Shown: piece after piece, positions 1 to 64,000 of the stretch
How the letters are laid out: each line of letters starts with the position of its first letter
Numbering within the stretch: the stretch's first letter is position 1
From: a virus
Strand: one strand, 5' to 3'
Length of the DNA: 64,000 bases
Virus record (IMG/VR): IMGVR_UViG_3300047562_003246
Span: 121,238-185,237 of that record
Notes under the pieces: model-generated
Told to the model about the DNA's origin: nothing
The model's input: only the letters and a program-made list of their open reading frames with translations
Databases searched by the model: none
Made by a program: the position numbers and the translations under genes

Positions 1-17
1 TTAGACGATGCGATAAA

Positions 18-1955
18 TTAAACACCAAGTGCTTCCCAAATTTCTTTAACGCGGCTGCTTAAACTCTCAGAAAGAATGAAGCTTCCATCGTTTAACGCAG
101 CTGCGTCTTGTGGTGTAAAGAAATCATCCAGCATCAGGTTGATATCCGGATAACCGAACTGGTGCCAAATTGCAACCGTCCCAAAGTTGACAGCATTTGC
201 AAAATCATCACTAGTACCTACTAACTTTGTGATAATCGAGAACGAACCACCACCAGCTCTTTCTATCTGTTCTTGCTTAAGGTTAGTAAAGTCAGACAAC
301 AAGGCTCGTCCCATTGTTTGCAGCGTATCTTTTTCGTCACCCATGTACGGATTGAAGAATCGAACCCTGCCAGCTTTGATAGCCTGAGCGAGTAATATCA
401 AGCTTCTTGTTTTATCTAGTGTGTAATAAACACCTTCACCTGTTTCAGGATTGGATGCGTGTCTGCAAAATAATTCTTGTTTTAGGTTTGCGCCGTATCC
501 AATACGAAAAATATTTGTATGTACAGAGGCTTGCATTTTCATAATCATTTCAGAAAAGTAACCGCCGTTACCTGTGTCGTAGGCAAGCCCATTACATCTG
601 AATCGATTGAGTGTTTCAAGCACCATGCGAGTTTCTAATTGTCTGTCTAATGGGTTAGCGTTTTCCCAGCCCCATAAGACATCCACAGTACCGTGGTGCG
701 ATAGACCAAGCACAGCTATTTTTGTTCGAGAAAGCGGAGCAGGTCCTGCGTCATTTTTGTCTAGATACTTTAGCGAACCACCACCCCAGTCAATCGCCAA
801 CATGCGATAAGAATAATCTTGCACTAAATCTTTGGCGCGATTGACATTGTAGGGAATCCTCAAATTAGCTGCTCGCTTGATATCCATTTCACCAAGCAGA
901 CCTGCCCCTGAGTCAAACGGTTCTCCGTAGACTTCGTTGTAAAGTCTGTACTTAGGTAACAATGGATCTTTGACAAGCTGAATAATCTGCGCCCAGCGAG
1001 TTTGACTTTGATTGTGCCAAGGCATGATGGGTTGAGGAATATGGATACCTCGTTTTGTGAACCATCGATCAGGATATCTAGATTGCCAGTGACCGTCTTG
1101 AACAAAGATAGGTTCTTTGCATTTAGCACAAATAATACCAGGACGCTCTGGACTGATGTCTGGTCGCCACGGACCAATCATTTTTTCAAGATCGTATTCA
1201 ACGCTGCAAATGTTTTCTTTTTTGCACGTCTTGTTTCTACATGGAATTACCCATTCACTTTGGCTGCTTTCTTTCCACTTATGTTGCAGCGTACCATTAA
1301 GAGTGAGTGGTGTTCCGCTGTAAACTTCGTAGTTGCCATGCTCGCTACCGTCCATCGTACGCTGAATAACGTCAATCACATCTAGTAATGTCAGCTGGAC
1401 TTCGTCAATACGAATCTTGCGAGCACTAAGACCACGAACACGGTTCGCATCGTTGTATGCGTAAGCTAAAACAATGGTTGACTTGTTTGGAAAAGATCTC
1501 TGCAAAACTTGGTTAGCAGCTTTACGATCTATCAGCATCTTTTTGACCGGTGAATCTTCGATCATTGGCTGAATGTAAATCGAACTAAGACGCCGAATCA
1601 TTTCAAAAAATGGCATCACGTAAAGTGTCTTGTAGTTATCGACCATCACAGACTCGATGATCATTTCAAGCACGTTGTGAAACGTCTTACCAGTTTGCCG
1701 AGCGCACATTTTGACCATGAGCATAACCATGTCCATGTCAAAACAGACTTCAAACGGAAAGTGTTTCTCTAGTGTGACTTGCTTACCTTCGTATCGAAAA
1801 AGTAACGGCAGCAGAGGTGCATAATTTCGCTGATCGCCGCTAAGCTGGAATAATGTAACAAGCGGTATTAGATCTGGATTAGCGTCAGCAGCTTTCTTAC
1901 ACCAAAGCAGCGCTGGGTTTTCCGGATTGCTAAAGTCTACAGGTTGGATAGCCAT
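18..1955 (-). CDS. terL: Terminase large subunit (packaging ATPase and nuclease)
   Basis: Packaging motor that pumps concatemeric DNA through the portal and cuts it. In the 645-residue product the Walker A-like motif ARQTGKT is at residues 85-91 and a Walker B motif IRIDE at 181-185. A Cys4 cluster (C239, C244, C276, C279) sits between ATPase and nuclease parts. The RNase H-fold nuclease shows IDWGGG near residue 390, a second Asp in AYDTGNG near 470 and a DD pair near 595. Length is normal for the family. It is the only minus-strand gene seen. Its ATG lies about 11 bases from the first plus-strand gene, so plus-strand transcription probably starts inside it. Zinc binding is inferred from Cys spacing only. 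Confidence 0.93.
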   Translation of the reverse strand: MAIQPVDFSNPENPALLWCKKAADANPDLIPLVTLFQLSGDQRNYAPLLPLLFRYEGKQVTLEKHFPFEVCFDMDMVMLMVKMCARQTGKTFHNVLEMIIESVMVDNYKTLYVMPFFEMIRRLSSIYIQPMIEDSPVKKMLIDRKAANQVLQRSFPNKSTIVLAYAYNDANRVRGLSARKIRIDEVQLTLLDVIDVIQRTMDGSEHGNYEVYSGTPLTLNGTLQHKWKESSQSEWVIPCRNKTCKKENICSVEYDLEKMIGPWRPDISPERPGIICAKCKEPIFVQDGHWQSRYPDRWFTKRGIHIPQPIMPWHNQSQTRWAQIIQLVKDPLLPKYRLYNEVYGEPFDSGAGLLGEMDIKRAANLRIPYNVNRAKDLVQDYSYRMLAIDWGGGSLKYLDKNDAGPAPLSRTKIAVLGLSHHGTVDVLWGWENANPLDRQLETRMVLETLNRFRCNGLAYDTGNGGYFSEMIMKMQASVHTNIFRIGYGANLKQELFCRHASNPETGEGVYYTLDKTRSLILLAQAIKAGRVRFFNPYMGDEKDTLQTMGRALLSDFTNLKQEQIERAGGGSFSIITKLVGTSDDFANAVNFGTVAIWHQFGYPDINLMLDDFFTPQDAAALNDGSFILSESLSSRVKEIWEALGV

Positions 1956-1966
1956 CAGTCATCAAC

Positions 1967-2179
1967 GTGAAAGTAATGAACGAACCTAGATACAACACAC
2001 AGACTGACACGATTATCAATCTTGGCGAACTCTATCCTAGCGGCAAACATGTCGGCGATAGAACAAACCAAGAGCGTATCAAACAACTTATAGATTTACA
2101 AGATAAAGGTGTGATACTAACACCTGCCGCTAGGGAAGAAATAAAGCAGTATCTTAAAAACAGAGTATCCACAGAATAG
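1967..2179 (+). CDS. Small hypothetical protein
   Basis: Seventy residues, charged and soluble-looking, with no recognised domain. The listed start is GTG; an in-frame ATG nine bases downstream (1976) is an alternative and neither has a clear Shine-Dalgarno. The middle (residues 30-60) is helix-prone and Gln/Lys/Arg-rich. It is the first plus-strand gene after the divergent terminase and is followed after 3 bases by the next gene, suggesting co-transcription. A small terminase subunit is sometimes found beside terL, but nothing in this short sequence identifies it as one. Confidence 0.55.
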   Translation: MKVMNEPRYNTQTDTIINLGELYPSGKHVGDRTNQERIKQLIDLQDKGVILTPAAREEIKQYLKNRVSTE

Positions 2180-2182
2180 TCC

Positions 2183-2509
2183 TTGCGTAACGGCATACAC
2201 CGTGTAGTTGTATGCGACAGCCGCATGTCCTCTGCTGGAGAGAGTGTCGTGGGAAAGTATGCCAACGACAGAAAAGCCCTGGAAGATCGCTTGATTCAAC
2301 CAGGCAACCCCGAGGTTTCAGAAGCAACGTATGTAACATGCGCTGCGATGATCGGATTGGGTTATGTTTTTGGAAGTGGACTTCTTGCTATCGTTGGTCT
2401 CGGTGCGCTCGTAGCGCGCGTCATTGTTGAAAGTCAACATGACTTGAGACAACGAGCAGCGGCTCAATCTTCCAAAAATCAACATGACTCTAACAATCAG
2501 CAGCCTTGA
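2183..2509 (+). CDS. Small membrane protein, hypothetical
   Basis: A 108-residue product with one long hydrophobic stretch (about residues 48-82, rich in Gly, Ala, Val and Leu) that could form one or two membrane segments, followed by a polar, Gln/Asn-rich tail. The start is uncertain: TTG at 2183 gives the longest form, ATG at 2225 gives a product 14 residues shorter; neither has a good ribosome site. It overlaps the next gene by 26 bases, so the two are probably co-expressed membrane proteins. No family recognised. Confidence 0.55.
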   Translation: MRNGIHRVVVCDSRMSSAGESVVGKYANDRKALEDRLIQPGNPEVSEATYVTCAAMIGLGYVFGSGLLAIVGLGALVARVIVESQHDLRQRAAAQSSKNQHDSNNQQP

Positions 2510-2855
2510 ACTTCTGATAGCGATCCTCGGCGTTTGTCAAATTCTCGAAGTTTGGCGGCACGGTTCTATCTGTGCAGAATTTAAAGCCAAACTAGAAGCG
2601 GGATATTACATGTCCCCAGATAGTTTTCTAGTCAGATTACTCATGTGTAATTTCTGTCTGAGCGTCTGGGTGACAGGAGTGGTCGTCTTACTATTAGTTC
2701 TTCGACCACTCTTTCATGAATACGTAGCAAACGTAATCACGTTTTTGATATTGGTAGCAGGGTTGACGCGGGCATCTAATTTGTTACATGATGTTACCCG
2801 TCCCTGGAGTCGTACACCAAACTCAAAAGCTGTTGAAGAGAACAGCAAAAAATAA
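2484..2855 (+). CDS. DUF1360-like membrane protein
   Basis: A 123-residue protein with an N-terminal hydrophobic helix (residues 5-22), a central CNFCLSVW motif, then two further hydrophobic stretches and a polar C-terminus. The short Cys-x-x-Cys plus Trp motif at the start of a membrane segment resembles DUF1360 proteins, which occur in phages and bacteria and have no established function. It ends just before a strong hairpin (2862-2896), so it is likely the last gene of the short 1967-2855 transcription unit. Family assignment is by motif only. Confidence 0.6.
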   Translation: MTLTISSLELLIAILGVCQILEVWRHGSICAEFKAKLEAGYYMSPDSFLVRLLMCNFCLSVWVTGVVVLLLVLRPLFHEYVANVITFLILVAGLTRASNLLHDVTRPWSRTPNSKAVEENSKK

Positions 2856-2861
2856 GTGAGA

Positions 2862-2896
2862 AGAGCCGCACAAGGTCACCAGTCTTGTGCGGCTCT
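2862..2896 (+). terminator. Hairpin, possible terminator
   Basis: A perfect 13-bp inverted repeat (arms 2862-2874 and 2884-2896, 9-base loop) lies just after the DUF1360-like gene. It is followed by GATTTTGACTT rather than a clean T-run, so it could be a weak terminator or an mRNA 3' end stabiliser. Confidence 0.55.
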
Positions 2897-2951
2897 GATT
2901 TTGACTTCAGGCTAATTTCCCAACCCCAAAGCCAAACCTCAATCAATCACT

Positions 2952-3992
2952 ATGAATGTACCCGACAGGAAGTCTCGGGTCAAGAGCGTTCTCTCGCGAT
3001 CCGTCAAAGAATTCGAAGAAATACAAAAGATAACAGGAGCTAAAAACCTACCTAAGTTCGAACTGCTGATGCAAAACAAAGCACGAATTGTCCAGCAAAC
3101 CAAAGCTGTTCTAGAAGAATCTTGGAACAATAGACTAGATGCTATATACCGAGGCGACATAGCGGACTCCCGCATGTTTCCTATCAAAGAGTTTCACGAC
3201 AGACTCAACGATGTGGAACGCTGCTGCACAGAGTACACACGTTATGGTCCTGTGTTTGCGTGCCAGCAAAGTCTCGCATGTCCCATCTGTAACAGCCACG
3301 CTGCGTACGCTTTTGCTTCTCAAAGAACAGCGATGCTTTTTGAACAACTTGGAAAAGTAGATTACGTCAAAGTTTTCGAAATCGTAATTAACTTTGGCGA
3401 TGTGTACATGAGTTTTGCTCCAGAACGATTCGACGAACTTAGCCAAGTGCGAACAGACATACGAGACTTCTTCGCTAAACGCGATAAAGCTTTTCTGCTA
3501 CAGGGTTCGAAACGAGGCTATCCAAAAACGTATCGACTACTCGATATGTTCATTCACTCTGCACCGTCAACAGTAAACACGCAAATGATCTTCCCGCATC
3601 TGCATGTTGTCGGCGTACCTGTATCCACAAGAACAACGCTAGATGATTTTGTCGACGCAGTATACGCCGCTTGCAAAAACTGGAATATTCAGGCTGGGGT
3701 AAATTTTTCACCTTCAGAAACTTTCTACGCGAAAAAAGCTTCAGGCAAAAAAACAAAAAACACCAAAGACTTTTTCAGAAAGATGCACTACTTAGCGAGG
3801 TGTATTAAACCAAGTAGTCACAACGGTAATTCGTATCTGAGCACCGTGACAAGCGTACCTAGAATCTTGCGGCAGCGAACAAGTAAATCAGGTACCACAG
3901 TGAGCGAGCAATACCGAAAAATTAAAGCTGCTGGTAACGCCAAAATAATCGCTAGGTTTGATAGCCAGGTTTCACAGTTCCGAATAGTGTAG
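2952..3992 (+). CDS. Rolling-circle Rep-like protein (HUH endonuclease)
   Basis: A 346-residue protein with the hallmarks of plasmid Rep_1-type initiators. An HxH metal-binding motif occurs as FPHLHVVG (H216, H218), flanked by hydrophobic residues. An upstream Cys cluster (C104, C110, C113) resembles the conserved cysteines of Rep_1 proteins. A candidate catalytic tyrosine is Y280 in KMHYLARC. Known Rep proteins nick a double-strand origin and join covalently to the 5' end. Here the role is inferred: it could be a replication initiator, a relaxase or a captured plasmid gene. The stop codon TAG is part of a GTAGGATCCTGCGC repeat. Unusual in a phage with its own full replisome. Confidence 0.65.
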   Translation: MNVPDRKSRVKSVLSRSVKEFEEIQKITGAKNLPKFELLMQNKARIVQQTKAVLEESWNNRLDAIYRGDIADSRMFPIKEFHDRLNDVERCCTEYTRYGPVFACQQSLACPICNSHAAYAFASQRTAMLFEQLGKVDYVKVFEIVINFGDVYMSFAPERFDELSQVRTDIRDFFAKRDKAFLLQGSKRGYPKTYRLLDMFIHSAPSTVNTQMIFPHLHVVGVPVSTRTTLDDFVDAVYAACKNWNIQAGVNFSPSETFYAKKASGKKTKNTKDFFRKMHYLARCIKPSSHNGNSYLSTVTSVPRILRQRTSKSGTTVSEQYRKIKAAGNAKIIARFDSQVSQFRIV

Positions 3993-4002
3993 GATCCTGC
4001 GC
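3989..4002 (+). repeat. Interspersed 14-mer GTAGGATCCTGCGC, copy 1 (plus)
   Basis: Exact copy of the interspersed 14-mer. Its TAG (3990-3992) is the stop codon of the Rep-like gene. Confidence 0.85.
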
Positions 4003-4210
4003 AGTCGCTTAGGTAACTCAAAATGCGGCAGTCCTACTACTAATGGAAACAATTCCTCTAGGCGCGAAAAGTTTTTATAAAACAAATCGCGAATTTTCAA
4101 AATTTCATTGGGTTTTTTGGAACTTGTTCAGCAATCCCCATCAGGAGTATCTACCCTTGTCCACACAAACCTTCAGACACACGCACTCAAACCCACACAT
4201 CACTGCAATT

Positions 4211-4477
4211 ATGAAAGTAATAACCTCTTGGTCCACTGTGAAACCCAACGACCGAATCATCTGCAAAGTATCCGTATTCGAACCGACTCTTATCCCTGAT
4301 CAAAAACCCGGTAGTTGCTACTACCTCCGAATCACTTCAGTAAACCAAACCGATACTGACTTCGTCTTTGATACCCAGTACGAAAACCAAAACTTCGAAC
4401 CTATTCCAGGCTTAACCAAACTACTCACCATCCCGCTTGGCGAAGATAACCGCTTCATAGTTCTTCGTAAGCCGTAA
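4211..4477 (+). CDS. Hypothetical protein
   Basis: An 88-residue product from the ATG at 4211. The frame stays open upstream to 4043, but residues encoded there look non-coding, so the internal ATG is preferred. The likely protein is beta-rich, with many Thr, Asn, Gln and Pro residues, and has no recognised domain. Codons are strikingly C-ending and G-poor, like the neighbouring 4.1-5.3 kb stretch and unlike the rest of the window. No ribosome-binding site is evident. Could be part of a transferred block together with the adjoining genes. Confidence 0.45.
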   Translation: MKVITSWSTVKPNDRIICKVSVFEPTLIPDQKPGSCYYLRITSVNQTDTDFVFDTQYENQNFEPIPGLTKLLTIPLGEDNRFIVLRKP

Positions 4478-4508
4478 TGCTTTTAACTCTCGCACACAAA
4501 CTTGTAGC

Positions 4509-4783
4509 ATGCCAAAAGTAAACCAACCCAAATACGACATACCTACCGACCTACCAACCTACTGAATCTGCTTAAAGCAAACTGCTCTGTACACACAATC
4601 ATCCAGTACAAAAACGGACGCATCTGGCTTTACTGCCACAACCATGCCTACGATCACAACGGCGTACTCGCCGATAACTACCTGCGACAACTAATAAACC
4701 AGTTGCCTCCAGGCTCACTTGCAGGTCACGACAATAGCCCAGCACTGTTCAACCTCAGAAACAGACACGGCAAACGAATTTAG
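4509..4783 (+). pseudogene. Frame-broken small ORF
   Basis: An ATG at 4509 opens a frame of only 18 codons (stop at 4563-4565). The frame one base earlier is open from 4508 to the TAG at 4781-4783 and reads as a plausible protein (contains GRIWLYCHNHAYDHNG and LRQLINQLPPGSL) but has no start codon of its own. Joining both frames would give about 90 residues. This may be a decayed gene, a sequencing or assembly indel, or a minus-one frameshift gene. Composition is C- and A-rich like its neighbours. Confidence 0.35.
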
Positions 4784-4831
4784 CTCAGTAATCACTTTTT
4801 GTTCACTCCACTTAGTCCAGGATCAAACCAA

Positions 4832-6040
4832 ATGTCAACAACAACAAAAAGCAATCACCCACTCGCAGATCTGTGTCTACCAGTCGAACAACTCTACGCA
4901 GAAGACCACATCTACCAACTTGTATCCTCGCAAAAACTAATCCAAGCTATTCCGACTCTAGAACACTACATACCGCAAGTGCTATTCATGCACTCGAACC
5001 AACCAGAACTAACCAATCTGTACCTGCAGGCAATGCTGCTAAAGCACCAAAACCAAAATCTAGATTTAACTCAGCCACTTCAAAAACTTCACTTAACAGC
5101 CGAGCAGTTCAGCAAGCTCGATCAGTACATCGCCGTCATTCCTAAATGGGTCTACCCACCACAAACAAAAGCACTCAAAATGACAACGCCGCCTGATTGT
5201 CATCCAGTTGTCGAACCGATTTACCAGTTCGCGCAGCTTCTAGACATGCCTGCCTCGGGTACCTACGCCCAAGACTACATGGACGATCAGCAATACACGA
5301 TATTTATGCAAAGTCAAAAACCTGAAACGAGTCAATTCAAAAAACATCTGGTGACCAGGATCTTCGAAACACTCCACAACCAGTACGCTACAAACAATCC
5401 GGTTTACAGCAAAAGATATTTCTTGCGAACAGAAACAGATCTGGCACTGTACTCTTTACAGGGCTCCTCACGTATTACTGAAACCCAATTAAACACAGTA
5501 CAAGATTTGCTTTATGCAGAGAACGTACTGACCCGTAAAGAACATCTTATGGACTACCGGCCACTGAAGTTCATTCGGTTTTTGCTTGCAAGCAGACGCT
5601 ATTTCTGCTTTGAGTTTTATAGGGTTTCACTTCATCGTGTCTGGTCGAGTAACAATCCATCTTTGTTCAGCGAGATTGACTACTCGAAACCAGAGAAAAT
5701 TACACAGCAGTTATTTCATAACCTCGATAACATGCGTCAAGACTTCGAACTTGAAGTCACTTATGATCGTCAGAAATTTCATGAACTTACTACAGGAAAA
5801 ATCACTGCACAGCAAGCTGCAGAGACAACCCTGTCGGCAGATCTAGATGCTTATCCGGCAAATAATCTGACCGTGACTCTGCCGATGTGTACAGCCACAA
5901 CCAACGCAGTAGCCTTGCTGTTTAGTTTGGCGTCTCAGTTGCCTAAGTACACCATGTACCATTCGTACTTGGCTAAAGACTTCAAAACCCTTCAGCAAAA
6001 CCTGGAACAACCCACGATGACCGTAAGCTCCGTTTTGTAG
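4832..6040 (+). CDS. Hypothetical protein, C-rich coding strand
   Basis: A 402-residue protein of unknown function. The ATG at 4832 is preferred over a TTG 33 bases upstream because the intervening codons include a repeat-like CCAGGATC stretch and no ribosome site. The protein is rich in Gln, Leu, Thr and Tyr, appears soluble and mostly helical, with no P-loop, metal-binding or signal motif seen. The first 200 or so codons are strongly C-ending and G-poor; this fades toward the 3' end, so the composition changes inside the gene. The TAG stop lies inside a 20-bp perfect palindrome. Confidence 0.7.
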   Translation: MSTTTKSNHPLADLCLPVEQLYAEDHIYQLVSSQKLIQAIPTLEHYIPQVLFMHSNQPELTNLYLQAMLLKHQNQNLDLTQPLQKLHLTAEQFSKLDQYIAVIPKWVYPPQTKALKMTTPPDCHPVVEPIYQFAQLLDMPASGTYAQDYMDDQQYTIFMQSQKPETSQFKKHLVTRIFETLHNQYATNNPVYSKRYFLRTETDLALYSLQGSSRITETQLNTVQDLLYAENVLTRKEHLMDYRPLKFIRFLLASRRYFCFEFYRVSLHRVWSSNNPSLFSEIDYSKPEKITQQLFHNLDNMRQDFELEVTYDRQKFHELTTGKITAQQAAETTLSADLDAYPANNLTVTLPMCTATTNAVALLFSLASQLPKYTMYHSYLAKDFKTLQQNLEQPTMTVSSVL

Positions 6041-6052
6041 GATCCTACAAAA
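6033..6052. repeat. 20-bp perfect palindrome with GTAGGATCCTAC core
   Basis: TTTTGTAGGATCCTACAAAA is self-complementary over all 20 bases and is the symmetric form of the interspersed GGATCC repeat. It contains the stop codon (6038-6040) of the upstream gene and could form a cruciform or an RNA hairpin. Confidence 0.85.
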
Positions 6053-6097
6053 TAAAGCTCTTTAAAAGTTTACTTACACACACACGAGTTAAAACCC

Positions 6098-6331
6098 ATG
6101 ACAAGAAAAACCTTTAGCGACCTGGACTTTATTAGCAACAAAGCAGCATGGCCAAACGGCGTATGCTGCCTGCTCAAAGAAACTAGCTCAGGTCGCGAGT
6201 TTGGATTTCTACAAGCAAGCGACATCCAGCTCACTGTTAACCTGGGGATGATCTGGGAAGGAGGCACAGGCGAAACGAAAACCTATAACTCAGTAGAGGA
6301 GTTACTCTCTGACGGCTGGTTAGTAGACTAG
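6098..6331 (+). CDS. Small hypothetical protein
   Basis: A 77-residue, acidic, compact-looking protein with alternating hydrophobic and polar residues and a C-terminal helix ending SDGWLVD. Two adjacent Cys residues (23-24) are the only notable feature. No domain recognised. It sits alone between the palindrome-bearing 3' end of the previous gene and the RNase H gene, with about 40-60 bases on each side. Its ATG is preceded by A-rich sequence without a strong Shine-Dalgarno. Confidence 0.6.
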   Translation: MTRKTFSDLDFISNKAAWPNGVCCLLKETSSGREFGFLQASDIQLTVNLGMIWEGGTGETKTYNSVEELLSDGWLVD

Positions 6332-6369
6332 CGATAATAGACTAACCTAGCTAAATAGGCCCCAGCGTA

Positions 6370-7044
6370 ATGAGCAAAATAAAACGACTAAGAAAATCCT
6401 TAGTTAAATCTAACCAAGATATTAGTACTACTAGAACAATAAAAGATTTACTTCTTGCGCTAGGTTATTCTCAAGCACTGTTCGACGTGGTTGTAATCAC
6501 GGACGGTAGTGGGTCAAGCTGGCCAAAACCTACAGGATCAGCTGCCCTTGTTGCTGTTAGACATCAAGAAGAAATTTTATTACATAGTTCTAGTAGTGCA
6601 GGTACTAACCAGACCGCAGAACTTGATGCGGTCTGTCTTGCAATGAGATACCTTTTAAGTCAGAATCATCACAAACAAAAGAAAGGATGCCGAGTACTTG
6701 TAATCACTGATAGTTTGCTGGTAGAAAATACTCTTAAGGGTATTGCAGAAGATCCAATCAAGTTGTATAACAATGCGACTTATTGTGACGTAGTATCGGG
6801 ACTGCTAGCTATGGCTAGAAGAGGGTTCCGATATAGTGTGCATAGGTTCAGCCGAAATATTTCTCCTATGCATGCCGCAGTCGACGCCGCCAGTCGAGCC
6901 GCCCGATTGCAACAAGACGTACGAAGTGCTTATGATGTAGCACTTCAAAAGACACCTCAATCAAATCGAAGGAAAAACAATGCCAAAGAAAGGCAGCACC
7001 AAAGCACCGAAGAAGCTCGATCCAAAAAGCGTAGAACCCAATAA
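6370..7044 (+). CDS. Ribonuclease H-like protein
   Basis: Hydrolyses the RNA strand of RNA-DNA hybrids, such as lagging-strand primers or R-loops. The RNase HI catalytic set is visible in a 224-residue product: D45 in VITDGSG, E84 in NQTAELDAV, D114 in VITDS and D172 in HAAVDAASRAA. An N-terminal extension of about 35 residues precedes the fold and a basic, Gln/Lys/Arg-rich tail follows it. The tail is encoded where the next gene overlaps by 65 bases. It opens the replication module, fitting a primer-removal or replication-initiation role. Confidence 0.88.
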   Translation: MSKIKRLRKSLVKSNQDISTTRTIKDLLLALGYSQALFDVVVITDGSGSSWPKPTGSAALVAVRHQEEILLHSSSSAGTNQTAELDAVCLAMRYLLSQNHHKQKKGCRVLVITDSLLVENTLKGIAEDPIKLYNNATYCDVVSGLLAMARRGFRYSVHRFSRNISPMHAAVDAASRAARLQQDVRSAYDVALQKTPQSNRRKNNAKERQHQSTEEARSKKRRTQ

Positions 7045-7990
7045 GTACCTGTATTCTGTAGCGCAGGATCCTACGACTAAAAGACTACGTGTCAACGCGA
7101 TTTACTTTCCAGAGATAGGCAATGGCCCTTGTGTACCTTGCGGGGTCGTACTTGTGCTCGACAAGTCCATGAGTAAGATCTCAAGGGCTGGGTTAGATCC
7201 GACTGTTCCGTTTGGTACCGTCAAGCTTTTGCCATTTGAGCAAAAAGAACCAGCAGCTGAAACAATCATGCTGACGCTGAATAGTTTCAGTTGCGAAGTT
7301 TTCCCAGAAGGTGAAATCAATTTCTTGATGGCGGCATCGGCATACGGACTAATCGTTTCGGCTCCCGAGGCTCAGCCGGTGGCAGAAGCTAAGCCAGAAA
7401 CCAAGAAGGGTAAGAAAGCCAAGGAAGAAGAAGTCGTCGAGGAAGAAGAGCTAACCGACGACGATGACCTGCAGGAAGAAGAGTCAGAAGAATCCGACGA
7501 TAGCGAAGATGCTGATGACGATGATGACTCGGATGATGATGACTCGGATGATGATGACTCGGATGATGATGACGCAGACGATGATGACTCGGATGATGAT
7601 GATGATTCAGATGATGATTCAGATGATGACTCGGATGATGACTCGGATGACGATGATGACTCAGACGATGATGATGAGTACGAAGAAGAGGATGATGACT
7701 CGGATGATGACTCAGATGATGATGACTCAGACGATGAAGATTCAGACGATGACGATTCAGATGATGATGACGACGATGCTGATGCTGATGATGAGGACGA
7801 AGAGATTGTGGAGTTCACCCCAGCAGAACTTAAGAAGATGCTGAAGAAGGTTAAGAACGCCGCAACAGTTAAGGTCCTCGAAGACATCGCCGAAGAGTTG
7901 GGAGAGGAGCTTCCAGCCAACGTCAAGTTGCCGAAGGCAAAGAAGCTTTTGATCGCAGTGATTGAAGGCGAGTTAAGCGCTGAAGAGTAA
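6980..7990 (+). CDS. Asp/Ser-rich acidic low-complexity protein
   Basis: A 336-residue protein in three parts: a folded-looking N-terminal domain (about 1-130), a linker with a Lys cluster, a very acidic tract (about 150-275) built mainly of DDDS-like units, and a short C-terminal helical domain (about 280-336). The ATG has a good AAGGA site six bases upstream despite the 65-base overlap with RNase H. The acidic tract could mimic DNA or recruit basic replication proteins; this is inference. An interspersed 14-mer (7061-7074) is read in frame as AQDPT. A strong terminator follows. Confidence 0.85.
   Translation: MPKKGSTKAPKKLDPKSVEPNKYLYSVAQDPTTKRLRVNAIYFPEIGNGPCVPCGVVLVLDKSMSKISRAGLDPTVPFGTVKLLPFEQKEPAAETIMLTLNSFSCEVFPEGEINFLMAASAYGLIVSAPEAQPVAEAKPETKKGKKAKEEEVVEEEELTDDDDLQEEESEESDDSEDADDDDDSDDDDSDDDDSDDDDADDDDSDDDDDSDDDSDDDSDDDSDDDDDSDDDDEYEEEDDDSDDDSDDDDSDDEDSDDDDSDDDDDDADADDEDEEIVEFTPAELKKMLKKVKNAATVKVLEDIAEELGEELPANVKLPKAKKLLIAVIEGELSAEE
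7061..7074 (-). repeat. Interspersed 14-mer, copy 2 (minus)
   Basis: Exact reverse-complement copy (GCGCAGGATCCTAC) inside the acidic-protein gene, read in frame as AQDPT. Confidence 0.85.
7495..7790 (+). repeat. Low-complexity GATGAT/GACTCG coding repeat
   Basis: Imperfect tandem arrays of GAT, GAC and TCG/TCA codons encoding runs of Asp and Ser in the acidic protein. The region is likely prone to slippage and length variation. Confidence 0.8.
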
Positions 7991-8034
7991 ATGCTGTTTC
8001 AGTAGGTTTTACGTTTAAAAGATTTATGATCTTT

Positions 8035-8073
8035 AAGGGCGGTCACTCGGAAGAGTAGCCGCCCTTTTTTTTT
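8035..8073 (+). terminator. Rho-independent terminator
   Basis: Stem of AAGGGCGG paired with CCGCCCTT, extended by ACT/AGT across one mismatch and one wobble, six-base loop, followed by nine T residues (8065-8073). It ends the RNase H/acidic protein unit and lies 36 bases upstream of the next start codon. Confidence 0.9.
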
Positions 8074-8108
8074 CTCGCGCGTGAACCAGCGTTTTAGTTG
8101 AGGTCAGC

Positions 8109-8282
8109 ATGGAGAATCGTAACTCGGTAATACTTACCAAGGCACAGTACGATTACTTATTACCTGCTATGCCAAATAAGTTGCTATGCAGGAGATTGAA
8201 GTATTTCGATGAGTATTATTTCATAGGTACCGCCGATGAAATTTTTGATATGCGACGGCGGTTAATCGGTTTATCTTGGTAG
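8109..8282 (+). CDS. Small hypothetical protein (57 aa)
   Basis: A 57-residue ORF filling most of the space between the terminator and the SbcD-like gene. The ATG has GAGG about six bases upstream. The product is basic and aromatic-rich (several Tyr and Phe, ending LIGLSW), with no recognised domain. Its stop codon lies 11 bases before the ATG of the SbcD-like gene, so translational coupling is possible. It is short, so confidence is moderate, but its position and ribosome site support it. Confidence 0.6.
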   Translation: MENRNSVILTKAQYDYLLPAMPNKLLCRRLKYFDEYYFIGTADEIFDMRRRLIGLSW

Positions 8283-8293
8283 AGCTAAAAACT

Positions 8294-9469
8294 ATGTCAA
8301 ACAAAAAACAATTCCTGGTACTGTCTGATTCACACTTAGACTTATTGATGTACCAGGACGATGAAGAACTCATCTATGATTCTTTCGTCGCTTTTGCTCA
8401 GTGTATCAGTATTGCCATAGAAAAAGAGTCGCACATTGTCGCCGGTGGAGACATCATTGAGTGCAACTATGCTGATTACCCGATGCCGATAGTGTTATCG
8501 TTTCTTGCTAAGCAATTAAAGCGACTAGAAGAAGCGAACTTGAAGTTTTACTACATCAACGGTCAGCATGATCGCAAACGTAATAATCTGAGCTTCCCAG
8601 AATCAATTAACAGTCGAGTAGCTGTTAATATTCATCTAAAAGAAGTCAACATATCTGGAATAAACGTCGTAGGTATAGACTCGGTTAACTCGCATCATTT
8701 ACCCGCACACCTTGAGGCAGCGGCGGACTTAACAAAAGATCCAAATTGTTTGCTGTTAACGCATCAACGTTGGAAGCAGTTCTTGAATTTTAAAAATTCG
8801 TATGATGCATCTTTTGATATCGTGCCTCATAAGTTTCACACGATGATCACCGGCGACATGCACACAGCCAAGCTTGTGCGGTTTAATTCGACTAATGAAG
8901 AGAAAGCCAGAGCTGTGCCGCTGCGAGTGCTCAGTCCTGGTGCTACCTGTAGGCGTACTAGCCGCGAGCCTGATAAACATTACTGCTGGTTAGTTTCGCT
9001 AACTGGTAATAAGTTTGACTTCAAAAAGTTCAAGTTGTTCACCAGACTTGCAGAGCGTTTTGAACTGAACGATATTGATGATTTTGATTTGTTGGTAGGC
9101 ACTTACCAAAAGATTATTGAAAAGCTTAAACCTAAGATTGAAAAGTTACCGCCTAGAATTGCAAAGCCGGTGGCTTTCTTATCAGGCACAGCTACAGGTG
9201 ATGTTTTTCGAGCAGCCAGTGAACTACTCTCTCCTTACTTTCATGTTAGAAGTACAGGCAGAGAGGTCAGAAACACCATTGATACACCGGAGCTGTTCGA
9301 AACAACCGAAAAAACATACAGTCCGTTATCTGTAGTATCGCTGGTCGATAAAGTAACTGACGACAGTAAAGTTCAAAGTTTTATTCGTGGCGGATTACAG
9401 CACCGAAACTTTGATGACTTTTTAAATAGATGGGAAAAGAATGAGAATCAAAACCGCAACGCTAAGTAA
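8294..9469 (+). CDS. SbcD/Mre11-like exonuclease subunit
   Basis: Metallophosphoesterase nuclease that with an SbcC/Rad50-type ATPase resects or opens DNA ends (the T4 gp47 role). The 391-residue product shows calcineurin-like motifs in order: DSH near residue 12, GGDIIE near 50, NGQHD near 89, LLTHQ near 153 and GDMHTAK near 186. The ATG at 8294 is preferred to an upstream TTG at 8276 that would overlap the small ORF. It overlaps the SbcC-like gene by 29 bases, the classic arrangement of partner subunits. Likely needs two metal ions. Confidence 0.9.
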   Translation: MSNKKQFLVLSDSHLDLLMYQDDEELIYDSFVAFAQCISIAIEKESHIVAGGDIIECNYADYPMPIVLSFLAKQLKRLEEANLKFYYINGQHDRKRNNLSFPESINSRVAVNIHLKEVNISGINVVGIDSVNSHHLPAHLEAAADLTKDPNCLLLTHQRWKQFLNFKNSYDASFDIVPHKFHTMITGDMHTAKLVRFNSTNEEKARAVPLRVLSPGATCRRTSREPDKHYCWLVSLTGNKFDFKKFKLFTRLAERFELNDIDDFDLLVGTYQKIIEKLKPKIEKLPPRIAKPVAFLSGTATGDVFRAASELLSPYFHVRSTGREVRNTIDTPELFETTEKTYSPLSVVSLVDKVTDDSKVQSFIRGGLQHRNFDDFLNRWEKNENQNRNAK

Positions 9470-11567
9470 TTACTGTCAGCACAGATTGCGAGAGCTTAAC
9501 TTCGAAGCAGGCGTAACTTTTATCACAGGGCTCATAGGTTCTGGTAAGAGTAACGCTTTTAGAGGTATTCGAGGAACGTTGACGGGCGATTTCGAATCCA
9601 GGAAAGTAGGAGGCAAACAGGAAGATATTACCTACGGGTTAGAGTCTGGTACAGACGGCTACGTCAAGACCGAGTGGGAGCTTGACAATAATATGATTGT
9701 TTCGATTAAACGAAATATCATTAATACGGGGTCAGCCGAGATTCATTTGATTGATCCAAAAAATCACACAATAGCTGAGCATCATCGCGGTAAAGAAACA
9801 GAGGCAACCGATCACATCACTAGACTGACGGGGCTAAATAATCAAGTCATTCAAAATTGCATGTTTATTGGTCAACGTAAAACTGCTGAGATATTTTCGG
9901 CGACCCCCAGTCAACGTGTAGACACACTAATTCACTTAACTGATGCCATGCTTGCTAGGGAGTTTGCAGCAAGTATTCGCAAGAGGTTAACACGATTACA
10001 GATATTCGCGGAAGAATATGACGAGACAGCTGTAACGGTTACGAATCAAAATTACGTAGAGCTGCGAGACAAATACGAAGTAATCAGTAAAAAACTAAAC
10101 AGTCTGAAGGAACAGCTGCTTGTACCCATTGTTAGGTCTCAGCTTGAACGAGTTGTTAGTCAGTATGAAACTCGGACAGCAGCCGAAAAAGCTGTAAAGA
10201 TCGCAACAAGTAAGTCAGCCAAACTTAAAGTTGTTATCGAAAAGAAGCAAGCCAAGATAAGTAAGCTGGAAAAAGCAAAAGAAAAACTGACCAGACAACT
10301 AGCAAAAGCCAAAGAAGTCTACCAAGCTAGCCTAACTGTCTACAACAACCACAAACAGATTAACGAGTCTGTCACCGCATATGAGGAAGCGCAGAAGATA
10401 TTACAAGTACCGTCTCCAGAGCCTCCACAACCGGTAACTTACTCTAAGCACGTACTGAGCGATTCTTCTGAGATCAAGAAAAGTATTCGAGATATTGTTA
10501 AGCAGATCGACGAGTGTACAAGCCTGCTCAATATGCACAAAGATAAAGTTTGTGTAACCTGCAAACGTCCATTCAAAATAACAGACGAGCAGGCTGATAA
10601 AGCTAGAGCGGATATTAACAAACTCAAGCCGCAGCTTAATGCCTTAAATGATATTGCTGATGATTTTGAACAATTTAAGTTAGATACTGAATTATACAAA
10701 AGGGAGCTTAATACTTGGAAAACAAACAGGGACAAAGCCAAGCAGTTGGTTGCGAAGTATTCCACTAAGCCGGAAAGGGTTAGCGTAGTTTCGCCAAGTA
10801 AGGACGAAGTTAACGAAATAGAACAAAAGCTGAAAGACCTTAACAAGAAGTTTGAACAAGGTAGAGATTCACTAGATAGTCTGATCGTCAGGTTGAACGA
10901 GCACATGACTACGATCAAGATTAAGAAAGAGACAGTAGCAAAAACAGATAATGTATCGAAATCAGCAGCAATCCAGGCTAAGAAAACACTGGAGTCGCAA
11001 CAGCAAATAGCAACAGAAGTTGAAGAGCTTACAGAGACATATATCGATATGCGTAGTAAGCTTGCCGTTAGGGTTCAGTCTTTGCGAGCGGCGCTGGCTG
11101 CGAAACGAAAGTTCCAGAAAGTAGGGCCGAAGCTAGAGTTTTTATCAGTAGCCAATAAAGTTTGCTCAAAGTTACCAGAAAGGTCAGTAGCCGAGTTTGC
11201 TCGATTTATGGAGCCGTCAATCAATGCCAAGTTAGAACAGTTTGGTATGGATTTTCAGTTGTCAGTGGACGAGTCATTTGAGTTCAGTGTCACAAGGAAT
11301 GGGCATACGTTTATGCACAAACGAATGTCAGGAGGGCAGTCGTGTGTATCAGGTTTGGCGTTTTGGTTGTCTGTAGCTGAGGTAGCTGGTATTGATTGCT
11401 TGTTTATGGACGAACCAATTGATGGTTTGGATCCAACGGCAAGAGCATTATTACCTTCGGTGTTCTCAAATATTGATTCGGCTTTCCGGCAACAAGGAAA
11501 GCAGTTAATCGTGGTGACGCACTATCCTCAGTTAGCAGTCGTCGGACAAAGGATTCATTTCAATTAA
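9441..11567 (+). CDS. SbcC/Rad50-like ATPase subunit
   Basis: SMC-like ATPase partner of the adjacent nuclease (T4 gp46 equivalent). In 708 residues: Walker A GLIGSGKS at about 30-37, two long coiled-coil arms (about 190-360 and 390-590), a zinc-hook CVTC at about 370 between them, the ABC signature MSGGQS near 630, Walker B CLFMDEP near 653 and a final THY switch histidine. All catalytic elements are intact. The complex would act in recombination-dependent replication and end processing, in the same operon as the helicases and polymerase. Confidence 0.93.
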   Translation: MRIKTATLSNYCQHRLRELNFEAGVTFITGLIGSGKSNAFRGIRGTLTGDFESRKVGGKQEDITYGLESGTDGYVKTEWELDNNMIVSIKRNIINTGSAEIHLIDPKNHTIAEHHRGKETEATDHITRLTGLNNQVIQNCMFIGQRKTAEIFSATPSQRVDTLIHLTDAMLAREFAASIRKRLTRLQIFAEEYDETAVTVTNQNYVELRDKYEVISKKLNSLKEQLLVPIVRSQLERVVSQYETRTAAEKAVKIATSKSAKLKVVIEKKQAKISKLEKAKEKLTRQLAKAKEVYQASLTVYNNHKQINESVTAYEEAQKILQVPSPEPPQPVTYSKHVLSDSSEIKKSIRDIVKQIDECTSLLNMHKDKVCVTCKRPFKITDEQADKARADINKLKPQLNALNDIADDFEQFKLDTELYKRELNTWKTNRDKAKQLVAKYSTKPERVSVVSPSKDEVNEIEQKLKDLNKKFEQGRDSLDSLIVRLNEHMTTIKIKKETVAKTDNVSKSAAIQAKKTLESQQQIATEVEELTETYIDMRSKLAVRVQSLRAALAAKRKFQKVGPKLEFLSVANKVCSKLPERSVAEFARFMEPSINAKLEQFGMDFQLSVDESFEFSVTRNGHTFMHKRMSGGQSCVSGLAFWLSVAEVAGIDCLFMDEPIDGLDPTARALLPSVFSNIDSAFRQQGKQLIVVTHYPQLAVVGQRIHFN

Positions 11568-11576
11568 GGAAAGATA

Positions 11577-12590
11577 ATGACTCGCGTGGGTTCTATTGTG
11601 ATGAACCAAGGGTTTTCAACGTTTTTAGTATGGAGCGCGTACAACGATAAGAAAGTAGTTTGTGGCATGGAGGACGCCGTGTCGTTGTCGAAACAGGCGT
11701 TTGAAGATGGACTTGATGTGTGTTATACGTTTTCGCCTGCTTTACTTTATAGGTCCCTTGGATCGAATTATTTCAACGGTGCGATCGCACTGGATATGGC
11801 GAGACAGTACGTTGCTAGTACATCTCGACATGAGACAGGAGAATTGTATAGCTCTTGTTGCGTTTCAAATACGGTTCCGAGCGTATTTGAAATTTTTGAC
11901 ATGATCAACAACAACAAAGATAAAAGGACAAAGATGTCGGACGATACATTACAGCTAGCTAAGTTTATTGCAAATTTCGACAGTAATGAACTTGCAAAAA
12001 CTAATGATCTTGGCATATCACAACCAGATATCACTTCCAAAGCTTTTACAGCAAAAGAGTTGGTTGATACGATCAGGCCATTACTACCGGTTACAGCAGG
12101 ACTGCTGGAGTTGGCACATAATACAAACTTGCAGATGGCTTTCTGTCGCGTGTGTCGTTACATTTTTGACCCTCGCAGATTTATCGAGAGTCAGCTGCGA
12201 TTGCACGAAATCAATACGCATACGCAGTCACTGCTTGATGATGCTATTGCTGCTACTAAACGTAGCGTGCATAACATCTATACAGATGCTTTGTTAGGTA
12301 AGAAACAAGATAAGGCTGTGTCCGCTAGTTGGTCGTTGCCTTTATCGTTTTTGACTAATAGTTTGGACTTGCTGATACACTCTGAGCTGATATACAATAG
12401 TCCATCTTTTGTGGATGGCGAGTTGACTGAAACGGCGAAACGAGTCGCAGTTATACCTTCGCTGATTGTTGCTGAGATAGCTGCAAACATTTGTACTCAT
12501 GGTGAGATTTCACAGGAAGTTTTAAATGGGATTGACGCGACCTACAGGAAGGAATACCGACAACGATACGTCGTTGTCCATCAGGTCTAA
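11577..12590 (+). CDS. Hypothetical protein in the recombination operon
   Basis: A 337-residue protein lying ten bases after the SbcC-like gene and overlapping the SF2 helicase gene by 65 bases. It looks soluble and largely helical. A CRVCRYIF motif near residue 195 holds two Cys, but there is no matching second pair to make a zinc site. No P-loop or nuclease motif is seen. Context suggests a role in replication or recombination; function is not known. One HIP1 octamer GCGATCGC (11781-11788) lies within it. Confidence 0.75.
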   Translation: MTRVGSIVMNQGFSTFLVWSAYNDKKVVCGMEDAVSLSKQAFEDGLDVCYTFSPALLYRSLGSNYFNGAIALDMARQYVASTSRHETGELYSSCCVSNTVPSVFEIFDMINNNKDKRTKMSDDTLQLAKFIANFDSNELAKTNDLGISQPDITSKAFTAKELVDTIRPLLPVTAGLLELAHNTNLQMAFCRVCRYIFDPRRFIESQLRLHEINTHTQSLLDDAIAATKRSVHNIYTDALLGKKQDKAVSASWSLPLSFLTNSLDLLIHSELIYNSPSFVDGELTETAKRVAVIPSLIVAEIAANICTHGEISQEVLNGIDATYRKEYRQRYVVVHQV

Positions 12591-14238
12591 CGCAGTACCT
12601 GGAGGCCAGCATAAAAAGAAAGATGTTAAAAAGCAGAAGTTAACAGAGCATGAAAGGAAAAAGAAAAAGTATGACTTTGATGTGCCGAAAGATATAAAAC
12701 GTTCCGGCACGATCAAAATTAATCGAGAGTACAACGTTCTTCGTATTCCGCCTATGGACATGGAAGTCACTAGCTGTGTACTTCGGTTGCTTTCTTTTAG
12801 GTTGATGTATTTTGATAATTCGCAGCAGTCGATGGACTTCGAGACCGTCGACTGCTACGCCGTAATAGACATAGGCGGCAAACCATTTATCATCTGTGCC
12901 GCAGGAATACTTACAGAACTAAAATCTCTGCTCAAAAAAATTGGCTACAAAGTTATTGTCCGAGATGTAACGAAGTATCCAGCCAATATTGAAAAGCGGC
13001 TTAGGATCAACGAAAAAGTTTTTGCGAATACTTTGGGTAATCCTAGAGACTGGCAGCTTGAATGTTTAGAGATGATTCAAAAGTTTCGCTGTGGGCAGTT
13101 TCACGTTTCTACAGGAGCAGGTAAGACAACTTTTATTACCGCAGTTATTAAAGCGGCACAGAACGCTAGGATTCTATACGCGACTAAAGGTCGACAAGCT
13201 TTGATGACTGCGTACAACGCAGCGGTTGAAGCCGGTGTGATCGGTGCGCAGATTTATAAGTCAAACCACAATGTACGAAACAGCCGTGTTGTCTACTGTA
13301 CAACAGGCAAGCTAGAGAACCTGATATTGAAAGGCGAGACATTTGACATAGTGTTCATTGATGAGCAGCACGAAACATGTACCGAGTTTCAAATTTCTAA
13401 AATAATACCACTACGAACAGCGAAGATATTTGCATTCTCGGCACAGTGGAGAGACAGGTCAGACAACGCAGATAGATGGTCAGACATTGTTTATGGTCCA
13501 TTGCGGTTTTCGAAGGCTTATGTTAGTAACGTCAAAGACGGTAACATTGTTGATGCAAAAATCATATGGCGAGATACATCACACATCAGAATCAAAGGAC
13601 TGGATGGTTTAACTAACTACGAGTTTTTAAAAGAAGCGATTTGTCTTAATCAAAAACGTAATGAGTTGATCGCTGAAGATGCTTTAAGACATGCTGACAG
13701 TCAAGTTCTGATTATGGTGTCTAAGACGATACACGCATTGGCACTGAAAAAATTGTTACCTCATGCGATACTCGCTCATTTACCTTTAAATCCTGCTCAG
13801 GTTGAGCTATTTACAGATTTAGATCTTTTGCCTAAAGGATACCCGTTGATTCACGGATCAACTGATATTTTAAGATCGTACCGTGATTTGTTTAGCGTTG
13901 GTGCTATTAAACTAGCGATCGCTACTTCGATATGGTATCAGGCGGTCGACTTCCGACAGTGCGAGGTAGTCATTAGGGCAGAGGCTCAGCAGACAAAAAT
14001 TAAGACTGATCAAATCATAGGCCGAGGCAGTCGAATTTGCGAAGCTATCGATAAGAAAGAAATGTTGGTGTACGAGTACAACGATGTTTTCAATAATCGT
14101 ACAAGTCGATGGGCTGCTAGGCGACAAAAGCTATACGAGGAGCATGGCTTTTCACAGTTATCGTTTCAAGATTGGTTAGAACAACAGAACGTGGAGTATG
14201 CGAAAACTAAACTCAAAAGACGAAGAGGTGCTAAGTAG
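12526..14238 (+). CDS. SF2 helicase, UvsW-like
   Basis: ATP-dependent superfamily 2 helicase of 570 residues. Visible motifs: Walker A STGAGKT near 195, motif II IDEQH near 278, motif III FSAQ near 304, a C-terminal RecA domain with HGST near 442 and motif VI QIIGRGSR near 497. A basic, Lys-rich N-terminus may bind DNA. T4 UvsW and related type III restriction-like helicases drive branch migration and fork regression; that role is inferred from motif order and recombination context. ATG at 12526 has AGGAAG about seven bases upstream, supporting the overlap with the previous gene. Confidence 0.85.
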   Translation: MGLTRPTGRNTDNDTSLSIRSNAVPGGQHKKKDVKKQKLTEHERKKKKYDFDVPKDIKRSGTIKINREYNVLRIPPMDMEVTSCVLRLLSFRLMYFDNSQQSMDFETVDCYAVIDIGGKPFIICAAGILTELKSLLKKIGYKVIVRDVTKYPANIEKRLRINEKVFANTLGNPRDWQLECLEMIQKFRCGQFHVSTGAGKTTFITAVIKAAQNARILYATKGRQALMTAYNAAVEAGVIGAQIYKSNHNVRNSRVVYCTTGKLENLILKGETFDIVFIDEQHETCTEFQISKIIPLRTAKIFAFSAQWRDRSDNADRWSDIVYGPLRFSKAYVSNVKDGNIVDAKIIWRDTSHIRIKGLDGLTNYEFLKEAICLNQKRNELIAEDALRHADSQVLIMVSKTIHALALKKLLPHAILAHLPLNPAQVELFTDLDLLPKGYPLIHGSTDILRSYRDLFSVGAIKLAIATSIWYQAVDFRQCEVVIRAEAQQTKIKTDQIIGRGSRICEAIDKKEMLVYEYNDVFNNRTSRWAARRQKLYEEHGFSQLSFQDWLEQQNVEYAKTKLKRRRGAK

Positions 14239-14809
14239 ATTACTATTACTAAGTTATGCTGCGGAACATACGAGGCACCAGACCATAAGTAGACGTAACG
14301 TTGTTCCAGAGGATCATTGGGACCAGCAACATTTCCTAGGGTTGTTGAAAACATCACAACGATTCGGCGTTAATCCGTTTCATGTGATTCGCGTTGAGTT
14401 TGCTAGCAGGGAAATAGGGGAACATCCGCCTGGAATAAAAAGTTTGTTCGTAAGTGGGCACAAGGTTCTTTACGAAGAACTATCTCAGGGCTGGAGAACA
14501 ATGCTGTCGGATGTGCTGGTTAGCGAATGGAAGTCGTTAGTGCATTCGTTAGATTCATTTGCGTTTTCACTCGGTGTTGATAAGTGTGTAGCTACCAACA
14601 TTCTTATAAGGCAGGGTGGGTTGTCGCCTCTATTTGCCTACGCTATGCTCTATACTCACGGTGAGCAATTACCTTCTAAGATTTACAGCGATGCTATAAG
14701 GCTTTTTTGTTTATCTCCAAAAGCCTGCAAACGTGCGGCAGAGCAAGTAGATCTTTTGATTCCAAAAAGTATTTCAAAATATGGCAAAGCAATTAGCAAA
14801 GTCGAATAG
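14198..14809 (+). CDS. Hypothetical protein between helicase genes
   Basis: A 203-residue protein that overlaps the SF2 helicase gene by 41 bases and the DnaB-like gene by 29. It is helical and basic with scattered His and Cys but no recognisable motif. The position just before the replicative helicase would suit a helicase loader or assembly factor, but no AAA or loader signature is present, so this is only a contextual guess. Confidence 0.7.
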   Translation: MRKLNSKDEEVLSRLLLLSYAAEHTRHQTISRRNVVPEDHWDQQHFLGLLKTSQRFGVNPFHVIRVEFASREIGEHPPGIKSLFVSGHKVLYEELSQGWRTMLSDVLVSEWKSLVHSLDSFAFSLGVDKCVATNILIRQGGLSPLFAYAMLYTHGEQLPSKIYSDAIRLFCLSPKACKRAAEQVDLLIPKSISKYGKAISKVE

Positions 14810-16376
14810 TCTCAAACTAATCGAAGTTAGATCTTTATTTGCGTCATTGATTAGGGATCAAAAATTATTTTTGGTAGCTAAGTCTCGACTAGATTCGAAC
14901 TCATTTGCAGAGAACCAAGAAGGCATCAAGATCATCTGGGAGCAGCTGATTAGTTTGTATTCCAAGTACAAAAAAATGCCAAAGGTCTCTCAACTGAGGG
15001 CAGCTATTATTGCCTTTGTAGACGAAACAGACAATGACGACGAAGACATGCAGGATGAAGTCGGTGAGATTCTAGATCTAGCTGAGTCCTTCGATCGTGT
15101 TGACTTAGCTTCGCAGCGAAATGAAAACCGTAGGATCCTGCGCATCTTTTTGGATATTGCGGTAGCCCGAGAACTCAGGGAAAACCTTGAGCTGCAGGTC
15201 AAGCCGACAAGTTTGATGCGAGACGCGATGAATCGTATCGCGGTTAATAAAAGCGTTGAAACTGGTGCGTTCAAAAACTGGTTTGGTTCTTTGGAAAGTG
15301 CGGTCTCGGAAGCCAAGGTTCGTATCTTTGTGACAGGGCAGGCTCTTGTCGATGAGCTGACCAACGGCGGTCCACGAGGCGGCGAGTGTCTGCTACATAT
15401 GGGAGCGATCAACAGCGGTAAAACAACGCTGGCGGTTGACGTGGCTGTGTCTCGGGCTTTCTATGAATACTTCGCAGCGCAGAAAGAAAATCGTAAACCA
15501 GGAGTTGTTTCGTTTTATTCTTACGAAGAGTCAAGACAGGTCTTTGCTCAGGTATTAACCCGAGCATCGAACGTGAGTTTTAACTCCATCGATAAGTACA
15601 TGGAGACCCAAGATATCTCTGTGCTTAGCTCTTCGAAGAGAAAAGATTACAAGGGTTACGAAAGAGCTTGGAGGAAGATAGGAGGTAAATCGTTTGATGG
15701 AGAAGAAGAACGACTCAAGAAAGCTTTTGAAATCCTAAAGGTCTGTTTCAACTTTGTGGCAATGTCATCAGAGGATCCAAGTAACGGTGAATTGTCTGGT
15801 GAATACGTCGATGGTTTGGTACAACATTATGAGTCTTATCTAGCTGCGACAAAAGCAAAGCCTGACTTGATCGTTATAGATCACGCTTCAGCAATGGTCG
15901 AGCGGTATATGTTTGAGAACGGTAAAGGTAAAGATGAGCGACGGCACTTATTAAAAACACTGTCGATGCTGCTTAAAGATAAACTTGCCGCTCCGTATCA
16001 GGTTCCTATTTGGTGCTTGCATCAGCTTGGTTCCGAAGAAAATAGACGACCACCTGGAACTGTACCAGAACCAGCCAGCGGATCTGAATGCCGCATGATG
16101 CACGAATTTTTTAGTTTCGCGCTACAAAGCAGTCGAGTTACTGAGCCAGATAAGATTGGCGTAGTGGCTCTTGGTAAAAAGCGACGTATGAAAGGTGCTG
16201 ATCATATTGCTTTTCAAATCGACGGTGAGTTTAGTCGCTGGAAAGATGCAAGATCTACCCACGCAATCCAAGGCGGTAAAGTAAGAAGCATCGAAGACGC
16301 CAAGAGAATTGTTGACTCAGAGAGCGTTAACAGTGGTACAGCCGCGTTTACACCAAGGAGAAGGATGGTTAAATGA
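14781..16376 (+). CDS. DnaB-like replicative helicase
   Basis: Hexameric 5'-3' fork helicase of 531 residues. An N-terminal helical domain (about 1-170) precedes a RecA-type motor: Walker A GAINSGKT at about 208-215, Walker B LIVIDHAS near 363 and the DnaB H4-like segment CLHQLGSEENRR near 413. Size matches T4 gp41 and DnaB proteins. Its stop overlaps the primase start (ATGA), consistent with a helicase-primase pair. An interspersed 14-mer at 15130-15143 is read in frame as RRILR in the N-terminal domain, with no disruption of motor motifs. Confidence 0.9.
   Translation: MAKQLAKSNSLKLIEVRSLFASLIRDQKLFLVAKSRLDSNSFAENQEGIKIIWEQLISLYSKYKKMPKVSQLRAAIIAFVDETDNDDEDMQDEVGEILDLAESFDRVDLASQRNENRRILRIFLDIAVARELRENLELQVKPTSLMRDAMNRIAVNKSVETGAFKNWFGSLESAVSEAKVRIFVTGQALVDELTNGGPRGGECLLHMGAINSGKTTLAVDVAVSRAFYEYFAAQKENRKPGVVSFYSYEESRQVFAQVLTRASNVSFNSIDKYMETQDISVLSSSKRKDYKGYERAWRKIGGKSFDGEEERLKKAFEILKVCFNFVAMSSEDPSNGELSGEYVDGLVQHYESYLAATKAKPDLIVIDHASAMVERYMFENGKGKDERRHLLKTLSMLLKDKLAAPYQVPIWCLHQLGSEENRRPPGTVPEPASGSECRMMHEFFSFALQSSRVTEPDKIGVVALGKKRRMKGADHIAFQIDGEFSRWKDARSTHAIQGGKVRSIEDAKRIVDSESVNSGTAAFTPRRRMVK
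15130..15143 (+). repeat. Interspersed 14-mer, copy 3 (plus)
   Basis: Exact GTAGGATCCTGCGC inside the DnaB-like gene, read in frame as RRILR. Confidence 0.85.
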
Positions 16377-17470
16377 TTAATCCAGGCTTGTACTTAGCGC
16401 TATGTGCTACGTTTGGAATCAAAAACGTCAAGCCAGTTAAGCAGGGAATGCGAGGTAAGTTTAAATTCGGCACGAAGCAAAGAGTGATCAAAGGAAAGCT
16501 CGAAGACTACAGAACCATTTGTAAGATCGGTGGCAAGAATAAATCTTTAGTGGGCGAGGAATTTAGAATCCCTTGCCCTTTTTGTCATGATCATTTGCCG
16601 CGACTTTACATTAATCACTTGTGGGGTACTAAAGACGTTGTCACAGGACACAGATATTTATGGATGGCTAACTGTTACAACGAAAATTGCATGTCTGTAT
16701 TTGAAAACAGAAAACGATTGTACGAAATGGTTTCGGATCGTATGGTCGGCGAGCAAAAATTAAACAAAGGTTTCGACGTAGAAGTGCCAGACGTAGCGAC
16801 TTGGCCCGGTGACGTGTGGAGTCTTTACGATGTGGCGAAAAGAGAACCAAGTCATCCGGCCATAAAATTTTGCTTCGCGCGATTCTGGGACGCGGAGGTT
16901 CTTTCAAAGCAGTACGGTGTACGTGTGCTAATGTCTACGGACTATTGGCACAATGCTTTAAGAGATCGAATTGTTGTGCCTGTTTATGGTGCTGATAAGC
17001 AACTTAAGACATGGTCGGCTAGAAGAGTTCATGAGGAAGAGGGCGGAGCAAAATGGTTGCACTGCCCTTATATCGGAACTGGCAATGCTATTTACGGACT
17101 TAAAGTCGCAAAGACAGCTAAGGTAGGAATCATCGTCGAAGGTCCTGCAGACGTTTGGGCGTGGCAAGGAGCAGGTGCCGGTATTTTCGGTAAGCATTTG
17201 CAAGAGATCAAAGCCAAACGTATAGCTAAGTCTTTCAGCGAATGTACAGCTATCGGTATTTGTCTTGACCCTGAGCAAGACCTTGGTGAAAAGATTAATG
17301 GCAAAGAGCATCACATTGTGTCAGCCAGAAAAACTCTAGAAAAATATACCGACATACCGATAGTTGAAATATGGCTACCGCTTACAAAAGATCCAGATAA
17401 ACTGGATCACGACATATTGCAATATCATCTAGAACGTAGTGCTGACGAACAAGAAATAAAACTATGTTAG
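16373..17470 (+). CDS. DnaG-like primase
   Basis: Synthesises RNA primers at the fork. The 365-residue protein has an N-terminal zinc-binding region (CPFC near 68 and CYNENC near 101, with a His nearby), a middle catalytic region and a TOPRIM domain with VGIIVEGPADV near 251 and the metal-binding CLDPEQD near 297. It overlaps the helicase gene by four bases and the polymerase gene by seven. Shorter than bacterial DnaG, like phage primases such as T4 gp61, and lacks an obvious C-terminal helicase-interaction domain. Confidence 0.88.
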   Translation: MINPGLYLALCATFGIKNVKPVKQGMRGKFKFGTKQRVIKGKLEDYRTICKIGGKNKSLVGEEFRIPCPFCHDHLPRLYINHLWGTKDVVTGHRYLWMANCYNENCMSVFENRKRLYEMVSDRMVGEQKLNKGFDVEVPDVATWPGDVWSLYDVAKREPSHPAIKFCFARFWDAEVLSKQYGVRVLMSTDYWHNALRDRIVVPVYGADKQLKTWSARRVHEEEGGAKWLHCPYIGTGNAIYGLKVAKTAKVGIIVEGPADVWAWQGAGAGIFGKHLQEIKAKRIAKSFSECTAIGICLDPEQDLGEKINGKEHHIVSARKTLEKYTDIPIVEIWLPLTKDPDKLDHDILQYHLERSADEQEIKLC

Positions 17471-20400
17471 CGACAGAACAAAAAGTTTTCCCTTGCGACA
17501 AGCTTATCTTTCCACTACCACCGGCACTGTTACAAACTGCTAAGAAACTAAAAATAACACCGGAGGAACTTGTTCAAAAAGTTCTTTACGGTCGAGGAAA
17601 GTATTCTTTGCTAGTTGAAGTTGTTGACGGGATTTTTGAATCTAGGCAGTTTGTCCCAGGTCATGTTTGGTCAGCTGAGCCTAAGAACCCTACACCGGGT
17701 CCAAGATATCGCAGCGATGTAATGATTATCGACAAGATGCTCGATAAGGAAGCGCTTGAAAATAGGCGAATATTCAGCGGCGAGTCTGGAATGTTCTTGC
17801 ATAAGCTTTTGAAGCGATCAGGGCATAAAGATCCAGCGAGTTACTACGTAACGACGATGCTGAAAACAACGCAGCCTGATCCGATTGCTACTTACAAAGC
17901 GTATTGGACGCAGTATCAACTGCATTTTGTGTTGCAAGAAATATTACTTGTTCGTCCTAAGTACATGCTGCTAATGGGGGCCGATGTTGTAAAAGGCTTC
18001 TTCAAAAAGAACACCAAGATAGCTGACTTAGAAGGGCGAGTACATAAGTTAAAGTTCAAGCCTCCAGGCGAGAAATCTTTTACGGTTAAAGCAATCGTAA
18101 CGATGCGACCAGAGGCTATGTTGTATTCTCGCAGTGGTTATCAGGAAAAGAAGTTCATCAAGCAGTTGTCGTTGTTCCAGGCACTTGTTGCAGGCAATAA
18201 GCTTGCTAATACAGATAAGCTTCCAGAAATGCCTGGACACAGGATTATCGACAACGAGTACGATTTGCTGCAAGCGATTAAGCAGACCAAAAGAGACTCC
18301 AAGAAGTTCTCGAAAAAATTGATATGTATCGACTGTGAATGGCAAGGTGATCATCCACAGTCACACGGAGCCTATCTGCGTTGTGCTCAGTTTTCAGGTA
18401 AAGCAGGTACAGCTTATTGTGCTGCGTTGACGTTTCCAGGTGGTGCGCCCAGATTTAAAGTTAGACGCGATCCTAAAAAACCTATTGAGCAGGCTCACGC
18501 AGAGAATGATTACACGACTGAAAACGCTTCGCAAGTCGTAGCAAGACATCTGGCGAAAATGCTCAACGGCTTTCGTATGTGTGGTCACCAGATAAAAGCT
18601 GACTTGGAGTGGCTGGAGGCTTATGGATTCGAACAACCTAATGTTTATGAATTTCCAGAAAAACCAGAACAGTGCAAGGAATCAGGTCCGTTTGATACTT
18701 TGCTTGCAGCACATGCTTACGATGAGCAAGCGGATCTAGGTTTACGTGATCAGTTAGCCGTACATTTACCTCAGATACCAAATTACGACGCACACTTGGA
18801 CGCGGGTATCAAGGAGTTCATAGCCAATAGCAGCAAGTATTCAAAGAAAGGAGATTTAAACGGTTACGGAGAGCTACCTGACGAAGTACTTTATCCGTAC
18901 GCATTGTTCGACGCTGACGCTGGTTTACAACTAGCGTTGTTTTATTTAGACAGACTTGACAGAGACCAGAACGGATTATCTTGCTGGCCTGGATATTTCA
19001 GTAGCATCAGAGCGTTTCCTATAGCGCACGAAATTACCAAAGTCGGCATGCTGTTCGATAAAGATCAGGCGGATAAGCTGACCTTCGCTTTTATGCGTAA
19101 ACGTCAGGAGCTGCTATATCAACTGTACCAGCGAACTAACTGGTTCACGCTTAACATGGATTCGCCTTTTCATGTTCGCGAATTACTCTTTGGAGCGAAG
19201 TACAACGGCAGTAAAGACAAGAAAAGGATTAGACCACCTAAAGCACTGTCTTTGCTAGCTGAACCTGTATTAAGTGCAGGCAAGTATCAAAAAGATTGGG
19301 AAGAGATTCGGGCAAAAGGACTCGAATACAAAACGAACGTATCTGCAGGCGCAAAGGTTATCGGACTGATGACGCTTAATGCAGAGCATACCGAAGTAAG
19401 AAGGAGGGATATCGACGGAACTTTTGTATCAGCTACGGTTGATGCATCAGCGATACTTAAGAACATTAGAGAATTCAGGGCAGTTCACCAGCAGTTAAAG
19501 GGTCCATTACGACCACCGGTAGAGCCGCCAATGGATAGAGAAGACTGGCCAGAGGACGAAGCTTTTTATGAGAAAGGTATCCCAGGGTCAGTCTGTCTAG
19601 ATAACAGAGTACGTACGAGTATTCTGCAGATTAAGGAAACTGGTAGATGGGCATCTATAAATCCGCCGCTGCAGAATCTAAGCAGTCAGGTTGAGAAGTT
19701 GCTGCAAAAGATATTTGGTAGTGACTATCCTGGTTCAGTTAAGAATGTGTTTGTCGCCGACAAAGATTATTTTTTCATACCTGTCGACTTAAAAGGTGCT
19801 GAACTTCGGATGTGTGCCGTGCAGAGTTTAGACCCTGCATTTATTACTGCTACCGAAAGAATTTCGTTACCTGAAGACCATCCAGACTTTTTGGATATAC
19901 ACGGGGAGATCGCAGTCGAAGCGTTTAATCTGCCGTGTGCACCAACGAAGCATGCTATCGAAGAGTACGGCAGAGATGATCTGAGAACAGGAGCGAAGAC
20001 AGTTATTTTCGGTAAGTTCTATGGTCAGTCGATCGCAGCAGCAGTTATCGCTGTGCGTATGCGTGGAACCAATGCGACCATGGAGCAGCTGCAAAGGATC
20101 TCAGATACGATCGACGAAAAGTATCCAGGACTGGACTCTTTGTTCGATAAGTGTAGGAAGCGAGTCGAAAAGGGCTATCTGGTTACATGGAACGGTAGAA
20201 TCAGACACTTCCCTAAAACGAATGACGAGCAGAAGTTTCGAGCGATGCAGCGAGAAGCTTTAAACGCTCCGATTCAGGGCGGTGTTGCTGACTTTGTCGG
20301 CCTATTGTGCCATGAAGCGTTTCAGTATAGAAAAGAGACCGGCGCGGATTTCAAAGTCGTACTGCAAAAGCACGACGAGTTGATTTTCATGGTCCATAAA

Positions 20401-20604
20401 AGCTGGCTGAAACGGATTTGGCACGAAGCCATTCCTCACTGGTTTAACAAGCTTTTCTTCTGGCCTGCAGATCTAGAGGGTAGAAGAATTAAGGGACAAC
20501 CAGATTTCAAGTTTTACTATGATCGCGAATTGATGAAAGTGTGGGGCAAACATTTACCAAAAGCAGAACAGGAGGAACTACTAGGTAAAGGCTTCAACCA
20601 ATAA
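17464..20604 (+). CDS. Family A DNA polymerase with UDG-like N-terminal domain
   Basis: Replicative polymerase of 1046 residues. Residues about 60-260 resemble the uracil-DNA glycosylase fold (type 4-like: a FSGESGMFLHKLL segment, then ITTML-like and LLMGADVVKGF motifs). The 3'-5' exonuclease follows (IDCEW near 289, CGHQIKADLEW near 375, FDADAG near 482). The polymerase shows motif A DLKGAELRM near 774, motif B RTGAKTVIFGKFYG near 839-852 with K, F and Y of the O-helix, and motif C HDE near 969. Proofreading and synthesis residues look intact. The UDG-like part may bind or sense uracil; glycosylase activity is not established. Confidence 0.93.
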   Translation: MLATEQKVFPCDKLIFPLPPALLQTAKKLKITPEELVQKVLYGRGKYSLLVEVVDGIFESRQFVPGHVWSAEPKNPTPGPRYRSDVMIIDKMLDKEALENRRIFSGESGMFLHKLLKRSGHKDPASYYVTTMLKTTQPDPIATYKAYWTQYQLHFVLQEILLVRPKYMLLMGADVVKGFFKKNTKIADLEGRVHKLKFKPPGEKSFTVKAIVTMRPEAMLYSRSGYQEKKFIKQLSLFQALVAGNKLANTDKLPEMPGHRIIDNEYDLLQAIKQTKRDSKKFSKKLICIDCEWQGDHPQSHGAYLRCAQFSGKAGTAYCAALTFPGGAPRFKVRRDPKKPIEQAHAENDYTTENASQVVARHLAKMLNGFRMCGHQIKADLEWLEAYGFEQPNVYEFPEKPEQCKESGPFDTLLAAHAYDEQADLGLRDQLAVHLPQIPNYDAHLDAGIKEFIANSSKYSKKGDLNGYGELPDEVLYPYALFDADAGLQLALFYLDRLDRDQNGLSCWPGYFSSIRAFPIAHEITKVGMLFDKDQADKLTFAFMRKRQELLYQLYQRTNWFTLNMDSPFHVRELLFGAKYNGSKDKKRIRPPKALSLLAEPVLSAGKYQKDWEEIRAKGLEYKTNVSAGAKVIGLMTLNAEHTEVRRRDIDGTFVSATVDASAILKNIREFRAVHQQLKGPLRPPVEPPMDREDWPEDEAFYEKGIPGSVCLDNRVRTSILQIKETGRWASINPPLQNLSSQVEKLLQKIFGSDYPGSVKNVFVADKDYFFIPVDLKGAELRMCAVQSLDPAFITATERISLPEDHPDFLDIHGEIAVEAFNLPCAPTKHAIEEYGRDDLRTGAKTVIFGKFYGQSIAAAVIAVRMRGTNATMEQLQRISDTIDEKYPGLDSLFDKCRKRVEKGYLVTWNGRIRHFPKTNDEQKFRAMQREALNAPIQGGVADFVGLLCHEAFQYRKETGADFKVVLQKHDELIFMVHKSWLKRIWHEAIPHWFNKLFFWPADLEGRRIKGQPDFKFYYDRELMKVWGKHLPKAEQEELLGKGFNQ

Positions 20605-20646
20605 AGCGGTTTGATTTGTTAGTTAATTTCTTTTGGAGATAGTTTC

Positions 20647-22281
20647 ATGGGTTTGAGTAAACAGAAAGCCGCGTCGAACGCAGGCATGCGTGCGGGGCTT
20701 TCATCAGGCAGTAAGTACCTAGTGGAGTCGTCTAGATTCCGAGTTGTTGAAGCACAATGGGACAAAGGTATACCGACTTGCGTACGAATTTTTCCAGAGT
20801 ACGATCACGACAACAAACGGTTTCTACCTTATCGGTTCGGCTTCTCAAACGATAAGTCTACGCTGGGTAACTGGCGTATGCCGTTGCCGATCATCAAGTA
20901 CGTCGGAACCGTAGGCAAGAAAGGAAAATTGAGCTGTATCCTGTACGATCCCGAAAGTGTTCGTAAAGGAAAGTACAACAAGGAGACGAATCCTTATATA
21001 GTTCTCAACGACGAATGCAAGGAAGCTGCAAACCTTGACGAAAACGTCATCAAAGTAGCTGGTAAGAAACTCGATACCGCAACTTGGCTGAAGTATTTCA
21101 AAGGTAAGCTTAGTCAGAAAGCATTTGCTGAGCCTCAGACAGCTTCGTTTATGCAGGTCGCCTTGTTTACCAGTCGCGGTAAGGTTGTGCTAAACGAAGA
21201 TAACGTTCCTCGCGGTTTGGCAAAGGACGACAGCCCTCAGCTGTTATTGATGACAGAAAAAGCCGCTGATGGTCTGGAGGATTTGTTGAACGAAACGACC
21301 GATAGTTTTGATCCAACAAAGACTATTAACCAGAAGACTGAAAGGTTGCTATCGAAGTACTATCAGTACGGAGATATCACTTCGATGACTAATGGTAAAT
21401 TCTTAATCCTCTGCAACACAGACGCTGAGCACACGGTGTCTGCTTTGACAGGTGACGAGGAAGACGACAAGATTTGGCTCGAAGGTACTGGCGATAACAT
21501 CGCTTACAGTTTGGCTTTGGTTGACAGTATTAAAGTTAAGCCAAAGAAGAAACGAAGTGTGGTGTTCGAACAAGATATAAGTCAGTTCGAAGATCAAATG
21601 AGAAAGACTGCGGTCGATTGGTTCTCTGATGATTTGTTCAGAATCATGAGTGACGAAGAGTTAGCAGTTGAACTTGTTAAGTGCTATGCCAACAGAATTG
21701 AGTTGGTCGAGTACGGCTGGCGAGAAAAGTTGCCACACTTGCTTAAGCTTGATGAAGTTAAGAGCATCATGGCGAATCGCACTCAGGGATTTGTTCCAGG
21801 CGGTTCGGACGAAGATGACGACGATGAAGATATGGATGACGAAGACACCGACACCATCGGCGGCGACGATGATGACGATGATGATGACGGTGGTTCATCT
21901 AGAAAGAAGCGAAGCAATAAACTGAAGGGTAAAGGATCTTCAGTTTACGGTAAGGTTAAGGCTGAATATGGTAGCGGTAAGAAGCGTCGAAGAGGCGTCG
22001 AAGTCGATGATGACGATGACGATGACGACGATGATGATGCCGATACTAGTGATGAGGATGATGATGACGTTGTCGACTTGTCAGGCTCAGACGTAGAGGA
22101 TGACGATGATGACGACGATGATGACGACGATGCGGATGTTGATGCGGATGATGAGGAGGAAGAAGAACCTACTCCGCCTAAGCGTCGACCGAAGTCAAGT
22201 AAGAAACAGGTTAATCCTAAAACTAAAATTGCAAAGACTTCGTCGACAAAGAAATCTTCTAAGAAGAAGAAAAGAACGTAA
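20647..22281 (+). CDS. Acidic-tailed protein, candidate ssDNA-binding protein
   Basis: A 544-residue protein. The N-terminal 380 residues look folded, with aromatic- and Lys-rich segments; the C-terminal third alternates long Asp/Glu runs with Lys/Arg clusters and ends in a basic Lys/Ser tail. Position directly after the polymerase, and an acidic tail like those of gp32 and SSB proteins, suggest single-strand DNA binding, but no OB-fold motif or zinc site can be pointed to, so this is inference. ATG has GGAG upstream (TTGGAGATAGTTTC). A terminator follows, ending the main replication operon. Confidence 0.8.
   Translation: MGLSKQKAASNAGMRAGLSSGSKYLVESSRFRVVEAQWDKGIPTCVRIFPEYDHDNKRFLPYRFGFSNDKSTLGNWRMPLPIIKYVGTVGKKGKLSCILYDPESVRKGKYNKETNPYIVLNDECKEAANLDENVIKVAGKKLDTATWLKYFKGKLSQKAFAEPQTASFMQVALFTSRGKVVLNEDNVPRGLAKDDSPQLLLMTEKAADGLEDLLNETTDSFDPTKTINQKTERLLSKYYQYGDITSMTNGKFLILCNTDAEHTVSALTGDEEDDKIWLEGTGDNIAYSLALVDSIKVKPKKKRSVVFEQDISQFEDQMRKTAVDWFSDDLFRIMSDEELAVELVKCYANRIELVEYGWREKLPHLLKLDEVKSIMANRTQGFVPGGSDEDDDDEDMDDEDTDTIGGDDDDDDDDGGSSRKKRSNKLKGKGSSVYGKVKAEYGSGKKRRRGVEVDDDDDDDDDDDADTSDEDDDDVVDLSGSDVEDDDDDDDDDDDADVDADDEEEEEPTPPKRRPKSSKKQVNPKTKIAKTSSTKKSSKKKKRT
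21808..22160 (+). repeat. Low-complexity Asp-codon tracts
   Basis: Several GAT/GAC runs encode poly-Asp blocks in the candidate SSB tail, separated by Lys/Arg-rich spacers. They resemble but are not copies of the tract at 7495-7790. Confidence 0.7.
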
Positions 22282-22316
22282 GGTTACTTAGTAATTTTTA
22301 GTTGCGACACTTATAA

Positions 22317-22348
22317 GACAGCCTCTAACTAAGGGGCTGTCTTTTTTT
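22317..22348 (+). terminator. Rho-independent terminator
   Basis: GACAGCC pairs with GGCTGTC (22317-22323 with 22335-22341, one flanking wobble), followed by seven T residues. It lies 34 bases upstream of the RecA-like start codon. Confidence 0.9.
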
Positions 22349-22381
22349 ATTCTCGCGCGGTAAAACTATGAGGATTGAGTT

Positions 22382-24010
22382 GTGCCTAAGAAAATACTAA
22401 GGACCAGACTAATGCAGAAGAAGAAAAAAACCTTGGGTAGTTTGATTGCAGAAAATAATGCAGAGAAGCCGAAGGTGAAGCGTAAAAGAGGCTTGACAAG
22501 ACCCGATAGAACTGTTGCAGAAGAGCCGAGAGAAGACTTCGTAGAGCAAGAAGAAGAAACTGAAGAGGTACCAGCGAGAAAGAAGAAGCGCGCAGGATCC
22601 TACGCAAAACCGATCGTAATGGATTTGGATGATATTAATAAAGCCAGCCTGTTGCCCGGCAAGTCGGATAAAAAACAGCCAGCTGCCTTGAAAAAGATTA
22701 AAGACAAGAACACCTATTTCTTGTACTTACAATCAAGCATGACATCTGCGTCTGAAAATTCGATTGTGTCTGTTCGAGGTACAGCTTCGCGTGCGCACCT
22801 TGTGATGCCACTGCCGCTGCCGCTACAAATAACGATGCAGGTCAACGGTATACCGTATGGAACTTTTATTGAAGTTGCCGGTGACAAGGGTTCGCTTAAA
22901 TCATCGTTTGTGCTCGGGATGGCGAGAATATTCAACGGGTTTGATTACTCGTTACCTGACCATATAGGTTTTGCTGACTATGTTTCCAACGAGTCAAAAT
23001 ATCCCGATGGCCTAGTTAGTGCAATCTGTGGCTACGAGGATGAGCATTTGGCTTTGCGTCCAGATAGCCTGTACGCCGTCAAGGCTCATCGCAGCGGATC
23101 GATGAACGAATGGCAAAAGATCATTCTTTCTCGACTTAAAGAGTACGAGAAGTTGGCTGACCCAAAACGCGGCTTGCCCTACTTGATCATTCTTGACAGT
23201 ATTACTGCAAAATTGTTGGATTCGACAGCAAAAAAGATTGTCAAAGAAGGTATGGCGGATCGAGCGTTTTCGATTGAAGCAGATTCTATACGCCGGTTCA
23301 TGGCAACTGTCATGAATAAGATCGAAGATTATCCGATCGTGTTTATGGGAGTTAATCACGTCAGGCGTGACAAAGAAATTGGTAAGTTTGCGGAAGTCAG
23401 GTCAAAACCAGGAGGACGCTACCTGAGTTATCAGGAGATTTTTGACCTAGACATGAAGCAGTTCAAGAAGCCCTGGAAGATTAACTCGCCAGATAACATT
23501 GATTATGCGTTTATTCATATGAACGCAACAAAGCTAACTGTGGAGAAAAGTTCTATCGGGCAGACTTTTAATTCCTGCGTACTGTATTACTCGTATACGT
23601 ACTCAAACTACTGTGAAATGCCAGATGGCTCTATTATCGCATTTAAGAGTAAAGATCCGCACGTCAAGCTCAGACAGCGAAGTAAATGGGAATGGGGCAG
23701 GTCGCTTTGTAATAAGATTGCTACGGCATCAAAAGATATTGTTGGAAAACAAAGAGCGAAACTCAACGATGTCTGTCGTGTAGACGCGGCTAATGAGCTT
23801 GTAGCTACGTGCAAGCAAATATCGAAAGTCGCGATGGATTCAGAGAAGCTAGGACGATTGATTATGCAGGATGAGCGAATGTGTGAGAAGATCGCAGATA
23901 TCTTTGCTGTGCAGCAATATCCGGTTTACGAACCAGGCACAGACTACTGCGGAATAAGAGGTATCGAACGGAAAAAGAAAAGTGCTAAGGAGCTAAGCGA
24001 TAGTGAGTAA
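22382..24010 (+). CDS. RecA/UvsX-like recombinase
   Basis: Strand-exchange ATPase of 542 residues. A basic, acidic-patched N-terminal extension (about 110 residues) precedes the RecA core. The P-loop reads GDKGSLKSS near 167, where Leu replaces the usual second Gly of GxxxxGK[ST]; the Lys and Ser are kept. Walker B LIILDSITA is near 268 and a motif-3-like GVNHVRRDKE near 323. T4 UvsX also departs from bacterial RecA, so activity is plausible. An interspersed 14-mer (22590-22603) is in frame as AGSYA in the extension. The stop overlaps the next gene. Confidence 0.82.
   Translation: MPKKILRTRLMQKKKKTLGSLIAENNAEKPKVKRKRGLTRPDRTVAEEPREDFVEQEEETEEVPARKKKRAGSYAKPIVMDLDDINKASLLPGKSDKKQPAALKKIKDKNTYFLYLQSSMTSASENSIVSVRGTASRAHLVMPLPLPLQITMQVNGIPYGTFIEVAGDKGSLKSSFVLGMARIFNGFDYSLPDHIGFADYVSNESKYPDGLVSAICGYEDEHLALRPDSLYAVKAHRSGSMNEWQKIILSRLKEYEKLADPKRGLPYLIILDSITAKLLDSTAKKIVKEGMADRAFSIEADSIRRFMATVMNKIEDYPIVFMGVNHVRRDKEIGKFAEVRSKPGGRYLSYQEIFDLDMKQFKKPWKINSPDNIDYAFIHMNATKLTVEKSSIGQTFNSCVLYYSYTYSNYCEMPDGSIIAFKSKDPHVKLRQRSKWEWGRSLCNKIATASKDIVGKQRAKLNDVCRVDAANELVATCKQISKVAMDSEKLGRLIMQDERMCEKIADIFAVQQYPVYEPGTDYCGIRGIERKKKSAKELSDSE
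22590..22603 (-). repeat. Interspersed 14-mer, copy 4 (minus)
   Basis: Exact reverse-complement copy in the RecA-like gene, read in frame as AGSYA. Confidence 0.85.
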
Positions 24011-24566
24011 CATGGACCCCATGCGATTTCTTGCGAAGAAAAAAGATCTCCGCAGGAAAAACTCAGCTGGTCTCGACGGCAAGGGTATCGCCGCCAGGAT
24101 GAACGTCAACTTGGCAATCAAGCACATATTCCAAGGCGCTGAAAGGCCGGAGTTATTGAGAGCTTGTTGGCGTTATGCAGAGGACGCAGGAAGAGACTAT
24201 TTGAAGTTTGAGGATATGGACCAGTTCTTAGGCACGTTTATGCGGTTCAAGCTTCTGACAGAGAATAAAGCCAGCACAGGTATCCTCAACGCAGTCGGAC
24301 ACTATCTGGACGGGTTCCCTAAGAAACTCATTAAGAATTACGAAGACTGGTACAAGGAATGTGAGGATACGACGCCAGAGGCGATACCCATTATTGTGCT
24401 CAAGCTACCTAACCTAAAGTGCCAAATGGGCGTTTTGAGGGAAGGTGCTTTGGGTACTGATACTGCGGGTAGCAGTGGTATCGTGTACGTTAGCGAAGAA
24501 GCTAGCTATGTGCTGCAGTCGTGCAGGGCGTTTGGAGCAGAGATAGCGGGCTACTTGAATCAGTAG
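24003..24566 (+). CDS. Hypothetical protein downstream of recA-like gene
   Basis: A 187-residue protein starting at a GTG that overlaps the RecA-like stop by eight bases; an in-frame ATG at 24012 is an alternative. It is basic at the N-terminus and helical through the middle, with no recognised motif. Tight coupling to the recombinase suggests a recombination accessory role, perhaps a mediator, but this is contextual only. Its TAG stop (24564-24566) is formed by an interspersed 14-mer. Confidence 0.7.
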   Translation: MSNMDPMRFLAKKKDLRRKNSAGLDGKGIAARMNVNLAIKHIFQGAERPELLRACWRYAEDAGRDYLKFEDMDQFLGTFMRFKLLTENKASTGILNAVGHYLDGFPKKLIKNYEDWYKECEDTTPEAIPIIVLKLPNLKCQMGVLREGALGTDTAGSSGIVYVSEEASYVLQSCRAFGAEIAGYLNQ

Positions 24567-24576
24567 GATCCTGCGC
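24563..24576 (+). repeat. Interspersed 14-mer, copy 5 (plus)
   Basis: Exact copy. Its TAG is the stop codon of the upstream gene and it ends 14 bases before the next ATG. Confidence 0.85.
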
Positions 24577-24590
24577 AGCGAAGATGGCAA

Positions 24591-25637
24591 ATGTTTGTTC
24601 CGGTAACCGTTCGAAGGTTTGTAGGCCCTAAATCGGCGGATGCGTTATCGGAACATTTAGCTAAGCAAAAGCAAAATACCAAGCTGGTTAAGATCATTAA
24701 CCCAGCGATGATCAGACTAGCCAGCAACGGTAAGATAGCTGGCAAATTTCAGCTGACCACAGCAGCGGCTCGGGAGTTTGGTTCCCGTATCGCTCAGCAT
24801 TTCGGATCGTCTCTAATCGATCTGTCGCAGTACGCCGTGAACGAAGCTTCTACGCAGAAAATTGTCGAGGCAGTCAATGATTTCTCTTCTTTGGCCTATT
24901 CAAAGTTTGAGGATTGGAAGCTGGTTATCGATGTTGAAGAGAAGCTAGTTGTCGGTTTGGTCGGTCCAAGGTATCGTGTGACTACGAACTTCGATTTCTG
25001 GTCAGGTATTCGTCGGACGTGTTTGCAACAGGCAGATATCCCTCGCTTGTTTACCGCTACGCTGAGTAATCGCAATTTGGACATAGTCATGGCAGGTAAG
25101 GACCACGTCTCTGCCGGATCGTCTATCTTTGTGCGAGGTATTTTGGCTCAGAACGCGGAAACGTCAGGAAGAGCTGTTCGAGCGTCCAACGTGTTGATTG
25201 CATGGGAGTCGGGAGAGTCGGGCCATGGAGAGTGGGCTTGCGACAATTTTTATACGGACACTAGAATTCCACACCTTAAAGGGAGGCGATTTGACTCGCG
25301 GATGACGAAAATATACGATCGTCTGCGAGCCAGAAGAATCAGCGATGCAACGATTAAAAAGGCATGGGAAAGCGCGGCCAAAACTAGGCTGTTCGACACC
25401 TCCTTTTCAGCTGAAAAGCTAGTTGATAAGCTGACTGAATTGCTGCAGGCAAAGGGTCTGAGTAAGAAAGACGCCAAGTATGCTGCAAGCGGTACAGTGT
25501 TTCAAAGTCAACGACCTACTGTCGTTGATTTGTTCCGTGCCCTGAGTCGACAAGCAAAGGGTAGAAATGACGTAAACGCGATTAAATGTCGACAAGTCGC
25601 GTACAGTTTGTGTTTCATTAAAAAGGATTCACGGTAA
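24591..25637 (+). CDS. Hypothetical protein, faintly DUF932-like
   Basis: A 348-residue protein with a central segment VVGLVGPRYRVTTNFDFW followed by a beta-rich region and a helical, basic C-terminus. The segment weakly recalls DUF932 proteins found near phage and plasmid replication genes; the resemblance is too slight to assign. It shares its final A with the ATG of the next gene (TAATG), so translation is probably coupled. The start lies 14 bases after an interspersed 14-mer. Confidence 0.7.
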   Translation: MFVPVTVRRFVGPKSADALSEHLAKQKQNTKLVKIINPAMIRLASNGKIAGKFQLTTAAAREFGSRIAQHFGSSLIDLSQYAVNEASTQKIVEAVNDFSSLAYSKFEDWKLVIDVEEKLVVGLVGPRYRVTTNFDFWSGIRRTCLQQADIPRLFTATLSNRNLDIVMAGKDHVSAGSSIFVRGILAQNAETSGRAVRASNVLIAWESGESGHGEWACDNFYTDTRIPHLKGRRFDSRMTKIYDRLRARRISDATIKKAWESAAKTRLFDTSFSAEKLVDKLTELLQAKGLSKKDAKYAASGTVFQSQRPTVVDLFRALSRQAKGRNDVNAIKCRQVAYSLCFIKKDSR

Positions 25638-26914
25638 TGACAAAGAAAGCTTCCAGTAAGAAAACTACTGGGAAATCCAACGTTCCAAAAAAGACCGGTA
25701 AGACGGTGACGAAAGCCGCTGTCGATAAACCAGCAAAGACAACGAAGACCACGAAAGCAGTCAAGGCTGCTAAGTCCGAAAAGTCGGCTAAAGCAGGGAA
25801 AGAAACGACTAAGGCCGTTTCTCGTCGCAAGGTTAACAATCCCGAAGCATCTGAGAAGAAAGCAGATAAGTCGAAGAACAACGCTGCTCTATCGAAGATG
25901 CCGGGAACCGTTCGCAGCGTCATGACGACGATCGATACGTTTAACTCCGAGCAAAAGAAGTACTACGAAACGATTCGTGATTTGTACTCGGAGTTCAGTC
26001 GCAAGAGTATTCTGATCGCTTATCAAATTGGTGAAAAGCTTTTGGAATGTCAGCGGAAATTCCCAAAGACAGACATCGCTGCGGCGATCTGTTCGGCGGC
26101 GAATATTAGCGACGCGCAGGGTCGGTACTTCCGTAAGTTTTCTGAGCGTCTGACCTTAAAAGAGGTCGAGATGTATGCGGAGCTGGAAAACCAGTACACT
26201 AAGTGGAAGATTCCAATCGACACTTTGTACAAGTTGACCCAGCGAGTTGAGAGTGCTACTCGTCGTAAGGCAATCGTCAAGATCGTCGTGGCGGAGCAGC
26301 TTGGCTGGAAGAGTCTGGAAAAAGACAGTGCTCGTTTTCCTGAGTTGGCTGCGACAGGCGAGGACGGTGACGATGAAGCAGCACCAGAATTGCTGACAGT
26401 CGATGCAGCTAAGAAAAAGTTGATCGACACAATGAAGAAAGAGACAGCAGCTGTTAAGAAGCTGGTTAATGTCTTGCTTCAGATGAATGTCGAAGAAGAA
26501 CTAGATACTGCCGTACAGTATCTGAAGGAAATTCGCCATGAAATGCAGCTTGGCGAGGTGCTTCGTCAAGGATTATTAATGTCTCTCAATAAGCTTACCG
26601 AAGCTATTGAAGAACAAGATAATGAAACTCTTATTTCGACGATGGTTCATCTTAAGGAGATTATCGAAAAAGCTGAGGAAGCCGGAGACGAGGCAGAGGA
26701 ATACGACGAGGACGAAGACGAAGAGTCAGACGACACTACCGAGGATGATAGTGATGACTCCGACGACGATGACGACGACGATGATGATGACGAGTCAGAT
26801 ACTGATGAGTCAGACGATGATGAGGATTATGACGACGACGAGGAGTATGACGACGACGAGGAGTATGACGACGACGAAGAGTATGACGATGATGATGAAG
26901 AGGACGAAGACTGA
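25637..26914 (+). CDS. Lys-rich N-terminal, acidic-tailed protein
   Basis: A 425-residue protein with three distinct zones. Residues 1-80 are Lys/Ala/Thr-rich like histone H1 or HU-tail proteins. Residues about 95-330 are helical; the part around YQIGEKLLECQRKF is mildly like DUF3102 domains of plasmid and phage proteins. The end is highly acidic, with three 18-base tandem units encoding DDDEEY. A charged head and opposite-charged tail would suit a DNA-binding or condensate-forming protein; this is inference. Terminates six bases before the next gene. Confidence 0.75.
   Translation: MTKKASSKKTTGKSNVPKKTGKTVTKAAVDKPAKTTKTTKAVKAAKSEKSAKAGKETTKAVSRRKVNNPEASEKKADKSKNNAALSKMPGTVRSVMTTIDTFNSEQKKYYETIRDLYSEFSRKSILIAYQIGEKLLECQRKFPKTDIAAAICSAANISDAQGRYFRKFSERLTLKEVEMYAELENQYTKWKIPIDTLYKLTQRVESATRRKAIVKIVVAEQLGWKSLEKDSARFPELAATGEDGDDEAAPELLTVDAAKKKLIDTMKKETAAVKKLVNVLLQMNVEEELDTAVQYLKEIRHEMQLGEVLRQGLLMSLNKLTEAIEEQDNETLISTMVHLKEIIEKAEEAGDEAEEYDEDEDEESDDTTEDDSDDSDDDDDDDDDDESDTDESDDDEDYDDDEEYDDDEEYDDDEEYDDDDEEDED
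26831..26884 (+). repeat. 18-bp tandem repeat, three units
   Basis: Three near-identical 18-base units (GACGACGACGAGGAGTAT) encode DDDEEY repeats at the C-terminus of the preceding acidic protein. Confidence 0.85.
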
Positions 26915-26919
26915 TCCTT

Positions 26920-27264
26920 ATGCAGGTCATCTTTAGTCATCACGACTTGGGAGGTATGGCGGATATTAACGTAATCATCGTTGATACTCTTAACCGTACC
27001 TCCCAAGATCTTAAAATACTCAACAAGTTTGCAGTTGGTGACGGATTCGATAAACCAACGTTTAACACGGGATTAGGCGGTGCAAAGATTGCTGTCCCTG
27101 TGTTCAAACTCAACGGCAATAACGCTGTTAGTTTCGGTTTCTATTTAGCTTTGTGCATGATCGAGGTTAGGAATCAAAATCCTAATATCAATACGTGCGA
27201 AGTGTTTCTAGTCAAATCAGACGATGACGAGTTATCTTATGGAGCAATCTACTACGCCAAATAA
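26920..27264 (+). CDS. Hypothetical protein
   Basis: A 114-residue product, six bases after the acidic-tailed gene. It has a beta-strand-like pattern (INVIIVDTLN, KIAVPVFKLN) and a Gly-rich middle, with no known motif. The C-terminus is overlapped by 41 bases by the next ORF in another frame. An ATG at 26956 (with GGGAGG just upstream) is an alternative start that would shorten the product by 12 residues and has the better ribosome site. Confidence 0.6.
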   Translation: MQVIFSHHDLGGMADINVIIVDTLNRTSQDLKILNKFAVGDGFDKPTFNTGLGGAKIAVPVFKLNGNNAVSFGFYLALCMIEVRNQNPNINTCEVFLVKSDDDELSYGAIYYAK

Positions 27265-27697
27265 TACAGAAGCAGGGCTGGTAGTCGCTAGCAAGCCGAA
27301 GACAGATCCTCGATTTATCGATCTGGCTAAGAACGGTTTGAAAGTTAAACGAGTAAAGAAAGATTTATATCTTGAGTTGTTCAGTAATGCACAGTTTGTA
27401 GGTTCTATTAGCGTAGGATCTTACAAAAACGTTGCAGAAGCTAGAGCAGCAGAGTGCTTAGCAGAACTAATCATCGCTACGATGATGGCGGCTATTCCTA
27501 TTGATAGCATGCAGGAAGCTTTTGATAACATCAGAAATGGACTACAAGCTGCCAACATCGGTGTTCCTGTAGGTAACGAGCCCAGGACATTCAATCAGGA
27601 TATTGATCCGACTTATTCGTTTTCTTACTACGATCAGCAGAAGGATGCCATCATCGCCGGTGAGGTAAACCTTTTCGCTGAAATTCACAGGGCTTAG
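27224..27697 (+). CDS. Hypothetical protein
   Basis: A 157-residue protein, helical in the middle with Ala-rich segments (EARAAECLAELIIATMMAAI). Starts at 27224 overlapping the previous gene, or at an in-frame ATG at 27239. A degenerate copy of the interspersed repeat (GTAGGATCTTAC, 27413-27424) is read in frame as VGSYK. No function recognised. The next gene begins seven bases after its stop, consistent with an operon. Confidence 0.65.
   Translation: MTSYLMEQSTTPNNTEAGLVVASKPKTDPRFIDLAKNGLKVKRVKKDLYLELFSNAQFVGSISVGSYKNVAEARAAECLAELIIATMMAAIPIDSMQEAFDNIRNGLQAANIGVPVGNEPRTFNQDIDPTYSFSYYDQQKDAIIAGEVNLFAEIHRA
27413..27424 (+). repeat. Degenerate GTAGGATCCTAC-type site
   Basis: GTAGGATCTTAC differs by one base from the perfect 12-bp palindrome core and is read in frame. 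Listed as a probable diverged member of the family. Confidence 0.45.
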
Positions 27698-27703
27698 TAA
27701 CCC

Positions 27704-28483
27704 ATGAGGTTACAACAAAATCCAGACGTGCCACCTAGAAATCTTGCTCTAGGTGACACGCTGGAAATTGGTATGCATGTGCTGCTTGAATTAGAACAAG
27801 CAGGCATGTCAGACACGTCTAGTAGAAACTTTAGGGTAACGAAGCGACTGATCGATAATGTTACTGCACTACTTAATGCGGAAAGAAGTGTAGTTAAGCT
27901 ATATCTGATCAATCTTAAGAGTGTAGATGTTAGAGCGAGAGGTCCGTTAATTCGTACCGCAATTCGTATTGCTGCACTGAAAGATTCGTTTCATAAAGGT
28001 TTGTGTCCTCCTGTATCGCCAGCGTCTAGCGTGCCCAATCATTGGGCTGGAGCCTACATAGCAGAGATACGCCCGTTTTTTGACAATGAAAGAAAAAAGA
28101 GAAAGGTAGAGATAACTTTTATTGTTGCTACAGGTCCAGCAACTGGACTTGCTGTATCTACGATTTTTTCTGCTGGGTTCGTATTCGTAATGCGTGACGC
28201 GATAGGTGCCGTAATATCTGGTATCAAAAGGGGCGCAGACAATACAGAAAACATTAATTTGTTTGCTAACCTGAACTTTTGCAAGGTAGCAATTTTTATA
28301 CAAATGCGTAATGATCTTGTTGCGTACAAAGTTTCTGCTACAACGTCTATGAAAACGTACAACCGCAAGCTGGTACGTTCTAGGTTGCGGTGTTTGGTGG
28401 CTTGTCCATTCAAGGCTGAATTCGATTGCATTGAATGTTCTGCCACTATTTTGGAATGTAATAAATCTATTCATTTAGGGTGA
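27704..28483 (+). CDS. Hypothetical protein with Cys-rich C-terminus
   Basis: A 259-residue protein. A hydrophobic region around residues 140-175 (FIVATGPATGLAVSTIFSAG) may be a buried core or a membrane segment. The last 35 residues contain five Cys and a His (patterns CLVACPF, DCIEC, LEC and SIH), which could bind zinc. No known family was recognised. ATG follows the previous stop by seven bases. The opposite strand is also open across most of this gene, but codon flow and operon order favour the plus frame. Confidence 0.65.
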   Translation: MRLQQNPDVPPRNLALGDTLEIGMHVLLELEQAGMSDTSSRNFRVTKRLIDNVTALLNAERSVVKLYLINLKSVDVRARGPLIRTAIRIAALKDSFHKGLCPPVSPASSVPNHWAGAYIAEIRPFFDNERKKRKVEITFIVATGPATGLAVSTIFSAGFVFVMRDAIGAVISGIKRGADNTENINLFANLNFCKVAIFIQMRNDLVAYKVSATTSMKTYNRKLVRSRLRCLVACPFKAEFDCIECSATILECNKSIHLG

Positions 28484-28487
28484 CGAT

Positions 28488-29702
28488 ATGACAATGGTGA
28501 CTTGTGTCCCGACCGAAGACTTTTTGAACATCATGCATCCGCAAACCGGAAACGGTTATTGGCTTATTCCGACTGTGCCCTGGCCGGATGCGGAGAAAAT
28601 AACTCAATTGTTGTTTTCGTTAGCAGCAACATACGAGCGAACAACCGAACTTGAGAATAACCAAGAACTGCTACAGGTTATTCCGTATATTGCAATACAG
28701 ACAGCCGATGACAAATTCCTGTACTATTACAGGAAAGGACAAGAGGGCCGTTTGCACGGCTCTTCGAGTATTGGTTTTGGCGGTCATGCTTTGCTAGATC
28801 TAACCAGCGAAAAAGATTTTGACGATTCTATATTGAGGGAGATGAAACGAGAAATCGAAGAAGAAGTAAGCAAGGAAATTGCGGATGAAGTTATTCAAAA
28901 CGCTAACCTTGTCGCGGTTCTTTACAACCAAGAAAACGAAGTATCCCGAGTGCATTTAGGTCTGGCTTATGCATCTAAGCTAAATAAGACGGCTGACCAG
29001 TTAAAGGAGCTAGCGTCGATTGAATGCGGAAAGATTCATACAGGTACTGCTAAAGATATAGCGGCGACTGAAATGGAGCTTTGGACCGCGAGCTTGCTGG
29101 ACGCAATACTATACAGAGAGCAGATCGACATCGTCATTAAATCTACCGGGCAAACTTTCACAGGCTTGCGTCGACCTAACACTGATGATGCATTTTTGTG
29201 TCCAGAGCGGGATATGGCAGCGCAAGCGTTCAGTATTCTTGATGACGTTATGATGGCGCACGACCATAGAATGTGGCTGCAACTGTGGGATGCTTTGAGG
29301 CTAGCAGAATTGGATCCCGAGTGTATGGGAGACGCAGTTAGATGCGTATCTAAACTGCTTTCTCTAGCCGAGCAGCCAGAAGACAGCGAAACAGCTACGT
29401 ATCTCGGTGCCTTAAAAGCTAGCGGGTTTTTCTCCTTACCGCATGAGCTTAGAGGGTATTTTTGTGCAATGCTGGGACTGAGTATCTTGTCACACATGTG
29501 GCTATCTGTTAGACAGTACAGTTATGCGTCTCACGATGTAGCTGAGCAGTACGCAAAAATGAACGATAAAGCAGGGGATGCTTTACGTAGGCTACTAGGA
29601 AAAGAAGATGAAAAAACTTTTGTTGCCAACAATATCCTGCGATACGTCCGCGAAGGAAAAATTAGCAAAGCAGAGCTTATGCGTTTGGTTGAAGAAGCCT
29701 GA
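28488..29702 (+). CDS. Nudix-domain protein with long C-terminal extension
   Basis: A 404-residue protein. The Nudix signature is visible as GGH near 98-100 and REMKREIEEE at 117-126, separated by a slightly long spacer, so it could hydrolyse a nucleoside diphosphate-linked substrate (for example NADH, capped RNA or damaged dNTPs). The C-terminal half (about 220-404) is helical and unknown. Family members are usually 150-250 residues, so this is a fusion or extended form. The resolvase gene starts within its 3' end. Confidence 0.75.
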   Translation: MTMVTCVPTEDFLNIMHPQTGNGYWLIPTVPWPDAEKITQLLFSLAATYERTTELENNQELLQVIPYIAIQTADDKFLYYYRKGQEGRLHGSSSIGFGGHALLDLTSEKDFDDSILREMKREIEEEVSKEIADEVIQNANLVAVLYNQENEVSRVHLGLAYASKLNKTADQLKELASIECGKIHTGTAKDIAATEMELWTASLLDAILYREQIDIVIKSTGQTFTGLRRPNTDDAFLCPERDMAAQAFSILDDVMMAHDHRMWLQLWDALRLAELDPECMGDAVRCVSKLLSLAEQPEDSETATYLGALKASGFFSLPHELRGYFCAMLGLSILSHMWLSVRQYSYASHDVAEQYAKMNDKAGDALRRLLGKEDEKTFVANNILRYVREGKISKAELMRLVEEA

Positions 29703-30357
29703 AGTATCCGCTGATTTTAAAAACGCACTAATACTTGCAGTCGATCCAGGTATAGATGGTTGGATCGCATGTGTTACAGAACAGGGCGTACACGGTGTGC
29801 GCCCTGTTCCTATTTTTAAGATAGAGAAACTTGTAAGGAAAAAACTAAGTAAGAAAGAAGCAGCGATACAGAAAAAGAAAACTGGACTGAAAACTATTTC
29901 AGATAATTACTTGAGCTATCCGAAAATTGCCAGTTTTATAAGGCAGTTAAAGAAAAGAGCGATCGAAGCCGGTTACTCTAGTTTAATTATTGTGCATGAA
30001 AATACTAACGTGATGCCGAGACAGCACGTTGTTAGTACAGTTAAGCAACACGTAGCCATAGCAGTCTGGCCGATCACGGCGGCATGTTTAAAAGTAGATT
30101 GCTACGAAGTCATGTCTTCGCAATGGAAACAAGCGTTAAATATATCGCTTGCTCCATCGGAGAAAAAAGTTAACGGCAAAAAATTAAATGCCAAACAACA
30201 GAAAGCGATTCTTAAAGACAAGTCAGTCAAGTTGTGTCAAGAGTTATGTCCTAAGTTAAAGTTGACTGGAAGTAATCGCGCAAACGCAGTACCGGTTCAC
30301 GATTTGGCTGAAGCGGTTTTGATTGGTTACTATTTTTTAAACACACTGGGGAAATGA
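29608..30357 (+). CDS. RuvC-like Holliday junction resolvase
   Basis: Structure-specific endonuclease for branched DNA, needed before packaging of recombinogenic concatemers. The 249-residue product shows RuvC-type acidic residues: D46 in LAVDPGIDGW, E131 in IIVHENTN and the C-terminal pair around HDLAEAVLIG (D232, E235). A Lys-rich insert lies between the second and third motifs. The ATG has TAGGAAAAGAAG directly upstream, supporting a start inside the Nudix gene with a 95-base overlap. Stop overlaps the next ATG (ATGATG). Confidence 0.82.
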   Translation: MKKLLLPTISCDTSAKEKLAKQSLCVWLKKPEVSADFKNALILAVDPGIDGWIACVTEQGVHGVRPVPIFKIEKLVRKKLSKKEAAIQKKKTGLKTISDNYLSYPKIASFIRQLKKRAIEAGYSSLIIVHENTNVMPRQHVVSTVKQHVAIAVWPITAACLKVDCYEVMSSQWKQALNISLAPSEKKVNGKKLNAKQQKAILKDKSVKLCQELCPKLKLTGSNRANAVPVHDLAEAVLIGYYFLNTLGK

Positions 30358-31250
30358 TGGAAAGTCAAAAGAAAAGAAAAACCTTGCAGCAGTTGGTAGA
30401 TAAGAAGACAGCGGTGCGGAGAAAAAAGAAAAAGAAGTTGCGTGACACAACTAAGGTAGCGAGTGTAAAGTCAACGCAGAAGCCGTGGCCGCAAACAATT
30501 CAGACGTTTGATACGAAGACCGGAAAGGTGTTTAGCTTCAACAATCATATTGCCAAGGAAGGCAGTATGCTCGTTCGAGATAAGGCGAAAGCGGCAAATA
30601 CAGGTCGTATGATTACTGACCTAGACTTGTTCGTTACCGCGTCCTACGAACTGAACGAGAACGTCAAGCTTGACGGCTTTGTTCCATTGTCTAAGAAAGT
30701 ACCAAACGTGGAGTTTGTTCAATCAAACTTTGGTGACTTTCCATTGTTGGCTAATCCAGTGGTATTGTTTGTGCGTATGTGCGAGCCTGGAGAATATCCA
30801 GTGTACGCGCACTTCGACTCCGTGAGCAAGAAGAACATTTATGAAGACTTGCTGGAGTTGGTAAACGCTTACTTGGACTTGCAGTACACAAGTTTTCACT
30901 CGATGTTCCGTTGTGCGTGGTATGGTCGACATGCTTCTTACAATCGTCATCAATTGCGATTGGCGGCTCACGATCAATCGATCGACATCATCAACATGAT
31001 GCGTAAGTTAAGTTACAAGCAGGATGCCTACGAGCTGGACAAAGCTATCAACACAACTGGACTCAGTGACGTTGACGTGGCGGCAGCTACCTCGTACCTG
31101 TCCGGTGTTTTGGCCAATTTTCCTGATCGCTATGTTGGTGTGGAGATGTTGCAGTCAGTAAAAGCACCAAAAGAACTTGTCGATCTGGAGATGGCGGCAC
31201 AAGTTATGATGGCTTTGGGCGCTTACGAGTCAACGAGCTTCACAGGGTAG
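30354..31250 (+). CDS. Hypothetical protein with basic N-terminus
   Basis: A 298-residue protein beginning with a strongly basic 40-residue head (runs of Lys/Arg) that may bind nucleic acid, then a mixed alpha/beta body. No motif of a known family is visible. Start overlaps the resolvase stop by four bases, so the two may be made together. The downstream gene starts three bases after its stop. Confidence 0.75.
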   Translation: MMESQKKRKTLQQLVDKKTAVRRKKKKKLRDTTKVASVKSTQKPWPQTIQTFDTKTGKVFSFNNHIAKEGSMLVRDKAKAANTGRMITDLDLFVTASYELNENVKLDGFVPLSKKVPNVEFVQSNFGDFPLLANPVVLFVRMCEPGEYPVYAHFDSVSKKNIYEDLLELVNAYLDLQYTSFHSMFRCAWYGRHASYNRHQLRLAAHDQSIDIINMMRKLSYKQDAYELDKAINTTGLSDVDVAAATSYLSGVLANFPDRYVGVEMLQSVKAPKELVDLEMAAQVMMALGAYESTSFTG

Positions 31251-31252
31251 GG

Positions 31253-31981
31253 GTGATGGGTATCAAAGGTACGCGGGTTATTAACCCAGGAGTGACTAGA
31301 CAAGATTTTGAACTTAAAGGAAAGCTTGTTCTAGAGCCTGCAAAAAAATTAGCTCGCGTACCTTTGAGCCTTTTGGAGAAGCAGCACGGATTTGCGTTCG
31401 TGCTACCTCATCTACTTTACGATGAAGGAATCCATATTGACCCTGTCTCTGTGTTTCTATCGCAGAACAGGGTTGAGCTGCCTTGCTTGTATTGGGATGC
31501 TGATTATCCGTTAGTCACAGGGTTGAGACGTGATAATGTCAAAGCGATGTGCACTAGGATTTATGCACTACATTTTCAAGACATGCTTGAAATACTGAAC
31601 TGCGCTCAATCGAATGTGTTTTTTAACCCGATAACCAAAGCGGTGTCTAGGCTTGTATACACGAAGAAGCAATTACTAGACTTCAACGCGGTGAAATTAA
31701 CTTCGCCAAAAAGTTTGGCTATTTCGGTTACGACGTGGAACGTACAGTATCCTTCTAATTTGGTTGAATTGATCGCAAACGAATCAGCACATGGAATAAC
31801 GAAGTCGCTTAAGGTACTTCGCAAAAATACTAATGCGACGAATTTGAATTCTATTTTGAAGGTTTTTGAAGATGGGGAAAAAGACGCGACACAGCTCGTA
31901 TCCAAAATTGACCAGGAAACAGAGCGATTCGACAGAACAGAATGCGAGCAAAACTATTTGGGTCAAGGCTCCGATCGTTGA
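31253..31981 (+). CDS. Hypothetical protein
   Basis: A 242-residue protein from a GTG at 31253 or the adjacent ATG at 31256, with a G-rich ribosome site (AGGGTAGGGG) just before. The middle contains beta-rich segments and several aromatic residues; the C-terminus is charged and helical. No recognised domain. Its position in an unbroken run of same-strand unknown genes between the resolvase and portal gives no clear functional hint. Confidence 0.7.
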   Translation: MMGIKGTRVINPGVTRQDFELKGKLVLEPAKKLARVPLSLLEKQHGFAFVLPHLLYDEGIHIDPVSVFLSQNRVELPCLYWDADYPLVTGLRRDNVKAMCTRIYALHFQDMLEILNCAQSNVFFNPITKAVSRLVYTKKQLLDFNAVKLTSPKSLAISVTTWNVQYPSNLVELIANESAHGITKSLKVLRKNTNATNLNSILKVFEDGEKDATQLVSKIDQETERFDRTECEQNYLGQGSDR

Positions 31982-31985
31982 GACG

Positions 31986-32300
31986 ATGATGATCGAAGCA
32001 AATTGGCAAACTGAACAAGGTCGCCAATATTACTGCCAAACGGTTCGCTCGTTTATGCTCAATGTTCTTAAAAATGTTTTGCCATCTTCAGGTTATATCG
32101 ATCAGGTCAGCACACCGAAGCAAGAAGTTCTTTATGTCGATCAGACAACTAAGAATATTTACTGTATGGTGACATTCACAGCCATCGTCTGCTTTCCAAA
32201 AACACTCCACAATATGCCTGAGGATTTAGAAGATGCCATCCGAGAAGCCAGCAACGAAGCGGCGAGCATTGACATCCAAGCAGACTTCCTCAAAGACTAG
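31986..32300 (+). CDS. Hypothetical protein
   Basis: A 104-residue product from the ATG at 31986, four bases after the previous stop. The frame is open further upstream (TTG at 31866, with a GAAGG site), which would overlap the previous gene by 116 bases; the shorter form is preferred. The protein is mixed alpha/beta, ending in an acidic helix. The next gene starts within its 3' end in a different frame. Function unknown. Confidence 0.6.
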   Translation: MMIEANWQTEQGRQYYCQTVRSFMLNVLKNVLPSSGYIDQVSTPKQEVLYVDQTTKNIYCMVTFTAIVCFPKTLHNMPEDLEDAIREASNEAASIDIQADFLKD

Positions 32301-32700
32301 GCCGACAAAGAAAAGAAAAGTACAGAAAGCAACCAAGCACAATTATTTTCTAGTGATGACAGTTGCGGGCGACTTCGTCACTATGTCGGCTAGCAGCCTA
32401 ACTGAAATAGTTGCTCATATTTCAGAGCAGATGAAAAAGAACTACATGTTACCTATTCGTGTCCTCGTTTTTAAAGGAGACAAACTTAAATGTTTGACGG
32501 GCGGAACTAAGCTGAATCCGATTGTAGTTGTGCAGGATGCTGCAACTGGCGAAAGTATTTCTACTTTAGATGCTGTGAAAAACAATCTAGTAGAAACCGA
32601 AGATGGGTTGTTGTTTACTTATGACGAGAAAGTAGCGACACAAGATAGTCAAAAAGATGACGGTGCTTCGGCATTCGAAGACTTCTTTGGTGGTGCTTAA
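32233..32700 (+). CDS. Hypothetical protein with basic N-terminus
   Basis: A 155-residue protein overlapping the previous gene by 68 bases. The first 35 residues are very basic (KRKVQKATK), the middle is beta-rich and the end is acidic, finishing FEDFFGGA. The acidic Phe-rich end is reminiscent of SSB-type C-terminal tips (which end in DDDIPF-like peptides) but this is a loose resemblance. It is followed by a strong terminator, so it closes the 25.6-32.7 kb transcription unit. Confidence 0.65.
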   Translation: MPSEKPATKRRALTSKQTSSKTRPTKKRKVQKATKHNYFLVMTVAGDFVTMSASSLTEIVAHISEQMKKNYMLPIRVLVFKGDKLKCLTGGTKLNPIVVVQDAATGESISTLDAVKNNLVETEDGLLFTYDEKVATQDSQKDDGASAFEDFFGGA

Positions 32701-32739
32701 TTTAGGTCGATTTTGCGCCATATACTATTGCGTATACGT

Positions 32740-32761
32740 AGCACCGAAAGGTGCTTTTTTT
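32740..32761 (+). terminator. Rho-independent terminator
   Basis: AGCACC-GAAA-GGTGCT hairpin with a GNRA-type tetraloop and seven T residues (32755-32761). It lies 28 bases before the next start codon. Confidence 0.92.
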
Positions 32762-32789
32762 ATTTTGTTTACACGTAGGATTGAGTTTC

Positions 32790-33791
32790 ATGGAAAGCCA
32801 AAATTTGTACGGCACTGTAGTTGACGTTTTAGGTAAACACTTTTCGTTTGCAACGCTGCAAGTGAAGGAGAACAAGTTCGTCAATGTTGACGAGGCAGAA
32901 TTCTCGGTGGTTGGTATAAACCACCAAGATAAGATAGTCGTCAAGCGAGGAGACCTGTACTTGACAGAGGAGGGTACGCTGGCGTTTGATGAAACTGCCA
33001 GGGATCAACTGCCTGTCAAGGCGAGATCTAGACAACAGATCCAGGTCGTAACCGCAAGACCTGGGCAGAAATTATGGTCGCCAAGAGGCGGCACGTTGAA
33101 GATCAAGTCTCTAGACGGAGTTGTCAGTATATGTATTGGCAAGTTCAGGATTGGAGACTCTACTTATGACGACGTGATCGCGTCGTTCAAAGAATCTGAT
33201 ATTCAAAAAATGAATCTAGTCAAATTCCGGTACACCGGATTTGACCAGGAATTCGGAGAAGTGTCTGAAGGTTCGATACTGCTTCAATTCAAAGACGCAG
33301 TTGAATTCAAGCTGGCGGACAGGGACGCCAAAGGCTATCCAGTAGTACAAGATGCTTCTGGGATCGGCGACGATCCGGAGAAACATCAGTCTGTGTTACG
33401 TGAAATCCTTGCGTGCGCCGAGTTGGCAGTAGCTCCCACCGGAGCATCTGCCGCAATAAAAGTATACGCCAAGGTTGATTCCGCAAAAGTGGAAGACTGG
33501 GCCAGGGATGCTTCGGAAGAAGCAATGGCACTCATGGAACAAGAACAAGTTGTTCTTGAGGATATGAATATATTGATACCACTGGACTATGTTAAACCAC
33601 AGATCGCCAATAGCGTCGAGTGGTTCTTGGATTGCAGGGAATATGCAGTTCACGAAGGTCGATTTGTTCTTCCAGCCCGTCAAACGCAGATGGGCAGATT
33701 AGACCTGGGAGCATTCCAGGTCTACATGGGTAGACAATTAAAAAAGAACAAATCAGCAGTTCGACATGGAAGTCGAGTCGAGATCAGCTGA
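32790..33791 (+). CDS. Hypothetical protein
   Basis: A 333-residue protein. The ATG at 32790 with TAGGATTGAG upstream is preferred to a TTG inside the terminator. It reads as a beta-rich, evenly charged soluble protein with no membrane segment or catalytic motif recognised. Flanked on both sides by terminator hairpins, it appears to be a single-gene transcription unit just upstream of the head genes, so a virion or assembly role is possible but unproven. Confidence 0.75.
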   Translation: MESQNLYGTVVDVLGKHFSFATLQVKENKFVNVDEAEFSVVGINHQDKIVVKRGDLYLTEEGTLAFDETARDQLPVKARSRQQIQVVTARPGQKLWSPRGGTLKIKSLDGVVSICIGKFRIGDSTYDDVIASFKESDIQKMNLVKFRYTGFDQEFGEVSEGSILLQFKDAVEFKLADRDAKGYPVVQDASGIGDDPEKHQSVLREILACAELAVAPTGASAAIKVYAKVDSAKVEDWARDASEEAMALMEQEQVVLEDMNILIPLDYVKPQIANSVEWFLDCREYAVHEGRFVLPARQTQMGRLDLGAFQVYMGRQLKKNKSAVRHGSRVEIS

Positions 33792-33809
33792 GTTAGCTTC
33801 GATAGATTG

Positions 33810-33842
33810 CACAACCTAGTAGAAATTATTCTCTAGGTTGTG
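33810..33842 (+). other. Hairpin upstream of terminator
   Basis: CACAACCTAG pairs with CTAGGTTGTG (10 bp, 13-base loop). It has no T-run of its own and immediately precedes a true terminator, so it may fold co-transcriptionally with it. Confidence 0.6.
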
Positions 33843-33848
33843 TAGGAT

Positions 33849-33879
33849 AGCTGCCTGTGTTTACACGGGCAGCTTTTTT
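33849..33879 (+). terminator. Rho-independent terminator
   Basis: AGCTGCC pairs with GGCAGCT and the stem extends through TGTG/CACG (one wobble); six T residues follow. It lies 18 bases before the next ATG. Confidence 0.9.
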
Positions 33880-33896
33880 CTTAGCATAGGTGACTT

Positions 33897-34688
33897 ATGG
33901 CTGTGGATATTCCAGAGGCTTTTCATTTGCAACTAACAGAATTCGACGCTTTTAACGAGGTCTCACAAGTTGGTCGAGAAGAAGTCAAAGCAAGTTTTCG
34001 GTTAGCGGAACAAGCATTAGGTCCCGCAAAACCACAACCCATGCCGTCCGTGTTTCCTGCGGAACTTACACCTGAAGAAAGTAACGCTTGTTGGAAGCAA
34101 GCTAAAAAAGAGTTATTGTCGAAAGGTGTAGCAGATAAACACGCTATACAGAGAAGGGCTATTGAGCTTATTCAGCAAGCATCGTTTACAAAAGCAAGTA
34201 GGTTGGATCAGGAGGCTGCAAGAAAGCGAGACAAAGTTACTATGCCAAATCCCAAAAAGAAAAAGAAACGTATTCGTTTAACTCCAGAGGTAAGTAAGCC
34301 CGCAGAATCTGCGATGAAACGTCCGATTAAGCAGCGACCAATAAAACAGTCTGTCTCTAAAATGCTTCGAGTCGACGAACCTGAACCGGTTAAGAAACGA
34401 AGCAGCATTAATGAGCCATACGAGATTAGCCTCACTTATAACGACATGACGGTTACTACGCGAGCTGTCCGTGTTATCGATGATCCCGATAATGTTGTGT
34501 TGATGCTTGCCTCGAAACGCAGAAAACAACTGCTGCACATCGTCGGCGCAAGAGATACTGAGTTCGGTGAGCTGATGATATCTTACAAAGGTCAGGCGAA
34601 TTTCAGGAATGTTTTGATTCGCCCATTTCGTTTCCAAGACAACAATACTATTTACATTTTGTTTGTTGTCGTTCCAGATGGTGCTTAA
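33897..34688 (+). CDS. Hypothetical protein, first gene of the head module
   Basis: A 263-residue protein with a helical N-terminus, a very basic middle (about 108-165, with Lys/Arg runs) and a beta-rich C-terminal domain of about 90 residues ending with hydrophobic strands (IYILFVVVPDGA). No family recognised. It directly precedes a tiny ORF and the portal gene, so a role in head assembly or DNA packaging is a reasonable contextual inference. Confidence 0.7.
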   Translation: MAVDIPEAFHLQLTEFDAFNEVSQVGREEVKASFRLAEQALGPAKPQPMPSVFPAELTPEESNACWKQAKKELLSKGVADKHAIQRRAIELIQQASFTKASRLDQEAARKRDKVTMPNPKKKKKRIRLTPEVSKPAESAMKRPIKQRPIKQSVSKMLRVDEPEPVKKRSSINEPYEISLTYNDMTVTTRAVRVIDDPDNVVLMLASKRRKQLLHIVGARDTEFGELMISYKGQANFRNVLIRPFRFQDNNTIYILFVVVPDGA

Positions 34689-34690
34689 AA

Positions 34691-34834
34691 ATGGAAAAAA
34701 CTGGCGAAGTTACAAAAGAGACTCCCGTAGGTACTAGCGACGTAGGTGCCGATATCAAGGATCCGGCTAAACTGGAGCAGGACTTCGATAAGCAAGCTAG
34801 TGACTTGGCAAAACAGCAGTTGAAAGAAAAATGA
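34691..34834 (+). CDS. Small hypothetical protein (47 aa)
   Basis: A 47-residue charged, helix-prone peptide fitting exactly between the previous gene and the portal. It starts two bases after the upstream stop and its TGA overlaps the portal ATG (ATGA), which indicates translational coupling. Low hydrophobicity and a Lys/Asp/Gln-rich sequence. Supported by spacing; function unknown. Confidence 0.6.
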   Translation: MEKTGEVTKETPVGTSDVGADIKDPAKLEQDFDKQASDLAKQQLKEK

Positions 34835-36726
34835 AACACTTTGCGTGTCCAGATGACGTTTACAGTGGATTCTCTCGAAGCAATTTTTCAAGGGCAAGAG
34901 GTAAGCATCCTTACCCGTTCTTGGATCCAGCAAGCCAGGCTAGTCCTCGGACTTGGCGAGAAATCCACGAATGGGGATCACTCTGTATCGAACGCTCCCC
35001 TGAATTTGTTGACGCGCATAGAAAGCTTTATTCTTATTTCAACACTAGGCTTAAGTTTGCTTCATCTACATCGGACGATCAGCAGCTCTCTAGCGATGAA
35101 GAGCGAAATTTGTCCGACATGTTCGAGAAGAAACTTAACTACAGTGCTAACGTACTGCAGCTAGGAATCAGTGTTGCAGCTTATGGTTCGCAGATAGTGA
35201 CCATACAGCGAAAATGTCAGCGCAAGTTGGTTTGTCCGCATCCAGAATGTGGTGCGGTGATCGACATGCTGACCGGTGCAAGAGAGATGAAGATTGATTT
35301 CAGGTATGACTACAATTCCTGTAAATTTCTTTATCGATGTCCTGCCGAAGGTTGCCCTAACAGACGAGCCCTTGTCCCTGCGATCGTCAAAGATTGGTAT
35401 CGCAAAGACATTGATTCGTTGACGATTAAGCAGTGGCCACCTGACGAAATGCTAATCGATTATTACCTGTGGACAGACACGGATGACATCTATTGGCGTA
35501 TACCTGAGTATTACAAGCAGGCGGTTCGCCGGGGACACCTGGAGACGTTAGCCGAAGCTGATCTAGATGTACTCAAAGCGATTCGCGGCAATAATCTGTT
35601 TAGGTTTTACCGCGATCGAGTTTTTCACGCTAAGGAAATGAGTATCGCTGGGTTAGGTTTGCGAGGAAGAGGATTACCGAGATCGCTTTTGCTTGGACCG
35701 CAAATCTACATGCTGCAGGTATTTAGGCATCAAAACCAAATACTTGGTATGGACTACCTTTTACCTATGGGCATCTTTTCTCTGGATGATACGCCCAAAG
35801 GCGTTGAATATTCTGGTCCACAAAGTTCGCTTAATCTTGGGCAATTTTCTAATGATATTAATCGTGCTTTGGCGGCGCATCGAGAGGATCCTACGCAGCG
35901 GTTTGCGTTTCCCTACGCTCTTCGCTATCAGATTGTCGGCGGCGAAGCTAGTCAGTTGGCTCCCGTACAGTTAATTGAAAACAGCAAAGCAGACGTATAT
36001 GAAGGTGCTGGTGTTCCGCTTGAGATGTGGCGAGGATCTCTATCGATTCAAGTGATGCCTGTAGCTGCGAGGCTTTATGAGGCGTCTCACAAGACGATAC
36101 CAACTTTGTTCAATCGATTTGCTGGTTTTGTCGCTAAACGAGTGTCGGAAGATTTAGAACGAGATCCGTTCGACGCTTATCACGAAGAAAGCACAATTGT
36201 TGCGGACATCCAGAAAATGGCTGTTGTTTCGCAAGGTGTGCAGCTTGGTCACACCAGTCGTGGGTTACTCTACGAAAGTTTCGGTATCGATTCGGATATC
36301 GAGCGAGATCGTCGTATCGACGAATTGCTTGCCGACGCAAGAGCGGAACAGAAGTTGCAGAAGAAGCTGGAAAGTGAGCAACTTACCTTACAAATGCAGG
36401 CCATGCCGCAACCAGTGGGCGCGCAGGATCCTACAGCCGCGCAACAAGGCGGACAAGCACCTGAGTCAGCGATGCCGCCAAACATGGCACCTTCTCAAGG
36501 TTTGGCTGTAGCCAACATGAGCATCCAGCAGCTAGGAGCCGAAGCGGAGCGTATAGCTGCTCAATTGATTGACCCGTCTTTGCCGCAGGCTCAGGTTAAT
36601 CAACAGTTGGCGATGGTGAAGTCACAAAGTCCAGAGCTTCATAGCTTGGTTCGTCAAGCAATGGATAAAATGAGACAACAGGCTGCAGCACAAGGGCAGC
36701 ATGCCGTGTTATCTGGACAAGTATAG
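34831..36726 (+). CDS. Portal protein
   Basis: Forms the dodecameric ring at the head vertex through which DNA is packaged and ejected. The 631-residue product has portal-like organisation: an N-terminal helical/beta region, a central stretch with the conserved feel of portal cores (LPRSLLLGPQIYMLQVFRHQ near 290, then GVPLEMWRG near 395), and a long Gln/Ala-rich helical C-terminal tail (about 500-631). An insert at about 128-180 has CPHPEC and CPAEGC pairs plus other Cys, like a zinc ribbon. Repeats at 35886 and 36421 are in frame. Assignment rests on pattern and length. Confidence 0.78.
   Translation: MKHFACPDDVYSGFSRSNFSRARGKHPYPFLDPASQASPRTWREIHEWGSLCIERSPEFVDAHRKLYSYFNTRLKFASSTSDDQQLSSDEERNLSDMFEKKLNYSANVLQLGISVAAYGSQIVTIQRKCQRKLVCPHPECGAVIDMLTGAREMKIDFRYDYNSCKFLYRCPAEGCPNRRALVPAIVKDWYRKDIDSLTIKQWPPDEMLIDYYLWTDTDDIYWRIPEYYKQAVRRGHLETLAEADLDVLKAIRGNNLFRFYRDRVFHAKEMSIAGLGLRGRGLPRSLLLGPQIYMLQVFRHQNQILGMDYLLPMGIFSLDDTPKGVEYSGPQSSLNLGQFSNDINRALAAHREDPTQRFAFPYALRYQIVGGEASQLAPVQLIENSKADVYEGAGVPLEMWRGSLSIQVMPVAARLYEASHKTIPTLFNRFAGFVAKRVSEDLERDPFDAYHEESTIVADIQKMAVVSQGVQLGHTSRGLLYESFGIDSDIERDRRIDELLADARAEQKLQKKLESEQLTLQMQAMPQPVGAQDPTAAQQGGQAPESAMPPNMAPSQGLAVANMSIQQLGAEAERIAAQLIDPSLPQAQVNQQLAMVKSQSPELHSLVRQAMDKMRQQAAAQGQHAVLSGQV
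35886..35894 (-). repeat. Partial interspersed repeat (GGATCCTAC half)
   Basis: AGAGGATCCTACGC keeps the GGATCCTAC half of the family but not the full 14-mer; it is read in frame in the portal as EDPTQ. Confidence 0.5.
36421..36434 (-). repeat. Interspersed 14-mer, copy 6 (minus)
   Basis: Exact reverse-complement copy in the portal C-terminal tail, read in frame as AQDPT. Confidence 0.85.
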
Positions 36727-36738
36727 CGAACGTTAGAT

Positions 36739-37530
36739 ATGTCAAAACCGAAAAACTACCTTGAAAGGCAGGTGCTTGTTAAGCAGGCAATATCCTTTCG
36801 ACCTAGAGGATTAGGTAAGCGAATATCTAACTGGGCTTCTTCTGCGACCAAGAATCCAAAGGAAAAAGCTTACAACTTCGGTAAGCTTTTAGTGACAGGT
36901 AACGAGCTAGAGGGTGCTCTTGCCGGTGCGCAATTATTTACTGGCTACGCTCCAGGTCTTTTTACGTCGTTAGGTTTAGGTGTTGGTTTTGACATCGCCA
37001 GACCTCACGTAAAAAAGCTTATTCAAGGTGCAGACAATAGACTGTTAAGTAGATGGGGAGACACCGGTATTTACGGCGATATCCGTAAAAATTTAGGAAA
37101 AGGTTATGGCACGTTCAGGACGGCGTCTAAGCTCGCTCCGCTAGCTCAAGCAGCAGGCGGCGTGCAGCAAATGATGGTAGGTTTCAATCAGTTTGACCCT
37201 GCTATGTCAATTGAGATCGGCAAAGAACGTACAATGCAACAGTTAGCAAATTCACTAGGTTATGAGGATATTGGCAGCCTCAAATATGATGTTGATCAGC
37301 TGCGACCAGCGATAAGCGGAGTGTCTGCGATAAGCGGCGGACTTGGGAATATTGTTAATCGTTTGAGATCACCAGCAATACAATCAAGATTATCACAATT
37401 AAGTGATGACGATATAGAACAATTAGCCGGTCAGGCTATTGGAACTTACGGTAGTGCCTTTTTGGACCGTAATAAATATGATCAGGCGGCGATGATTGAT
37501 TTCTTTAATCGCCAAGCAAGGGGACTATGA
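36739..37530 (+). CDS. Gly/Ala-rich hypothetical structural protein
   Basis: A 263-residue protein after the portal. It starts basic (RPRGLGKRISNW), then has a Gly/Ala/Leu-rich hydrophobic segment around 55-85 that could insert in a membrane, and a helical remainder. Similar Gly-rich, membrane-prone proteins recur at 45.2-48.8 kb and in the zincins at 60.9-63.8 kb, suggesting a class of virion or ejected proteins; that is inference. No specific family recognised. Confidence 0.65.
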   Translation: MSKPKNYLERQVLVKQAISFRPRGLGKRISNWASSATKNPKEKAYNFGKLLVTGNELEGALAGAQLFTGYAPGLFTSLGLGVGFDIARPHVKKLIQGADNRLLSRWGDTGIYGDIRKNLGKGYGTFRTASKLAPLAQAAGGVQQMMVGFNQFDPAMSIEIGKERTMQQLANSLGYEDIGSLKYDVDQLRPAISGVSAISGGLGNIVNRLRSPAIQSRLSQLSDDDIEQLAGQAIGTYGSAFLDRNKYDQAAMIDFFNRQARGL

Positions 37531-37844
37531 TGCTTGAAGCAACGATAATTGTCAGATTGTGTGGGTACACTCGGGGCTCTCAGTTCGAGCGAATTTTGCT
37601 CGATATCGAAGGACCAGGGGTTGCTTTGGCACCGATCGATGTCACAGACAAAATGGGTAAGACTGTCAGCTTTCGCGTACCAGCCGACACTGTACTGGCT
37701 TACGGTATCAGGGTCGAACGGCCCAACGCAGGGGATATGTATTTCGCAAAAACCACGAACTTTGTGGTGAGTGGCCCCCAAGAGAAGCTACCGATTACCC
37801 AGTTCGTTCGCGATGCGATCTGCTCGGCAATCGTACAGAGGTAA
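37527..37844 (+). CDS. Hypothetical protein, beta-rich
   Basis: A 105-residue protein whose ATG overlaps the preceding stop by four bases (ATGATG). Predicted to be mostly beta strands (TIIVRLCGY, VSFRVPADTVLAYGIRV), which would fit a small head-tail or decoration protein, though no motif confirms that. Coupled to the preceding structural-type gene. Confidence 0.65.
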   Translation: MMLEATIIVRLCGYTRGSQFERILLDIEGPGVALAPIDVTDKMGKTVSFRVPADTVLAYGIRVERPNAGDMYFAKTTNFVVSGPQEKLPITQFVRDAICSAIVQR

Positions 37845-37874
37845 GTATTTTCCGGTTAGTGTTGTTGCTTAATC

Positions 37875-37930
37875 TGCCAATTCCGTGCACAATCTTATCG
37901 CTGCAACAACGCGAAAAGAAGGAATTGGCA
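37875..37930 (+). promoter_or_regulatory. Inverted repeat over a ribosome-binding site
   Basis: TGCCAATTCC (37875-37884) is perfectly complementary to GGAATTGGCA (37921-37930). The right arm includes part of the AAGGA Shine-Dalgarno of the GTG start at 37932, so the fold would hide the ribosome site. Loop is 36 bases. Function inferred. Confidence 0.5.
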
Positions 37931-37931
37931 A

Positions 37932-38669
37932 GTGACGATACGTTGGAAAGCCTGCGTCGTAGCTACGTCTACATCATCCAAACTGAACGAAGTAAGCATC
38001 GATCAGTTACAGCAGAGCGGCTGGGAAGATATTTTGGTCTATGCGCCCAGGGGTGCAAGACTTTCCGATAGACATGACGTTGCTCTATGTCGTTGTAACA
38101 ACGTCAGCATTAAAGATCAGAATTGCGATTATCAGATGGTTTATACTGCACTTGATGCAGTGATAACCGCTTCGATGCGAGATACAACGTTTATCGTTGT
38201 GGCAAAGCCAGGAGTATTCTGCTGGGAGCAATTACAGCATTATTGTGAGTCTCAGTTAGAGCCGAGCAGATTAGCTGTTTATTGTTTCAATACTCCAAAT
38301 CTGTTATTTGACTCAGAACGATGTCGAAGACCTGAACCGTATAACGGCGATGGCTTTTATAGGATTGCAGTCAAAGACAGACTTCTAGCTGCGGATTTCT
38401 TTGTACTGACACCAGCTACGGCAAAAGTTTTGCTAGCTATCTTGCCTAACGTCGAAAAGGAAGACCACACCAAGGCAGAGGCATTTAATACGTTTGCACA
38501 CGCACTTGGTAACGCAGCTTTTAATATGCGATCGCTTGAGCTTTACTATCACATGCGATCACTAGTAAGGACGCACGGCGCTCCGTGCGACGATTTTGTC
38601 GGTGTTAGTTACGTTATGCCGAACAAAGAACTAAACGAGATTAAAGATCTCAATGTTTGGAAGGCGTGA
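37932..38669 (+). CDS. Hypothetical protein
   Basis: A 245-residue protein starting at GTG with AAGGAATTGG upstream, inside a potential hairpin. The sequence is mixed alpha/beta with many Cys (about eight), and a segment IVVAKPGVFCWEQLQHYC. The alternating strand-helix pattern and VYAPRGARL/D..ALCRCNN spacing loosely recall glycosyltransferase-type folds, but no DxD motif is clear, so it is left unassigned. Precedes the Ycf46-like cassette by about 40 bases. Confidence 0.7.
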   Translation: MTIRWKACVVATSTSSKLNEVSIDQLQQSGWEDILVYAPRGARLSDRHDVALCRCNNVSIKDQNCDYQMVYTALDAVITASMRDTTFIVVAKPGVFCWEQLQHYCESQLEPSRLAVYCFNTPNLLFDSERCRRPEPYNGDGFYRIAVKDRLLAADFFVLTPATAKVLLAILPNVEKEDHTKAEAFNTFAHALGNAAFNMRSLELYYHMRSLVRTHGAPCDDFVGVSYVMPNKELNEIKDLNVWKA

Positions 38670-38713
38670 TTAACAAGTGTTTTGTTGAATGGTTTCTCTA
38701 GAAAAGGAAAGGT

Positions 38714-39184
38714 ATGAGTTACATCGAAAGAAAGCAAGTTCAGGCTAATGACCCTGAAGTAGTCGCTTACATGCTGATGCATCGCGGCGTTACTGTGTCG
38801 ACAGGCAAGGCCGAAATTAAGACGGCTAAAGAAGTTGCCGACGCGATTCGTAACAAACAGCTCCTGTATCTGCACCACGCAGCAACAGGCTCTCGCGGCA
38901 TGTTATCAACCAATAAGGCTGGTGAACTGGAATTCAGTTATGACACTGATTACCCGGTACATACATCCAAAGGTATGACGCTTTACGAAATGTTTGTCTC
39001 GGGTGCAACACACGCGACCGAGGCTTATCTGCAAGCAGCAGTCATGCTGCATCAAGACCAGCTAGGTAATCAATACGAAGTGATGAACGACGTATTGGGT
39101 ACCGACAATGTTTGGCACGCGGGGGAGATGAAAATCTTCCAGTCTGATTCTCAGTCTCAAATGTTAGGTGCTACATCTATATGA
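38714..39184 (+). CDS. Candidate Ycf35/DUF1257-like protein
   Basis: A 156-residue protein, ATG preceded by GGAAAGG. It sits immediately before a DUF2997 gene and a Ycf46-like AAA ATPase gene; in cyanobacteria and some phages these two commonly follow a DUF1257 (Ycf35) gene. Sequence resemblance is weak: a short N-terminal strand-helix (MSYIERKQVQANDPEVVAYM) and an EFSYDTDYPV segment echo DUF1257 layout. The call therefore rests mainly on gene order. Its TGA overlaps the next ATG. Confidence 0.45.
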   Translation: MSYIERKQVQANDPEVVAYMLMHRGVTVSTGKAEIKTAKEVADAIRNKQLLYLHHAATGSRGMLSTNKAGELEFSYDTDYPVHTSKGMTLYEMFVSGATHATEAYLQAAVMLHQDQLGNQYEVMNDVLGTDNVWHAGEMKIFQSDSQSQMLGATSI

Positions 39185-39384
39185 TGGACGAAAAATTCAT
39201 TTCCGTACGATTTGACAAAGTTCCCGGTCAGGTCGAAGCTGAAACCATGGGTTTCAAGGGAACAGCTTGTCAGGACACGATGAAACAAGTTCTTGGTACT
39301 TTGGGCACTACCACAAGTACTGAACTGACTGACGACTACTACGAGAATCCGGATCCTCAAGCAGAGACCGAATCTCAATTGTAG
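39181..39384 (+). CDS. DUF2997 family protein
   Basis: A 67-residue protein that fits the DUF2997 pattern well: a short N-terminal beta hairpin (ISVRFDKVPGQVEAETMGF), then KGTACQDTMKQVLGTLG with the conserved Lys-Gly and Cys, then TELTDDYYE. Family members are about 60-75 residues and lie next to DUF1257 and Ycf46-like genes. Biochemical role is not established. The ATG overlaps the previous stop, so the proteins are likely made in a fixed ratio. Confidence 0.85.
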   Translation: MMDEKFISVRFDKVPGQVEAETMGFKGTACQDTMKQVLGTLGTTTSTELTDDYYENPDPQAETESQL

Positions 39385-39439
39385 TATCTCGCACTTTCTC
39401 TTTGTGCGTTTAGTTTCTATTTCTATCCGAAGGTTAAAA

Positions 39440-41128
39440 ATGCCGAGTTTCATTGAAGAATTCGGCAACTACCTCAAAGCAGGCTTCGGCGGTCTAACTG
39501 TTAAGACCGTCGAAGCTTTTGATTTGGTGGAGTTGCTTGAATCAAAACAAGAAGAATACAAGTATGTCTTGTTGTTGTTTGCTCCAGGTGTACCGCTTAC
39601 TGTGGTAACTGGTCGATCCGTAGTCGACGAGAAACTAGGACAAGTCCAACAAGTCGTCTCAGGTCAAGCTGTTTGGCAGGACCTAGTGCTGCGTAAGATC
39701 CGTCAGGCGGAACCAAGCACTGGCGTAGGTCCAGACTTGGTTAAACATACCAATCAGCTACAAAGACTGAACGCGTATTTGCTTGACCAATACGGCGAGC
39801 AAAGCAATCAGGAAATTATGGCTGACGGTGGAATCCATTTTGTCGTCTTGTTTCAAAACGTGCTATCACCTGAGTTAGCAAAGAATCAGGCAATGATTCA
39901 GTATTTGCAGTCAGGTGCCTACGCAGGTAAAAGTTCAGGGGTGACTTACGTCATCCATTCTTTTGATGGACAGGTCGGTCCACAGCTGGAACCTTATTAT
40001 CCAGTACTGGATTTCAAACTACCCGAGCAGTCTGAATGTATTAATATTATTCAGCCTGTATTGAGCGACGGCGCTGAGTTATGGGACGAACAACCTGTAG
40101 CTGAAGCAGAGCTACTTGAGATTGCGAGGGCGACCAAAGGTTTGACCCGTAGGCAGATCGAGGATACGACTGCTTTGCTTGTACGCAAGAGGCAGCACCG
40201 TGATCCTACTGCTTATAAGCAGCTCAAGATCAGTGTTGCCGAGCAGAACGGTTTGTTTAAAGTCGTACCAGTCGATAAGAACAAGGACAAGTTATTTGGG
40301 CTGGACGGTTTAGTTGACTTTGCATCACCGCTTTTGAAACATGGTAGTACCACGAATAAGGACATACGTCCGAAAGGTTTACTATTCGTGGGACCGCCAG
40401 GGAGCGGTAAGACCGCAGCGTCATCGTTGCTTGCGGAAACGTCTAATAGGACGTTATGTCAGGTTGACCTTGGTAGTCTACGCAGCAAGTGGGTAGGCGA
40501 GACCGAGTCTCGGGTTGATCGTATGTTTGAGATGGTCGAGTCATTAGCTCCAGCGATGCTGCTAGTTGACGAGGTTGAGAAGAGCCTCGACGGTGCACAA
40601 TCGTCTGGTGAGACTGACGGTGGCCTTGGTTCTCGGGTTCTAGGCAAGTTCTTGACCTGGGCTCAAGATCACGAAGAGGATGTTTTACTCGTTGCGACTG
40701 CAAACGACATCACAAGGATTACTGATAATTTTCCTGAGATGTTACGTGCCGAACGTTTTGACGCAATGTTTATGTTTGACTTGCCTAATCCTGACGCACG
40801 CAGACAGATGTGGCGTTATTACATGGGCAAGTTCGGTTTGGATAAGCCAATTTCGTCGCTACTAGATGAGTTGGTATCGGAAAGCGATAACTGGACAGGT
40901 GCCGAGATTCGTGCATGCTGTCGGTTAGCCGCGATACGTGAGGTATCAGTTAAACAGCAACTGTCTTTGGTGCCGAACGTTTACAAGGTGGCTACTGACG
41001 TAGTCGAAGGTGTTCGTAGTCACGCTGCCGGTCGATTTATCGACGCAGACAGCGGACTGGTCTATTCCAACAAGTCTCAAGCACAGGAAAAAAAGATTGT
41101 CCGCAAACGAAGAGTCACTCATTCGTAG
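39440..41128 (+). CDS. Ycf46-like AAA ATPase
   Basis: AAA ATPase of 562 residues. The start is the ATG at 39440 (CGAAGG upstream). An N-terminal domain of about 250 residues begins FIEEFGNYLKAGFGGLTVKT, matching the conserved opening of Ycf46 proteins. The ATPase core has Walker A GPPGSGKT near 317, Walker B MLLVDEVEK near 374, sensor 1 ATAND near 419 and an arginine-finger region RAERFD near 437. Ycf46 is linked to carbon metabolism regulation in cyanobacteria; its phage role is unknown. The 3' end overlaps the next gene. Confidence 0.85.
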   Translation: MPSFIEEFGNYLKAGFGGLTVKTVEAFDLVELLESKQEEYKYVLLLFAPGVPLTVVTGRSVVDEKLGQVQQVVSGQAVWQDLVLRKIRQAEPSTGVGPDLVKHTNQLQRLNAYLLDQYGEQSNQEIMADGGIHFVVLFQNVLSPELAKNQAMIQYLQSGAYAGKSSGVTYVIHSFDGQVGPQLEPYYPVLDFKLPEQSECINIIQPVLSDGAELWDEQPVAEAELLEIARATKGLTRRQIEDTTALLVRKRQHRDPTAYKQLKISVAEQNGLFKVVPVDKNKDKLFGLDGLVDFASPLLKHGSTTNKDIRPKGLLFVGPPGSGKTAASSLLAETSNRTLCQVDLGSLRSKWVGETESRVDRMFEMVESLAPAMLLVDEVEKSLDGAQSSGETDGGLGSRVLGKFLTWAQDHEEDVLLVATANDITRITDNFPEMLRAERFDAMFMFDLPNPDARRQMWRYYMGKFGLDKPISSLLDELVSESDNWTGAEIRACCRLAAIREVSVKQQLSLVPNVYKVATDVVEGVRSHAAGRFIDADSGLVYSNKSQAQEKKIVRKRRVTHS

Positions 41129-42344
41129 AAAGAAAAAGAAGAAAAAGAAACGTTTGGTTATTACACAGCCTAACCTTCCTTTTGAGTCTCCAGCGCAGGA
41201 TCCTACAAAACCTGCTGAGTCTTCTGAGACCGCCAGAATAATACGACGCAAAAAAGGTAAACGTCGTAAGAAAGTAAAGGTTACGACCGCCCGAGTGCCT
41301 AAAGAGCGAACAGAAGTCACTCTCGATAAAGAGGCACTAGCTAATGGTGTTAAAAGTCTATCAATGCGTGGCCGAGCTTACAGATTGTCGTTAGGGCATC
41401 TGGGCTCATCAAGAGTAGCCACTGAAGCTGAACGCGGACGTATTCTCCGCGAAGATGTAGACGCACTAAGTGTGCGCAAGAATTTGTTTCATCCGGATGA
41501 TCCGTTCATTAAGCAATTACGATCAGGGCAAGTAAGAATCCGAGATAGGTTCTTTGCCCTGACGCTGGCTCATCCGGAAAAAGCAACAAGACTGTTCGTT
41601 GCTAAGAATCCGAAAATGCTTGACCAGTCGAAAAAGAACTGGGAAGACATGACGGAGCAGGAAATCGAAGAAGAAATGGCAAGTCAGCTTGACCTATTCC
41701 ATAAAGAGATGCAAGAAATTATCGACAACTATACGGCAACTGAAGTTCAGGCTGTGATCGATAATTATGACGCTATCTTGAGCGCTGCCCGTGAGCACTT
41801 GGAAGATCTTTTCGATCCGCAACAGTATGTGACGAAGGGCGACCTGACTCGTTGTCTTTACGTAGAGTTTCATCCGGTACCATCTGTGCTACCGCCTGAG
41901 TATTCTCGTATCGATCCGACGATGCAAGCTCGCGTAGCTAATTATCTACGCGAACAATTAGAGTCTGCTCTGGCTATACAGCTCGAACAGATCGAACAGT
42001 CTTTAACTGAGTCGATCAGTGGACTGGCTGAGCGTGTGTCTTCTATCAGCAGCGACAGTACTCAACGGTTCTACCAAAGCCGTGTTGAGAATGTTTTCAC
42101 TGCAATACAGGACTACGAAAAGGTAGTGCAGTCTCTTGGTATCACGTTTGGTGAATCACTAGGTCAACGACTGACGAGCATTCGTGCTTCGCTCAATCAA
42201 GCTGGTGATAATCCGAAACAGATCATCGAGCGAATGCGTACGAACGAGAATATCCGAAAGGATATTCTTAGTAACTTGAACGAAAGCCTTTCACAGGTCG
42301 AGTTGGCTTTCGAGCCAGTTCGCCGCCGGGTTAAAATTGACTGA
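41097..42344 (+). CDS. Hypothetical protein, helical with basic N-terminus
   Basis: A 415-residue protein. A TTG at 41097 with CAGGAAAAAA upstream is the likely start, overlapping the AAA gene by 32 bases; an upstream TTG at 41010 would overlap by 118. The first 80 residues are extremely basic with Lys runs and include an in-frame repeat (AQDPT). The remainder is helical and coiled-coil-prone (Glu/Gln/Leu-rich, about 200-400). Could be a structural or scaffold-like protein; not recognised. Confidence 0.65.
   Translation: MSANEESLIRRKKKKKKKRLVITQPNLPFESPAQDPTKPAESSETARIIRRKKGKRRKKVKVTTARVPKERTEVTLDKEALANGVKSLSMRGRAYRLSLGHLGSSRVATEAERGRILREDVDALSVRKNLFHPDDPFIKQLRSGQVRIRDRFFALTLAHPEKATRLFVAKNPKMLDQSKKNWEDMTEQEIEEEMASQLDLFHKEMQEIIDNYTATEVQAVIDNYDAILSAAREHLEDLFDPQQYVTKGDLTRCLYVEFHPVPSVLPPEYSRIDPTMQARVANYLREQLESALAIQLEQIEQSLTESISGLAERVSSISSDSTQRFYQSRVENVFTAIQDYEKVVQSLGITFGESLGQRLTSIRASLNQAGDNPKQIIERMRTNENIRKDILSNLNESLSQVELAFEPVRRRVKID
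41193..41206 (-). repeat. Interspersed 14-mer, copy 7 (minus)
   Basis: Exact reverse-complement copy in the basic head of this gene, read in frame as AQDPT. Confidence 0.85.
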
Positions 42345-42682
42345 TGTTAATTGTTAAATTTCAAGACGGAGCGATTTATCATATTTTTGATGATCGCTTC
42401 GTCGATCAACCGAAGGTGTCTAAGAGAAAAGTCGCCAGACTGTCGACAATTGAGTGGTGCAATCTTAAGCAAGGTTTTGAGGTAAGGTGGCACCCTATTT
42501 TGCTGCAGTGGATCGACGGTTTAAGCGCGTTATGTAACGATACGTATAAAACCCGAGAAGCTGCTTTGCAAGCAGAAAATGACAGCGTGAATCTTTTGAT
42601 GCAGCTTCCTGGATCAACTTTGACGTTTGATCTGGTGCTGGCAAATGACGTTAGTCTAGACCAATTTCGTTGTCGCGAATAG
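42344..42682 (+). CDS. Hypothetical protein
   Basis: A 112-residue protein whose ATG shares a base with the upstream TGA. It has a beta-rich N-terminus (LIVKFQDGAIYHIFDDRF) and a helical C-terminal half. No family recognised. It ends a short unit, followed by a G-rich hairpin at 42712-42746. Confidence 0.65.
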   Translation: MLIVKFQDGAIYHIFDDRFVDQPKVSKRKVARLSTIEWCNLKQGFEVRWHPILLQWIDGLSALCNDTYKTREAALQAENDSVNLLMQLPGSTLTFDLVLANDVSLDQFRCRE

Positions 42683-42711
42683 TTTTTCGCAGTAACGTTA
42701 TCTACAACTTT

Positions 42712-42746
42712 GGGGGTGGTTTTGTCTATTTTACAGAACCACCCCC
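42712..42746 (+). terminator. Hairpin, probable terminator
   Basis: GGGGGTGGTT (42712-42721) pairs with AACCACCCCC (42737-42746) with a 15-base loop, followed by T-rich CTCTTTGTTTG. The stem is very stable; the T-run is imperfect. Confidence 0.7.
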
Positions 42747-42823
42747 TCTTTGTTTGTATAAAAAAGTTTACAAAAATAACATCTGAAATTTTTGTTAATT
42801 TATTTACATAAGGAGATACGCAA

Positions 42824-43597
42824 GTTAGCCGTTCAAAATACAAGGAAATACCGTATGTTTCGGTACAAATCGGCAACATAAAGTTAGGAGACAGGATAGG
42901 AAGTTACTCGATACCTGCCAAGAAAACTTGTCCAGGTAAGTCAAAAGCGTGTTCAGAGAGGTGTTTTGGGATAAAAGGCAATTACAAGTGGCGAGTTGTG
43001 CAAAACAGCCACCAAGCCAATTTAGAAGCAAGTTACCGACCGGACTTTGCAGATATTCTTACAGCTAGGTTTGCCGCTTTAGATTTACCAGTAAACCGAA
43101 TTCATGCTGTTGGAGATTTCTATGACGCAGCAGAAGAGTATGGCGCTAGTGATCCAACCGAGTACGTGAGGAAAATAATACAAGTCGTAGACAACTTGCC
43201 TTATCAGCATTTCTTTGCGTATACCCGCAGCTGGGAAGTCGACTCTCTTAAATTTGCGCTACGTGAACTAGGCCGCAGAGATAACTTTACGTTGTTGTTA
43301 TCGATGGACCGCACGATGTCTGTTCCAGGTAGATTTTGGAAAGGTTTTAGTCGAGCCTGGATGGCGATAAGTGATGTTGATGCTCCGCGAGTTAAAGTAC
43401 ACGTAGTATTTCGTGCGGGTAGTCGAAAGATGCCATTGAAAAAAGACATCGCGGGCAATCAGGTTTGTCCAGCCGAGCAAGGCGTGAAACGCAAGAAAAA
43501 AGTAACTTGCACAAACTGCGGAATCTGTTACGACCATGCGCCGGTATACTCAATTAGTAACGTAAAAGGATCGGCAGCCGCAATTATTAAAAATTAG
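42824..43597 (+). CDS. gp88-like phage protein, start codon not canonical
   Basis: Resembles phage proteins of the gp88 family (function unknown): SYSIPAKKTCPG, CSERCFG, RIHAVGDFYD, FFAYTRSW, a DRTM segment and a C-terminal Cys cluster TCTNCGICY. These conserved N-terminal Cys motifs lie upstream of the first GTG in this frame (42998), so the true start must be earlier. The frame opens after a TAA at 42809-42811 and contains no ATG, GTG or TTG before 42998. A strong AAGGAG is at 42810-42815; GTT at 42824 or ACG at 42818 are placed to be starts. Boundary is therefore provisional; the minimal form is 42998-43597. Confidence 0.65.
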   Translation, partial: VSRSKYKEIPYVSVQIGNIKLGDRIGSYSIPAKKTCPGKSKACSERCFGIKGNYKWRVVQNSHQANLEASYRPDFADILTARFAALDLPVNRIHAVGDFYDAAEEYGASDPTEYVRKIIQVVDNLPYQHFFAYTRSWEVDSLKFALRELGRRDNFTLLLSMDRTMSVPGRFWKGFSRAWMAISDVDAPRVKVHVVFRAGSRKMPLKKDIAGNQVCPAEQGVKRKKKVTCTNCGICYDHAPVYSISNVKGSAAAIIKN

Positions 43598-43606
43598 GGA
43601 GAATAC

Positions 43607-43635
43607 TTGCAGGGACGTTATCTGTGGTATGCTAT
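43607..43635 (+). promoter_or_regulatory. Candidate sigma70-type promoter
   Basis: TTGCAG and TGCTAT are separated by 17 bases, about 40 bases upstream of the next start codon and after the end of the gp88-like gene. Matches are imperfect; listed as a weak candidate. Confidence 0.3.
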
Positions 43636-43676
43636 GGACTGCCATGTCAGATTATTCGTAATGAAAGGTGATAAGC

Positions 43677-44303
43677 ATGGCTGTCTCATTTTTTCGAAAA
43701 CTATGCCGCTTTTTGTGCGGTTGTTTCGAAGATGAATGTGTACCATTTCCGGAAGGTTTCAATTTCAGAAGTCCACGCCAAGTGGACGAATTCGTGAACG
43801 AGGAAAAAGTTATGGCAAGAGTCGAAATGGCAGTCATGGAAGTTGATCTTCCAGATGCAACGCTCGCGAAAAATGTTGACTTGCAGCTTCTAGAGGTGTC
43901 TTTTGACGAAGCACCTCAGTACAACCAAGTGCTTCGCTTGGCTCGTACAGAACGAGTTGCTCGTTACATCGTTCCAGAAAATGCCGTTTACAACCTGCGA
44001 TTAGGTTACGCAGACGATAACGGCAATGGCAATCTTCAAGTTTCGTGGGCAGCTCCGGTTCAGTTGACGCACGAAGATACTTTGGCACCCGATGCTCCAG
44101 GTCCATTCGGTGAAATCCGTATGGTTGACGAATATGTTGTGGACGAGGAGCCAGGAGAGCCTACACCTCCAGGCGAGCCTCTGCCACCAGTTGAAGAACC
44201 ACCGGTTGAAGAACCACCGGTTGAAGAACCACCGGTTGAAGAGCCGCCGGTTGAACCACTACCTGGAGAGCCGGGCGAAGACGGGACACAGCCTCAGGCT
44301 TAA
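43677..44303 (+). CDS. Proline-rich repeat protein
   Basis: A 208-residue protein. ATG at 43677 has AAAGGTG upstream; a GTG nine bases earlier is possible. A Cys-rich N-terminus (FRKLCRFLCGCFEDEC) could be a membrane anchor or lipid-modification site. A beta-rich domain of about 100 residues follows; its end (YNLRLGYADDNGNGNLQVSWAAP region) is fibronectin-like in feel. The tail is Pro/Glu-rich with four VEEPP repeats. Such tails are frequent in virion surface proteins; that role is inferred. Confidence 0.7.
   Translation: MAVSFFRKLCRFLCGCFEDECVPFPEGFNFRSPRQVDEFVNEEKVMARVEMAVMEVDLPDATLAKNVDLQLLEVSFDEAPQYNQVLRLARTERVARYIVPENAVYNLRLGYADDNGNGNLQVSWAAPVQLTHEDTLAPDAPGPFGEIRMVDEYVVDEEPGEPTPPGEPLPPVEEPPVEEPPVEEPPVEEPPVEPLPGEPGEDGTQPQA
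44190..44249 (+). repeat. 15-bp tandem repeat, four units
   Basis: Four units of GTTGAAGAACCACCG (the last with two substitutions) encode VEEPP repeats in the preceding protein. Confidence 0.88.
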
Positions 44304-44328
44304 TTTCAATTTCGCTTGAATCAATCGT

Positions 44329-44365
44329 AAAGCTGGCAGCATAAAACCTGCCAGCTTTTTTTTTT
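44329..44365 (+). terminator. Rho-independent terminator
   Basis: AAAGCTGGCAG pairs with CTGCCAGCTTT with an eight-base loop, then a run of ten T residues (44356-44365). It lies 29 bases upstream of the next ATG. Confidence 0.92.
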
Positions 44366-44394
44366 ATTTACTACAACAATAAAAAAGAGATGCC

Positions 44395-44808
44395 ATGAAA
44401 AAATTGCCATTCGGCGGGAAGCCTGTGAGGTTTTCAAAAAATGTAAAGTCAACCATCTTCATACGTTTCGCTTACAGACCAGACACGTTCAATACGGAGA
44501 AGTGTGTGCTGGGTGGTCACATCGACTTGACAGCATCGCTCTATGCGACCAAAGGTGCAAAAACAGTGTGCATGCGTGACTCCCTTGTCGACGAGGAACA
44601 TCGTTTCAAGTTCGACGAGGCTGACGCGTTTACATCCGAGCCAGCTGAGTACGCCTTGAAGAAAGTGCAAGGCGTTCTTACATCAGCGGTGAAAGTCCCT
44701 GGCGACATCAAAACGCAGAGGCTTATCGCTGAGCATATCGCTGGTTTGGTTGAGTATGTCAAGAAAGAAATGTCTCCAGAACGGATTCGAAAAATTGCAA
44801 AAGGTTAG
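44395..44808 (+). CDS. Hypothetical protein
   Basis: A 137-residue protein, ATG preceded by AAAAGAGATGCC. It has a basic N-terminus, a beta-rich middle with two Cys and a helical C-terminus rich in Lys/Glu. No family recognised. The next gene overlaps its 3' end by 59 bases in another frame. Confidence 0.65.
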   Translation: MKKLPFGGKPVRFSKNVKSTIFIRFAYRPDTFNTEKCVLGGHIDLTASLYATKGAKTVCMRDSLVDEEHRFKFDEADAFTSEPAEYALKKVQGVLTSAVKVPGDIKTQRLIAEHIAGLVEYVKKEMSPERIRKIAKG

Positions 44809-45223
44809 TATCGTCGTTCCAACAGTAGAAGCCGCTAGCATGCTTGTCGACAAACTATTACATGTTTGTGCAAACAACATGGTGCAGCTGAAAATAGCAA
44901 ACGGAGTTTATTACGTCTGCTATGACTGGGACGAAGTTAATAACAAAGAAGCCAACCCTGTACTAATTCAATCAGAACATGGCAGGCTCGACTTTACTCA
45001 GTACTGGCTGGTGATCACGACAGAAGACGGACCTATACTTAGACGTGTATGGGTATCCAACGACTTCTTAGGTCACATTGACAGTGAGTTAGCAGACCGG
45101 ATAGCGGGGCAGGTAGTGCATAATTATGTAGGCGAGGCGGCACTAGAGTCCGCTTCGCTCATACCCGCCTCAGAAGTAAACCCATCGCCAGTGAAAATCA
45201 CTTGCATGGGAGAAATCGTTTAA
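44750..45223 (+). CDS. Hypothetical protein
   Basis: A 157-residue protein starting at TTG 44750 or ATG 44756, overlapping the previous gene. The body is mixed alpha/beta (KVSIVVPTVEAASMLVDKLL, then YYVCYDWDEVN). No known motif. It ends five bases before an interspersed 14-mer and about 30 bases before the 2H phosphoesterase-type gene. Confidence 0.65.
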   Translation: MSMSRKKCLQNGFEKLQKVSIVVPTVEAASMLVDKLLHVCANNMVQLKIANGVYYVCYDWDEVNNKEANPVLIQSEHGRLDFTQYWLVITTEDGPILRRVWVSNDFLGHIDSELADRIAGQVVHNYVGEAALESASLIPASEVNPSPVKITCMGEIV

Positions 45224-45227
45224 ATCT

Positions 45228-45241
45228 GTAGGATCCTGCGC
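45228..45241 (+). repeat. Interspersed 14-mer, copy 8 (plus)
   Basis: Exact copy in the intergenic gap, four bases after one stop codon and 13 bases before the next ATG; it replaces the usual ribosome-site position there. Confidence 0.85.
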
Positions 45242-45254
45242 TGGATAGTTGAAC

Positions 45255-46523
45255 ATGAGTGAATTGCAGCCGTCAACAAGTTTCACCGGAAAACTGACTC
45301 GTAGTAGTTCAGGGTGGATTTTGTTAAGCCTTCCTTCGGCTATTCAGCGTGGATTTTTTCAGATTCTTGATGCTCCTGGTGCTGAATTACCGAAACGCAA
45401 TGGCAGAATAAATTGTCACGTTTCGGTAATTCGCCCAGAGGAGCTAGAAAAGATCGGCAATCCTCCGATCAACGAGATCGGTAAATCGTTTGCGATTCAG
45501 TTCGGCAAGATCGTCGAAACAAATCCGATTGGCTGGGACGAGATGGACCGTGTTTGGTTCATGAAAATTACTAGTCCCGAGCTAGTAAAGCTAAGAAGAT
45601 CCTACGGTCTGTCTGACCTACCTAAACGTAATCGGACAACTTTAGGCTTTCATATGACTATTGCTGTCAGACGCAAGGGCGTTCTTAAGGAAGGTCCAAT
45701 CGCCAAAGAAGCTGATGGCTGGACCTGGGACATGGTGCCTAAGGTTGCCGCGATCAGCGCTGCAGCATTACAGGATGCAGCAGCCGAGCAAGCCTACGCA
45801 CAGCTTGACAGGCCACGATATTCCAATACCATTGAGGCCCTCGGAGCTATAGGACAATTGTGGTCAGGTAAAAACTTAGGTATTCCCAATACGCCTAGTG
45901 CTCTTGCATCTATGCTCACCTTGGGTATCTTAGGAGCCGGATTGGGGTACGGTACTGGAAGGATTCAAGGCAATTTGATAAACATGTTTGCCGACAATGC
46001 AGTTGACCCGAAGAAGACAGCTCGCTCGGGCGCTTTGATTGGGTTGGGTGCTGGTTTAATACCCGGTTTACTGTACGCTGCTGGTAACTATAAAGCAGGT
46101 AAGCCGGTATTTACTGGTGCTTTTTTAAACGATAGAGATCCGCAGCTGCGATATGAAAACCCGTTACAGAAATACAGTTCTTATTCCAGCGGTGTAGCTT
46201 TCGATCCTGACATGTTCGCCAAACTAATCAACGAAGATCCCACCATGCGACAAGGATTGGATCCTAGAGAGCGAGCGATGGCTACAGGTCTTGTTGTTGG
46301 TGCTAAGCATTTGCCTGGACGGCCTAATTCATCGCTGGTGACTCCGCTTGACGTAACGCGTATGGCAATGGGAATGGGTACAGGCTATCTCAGTGGCGCG
46401 GTTGTCGGTAAAACGTTAGGTGCTCTCATGGGACTGTCAAAACCACTACAGCAAGAGTTGGTACGATCAGGTACATTTGCGGGCATGGTTAAAAATCTGA
46501 TTCCAATTGCTTACGGATACTGA
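45255..46523 (+). CDS. 2H phosphoesterase-like domain fused to a Gly-rich membrane-type protein
   Basis: A 422-residue two-part protein (ATG 45255; TTG 45249 also possible). The N-terminal part carries paired 2H motifs HVSV (55-58) and HMTI (133-136), the signature of the 2H phosphoesterase superfamily, whose members cleave 2',3'-cyclic phosphates or cyclic oligonucleotides, including the anti-CBASS protein Acb1. The C-terminal half is Gly/Ala/Leu-rich with at least three hydrophobic segments (about 215-240, 260-285, 375-395). No signal peptide. The fusion suggests an injected or membrane-tethered enzyme; target is unknown. Confidence 0.65.
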   Translation: MSELQPSTSFTGKLTRSSSGWILLSLPSAIQRGFFQILDAPGAELPKRNGRINCHVSVIRPEELEKIGNPPINEIGKSFAIQFGKIVETNPIGWDEMDRVWFMKITSPELVKLRRSYGLSDLPKRNRTTLGFHMTIAVRRKGVLKEGPIAKEADGWTWDMVPKVAAISAAALQDAAAEQAYAQLDRPRYSNTIEALGAIGQLWSGKNLGIPNTPSALASMLTLGILGAGLGYGTGRIQGNLINMFADNAVDPKKTARSGALIGLGAGLIPGLLYAAGNYKAGKPVFTGAFLNDRDPQLRYENPLQKYSSYSSGVAFDPDMFAKLINEDPTMRQGLDPRERAMATGLVVGAKHLPGRPNSSLVTPLDVTRMAMGMGTGYLSGAVVGKTLGALMGLSKPLQQELVRSGTFAGMVKNLIPIAYGY

Positions 46524-46524
46524 G

Positions 46525-46908
46525 ATGCGAAGACAAATAGGAAATAAAGTTGCAACACTAGCTACGAGCCAGTATCGGGCTATCGACGGGCGCATCAGTA
46601 TCACGCATACAAAAACAGGAGCCTATACAACTATCTCTGTGCGAGAAGCAAAGAAGAAGTTATCGGAAGTTGTCGAGGATTACAAAGCAATTGAAAAACG
46701 ACACAACTTTGTTGCTGACAAGATTCGTAAGTTCCACGAAGATATGAAAGCCGTGATCTACGAAGCTGAAATACAAGGGCCACCAGAAGAACAGGATATA
46801 CTTGCAGAAAGAGTAAGACGAAGAAAAGTACAGTCGCGAGTCGAAAGTAATCCATTAGGCTCAGGCTTTAAAGTCTCGTCATCTGGTTTAATACTGCCAA
46901 ACAATTAG
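46525..46908 (+). CDS. Hypothetical helical protein
   Basis: A 127-residue basic protein from the ATG at 46525, two bases after the previous stop. Central residues are helical and charged (REAKKKLSEVVEDYKAIEKRHNF), suggesting a coiled coil. It lies within the run of Gly-rich membrane-type genes and may be a partner of one of them. No family recognised. Confidence 0.65.
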   Translation: MRRQIGNKVATLATSQYRAIDGRISITHTKTGAYTTISVREAKKKLSEVVEDYKAIEKRHNFVADKIRKFHEDMKAVIYEAEIQGPPEEQDILAERVRRRKVQSRVESNPLGSGFKVSSSGLILPNN

Positions 46909-46918
46909 AGCCTGAATT

Positions 46919-47359
46919 ATGAGCCGCGAATTTAGACAAGCAATTATTGATCGTTTCATCGAAGAAGGTTTGACTATTGATGAAATGATCAAGAAAGCAA
47001 ACTTTATTGCGGACGTGTTTGAAGAGGGAGCCCAGCAGAAAACAGCGAACGCAGCGGCTGCGGGCGCAGGCGTGGGTGCTGCCGAAGCTGTAATCAGTTG
47101 GCTTGCATCGAGACTTGGTAACACGACAGACACAGCACTTCGTACGGCTGGAAATGTCGCAGCGAACGTAGCTCCTACGGTTCTGCTAGGTAGTGTTGCA
47201 TTACCTGTCGCTGCCGGATATTATGGCGGCAACATGTTGGGTAAGTTGACCGACCCAGGTGATGCGAAACTAAACGAAATCAAAAAACTCGAACAAATTG
47301 CGGAACTTCGACTGCAGACGGAAAGGCTTCGTCAGCAGAAGAAGATCAACAAAGTGTAA
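46919..47359 (+). CDS. Gly/Ala-rich membrane-type protein
   Basis: A 146-residue protein with a charged N-terminal helix, a long Ala/Gly/Val-rich hydrophobic centre (about 42-105, one to two potential membrane segments) and a charged coiled-coil-like C-terminus. Shape and composition resemble internal virion proteins ejected with DNA, but no specific family is recognised. Ends at a terminator. Confidence 0.65.
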   Translation: MSREFRQAIIDRFIEEGLTIDEMIKKANFIADVFEEGAQQKTANAAAAGAGVGAAEAVISWLASRLGNTTDTALRTAGNVAANVAPTVLLGSVALPVAAGYYGGNMLGKLTDPGDAKLNEIKKLEQIAELRLQTERLRQQKKINKV

Positions 47360-47363
47360 TTTT

Positions 47364-47423
47364 TAGCGCGTCGTTGGGTTCCATTATTCCGTTGCAGCTC
47401 ACGGCGAAAACGACGCGCTTTTT
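47364..47423 (+). terminator. Terminator-like hairpin with long loop
   Basis: AGCGCGTCGTT pairs perfectly with AACGACGCGCT (11 bp, 34-base loop) followed by five T residues. It lies 20 bases upstream of the next start. Confidence 0.7.
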
Positions 47424-47442
47424 AATTCTATTGGCGGCTTAA

Positions 47443-47925
47443 ATGACCAGTGTAAGTCTAGGTCCGTTCGGAGAACCGTTAGATTATTCTAGACAGAAAA
47501 CATTCGGTTATCCGTTTATCGATAAAGCTCCGTTATTACCTGATAACGAGCTTATGGCGTCTAGCCAGTTAGTTTACAGATTCGGCTACGGAGTGTTCTC
47601 TACAGCCAACAGAAGCAAACGTATCTATAACCGCACCTACGGTGAGATTATGGAGAACGTTGCTAATCAGCAGTTCAAACTTTTGGCAAGGACTGAGTTT
47701 GCTAGACAGGCTGACGGGCATTATGAGGTCTACATTGAGTGGCTTGAGCCATACCATCTGATGAAGAATCAGATGATGCCTCCTAGAATCGAAGAAAACG
47801 CCGAGGACACTCAGCAAGTACAGGAAGCGAAGGCGGATAGAATAGAGCAAAAGCCTGCAAAGCCTATCAAGCGCAGAGGATTGCGAGGCAGAACAAAAAA
47901 GCAACCCAACTTTACTGGATTCTGA
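47443..47925 (+). CDS. Hypothetical protein
   Basis: A 160-residue protein with many aromatic residues in its first 110 positions (several Tyr and Phe) and a basic C-terminal tail (KPIKRRGLRGRTKKQ). The first part could be a small beta-structured virion protein. No motif recognised. The stop lies one base before the next start, so the two are co-translated. Confidence 0.65.
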   Translation: MTSVSLGPFGEPLDYSRQKTFGYPFIDKAPLLPDNELMASSQLVYRFGYGVFSTANRSKRIYNRTYGEIMENVANQQFKLLARTEFARQADGHYEVYIEWLEPYHLMKNQMMPPRIEENAEDTQQVQEAKADRIEQKPAKPIKRRGLRGRTKKQPNFTGF

Positions 47926-47926
47926 T

Positions 47927-48772
47927 ATGCCTATTCGTTTGAGAAATAACGAACAAATCAACGCAGCCAAAGCATTGCGTAAAGAGCTACTTGATAAGCA
48001 GTTGTTCTCTGGCGCTTTGAACGATGCTGCGTTGGGAGCGGGTATTGGTTCTAGCGCTGTCGGTTTGGCTTATCTGGCCAAGCTGCTAGGCACAGCTATG
48101 AAACGTAAGTCTTATCAACCTCAAGCAGAGCCAAGCGCTGTTATTCACATTAAGCCTAAAAAGAAAAACGATCCCAATAACTTTTCAGATCAAGACAAGT
48201 TAGCAGGCATCACAGATGTTTTGCAGGCCAGTGTTTCTGGTACCGGAGCGAGTAATCCAAACCAACTGCCCTATGGCTTGCCGTTACGAGCACTTGCTTT
48301 GCTTTCGGGATTAGGCGGTGGAGCTTATCTAGCAAATAAGTTCAACGTTGATGTGAAGGACGTTACGCTTGATCAAGAACTTGAAAGAGCAAAACAAGAA
48401 TTCGAAGCTGCTTTAAACGAACAAGATCCGACGATACCGGCTGAGAACACAAAATTAGCTAGCGCCTTTGTTCGCATGGAAAAAGCTATTTCACAGTCAG
48501 GTATCGAGAAACTTGCAAAACTTGATAAGACAGCGGCGAACGAGCTATCCGGTAGACTAGGCGAACTGTTAGGTGTTTACGCTTTGATGGCTATGCTTGG
48601 CGGCGGAACAGCGGCTTACTACGGGTATAACAGTGCGTTAAAAGGTCGTAAGTCAAAACAGTATGAGCTGGCTAACGCAGCAAGAGTGCAGCGTAAGCGT
48701 ATGACTGATCCGCAAAGACCGGTAGCAGTTTTAGATCAAGAAAAAGAACAAGACCAATTACCACCGGTCTAG
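47927..48772 (+). CDS. Gly/Ala-rich membrane-type protein
   Basis: A 281-residue protein with hydrophobic segments near 30-60 and 130-155 and another near 225-250 (GVYALMAMLGGGTAAYYGYN), separated by charged stretches. No signal peptide or known domain. Together with the genes at 45255, 46919 and 36739 it forms a group of membrane-prone proteins that could be virion-ejected. It ends just upstream of the RNA polymerase gene, separated by a terminator. Confidence 0.65.
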   Translation: MPIRLRNNEQINAAKALRKELLDKQLFSGALNDAALGAGIGSSAVGLAYLAKLLGTAMKRKSYQPQAEPSAVIHIKPKKKNDPNNFSDQDKLAGITDVLQASVSGTGASNPNQLPYGLPLRALALLSGLGGGAYLANKFNVDVKDVTLDQELERAKQEFEAALNEQDPTIPAENTKLASAFVRMEKAISQSGIEKLAKLDKTAANELSGRLGELLGVYALMAMLGGGTAAYYGYNSALKGRKSKQYELANAARVQRKRMTDPQRPVAVLDQEKEQDQLPPV

Positions 48773-48802
48773 TTTAGCTAGTCAATAAACAGATGTACAA
48801 TG

Positions 48803-48835
48803 AAACGGCTGCTATTTGGCAGTCGTTTTTTTTTT
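48803..48835 (+). terminator. Rho-independent terminator
   Basis: AAACGGCTGC pairs with GCAGTCGTTT (one G-U), six-base loop, ten T residues. A TACAAT element overlaps just upstream (48796-48801). It lies 20 bases before the RNA polymerase ATG. Confidence 0.9.
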
Positions 48836-48855
48836 CTATGTAGCAAAGTAATCAA

Positions 48856-51800
48856 ATGTCACAAGAAGATATTACTCAGCAATCACCTGTACAACCTGCC
48901 GTGACTTTTCGTGACGTTACTGATCCTGTACAGACCCGAGAAGCTTTGTATGGTGGTGTGTTAAAAGCTTTGCAAGAATTACCACCAGCAGAATCTAAAA
49001 CTCACCAACTGACTCTTGGTAACGTTCGTTATATGGAAGAAGATAATGATGACGAAGACCAGCAAGAGTTGGCGATGGATACTCGGACGACGCTGGGTAG
49101 AAGAATCAAAGGCACTTGGAATCTAATCAACAAGTCAACGGGTCAAGTTGTTGATAGTAAAGAGCAAGTGTTAGGCGTAGTGCCTAGAGTCACTGATAAT
49201 GGCTCGTTCATCTTTAACGGTTCACGCTATGCGTTTGGCCTACAGCAGCGAATTAACCCAGGTTCCTATGCGAGAGTCAAAGCTAACGGCGAGCTAGAAG
49301 CGCTGGTCAACGTTGCTCGGTCCACAGGCGCAAGACACAGGTATCTGTTAGACCCAGAGACTGAACAAATTTCGTTCAATGTTCAGAACAGCAAGATTCC
49401 AGTAGCGGATGTTTTAGAGATACTCGGAGCTACCCAGGAAGACGCCGCAGCAGCTTGGGGTCCAGAGCTTGCGGAGACTAATTGGAAAAAGCGAGACCCA
49501 AAAGCACTTAACAAGTTGTACGAAAAACTTGTTAATAAATCTGGAGGAGACTTAGACGATACGCAAAAAGCTGAAGCAGTTCGTGCGGCATTTGCTCGTA
49601 TGAAAACAGATCGACTGGTTAATCAAAGAACTATCGGTATTGACACTGACGCAGTCGACAAGACAACAGTACTAGCTAGTACAAAGCGTATTCTAGATTT
49701 GCTGCGAGGGCAGGTCGAGGCAGATGATAGAGATCATGCCGCGTTCCAGACTTATTACAGCCCAGAAGATATTTTGGCTGAAAGGCTAAAACTTGACGCA
49801 GGTAAGATTCGTAGAAATTTGTTGTACAAGGCACAGAGATCAAACTCTTTGTCGTCATTACCAACAAGACCGCTGGATGCTCAGTTTCAATCAGCAGTGT
49901 TTGATTCCGGCATTGGGCAGCTTATGGATGCACCTAATCCGCTTGATATTATTGACCGCATGAGTCGTATGACTGTTTACGGCGACGGTGGTATTGGTAG
50001 TCAAGACTCAACGCCGGATAGTACAAGATTCGTTAATCACTCTTACACAGGCATCATGGACGGACTGCGAACAGTGGAAAGCAGTCGTGTAGGCGCAGAT
50101 ACGTTTATTGCTTCTGGAGCTAAGAAAGGCAGCGATGGACAGCTGTACTTTGACGCAATCGACGCCAAGACACAAAAGCCTGTGACGGTATCGGCGTCTA
50201 ACATGTTTGGTAAGACTGTAACGTTGTCGAAGAAGCCAGACCTGGGCAAGTATTACATTGTGCAGAAAGACGGCAAGCTTGATTACGCACTGCCAGAAGA
50301 AATTGATTATTTCTTACCAGATGTTGAAAAGACATACAATCATCTAAGCAATCTTGTTCCAGGCAAGTCATTGATGGTGCCTAACCGTGTAGCGATGGCT
50401 ACTCGAATGTCTGCTCAGGCAGTTGAGTTAGCTAATAAAGAAGCACCACTTTTTCAGAATGCAGTACCGGGGACAAATGGTCAAGTCAGTTTTGAAGATG
50501 TTTATGGCGACAGGCTAGGCGTTAAAAGAGCCCCGCAGGTTCCAGGAACTGTTATTTCGGTTTCAGATAAAGAGATCGAGTATCTAACAGTCGACGGAAC
50601 CAAAGGCAAAGTCAAGCTTTATTCGGACGCTACATTGGGTCGTAAAAGCCGAATGCACAATACGCCAACGGTCAAGGTAGGTGATAAGTTCGAGCCTGGG
50701 CAGATATTAGCCACTAGTAACTTTACCGATAACAACGGCACTGTAGCTATCGGCACAAACTTGCGTGTAGCTGATATGACTTTCCCTGACACATACGAAG
50801 ACGCGTACGTTGTCAGTGAGAGTGCTGCAAAAAACAAACTTGCAAGTGTTCAGTTATATCGAACTAGACTTGAGTCAAACGCTACACAGGCCAGAGACAA
50901 AAAATCATTTGTGTCTGTGTTTGCAGGTAAATTCAAGCCTGATCAACTAGAGAAGCTTGATGATGACGGCATTGTCAAAGTCGGTCAGACAGTCGAGCAC
51001 GGCGATCCTCTTGTCTTAGCAATGGAGCGTAGGCAAGGTGTAGGTCGAGTGCATAAGAAGGGAGGTGCGTCTTTTAAAGATAGTACTCTTGTACATGACC
51101 ACGAAGATCCAGGTACGGTCGTTGGTGTTTTCAAAGACAAGCAAGGGAATACCGTTGTTAAGACTCGGGTGATTAGTCCTTTGAAAGAAGGCGATAAGAT
51201 TACCATGCGTAACGGCCTTAAAGGCACCGTGGTTGTTAAGCCTGACTCGGAGATGCCGCGAGATAAAGAAGGTAATGTGTTTGACGCTGTCATTCCTAGA
51301 CTCGGGGTCATCTCACGAAAGAATCCGGTGGTCAAGCATGAACTTGCACTCAGTAAGATTGCGGCTATGCGAGGTCAGCCTTATAAGATTCCTGACTTCG
51401 GCGAAATCGAAGACATGAATGAGTTCACCCGAGGTGAACTTAAAAAGTATGGCATTAGCGACAAAGAGACAGTCGTCGATCCGTTTACAGGACAAGACGT
51501 TAAAGGCGTGGTAACTGGCTATGCATTCTTTAATAAGCTCCATCACTTCTCAGAAGCCAAGGCACAGGGTCGCAGCACCGGAAGATATACCGCCGACGCA
51601 ATGCCTGCAAAAGGTGGTGATGATTTGGGCAAGAGTAAGCGTATCGGACTACTTGCTCAGCACGCATTACTAGCCGGTGGTGGCCACGAATTTATTCGGG
51701 GTACAGGACTTGTTCGTGGACAAGCTAATAGCGAGTTCTGGCAAGCATTCATGCGAGGCGATGATCCACCTACGCCAAAGGTCCCTGAACGATACAAGAA

Positions 51801-53271
51801 GTTTATGGAGCTACTTAAGGTCGCAGGTATTAATCCGCTTAGGCAAGGCACCAAGACAACGCTGACACCTATGACAGATGACGAGATTGATAGATCAGCA
51901 GGTAACCGTGAGATACAGAACGCTGAGACGCTAGATCTTTACAAAGATCAATCGCCTATCAAAGGTGGATTATTTGATCCAACTATTTTTGGTATGGGCG
52001 ACAGACCTGCCAAGATGTCTTTATCTGTAAAGCTACCCAACCCAGCTTACGAGGAGCCACTGCGCAGGATCCTACAGCTCAAACAAAAAGAGTACTCGGA
52101 TCTGATTGCAGGTAAGCATCAATTAGGCAATCACGGTACTGGTACAAAAGCTATCGAAAGTTTCTTGAGTAAATTTGATATTGATCAAGAAATTGAAAAA
52201 GCTCGTACAGAAATTCGTGGCACTAAAAAGCTAGCTCGGGATGCTGCGGTAAGGCGGTTGGGATTCTTGCGAGCGATGAATAATCTCGAAGTTAACCCAA
52301 GCGATCTGATGCGAGAAAAGATTTTGGTGCTGCCGCCTAACCTGCGACCAGTTTCAGTTATCGGTCAAGGTAAGAAACAAGTGCCAATCGTCAATGATTT
52401 GAACTATCTATACAGGGAAGTCTTTGAGGCGAACAAAGTTTACAAAGACTTAGCATCTCAGCTTGGAGATGATAACGCAGGTGACGAAAGGTTGATGTTG
52501 TACGAGGCAACGAAAGCGCTCAGTGGTTACGGCGAATCGACTGACAAAGAACTACGTAGTCGTAACGTAAAAGGTGCTTTGCGTACACTTCTGCCAGGAG
52601 GACCTAAAGCTAGCTACATGCAACAAAAGCTCATAGGTAACACTGCTGACGTAGCGGGTCGTGGTGTTGTGATACCTAATCACAAACTTGGCATGGACGA
52701 GGTGGGTATTCCTAAAACAATGGCCTGGGATATTTTCTCTAACCATGTCGTACGAGAACTTGTTCGCGGCGGTATGCCTATTTTGCAGGCCAGAGAATCC
52801 GTTGTTAATAAATCGGATAAAGCCTATAAAGCTTTGCAGTCCGTTCTAGAGAAAGTACCTGTCATGGTCAGTAGAGACCCTGCACTGCACCAATACAACA
52901 CGATTGGGCAGTATGTGAAACTAGTTGATGGTAATGCGATTCAGTCGAATCCGCTAATCAACAAAGGACTTAATCTTGATCACGACGGCGACACTATGTC
53001 AGTACACGTACCGATTACAAAAGGTGAAATTGATAACCTGAAAAAGCGATTGATGCCGAGCAAAATGCTTATATCTCCATCTGATATGGAGTCAGTAGTT
53101 TACGCGCCAAACCAAGACTTTACGCTTGGTGTTGCACTAGCTTCGCTCAAACGTAGTAATGTGAAAAGTTCAAAAGTGTTTATGACGTACGCCGATGCTG
53201 AAAGAGCAGCGAAGCGTGGCGAAATTTCCTGGCACGATCCTGTGAGAATATTGGAGAAAGATCAAACATGA
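48856..53271 (+). CDS. RNA polymerase beta/beta-prime (RpoB-RpoC1-like) fusion subunit
   Basis: Catalytic RNA polymerase polypeptide of 1471 residues. Beta-like landmarks: FIFNGSR near 115, YEDAYVVSE near 648 (RpoB EDA-V-SE), GDKITMRNGLKG near 779 and FDAVIPRLGVISRKN near 810. Beta-prime-like landmarks then follow in the same chain: KGGLFDPTIFG near 1036, VNDLNYLYREV near 1175, GNTADVAGRGVVIPNHKLG near 1260 and the catalytic NLDHDGD at 1373-1379 with D1375, D1377 and D1379. It ends about 90 residues later, where cyanobacterial RpoC1 would end. Bridge helix and trigger loop are absent, so a second subunit must exist elsewhere. A repeat at 52062 is in frame. Confidence 0.9.
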   Translation: MSQEDITQQSPVQPAVTFRDVTDPVQTREALYGGVLKALQELPPAESKTHQLTLGNVRYMEEDNDDEDQQELAMDTRTTLGRRIKGTWNLINKSTGQVVDSKEQVLGVVPRVTDNGSFIFNGSRYAFGLQQRINPGSYARVKANGELEALVNVARSTGARHRYLLDPETEQISFNVQNSKIPVADVLEILGATQEDAAAAWGPELAETNWKKRDPKALNKLYEKLVNKSGGDLDDTQKAEAVRAAFARMKTDRLVNQRTIGIDTDAVDKTTVLASTKRILDLLRGQVEADDRDHAAFQTYYSPEDILAERLKLDAGKIRRNLLYKAQRSNSLSSLPTRPLDAQFQSAVFDSGIGQLMDAPNPLDIIDRMSRMTVYGDGGIGSQDSTPDSTRFVNHSYTGIMDGLRTVESSRVGADTFIASGAKKGSDGQLYFDAIDAKTQKPVTVSASNMFGKTVTLSKKPDLGKYYIVQKDGKLDYALPEEIDYFLPDVEKTYNHLSNLVPGKSLMVPNRVAMATRMSAQAVELANKEAPLFQNAVPGTNGQVSFEDVYGDRLGVKRAPQVPGTVISVSDKEIEYLTVDGTKGKVKLYSDATLGRKSRMHNTPTVKVGDKFEPGQILATSNFTDNNGTVAIGTNLRVADMTFPDTYEDAYVVSESAAKNKLASVQLYRTRLESNATQARDKKSFVSVFAGKFKPDQLEKLDDDGIVKVGQTVEHGDPLVLAMERRQGVGRVHKKGGASFKDSTLVHDHEDPGTVVGVFKDKQGNTVVKTRVISPLKEGDKITMRNGLKGTVVVKPDSEMPRDKEGNVFDAVIPRLGVISRKNPVVKHELALSKIAAMRGQPYKIPDFGEIEDMNEFTRGELKKYGISDKETVVDPFTGQDVKGVVTGYAFFNKLHHFSEAKAQGRSTGRYTADAMPAKGGDDLGKSKRIGLLAQHALLAGGGHEFIRGTGLVRGQANSEFWQAFMRGDDPPTPKVPERYKKFMELLKVAGINPLRQGTKTTLTPMTDDEIDRSAGNREIQNAETLDLYKDQSPIKGGLFDPTIFGMGDRPAKMSLSVKLPNPAYEEPLRRILQLKQKEYSDLIAGKHQLGNHGTGTKAIESFLSKFDIDQEIEKARTEIRGTKKLARDAAVRRLGFLRAMNNLEVNPSDLMREKILVLPPNLRPVSVIGQGKKQVPIVNDLNYLYREVFEANKVYKDLASQLGDDNAGDERLMLYEATKALSGYGESTDKELRSRNVKGALRTLLPGGPKASYMQQKLIGNTADVAGRGVVIPNHKLGMDEVGIPKTMAWDIFSNHVVRELVRGGMPILQARESVVNKSDKAYKALQSVLEKVPVMVSRDPALHQYNTIGQYVKLVDGNAIQSNPLINKGLNLDHDGDTMSVHVPITKGEIDNLKKRLMPSKMLISPSDMESVVYAPNQDFTLGVALASLKRSNVKSSKVFMTYADAERAAKRGEISWHDPVRILEKDQT
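52062..52075 (-). repeat. Interspersed 14-mer, copy 9 (minus)
   Basis: Exact reverse-complement copy in the RNA polymerase gene, read in frame as RRILQ, about 35 residues after the KGGLF motif. Confidence 0.85.
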
Positions 53272-53999
53272 AGTATTCTTTACTATCGCCCGAAAGAAAT
53301 TTCGAGCATCATTTAGATTTAGGCGATGACAAAGACAGCGTTGTCGTAGTAGGTGATTTTGGTAGCGGTAAAACGCTTGTTGCTTCTACGTTGTTTATTA
53401 CAGCATCAGGAGAACCAAAAACACCAAAACAAACATTGCGTGGAAAGTTTCCAGTCGCAGTGTGGCTTGGGGAAGGAGCGACTTCTGAGCTTGTGTATAA
53501 CGACAACGAAAAAACAGAGGTTGTTTATTATCCGTACGATATGGATAATGTTCCAAATTTCATGACGTACACATCTACGAAACAAATACCAACGGCGTGC
53601 GCATTAGCCACGGGACATCTCGTATATGCATCAAACTTGGGTACGCTGCTTTTACAGATGAAGTCAGAGCATTATGCTAACTTCGTAGGCTTCATGAGTA
53701 ACTATGTCCCAGGCATGCGAATTAACCCAGCAGAAGTAAACGCCTCGTTAGCTTACATAAACAAGTTGTACCCGCCCGTAGCCTCTACGATAGGTAAGCT
53801 ATTCTCTATTTATCTGGTTGTGTCATCAGCTCATTTAGCAATTCTAGACGTAACTAACCCAGGTATCAGCGACCTACAATGGGCTTGTTTTCATGAAGGA
53901 CTGACTTTATTGGCCAAGCAAAGAAGTATCAAGCTGATTACTTTCAATCAAAAACACCGAAGCGAAAATGCTCTTTACTCACGAATGTGTTTTTTGTAA
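53268..53999 (+). CDS. P-loop NTPase, hypothetical
   Basis: A 243-residue protein with a Walker A motif GDFGSGKT at residues 29-36 just after VVVV, in the normal strand-loop-helix position. No obvious Walker B aspartate follows on the expected strand, and the rest is not recognised. It overlaps the RNA polymerase stop by four bases (ATGA), so it is translationally coupled and may assist transcription or be a small packaging-type NTPase. This link is contextual. Confidence 0.6.
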   Translation: MKYSLLSPERNFEHHLDLGDDKDSVVVVGDFGSGKTLVASTLFITASGEPKTPKQTLRGKFPVAVWLGEGATSELVYNDNEKTEVVYYPYDMDNVPNFMTYTSTKQIPTACALATGHLVYASNLGTLLLQMKSEHYANFVGFMSNYVPGMRINPAEVNASLAYINKLYPPVASTIGKLFSIYLVVSSAHLAILDVTNPGISDLQWACFHEGLTLLAKQRSIKLITFNQKHRSENALYSRMCFL

Positions 54000-54028
54000 A
54001 CTGTTACAGTCGTATTGATATTCCACCG

Positions 54029-54053
54029 GCCAAGCACATGCTTGGCTTTTTTT
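54029..54053 (+). terminator. Rho-independent terminator
   Basis: GCCAAGCA pairs with TGCTTGGC across a two- to four-base loop, then seven T residues. A TTGTAA-17-GATATT pair sits just upstream. It lies 15 bases before the next ATG. Confidence 0.9.
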
Positions 54054-54067
54054 ATTGAGTTAGCCAT

Positions 54068-54850
54068 ATGCCAAAGCGTCGTACAGAGAAAAAACCGGAA
54101 CAAGCAACTAAACCAACTCCGCAAGTAGAGTACTTGATAACAAATGATGGAACGATCATGCTGAACTTCGGTGAAGTGTCAGAGATGATTCCTCGGACTC
54201 ATCCGCAGTATAGGGTCATCGTCAATATGCTTAAACAAAGGTCGTTTAATTCCATCATCAGGCTGCTGAACTTCAACATTACTACTGAAAGATTAAATGT
54301 CAGCTTACTACGTAAGCAAAATAAAACTTGGTATGTCGGCGACAAAAAGATTGAAGGAGCTGTCGCTTATGACATTGACAGGTTAGTTAATAACGTGCCT
54401 GATGAATTTATTATTTCGGCAGTAAAGTACGAGGAAGCTAAAGAATCAGCAGAAGAAGCTCAGCCGCGTCAAGCCACAGCTAACGCTGTTAGCGCGGAGA
54501 TCGCACATAGGGGTCTCGCTGACTTTTGTAGAAAGTATCGCGCAATGACCGTACAGTACGTTGAGGACGAAGCCCTACAGTGCATCAAAACACTCTGCGT
54601 AGTTGATCTAGGTAACGTGTCGCCTAGTTATAACGGCGAAAAAATAACAGTGCTGTTTATTACAAAGAGCAGCCGACAAGTTTTTGCTTGCTATGTAGAA
54701 GGGCAGGTTAAAACTATCAAAGATTTTTACTTGGAAGCAGCACGTTCTCCGTTTAATGAAAAGCTTAAAGCTGTATTGTCACAGCTGGCAAACAGCAATA
54801 CTGAGCAAAACGCTGCTAATAAGAAAGCTCGCAGAATTTCTATTGATTAA
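54068..54850 (+). CDS. rIIB-like protein
   Basis: A 260-residue protein directly before the rIIA-like gene. The segment MIPRTHPQYRVIVNMLKQ and a following strand-helix region with WYVGDKKI match the general pattern of phage rIIB-like proteins (a short beta start, a HPxY-type segment, then helical repeats). T4 rIIA and rIIB act together in exclusion of other phages and lysis timing. The evidence is pattern plus position, so a distinct family remains possible. The Lys-rich ends may bind nucleic acid. Confidence 0.55.
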   Translation: MPKRRTEKKPEQATKPTPQVEYLITNDGTIMLNFGEVSEMIPRTHPQYRVIVNMLKQRSFNSIIRLLNFNITTERLNVSLLRKQNKTWYVGDKKIEGAVAYDIDRLVNNVPDEFIISAVKYEEAKESAEEAQPRQATANAVSAEIAHRGLADFCRKYRAMTVQYVEDEALQCIKTLCVVDLGNVSPSYNGEKITVLFITKSSRQVFACYVEGQVKTIKDFYLEAARSPFNEKLKAVLSQLANSNTEQNAANKKARRISID

Positions 54851-54895
54851 CGTTTCGTATTTACAGTTTGTTTACTTGAACCTTTTGAGACACCA

Positions 54896-57800
54896 ATGAA
54901 ACCAGTAACTAAGAACCGACAAATATCCGGTAACACGCAAATTGAAAGTAATTACCAACGAGTACAACTCGCAGTAACGAGTACTCTGTTTGACATTCTT
55001 TCAGAAAAGTTATATCAAAACCCACTTCGTTCCGCGCCGACCGAAGCAATTACAAACGCTGCAGATGCCATCGGTCGAAGACTTGCTCGTATGTCGAAAA
55101 AAGAAAAAGAGACGATGCAAGCAGAGGACAGAAAATTCAAGATAGTGATTACTTGTCCTACTGTGAGTTACCCGTACTTTGTTGTGCGAGACGAAGGCAC
55201 AGGCATAGACAACCACGACGACGTTGTGTCTAAGTTTTTCGGATTCAACCAGTCTGACAAAACTTCAGAATCAACCAGCACAGGCTCGATGGGGCTTGGG
55301 GCAAAATCAGTTTATGCAATTGCTGAGCAGTTCTCCTTTACGCTGTACGACGGAAAAACAAAAAGAGTTTATCAAGGTTTGAAAGATGAGCAAGGTTTTC
55401 CGCTTTGTCCTTCGAAAGAGCCACCGCGAATTGCATGTGACGAGCCCAGAGGTGCAGAACTGAAGGTGCCAATAACTGATATCGATTCGAAATTAGTTTC
55501 GACTTGGCAGCATAATATCTTAAGTATTTGTCGTAACATCGGACACGACAAGAATCCGTTTGATGGTGCAATCGAGATAATCGTAGACAAAGGTCAGGCT
55601 TCAGAAAAAACGATAAAATTACCGCCCAAATGGGCAAATTGGACATTAGACCAGCCGAATACTTTTGCGTACAGCGGTAGGTTGCTGGGCAAACACGTAC
55701 GAAGAAAAAAGAATTCAGAAGCGTCGGGCGTAGTCAGGTTCTACGACGACATGGATGAAGAAACAGAAAGTTATGATAACGACAGGGATAACCTACTATT
55801 TTCCACGGAAAACTGTGCGTTGATTCATGTCAGTAATAACACACACAATGCAAGACAGGTATTAAAAGAATGTCAAGAAGGCGTTCTTCATTACGCGAAC
55901 ATTATTTATAAATTTAACGCGACAAGTTTCAAAGAAAAGTTACCTTGGTTGCAGTACTATAAACTGCATATATTTCTTGGTAATACCAGAGCAGATGGTA
56001 CACAGCATCCAATCGTATTCAACCCTAGTCGAGAGTCACTAGTCGCAGGCAATACTGATACCTATTTGTGTGACCTGGCAGCAGAACAAATGTTGCCTGT
56101 GCTAGACAAATTGGCAGAAGACATTTTGACTGCTTTTGAAGGTAAAAATCTTTACGAACAGCTCAAACTCAATGAAACGATTAAAGATAGACTTCAGCGC
56201 TTCTCTTTACCTGAATTAGCTACCCAAGTTGTCGAGGTAATAAAGCAAGAGCAGCACGATGTAATGTCAGAAAGCGATCTCAAGTCTTCGGACGATAAAG
56301 AGCAAGAGGTGATGCGATCAGTAAAACTAACACCATGGGATTCTGACTTAATAAAGAATAAACTCAATATTCCTGAAGACTACATTGACGTGTCGTTTTG
56401 TAACTTAGCGGCACTTAACAGCGTATTATCAACGCAGGGAGACTGCGATCAGGCAGCGCACATAGCTAATAGTTACATCTGCACAGATACTCGCATCGAT
56501 AAACTAGCTACGCTAAGCAGCAGGAAGTCTGATGTTATGTACAGTTCAGAGAGTATTACTTTACCGAACGCACTTGCGAGGATAAAAGATCATCCTGTGA
56601 TCGCTGTTTCGCATAAGTCTATCAAGGCTAGTATCGGTGCGCGTTACTTATGGAACGCGATGCCTATAGCTGATGACAAAAGGAAAAATCTTTTAAACCA
56701 ATCTAAGCAGATTATGCTGTTATGTAAAAAGAAAGACGATGTAGGTGCTGTCGCCAGAGAGCTTGCAAGTATTCTCGCACCGCAAGGTTATCGTGTCGTT
56801 GATGTAGTGTCGCATTACAAAGACGATTTCGGTTTTACTGCGGAGCAAAAACAAAGAACTTCGATTCGAACTATCGAAGGACGATTACGCGAGTTTGCTT
56901 ATAAGTTCAATTACAATGTAACTTCAGGTTATCGAGACTCACCCAGAGAATATTGGGATAAGCTGGAAACCCCAGAAGCTAGTCAAGAAATATTCAAGCG
57001 TCTAAACGACAAAAAGAACCATAAAGTGGTTCATCTGTTGTTTGACGGGTTCAGTGTAGACGTATCGGATATTTATCAGCAGGAAGACAAGACTTTACTG
57101 TCGCCGATTTACGTTAGAAGCATGGTAGAGATGCTGACGCATGACTATAGAGAAAGGTATCAAAAGACTTTGACAGTCGTCGGTGTTGCCAGAAGAGACA
57201 AAAAGATTTTGGAAGCGATACCAAGTTCGTTTATCTCGTTAGCCTGTAGATTTATCAAAGCTCACCGCAAGCAAATACGAGACACTGCTATTGTTGAGCA
57301 GTTTATGCGCCGCCACGACGATTTCGACTTTGCTAACAAGTTTCATCCAGCAAAGTATATGTTTCATTCCTACGAGCGATTTAAAAAAGGATCTGTTATT
57401 CGTGAAATCGTCAGAGAAGTTCAAAAGGCAATGCCGTCTTTGATTACTGACGAATCGTTTCTAGACAGCGTGAAGAAAAATAAACTGCAAGAAATTAAAA
57501 CAGCGTTAAGTAACGGAGCGAGTATTCGAGACGTGTCTAGATATTTTGTAAGTAGCATTGTTTCGCAGTGCAAAGGACAGATAGCTGGATTAGTAGAGAG
57601 TAAGTTCGAATCACCACAAACGCATGAAGCGGTTCGTGAATTGGTTAAGCTGCTTTACGAGGAGTCCAAGGCTAAGCAGTCGAAACTAGGCATAGACAAA
57701 GAAATGTCTGTAGCTAATTTGTTTTATGGCGATCATCACACTTTGTTGCCAGACTATGTACCCTCTAGGGCGACAAAGTTGCGAGCAGCTTATCCGCTGG

Positions 57801-57970
57801 TGGATCATTACGTTAATTCGAGTAGTGCAAACACGATTAGTGTTTCTTACGTCGAGAGACGGTTGTTTCGAATGATATGGGTTCAAGATCTACTTGGCGA
57901 TAAACAGCTAGCTGTCGATACTGCACTTGCAACACATTACAATAATATTGACTCTTCGGAAGAAGACTAA
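54896..57970 (+). CDS. rIIA-like GHKL ATPase
   Basis: A 1024-residue protein with a GHKL (gyrase/Hsp90/MutL) ATPase fold at the N-terminus: E50 and N54 in TEAITNAADA, DEGTGID at 99-105 and GSMGLGAKS at 130-138. This arrangement is typical of phage rIIA-like membrane-associated ATPases rather than topoisomerases, because no gyrase-type transducer or metal-binding domain is seen downstream. The C-terminal 600 residues are helical and unknown. T4 rIIA has 725 residues, so this is longer. It overlaps the next frame slightly and follows an rIIB-like gene. Confidence 0.78.
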   Translation: MKPVTKNRQISGNTQIESNYQRVQLAVTSTLFDILSEKLYQNPLRSAPTEAITNAADAIGRRLARMSKKEKETMQAEDRKFKIVITCPTVSYPYFVVRDEGTGIDNHDDVVSKFFGFNQSDKTSESTSTGSMGLGAKSVYAIAEQFSFTLYDGKTKRVYQGLKDEQGFPLCPSKEPPRIACDEPRGAELKVPITDIDSKLVSTWQHNILSICRNIGHDKNPFDGAIEIIVDKGQASEKTIKLPPKWANWTLDQPNTFAYSGRLLGKHVRRKKNSEASGVVRFYDDMDEETESYDNDRDNLLFSTENCALIHVSNNTHNARQVLKECQEGVLHYANIIYKFNATSFKEKLPWLQYYKLHIFLGNTRADGTQHPIVFNPSRESLVAGNTDTYLCDLAAEQMLPVLDKLAEDILTAFEGKNLYEQLKLNETIKDRLQRFSLPELATQVVEVIKQEQHDVMSESDLKSSDDKEQEVMRSVKLTPWDSDLIKNKLNIPEDYIDVSFCNLAALNSVLSTQGDCDQAAHIANSYICTDTRIDKLATLSSRKSDVMYSSESITLPNALARIKDHPVIAVSHKSIKASIGARYLWNAMPIADDKRKNLLNQSKQIMLLCKKKDDVGAVARELASILAPQGYRVVDVVSHYKDDFGFTAEQKQRTSIRTIEGRLREFAYKFNYNVTSGYRDSPREYWDKLETPEASQEIFKRLNDKKNHKVVHLLFDGFSVDVSDIYQQEDKTLLSPIYVRSMVEMLTHDYRERYQKTLTVVGVARRDKKILEAIPSSFISLACRFIKAHRKQIRDTAIVEQFMRRHDDFDFANKFHPAKYMFHSYERFKKGSVIREIVREVQKAMPSLITDESFLDSVKKNKLQEIKTALSNGASIRDVSRYFVSSIVSQCKGQIAGLVESKFESPQTHEAVRELVKLLYEESKAKQSKLGIDKEMSVANLFYGDHHTLLPDYVPSRATKLRAAYPLVDHYVNSSSANTISVSYVERRLFRMIWVQDLLGDKQLAVDTALATHYNNIDSSEED

Positions 57971-58004
57971 CGATCAATATTGCTTTTTAGAAGAGAACAG
58001 CGAT

Positions 58005-58403
58005 ATGCAAAAGCACTCTTGGTACAAGGAGATGAAGCCGACAACAGGGTTGCATAGCATTATGCAAACTGGGGTCAATCGCCCATCTCTTATTTTTTCT
58101 GTTGACGAAGATGTTCGCCAACGATGGGACAAGCCTGGTACACTCTACCATTACCTTTACAGTATGAGTGAACAGCTTGTGGCCTACTTGAACGATCGAG
58201 CCCCTAGACCGGCGTGGCTCGATCAGTATACTCGTATCGACGAAGTAACTTTGGTCCATGTGGACTTTGGTACTTTGAGAGCGTTTGGCCCTGTTATTAC
58301 AACTAACAGGATCACACAAAGAGAGTCGTACGAACCAGAGCACGTCGACGCGAGAGCTAGACTGATCGATCAATTGACGCTTTTGGTTAATAAATCACTG
58401 TAA
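58005..58403 (+). CDS. Hypothetical protein
   Basis: A 132-residue product from the ATG at 58005; a longer form from TTG 57927 would overlap the rIIA-like gene by 44 bases. Basic N-terminus, then a mixed alpha/beta body (LVHVDFGTLRAFGPVITT). No motif recognised. It is followed by a structured, gene-free stretch and a terminator. Confidence 0.55.
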   Translation: MQKHSWYKEMKPTTGLHSIMQTGVNRPSLIFSVDEDVRQRWDKPGTLYHYLYSMSEQLVAYLNDRAPRPAWLDQYTRIDEVTLVHVDFGTLRAFGPVITTNRITQRESYEPEHVDARARLIDQLTLLVNKSL

Positions 58404-58621
58404 GGCAGCAGCGATAGGTAGTCTTTCACTACGGTTTGCCTACCTATCAATGCCTATAAGCCGTGAGAACCGGCTACGTAGTGAGTGCTCCGGTTGTCGA
58501 TTCCAACTCAACTAACGACACGGGGATGTTTAACATCAAGCAGATGTGTTTCGCACACATAGCTACGGTTAATTATTGTGGTGGTTTGGGGTCGGTCGGG
58601 GTTCCGATCGGCCCCTTTTTT
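58404..58621 (+). ncRNA. Candidate structured RNA with pseudoknot and terminator
   Basis: About 240 bases without a convincing gene, full of pairing. GATAGGTAG (58413-58421) pairs with CTACCTATC (58440-58448). Inside that loop CACTACG (58427-58433) is complementary to CGTAGTG (58477-58483), forming a pseudoknot. AGCCG/CGGCT (58459-58463/58471-58475), TGTCG/CGACA (58495-58499/58516-58520) and ATGTGT/ACACAT (58544-58549/58555-58560) add hairpins, and a 12-bp GC-rich terminator follows at 58588-58615 with T-run to 58621. Could be a regulatory or structural phage RNA, or an mRNA leader. No known RNA family is claimed. Confidence 0.5.
58588..58621 (+). terminator. Rho-independent terminator
   Basis: GGGGTCGGTCGG pairs with CCGATCGGCCCC (12 bp with two G-U pairs, GGTT loop), then six T residues. 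It ends the structured RNA region and lies 21 bases before the Dam-type ATG. Confidence 0.88.
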
Positions 58622-58642
58622 CTTTCCTAGAGTAGTCAGTAA

Positions 58643-59662
58643 ATGAGCAAGCCCGTTAAACGAGTCAAGAGCCCTATCAAGTGGCCGGGAGGTAAGTTTT
58701 ATCTTGCACCAAAGATCATAAGTTTTATTCCAAATGATGTGCAGTTTTTCTTTGAAGGATATTGCGGCGGCATATCTGTACTGCTAGCTAAGCTGCAATA
58801 TGGTAGCGAAGTTATCGTTGATGCCAACAAGTACATCACGAACTTCTGGACAGTACTTGCTGACAAAAAGTTATTTCAGCAGTTCTCGCGTTTAGCGGAA
58901 GCAACGCCTTTCTCAGATAGTATTTTCAAAGCGAGCCTTGAAAACTACAAATCAGCAAAGATACGAGATAAACCAGACGTGCAAGCTGCGTTAGACTTTT
59001 TCATTCTGTGCAGAATGTCACGTCAAGGCTTGATGAAGGATTATGCTACGCCTACGTCAAGACTACGCAGAGGCATTAACGAAAACGTGTCAGCATGGCT
59101 TTCCAGTGTTGACGGACTTGCGGAAGTACACAACAGACTTAAAACTGTTGAGGTACTAACAGGCAGCACGCTTGATTATCTGTTTAAGTACAGCAATAAA
59201 AACTCGCTGCATTATTTAGATCCTCCGTACATGCATGCGACTCGCGTAAGTAGGAAAGACTATCAAGCTTTCGAAATAAGTGACAGGCATCATGCAGTCT
59301 TGCTGGCAGGTCTAATGCCGTCGCATGAGCCGTTACTAACAAAGAAAGAGTTTGAAGCTTATGCTGGTAACGAGCAGTATTCTCAGTATGAGGAATTTTC
59401 TCGTAAAGATTTTCCAGGTAAGTTCATACTCAGCGGCTATAACAATCCGCTGTACGAAAAGTACACAGAAAAGTTTGAACTTCGCGTAGAAAAGATAGCA
59501 GTGCCTAATAACGCAAGCTCAGCAAAGATCAAAGAGATCAAAACAGAATGCTTGTGGATGAATTTTGGTCAAGAGATAAGTAGTGCTACACGGCAAGAAT
59601 CAGCCGAAAAGGTTATCTCCAAAAAGATCAAACGTAGGATCCTGCGCAAAGTAAAGAAGTAG
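58643..59662 (+). CDS. dam: Dam-type DNA adenine methyltransferase
   Basis: Transfers a methyl group from S-adenosylmethionine to adenine N6, likely protecting phage DNA from host restriction or marking it. The 339-residue product shows the MboI/Dam order: WPGGKF at 14-19 (SAM binding), FFEGYCGG near 36-43 and the catalytic LDPPY at 192-196. Similar to M.MboI and T4 Dam (about 260-290 residues) but longer, with a basic C-terminal tail partly made of a repeat-encoded RRILRKVKK. If it recognises GATC, every copy of the interspersed GGATCC repeat would be a target; specificity is not shown. Confidence 0.9.
   Translation: MSKPVKRVKSPIKWPGGKFYLAPKIISFIPNDVQFFFEGYCGGISVLLAKLQYGSEVIVDANKYITNFWTVLADKKLFQQFSRLAEATPFSDSIFKASLENYKSAKIRDKPDVQAALDFFILCRMSRQGLMKDYATPTSRLRRGINENVSAWLSSVDGLAEVHNRLKTVEVLTGSTLDYLFKYSNKNSLHYLDPPYMHATRVSRKDYQAFEISDRHHAVLLAGLMPSHEPLLTKKEFEAYAGNEQYSQYEEFSRKDFPGKFILSGYNNPLYEKYTEKFELRVEKIAVPNNASSAKIKEIKTECLWMNFGQEISSATRQESAEKVISKKIKRRILRKVKK
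59634..59647 (+). repeat. Interspersed 14-mer, copy 10 (plus)
   Basis: Exact copy at the 3' end of the methylase gene, read in frame as RRILR and supplying part of the basic tail, 15 bases before the stop. Confidence 0.85.
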
Positions 59663-59668
59663 ATTTAT

Positions 59669-59713
59669 TAAACTAAAGCTGTATAGATACCTAGTTTATT
59701 GTGAGACAGCTTT
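59669..59713 (+). promoter_or_regulatory. Competing hairpins before the zinc-finger gene
   Basis: Two overlapping inverted repeats: AAAGCTGT (59675-59682) with ACAGCTTT (59706-59713), whose right arm ends directly at the ATG; and TAAACTA (59669-59675) with TAGTTTA (59692-59698). They cannot both fully form, and no Shine-Dalgarno is visible, so translation may be structure-controlled. Inference. Confidence 0.4.
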
Positions 59714-59956
59714 ATGTTTGGTGAATACTTCAATGATGGACTAGACGCTGAGTTTGGCGATTTACTAGGCTCAGCTAGGTTTTGCTGCGAGCTATGCGGG
59801 CAGTATTCAGATGACGTTGTTTCTTGTAATCGGTGCGGCTCGCTAGTCTGTGGTGATTGCTCTCAGGTTGTAACTATTAACGCGTTATATGGAGACAAAA
59901 TACAGGTTCAGGTGTGTGTTGATTGTTTATCGGAGGTAGCGGTTAAAGCTACTTAA
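59714..59956 (+). CDS. Cross-brace zinc-finger protein
   Basis: An 80-residue protein with four Cys pairs (CELC, CNRC, CGDC, CVDC), evenly spaced as in FYVE/RING-type or B-box cross-brace zinc fingers that bind two zinc ions. An acidic N-terminal 25 residues precede the finger. Such compact zinc domains mediate protein-protein contact; the partner is unknown. ATG immediately follows an inverted repeat that may control its translation. Two-zinc binding is inferred from spacing only. Confidence 0.75.
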   Translation: MFGEYFNDGLDAEFGDLLGSARFCCELCGQYSDDVVSCNRCGSLVCGDCSQVVTINALYGDKIQVQVCVDCLSEVAVKAT

Positions 59957-59979
59957 ATTTCTTTCTTTAAAGGTTCACA

Positions 59980-60321
59980 ATGAGTACTCTCAAAAAGTTG
60001 AAAAACGCACAGAGGCATCAAAAACTTCGAACTGGGATTATCCGGATTGAGATCGCTAAAGCGCACAATCAAGCTGCAAAACGTATTCTCGAAACCACCG
60101 CAGCGGATCTGAGCAAAGACAAGCTTGTCAAGATGATTCTTTGGTCCATGAAGAGCAGAATCAATATGTCGGAAGTGCATGTGATCGCAGAAAGTATTGT
60201 CCGCAAGATTCGAGATGACATCATGCGAAACTCACAAGTCTCCGGCAGTCAGCTCATTACTGGCTTTACCTCTGAGGCTGTACTGCATTACAGCGAGACT
60301 CAGCAAGTTCAAGTTGCGTAG
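59980..60321 (+). CDS. Hypothetical basic helical protein
   Basis: A 113-residue basic, strongly helical protein with AAAGG upstream of the ATG. No motif recognised. The first half is Lys/Arg/Gln-rich and the second half mixes helix with a polar end. The TAG stop (60319-60321) is supplied by an interspersed 14-mer. Lies downstream of the zinc-finger gene by 23 bases. Confidence 0.6.
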   Translation: MSTLKKLKNAQRHQKLRTGIIRIEIAKAHNQAAKRILETTAADLSKDKLVKMILWSMKSRINMSEVHVIAESIVRKIRDDIMRNSQVSGSQLITGFTSEAVLHYSETQQVQVA

Positions 60322-60331
60322 GATCCTGCGC
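60318..60331 (+). repeat. Interspersed 14-mer, copy 11 (plus)
   Basis: Exact copy whose TAG is the stop codon of the upstream gene. Confidence 0.85.
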
Positions 60332-60479
60332 CGTGCAGGTACTATACAGTTTCGGTCGAAACCGCTTTGGGCGTCTATGCACCTAGCTAGTTCTCTAGTC
60401 TCTAGCATTATTTAGTTTTGTCCTCAGCGGTTTTGACCTTTTCCGTCAAAATTTACAAATACAGATAGGATCGTCTACA

Positions 60480-60848
60480 GTGAGCAAGAAAAACAAACGA
60501 GCAAAATCCCTAACAGTTTTCGATACAGACAGCATTGCGGAGTATTTCGAAGGCGGTCGGAAAGTGAACGACTTGACACAAAAAGTTGTTGACGTGGAGA
60601 TTGCGCTGGAGAGTTTGTTGGAGGCTTTACAGGAACAACAAAAGGCACTGGTCAAAAGACACGAAGATTGCGACTTGCCTGAAGAATTACGTCTTGACGC
60701 GTTCTGCCTAAGAATCTTTGATTCGAGATACATTCTCGTACGCAGCGGTAATTTCACAGAGATCACGCGTAAAGGACGCACTGTGGATTTGCAGGCCAGT
60801 AAAGAAACTCTTGCAAGGTATAAAGCAGTAACTGAGCTTGATAGCTAG
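60480..60848 (+). CDS. Hypothetical protein
   Basis: A 122-residue protein starting at GTG with ATAGGA upstream. It is helical and charged, with an acidic coiled-coil-like stretch (residues 30-60) and two Cys. The 158 bases before it hold a short hairpin (TTTTGAC/GTCAAAA, 60431-60451) but no ORF. No function recognised. Confidence 0.6.
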   Translation: MSKKNKRAKSLTVFDTDSIAEYFEGGRKVNDLTQKVVDVEIALESLLEALQEQQKALVKRHEDCDLPEELRLDAFCLRIFDSRYILVRSGNFTEITRKGRTVDLQASKETLARYKAVTELDS

Positions 60849-60906
60849 TTATCTATAATCACTTACTGAGCGTAGAAGTCTTCTATATCAGTGAGTTAAA
60901 CTAGCG

Positions 60907-62874
60907 ATGCCTGGATTACTGCAGCAAAAGAAAGCCTTGTTTGATCGTGATGTCAAAGTTAACTGGTCTCCAAGAGATCCGCATCCGATCACAGAGTGGT
61001 TTACGAGGAATCTAGGTAGGTTTCACAATCGGGACCTGCGTGATCTGTTTCAAGGAATGAAGCAGGCACGACCTGACAACTTGGACTACACGCAGGTCCA
61101 TATTGGTGATTTGATATTCAGCAAGCTCAAAGATAGAGCAGCTAACAACGCCAGAAACGAAGACTGGCTCAAATACCTATATGGTAAGACAGACGAAGAG
61201 ATCAAAAAGACACTTGCCACTGTTAAGGCTTCGATGCCTAACTCGGATTTGTATGAGTTAGCTTCAGATACAGTGAGTCTTCCAAGCAAGAATCCAGGCA
61301 TACTTATTCACGAACTTGGGCATGCGATTGACTTTAATGACAAAAAGCCAGGAGCTGTTAATAACTTCCTGAGAAGCCTGTATATCAAGTATGCTCCTAC
61401 GCTGCTTAAAGAACATCGTGGCTGGTCCAAAGGTATATCAGCCATGCAGGATTCTGTTCCGTTTACAAAGCTAGATGAAAACGAATATGCAGAAGCCATG
61501 CTTGATGCTGCTCAGGCAAGATATGCAGGTATGGGAAGTTACATCGGCGCAGACGCTGGTGGGCTCGGCGGAGCAGCTGCTGGTATCGAGGCTGTACGTA
61601 GGGTTCCAGGATTAAGACCTGTCGCTAGTAGTTCTCCAATAGCTACTGCATTTAATTACGGCTTAGCTGGTTTGCTGGGAGCAACCCTTGGTAGACCTTT
61701 TGGAGCGACAGGTGGACTGGAAACCGGCAAGTACTTAAGCAACTTCAGCGACGAAAAGAAACAGAGATTACTTGAGCAGTTCAAGCAAGAGTTTCTAGAT
61801 AAGCGATCAAGCACGCAGTTACTTAAAACAGCAGGCAGAGCCCTAGCTAATCGCATTGCTAAAGGAATGCTTTCGCAGAAAGATATTTCCAGAGCAGCGA
61901 AGCAATTACCTGATGGTGCTGTCAGGCAGATCAAACCTGTACCAGGCTTTATAGGTCCTTACCCCAAATATGTCATAGACGGCGCAAGAGGGCAGTTTAA
62001 CCTAGCTGATTCTGTGATTACAAATCAGGGTGGAGATAACTTTGCAGGTTTAGCCGTTAGGAAGATTCCGTTTAGGCATAATGAACGTGGTATGGAAGAT
62101 TACTACAGAGGCATGAAGCCGTTAGCAGCTTCGCTTAATCGTAAGTTTCATTCACTTGGAGGCGAAAGACATACGATTGCTCCTTTTCTAAGTTCAACCA
62201 AAAAAGGATTATTGCAGAGATTCGCAGATGGTCAGGGCAACTTAGACGCCGATCCGTTGATACAAAGAATTCTGGGAGATTTGCACGACGGTAATGTTGG
62301 TCCAAAAAATCAAGTACTCGACATGTCTGTGAAACGAAACTGGGACGCTGATGGAAAGATACCAAAAGCAACAAAGATCGAGTTTGGACGGCCAACAATT
62401 ATTGATGGTTCTGCTGGTTATTATGACTTTAAGTTAGATAAGTACGACAAAGACACAATTCGCAAATATTGGTTGTCTCGTACACCTGAACCTCCTCGAC
62501 CGCAAAGACCTGTTAGGTCCGCCCAACAGAGAATGCCAAATAACAGAGACAGCGAGAATTTTGATGAATTTGATGCGTGGCTACAGCGAAATAATTCATC
62601 ACCAGCAAACAGTTCTCCCGCAAGAATACCGTGGATGAACAGTTCAGGAGGTATACCTGTTAGACCTGCCCAACAAAATATGCCAAATATCTCAAGCAGT
62701 CAGCAATTTAATGACTTAATGAAATGGTTTCGAAGGGATAACTCATCAAAGTCCGTAGAGGTACTGTCTAACGAAGATGACTCGTTTGCTCGATTCTTTC
62801 GTGAACGACTAGATAAGCTTCTAAACAAATCACCTAACGTCTCTGCTGTATCGAATCAATCCCAGATAAGCTAG
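60907..62874 (+). CDS. Zincin-like metallopeptidase with hydrophobic middle and Gln/Asn/Pro-rich tail
   Basis: A 655-residue protein with an HELGH zinc-binding motif at 135-139 and a likely third ligand Glu in the EYAEAMLDA segment near 195, as in gluzincin-type HExxH...E proteases. Residues about 205-290 are Gly/Ala-rich and hydrophobic and may cross or insert into a membrane; the C-terminal third is Asn/Ser/Pro-rich low complexity. It could be a virion-associated peptidase that cuts host or phage proteins on entry; target unknown. A related HExxH protein follows six bases later. Confidence 0.7.
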   Translation: MPGLLQQKKALFDRDVKVNWSPRDPHPITEWFTRNLGRFHNRDLRDLFQGMKQARPDNLDYTQVHIGDLIFSKLKDRAANNARNEDWLKYLYGKTDEEIKKTLATVKASMPNSDLYELASDTVSLPSKNPGILIHELGHAIDFNDKKPGAVNNFLRSLYIKYAPTLLKEHRGWSKGISAMQDSVPFTKLDENEYAEAMLDAAQARYAGMGSYIGADAGGLGGAAAGIEAVRRVPGLRPVASSSPIATAFNYGLAGLLGATLGRPFGATGGLETGKYLSNFSDEKKQRLLEQFKQEFLDKRSSTQLLKTAGRALANRIAKGMLSQKDISRAAKQLPDGAVRQIKPVPGFIGPYPKYVIDGARGQFNLADSVITNQGGDNFAGLAVRKIPFRHNERGMEDYYRGMKPLAASLNRKFHSLGGERHTIAPFLSSTKKGLLQRFADGQGNLDADPLIQRILGDLHDGNVGPKNQVLDMSVKRNWDADGKIPKATKIEFGRPTIIDGSAGYYDFKLDKYDKDTIRKYWLSRTPEPPRPQRPVRSAQQRMPNNRDSENFDEFDAWLQRNNSSPANSSPARIPWMNSSGGIPVRPAQQNMPNISSSQQFNDLMKWFRRDNSSKSVEVLSNEDDSFARFFRERLDKLLNKSPNVSAVSNQSQIS

Positions 62875-62879
62875 CGAAA

Positions 62880-63821
62880 ATGTTCCAACAAATCAAAAAC
62901 AAATTGATAGCTGACTTTCAGCAAGAAACACTAAATAAGACCGCAGTGTCTGCACGCTGGGTAGCAAAAAGACTCAGCAATGCGGTTCGAGACAGGGAAA
63001 ATTTGACAACGCGTAGATTAGCACAAACACACAGTTTGCTAAATCGTTGGATCGACGGTGCACAGCGTAGGTCCTTTCGAGAAGTAAACACCAACAAAAC
63101 AAATTACCCAGGCAGACAAAAAGCTCTTGAGCTATTAAATAAGCACGTCGGTACTGAAATAGTAGATACACCGAAAAAACAACTACCACGTATGGTGGCT
63201 AACATACTTGGTGTGCCGATATTTAGTCGTTTCACGCCGCATTACAACATGCTTACTAAACGGATACAGCCAGGAAGATCATGGCCGTTTGCTTTGCACG
63301 AATATGGGCATTGGATGGACATGCGTAATCATAATCCTTTAACAGACACAGATTCTATCGGGCGTTACGGTCGAGAACTACTAGCTAATAGAAACGCGTT
63401 AAAAGCTAGGGACACACTAGAGCAACTTAATGTACCTGTTTCTAGTCGTCGTGAGTTATTTGATACTTACAAGAAAACACTAGAGACTTACAGACTAGAA
63501 GAACTACGTAAAGGACTATTACCCAGCTGGGTTAGTTTTTCTCCAGACGCCAGTTTGACCGCAAATAGTTTTGCAAAACCAAGAGCATACAGCGACGATG
63601 CTCCTAAATTTGTCAGAGCGTTACAGGATCGCGTTAACGATCGTTTTATGACAACAAGCGGTATGACTAGCGAAGGAGTAGACGAAAGAGCAAAGTTCCA
63701 ACACATAATGAACCTTGGTAAGGACTACTTCCAAAATAAAAGACCGTTATCGCAAAAAGTAAAGGATTTTTCAAGAAATTTAGACGGCAGATTCTTCCGA
63801 ACGCTATACAGAGAAGCATAA
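62880..63821 (+). CDS. Second zincin-like metallopeptidase
   Basis: A 313-residue protein with HEYGH at 140-144 in the segment WPFALHEYGHWMDMRN, paralogous in motif and layout to its upstream neighbour (basic N-terminal, then an HExxH core, then a helical basic tail) but without the Gly-rich membrane region. A third zinc ligand is not obvious. Likely derived from, or acting with, the larger gene. ATG is six bases after the previous stop. Followed by a strong terminator. Confidence 0.65.
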   Translation: MFQQIKNKLIADFQQETLNKTAVSARWVAKRLSNAVRDRENLTTRRLAQTHSLLNRWIDGAQRRSFREVNTNKTNYPGRQKALELLNKHVGTEIVDTPKKQLPRMVANILGVPIFSRFTPHYNMLTKRIQPGRSWPFALHEYGHWMDMRNHNPLTDTDSIGRYGRELLANRNALKARDTLEQLNVPVSSRRELFDTYKKTLETYRLEELRKGLLPSWVSFSPDASLTANSFAKPRAYSDDAPKFVRALQDRVNDRFMTTSGMTSEGVDERAKFQHIMNLGKDYFQNKRPLSQKVKDFSRNLDGRFFRTLYREA

Positions 63822-63852
63822 GTAGTCACTGAACATATCGTAAACTTTCATC

Positions 63853-63883
63853 GCCCTACTTCACAGTAGGGCTTTTTTTTTTT
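63853..63883 (+). terminator. Rho-independent terminator
   Basis: GCCCTACT pairs with AGTAGGGC (8 bp, TCAC loop), then eleven T residues (63873-63883). It lies about 17 bases before the next ATG. Confidence 0.92.
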
Positions 63884-63900
63884 ACACAAGGATATCCGTC

Positions 63901-64000
63901 ATGCCTAAACCAAAGTTTTCGTTCGGCAAATGGATTCTAGTTGCGATTAAAGCCAAGCAGCAATTAGTGATCACGCAAGACCAAGAGCACATGGATCGTT
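63901..64000 (+). CDS. Partial ORF running off the window end
   Basis: An ATG at 63901 opens a frame that continues to the end of the window (33 complete codons, no stop), encoding a basic N-terminus. It has ACAAGGATATCC upstream as a candidate ribosome site. Too short to identify. Confidence 0.6.
   Translation, partial: MPKPKFSFGKWILVAIKAKQQLVITQDQEHMDR

What the first reader, a model, noticed from the sequence alone, without database searches (positions are those of the whole stretch)
3989..60331. Interspersed 14-mer GTAGGATCCTGCGC, 11 exact copies in both orientations
Eleven exact copies in 64 kb (six plus: 3989, 15130, 24563, 45228, 59634, 60318; five minus: 7061, 22590, 36421, 41193, 52062), with related sites at 6033-6052, 27413 and 35886. 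A random 14-mer should almost never occur twice here. The GGATCC core is palindromic and the flanks are alternative half-sites (TAC or TGCGC). Copies sit in frame inside replication, portal, RNA polymerase and methylase genes, recurring as AQDPT or RRILR/RRILQ. This resembles cyanobacterial HIP1 iterated palindromes in style but is a different sequence. It could be a protein-binding, packaging, recombination or methylation site, or an expanding palindromic element.
Basis: seen in the sequence. Interest (0 to 1): 0.88.

Follow-up and report, generated by a model that had tools for sequence, protein, structure and literature searches.

The report
Evenly spaced DNA motif in phage
A large, otherwise unknown bacterial virus carries the same 14-letter DNA word 30 times, spaced about every 6,000 letters along its genome regardless of genes or direction, which suggests it is a landing site for an unidentified protein that handles the whole viral chromosome.

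Summary
Confirmed, and it extends to the whole 185-kb phage record: 30 exact copies of GTAGGATCCTGCGC (10 plus, 20 minus), where Markov models expect under 0.001. Only two one-mismatch copies exist and GGATCC is not enriched elsewhere, so the full asymmetric quasi-palindrome (Y)GTAGGA|TCCTGCGC is what is kept. Selection acts on DNA: every AQDP in the predicted proteins is spelled by the same 12 bases, and copies also occur in other frames, at stop codons and between genes. The RNA polymerase copy arose by substitution, not insertion. Sites avoid coding sequence and favour disorder-prone stretches.

The new finding is spacing: the copies form an unusually even array (mean 6.2 kb; none of 20,000 random placements as even), and plus and minus copies interleave into one array (rotation P=0.003). 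Nine distant relatives have no copy; IMG/VR and (with a partial query) GTDB genomes show no similar array. I propose docking sites for an unidentified phage DNA-binding protein acting genome-wide; nicking or recombination sites remain possible. HIP1, stoperators, T5-type nick sites and ParB/Noc sites each fail a tested feature. Binder, host and close relatives are unknown.

The parts
3989..4002 (+). exact 14-mer; supplies the TAG stop of ORF 2952-3992
7061..7074 (-). exact 14-mer; reads AQDPT in ORF 6980-7990
15130..15143 (+). exact 14-mer; reads RRILR in DnaB-like helicase ORF 14781-16376
22590..22603 (-). exact 14-mer; reads RAGSY at aa 70 of UvsX-like recombinase ORF 22382-24010, ahead of the matched domain (aa 140-436)
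24563..24576 (+). exact 14-mer; supplies the TAG stop of ORF 24003-24566
36421..36434 (-). exact 14-mer; reads AQDPT at aa 531 of ORF 34831-36726 (putative portal protein; alignments to relatives end at or before aa 527)
41193..41206 (-). exact 14-mer; reads AQDPT in ORF 41010-42344
45228..45241 (+). exact 14-mer; intergenic, 4 bases after one ORF and 7 before the next
52062..52075 (-). exact 14-mer; reads RRILQ in RNA polymerase ORF 48856-53271; gap-free in alignment with six relatives
59634..59647 (+). exact 14-mer; reads RRILR in the C-terminal tail (about aa 331 of 339) of the Dam-family methyltransferase, outside the homologous aa 8-308
60318..60331 (+). exact 14-mer; intergenic in my gene calls; supplies the TAG stop of short ORF 59980-60321 if that ORF is real
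6033..6052 (.). TTTTGTAGGATCCTACAAAA, symmetric (T/T type) relative and perfect 20-bp palindrome; supplies the TAG stop of ORF 4799-6040
27411..27424 (-). degenerate relative GTAAGATCCTACGC (2 mismatches)
35883..35896 (+). degenerate relative AGAGGATCCTACGC (3 mismatches)
58643..59662 (+). D12-class / Dam-family N6-adenine DNA methyltransferase (likely GATC; GATC is the centre of the motif); a link to the motif is only a possibility

Best explanation
The 14-mer (15 with its pyrimidine at -1) is a strict recognition site on double-stranded DNA for one sequence-specific protein, most likely encoded by this phage. It is used as an evenly spaced, orientation-blind array of about 30 docking points, one per about 6.2 kb, for a process acting on the whole genome rather than on single genes: most likely organising or anchoring the replicating phage DNA (as Noc, MatP or ParB sites do for bacterial chromosomes). 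Shown here: strictness, DNA-level selection, origin of one copy by substitution, placement where proteins tolerate it, and even spacing across both orientations. Inferred: that a protein binds it, that the phage encodes that protein, and the genome-handling role.
For: 30 exact against 2 single-mismatch copies, and no enrichment of GGATCC outside the sites. Asymmetry is kept: T/C 30, T/T 2, C/C 0; -1 is a pyrimidine in 29 of 30. No other conserved flank and no partner motif within 250 bases. Spacing CV 0.48-0.49 against about 1.0 for random placement, including placement that keeps the coding/non-coding split: 0 of 20,000 as even. Rotating plus copies against minus copies gives an array as even in only 0.3% of shifts, and coding against non-coding in 2.5%, so all copies behave as one array. 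Orientation differs between coding (3+/17-) and other sites (7+/3-), p=0.005, as expected if orientation is set by coding tolerance. Fewer sites lie fully in genes than expected (20 of 30 against 90%, p=5e-4); coding sites prefer the AQDPT reading (12 of 20, p=1e-4) and disorder-prone flanks (P=6e-4). AQDP is encoded by identical codons 12 of 12 times while AQD elsewhere uses eight different spellings.
Against: No binding protein was found: no ParB_N domain, and about 90 of 190 predicted proteins scanned in one or more libraries gave no clear candidate. No close relative exists in the data searched, so conservation of site positions could not be tested. Noc, SlmA and MatP sites as generally described are more symmetric and more degenerate than this. 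The record may be incomplete or circular; the spacing tests assume one 185-kb molecule. The tests are post hoc and rest on 30 points.
Confidence: 0.4

Rival explanations
1. Nick (single-chain interruption) sites: a phage nickase cuts one strand at each site in the packaged DNA, as in T5, phiKMV-like and tf-like phages.
For: T5's major-nick consensus is R/GCGCRGG (PMC3517423) and every 14-mer reads GCGCAGG on one strand; the T5 nick annotated at 9748 falls exactly on GCGCAGG. Known nick motifs are strict and dispersed.
Against: Known nick motifs lie on one strand only and cluster in part of the genome; here both strands carry them (20/10) and together they form one even array. The base before GCGC is not constrained to purine (12 of 30). 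GCGCRGG outside the 14-mers is not common (11 copies). No T5 homologue other than DNA polymerase was found by sequence, though T5's nicking proteins were not individually identified.
Confidence: 0.2
2. Recombination or replication signal (Chi-like or HIP1-like): the site regulates a nuclease, recombinase or replication restart, so one is needed every few kilobases.
For: The phage encodes SbcC-like, UvsX-like, helicase and RNase H proteins and a weak metallo-phosphoesterase (SbcD-like) match. Even spacing fits a processivity limit. HIP1 has a GATC centre and associated GATC methyltransferases; here a Dam-family methyltransferase is present.
Against: Chi is short and directional (general knowledge); here orientation appears not to matter. 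The HIP1 ratchet model predicts abundant one-off sequences; here there are 2, and GGATCC is at background.
Confidence: 0.17
3. Transcription roadblocks (stoperators): a phage repressor binds the dispersed asymmetric sites and stops elongation.
For: About 30 copies of a short asymmetric dispersed site; several copies sit at gene ends or just before genes.
Against: Stoperators predominantly share one orientation relative to transcription (PMC6550527); here 10 of 30 point with and 20 against an almost entirely plus-strand gene set, and orientation follows coding status. Even spacing is not expected of control of transcription units.
Confidence: 0.08
4. Decoy or mimic of a host site: the phage carries sites of a host DNA-binding protein to titrate or recruit it.
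For: No phage binder was identified; the host is unknown.
Against: TTT+14-mer gave only six single hits in about 85,000 species genomes, so no held genome looks rich in it; a host with few or degenerate sites would be missed.
Confidence: 0.08
5. Mobile or copied short element inserted through the genome, or a library/assembly artefact (the motif holds a BamHI site, as primers often do).
For: Copies are identical with unrelated flanks.
Against: The RNA polymerase copy aligns without gap to six relatives; all 20 fully coding copies keep reading frames open with a strong frame preference; random insertion or adapter contamination would break frames and would not be evenly spaced.
Confidence: 0.04

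Closest known systems
HIP1, highly iterated palindrome of cyanobacteria (GCGATCGC; PMC4390886)
   Same: Short iterated motif with GATC at its centre, inside genes, with a Dam-type methyltransferase in the same genome.
   Different: 14-15 bases, asymmetric, all-or-none (no enriched core, few one-off copies), evenly spaced at 6.2 kb, in a phage.
Stoperators of Cluster A mycobacteriophages (PMC6550527, PMC9283540)
   Same: Asymmetric short site dispersed through a phage genome.
   Different: Stoperators keep one predominant orientation relative to transcription; here orientation is free and spacing even.
Nick-associated motifs of T5, phiKMV-like and tf-like phages (PMC3517423, PMC11780129)
   Same: Strict dispersed motif; shares GCGCAGG with the T5 consensus.
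   Different: Known ones lie on one strand and are unevenly spread; here both strands, even.
Noc-binding sites of Bacillus subtilis (PMC4331003) and, from general knowledge, MatP, SlmA and ParB sites
   Same: Dispersed near-palindromes that act genome-wide.
   Different: No ParB_N protein found here; this site is asymmetric and stricter; about 70 Noc sites on a whole bacterial chromosome against 30 in 185 kb.
Chi sites (general knowledge; introduction of PMC4390886)
   Same: Exact short word every few kilobases, within genes.
   Different: Chi is shorter and directional.

Membership tests
HIP1 / HIP-type iterated palindrome | GCGATCGC or another perfect palindrome | tested here: not met
   Site is asymmetric beyond AGGATCCT; symmetric T/T type only 2 copies, C/C none.
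HIP1 / HIP-type iterated palindrome | One-off sequences abundant (ratchet model of PMC4390886) | tested here: not met
   Two one-off copies against 30 exact; GGATCC outside sites 33 against 35 expected.
HIP1 / HIP-type iterated palindrome | Associated methyltransferase of the core | tested here: inconclusive
   Dam-family methyltransferase encoded; its specificity is not testable here.
Stoperator | One predominant orientation relative to transcription | tested here: not met
   10+/20- on nearly all-plus genes; orientation tracks coding status.
Stoperator | Bound by a phage immunity repressor that stops transcription | not testable with these tools
   No candidate repressor recognised; about 100 proteins not scanned.
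T5/phiKMV/tf-type nick site | All sites on one strand | tested here: not met
   Both strands, interleaved into one array.
T5/phiKMV/tf-type nick site | Single-strand break in virion DNA at the site | not testable with these tools
   Needs virion DNA.
T5/phiKMV/tf-type nick site | Matches T5 consensus R/GCGCRGG | tested here: inconclusive
   GCGCAGG present in every copy, preceding purine not conserved.
ParB/Noc binding site | Cognate ParB_N-domain protein encoded with the sites | tested here: not met
   No PF02195 match in the record at E<=10; a host protein or diverged fold is not excluded.
Chi site | Directional action on a recombination nuclease | tested here: inconclusive
   Orientation appears free; function not assayed.

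The most novel reading that the evidence does not exclude
A virus-encoded DNA-binding protein organises a large phage genome through an evenly spaced, orientation-blind array of strict sites: a genome-architecture system that I know of no precedent for in phages, detectable from sequence alone by its even spacing.
Probability: 0.33. Interest if true: 0.88.

Novelty: new variant of a known kind. Interest (0 to 1): 0.7.

Why it matters
Dispersed strict motifs in phages (nick sites) and bacteria (HIP1) still have unknown functions. Here the spacing itself carries a signal: two orientations, and coding and non-coding copies, fit one even array, which points to a whole-genome role and against gene-by-gene control. 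The prediction is simple to test (find the binder, look for nicks, recode the sites), and an evenness test could find similar arrays in other large phage genomes.

Tried and rejected
Protein-level selection for AQDPT (rejected: invariant codons, other frames, intergenic and stop-codon copies). GGATCC as a methylation or restriction site (not enriched outside the sites). Insertion element and adapter artefact (RNA polymerase alignment, open frames). Gene-bound promoter or terminator role (mixed orientation, mostly inside genes; not tested further). RNA element (Rfam gave nothing in the window; both orientations occur within plus-strand genes). Partner motif within 250 bases (nothing significant after thousands of tests). 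Close relatives: single-protein scans of IMG/VR with terminase, DNA polymerase and RNA polymerase found none; a terminase alignment found ten distant relatives, of which seven, plus Arash and D181, have no copy; the six relatives read in full and T5 have no comparable dispersed 12-mer. IMG/VR scans with T or C before the 14-mer gave 13 single hits each; the 17 of those records that I searched whole have one copy each. A second insertion test on the DnaB-like helicase failed for want of alignable relatives. A literature search for the core word GGATCCTGCGC gave 18 papers, and the eight listed are unrelated.

Full report
Observation. The window is the last 64 kb of a 185,237-base virus record, which holds 30 exact copies, 10 plus and 20 minus, with none of the reversed control word. 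Markov models fitted to the site-masked genome expect 0.0006-0.0008 copies.

Anatomy. Lining up the copies shows no conserved flank except a pyrimidine at -1 (29 of 30). The site is a quasi-palindrome with unequal halves, YGTAGGA and GCGCAGGA. Mixed T/C sites number 30, symmetric T/T sites two (one of them the 20-bp palindrome at window 6033-6052) and C/C sites none. Only two copies carry one mismatch, and GGATCC outside the exact sites is at background, 33 against 35. The whole 14-mer, not its core, is therefore what is maintained.

Level of selection. Twelve of the 20 fully coding copies read AQDPT, and all 12 AQDP tetrapeptides in the predicted proteins are spelled identically, whereas other AQD tripeptides use eight spellings. 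Further copies read RRIL, AGSY or VGSC, supply stop codons, or lie between genes. Coding sequence is avoided (20 of 30 fully coding against 90% expected, p=5e-4), the AQDPT reading is preferred (p=1e-4), and the flanking protein is disorder-prone (P=6e-4). In the RNA polymerase gene, the only site inside an alignable conserved region, RRILQ aligns without gaps to RSMLD, KHLLG, RALLG and the like in six relatives. That copy arose by substitution. The copies in the methyltransferase and the putative portal protein lie in tails outside the conserved regions.

Spacing. Gaps run from 684 to 11,858 bases with mean 6,188; the coefficient of variation is 0.48-0.49. None of 20,000 class-preserving random placements was as even (P=5e-5 for uniform placement). 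Plus copies alone are not unusual (P=0.28), minus copies are (P=0.006), and rotating one set against the other reproduces the observed evenness in 0.3% of shifts; for coding against non-coding sites it is 2.5%. Orientation differs between coding (3+/17-) and other sites (7+/3-; p=0.005). The simplest reading is a single array in which orientation is set by what the encoded protein tolerates and spacing by the function. These tests are post hoc and rest on 30 points.

Distribution. The closest annotated phages are Salmonella phage Arash and Vibrio phages D181, D148 and D69 at about 25-30% protein identity. Arash, D181 and seven long IMG/VR relatives have no copy. None of the six relatives read in full, nor T5, has a comparable dispersed 12-mer; the best are late-promoter-like TATAAGTA words, AT-rich words and a GCCCCGAAGGGC hairpin-like word. 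IMG/VR scans with T or C before the 14-mer returned only single hits. The GTDB scan used a TTT prefix that only 8 of 30 phage copies have, and returned six single hits; a host with few or differently flanked sites would have been missed.

Mechanism. A strict, asymmetric, orientation-blind and evenly spaced site set argues for a genome-wide role of a DNA-binding protein, such as anchoring, segregating or condensing the replicating genome. The main rival is nicking: T5's nick consensus R/GCGCRGG is contained in the 14-mer, and the annotated T5 nick at 9748 falls on GCGCAGG. A chance match of seven bases to one of several motifs compared is quite possible, and the single-strand rule of nick sites fails here. 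A recombination or replication signal is also open; the phage has UvsX-like, SbcC-like and helicase genes. A Dam-family methyltransferase is encoded and GATC is the centre of the site, so methylation could modulate binding; this is speculation, as 913 other GATC sites exist.

Limits. Genes were called by a simple codon-usage script. About 100 of 190 predicted proteins were not scanned against any family library. The host is unknown, and completeness of the record is not established.

Noticed in passing
whole record G000 (window included): GGCGCC occurs 0 times, GAGCTC once and AGGCCT once, against roughly 9-35 expected each; likely avoidance of host restriction sites and a possible clue to the host.
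   Followed up: partly
window 7520-7710: In-gene imperfect repeat of GATGATGACTCGGATGATGA, an acidic Asp/Ser-rich stretch in ORF 6980-7990.
   Followed up: no
G000:64540-64658 (L006:4540-4658): Five- to six-copy 21-bp tandem repeat around CACTGGTGGTGGCAGTCAAAG inside ORF G000:62913-65201.
   Followed up: no
G000:68656-69738 (L006:8656-9738): Subtilisin-like serine protease whose strongest match is to mycosin-type proteases, below the curated cut-off.
   Followed up: no
L023/L025-L027 (Salmonella phage Arash) and G005 (L074-L083): CAAACGTTGTAACC occurs 10 and 7 times, in both orientations, clustered in five 2-kb bins; possibly an origin iteron or operator.
   Followed up: no
window 18-1955: The terminase large subunit is one of very few genes on the minus strand in an otherwise almost all plus-strand genome.
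   Followed up: no
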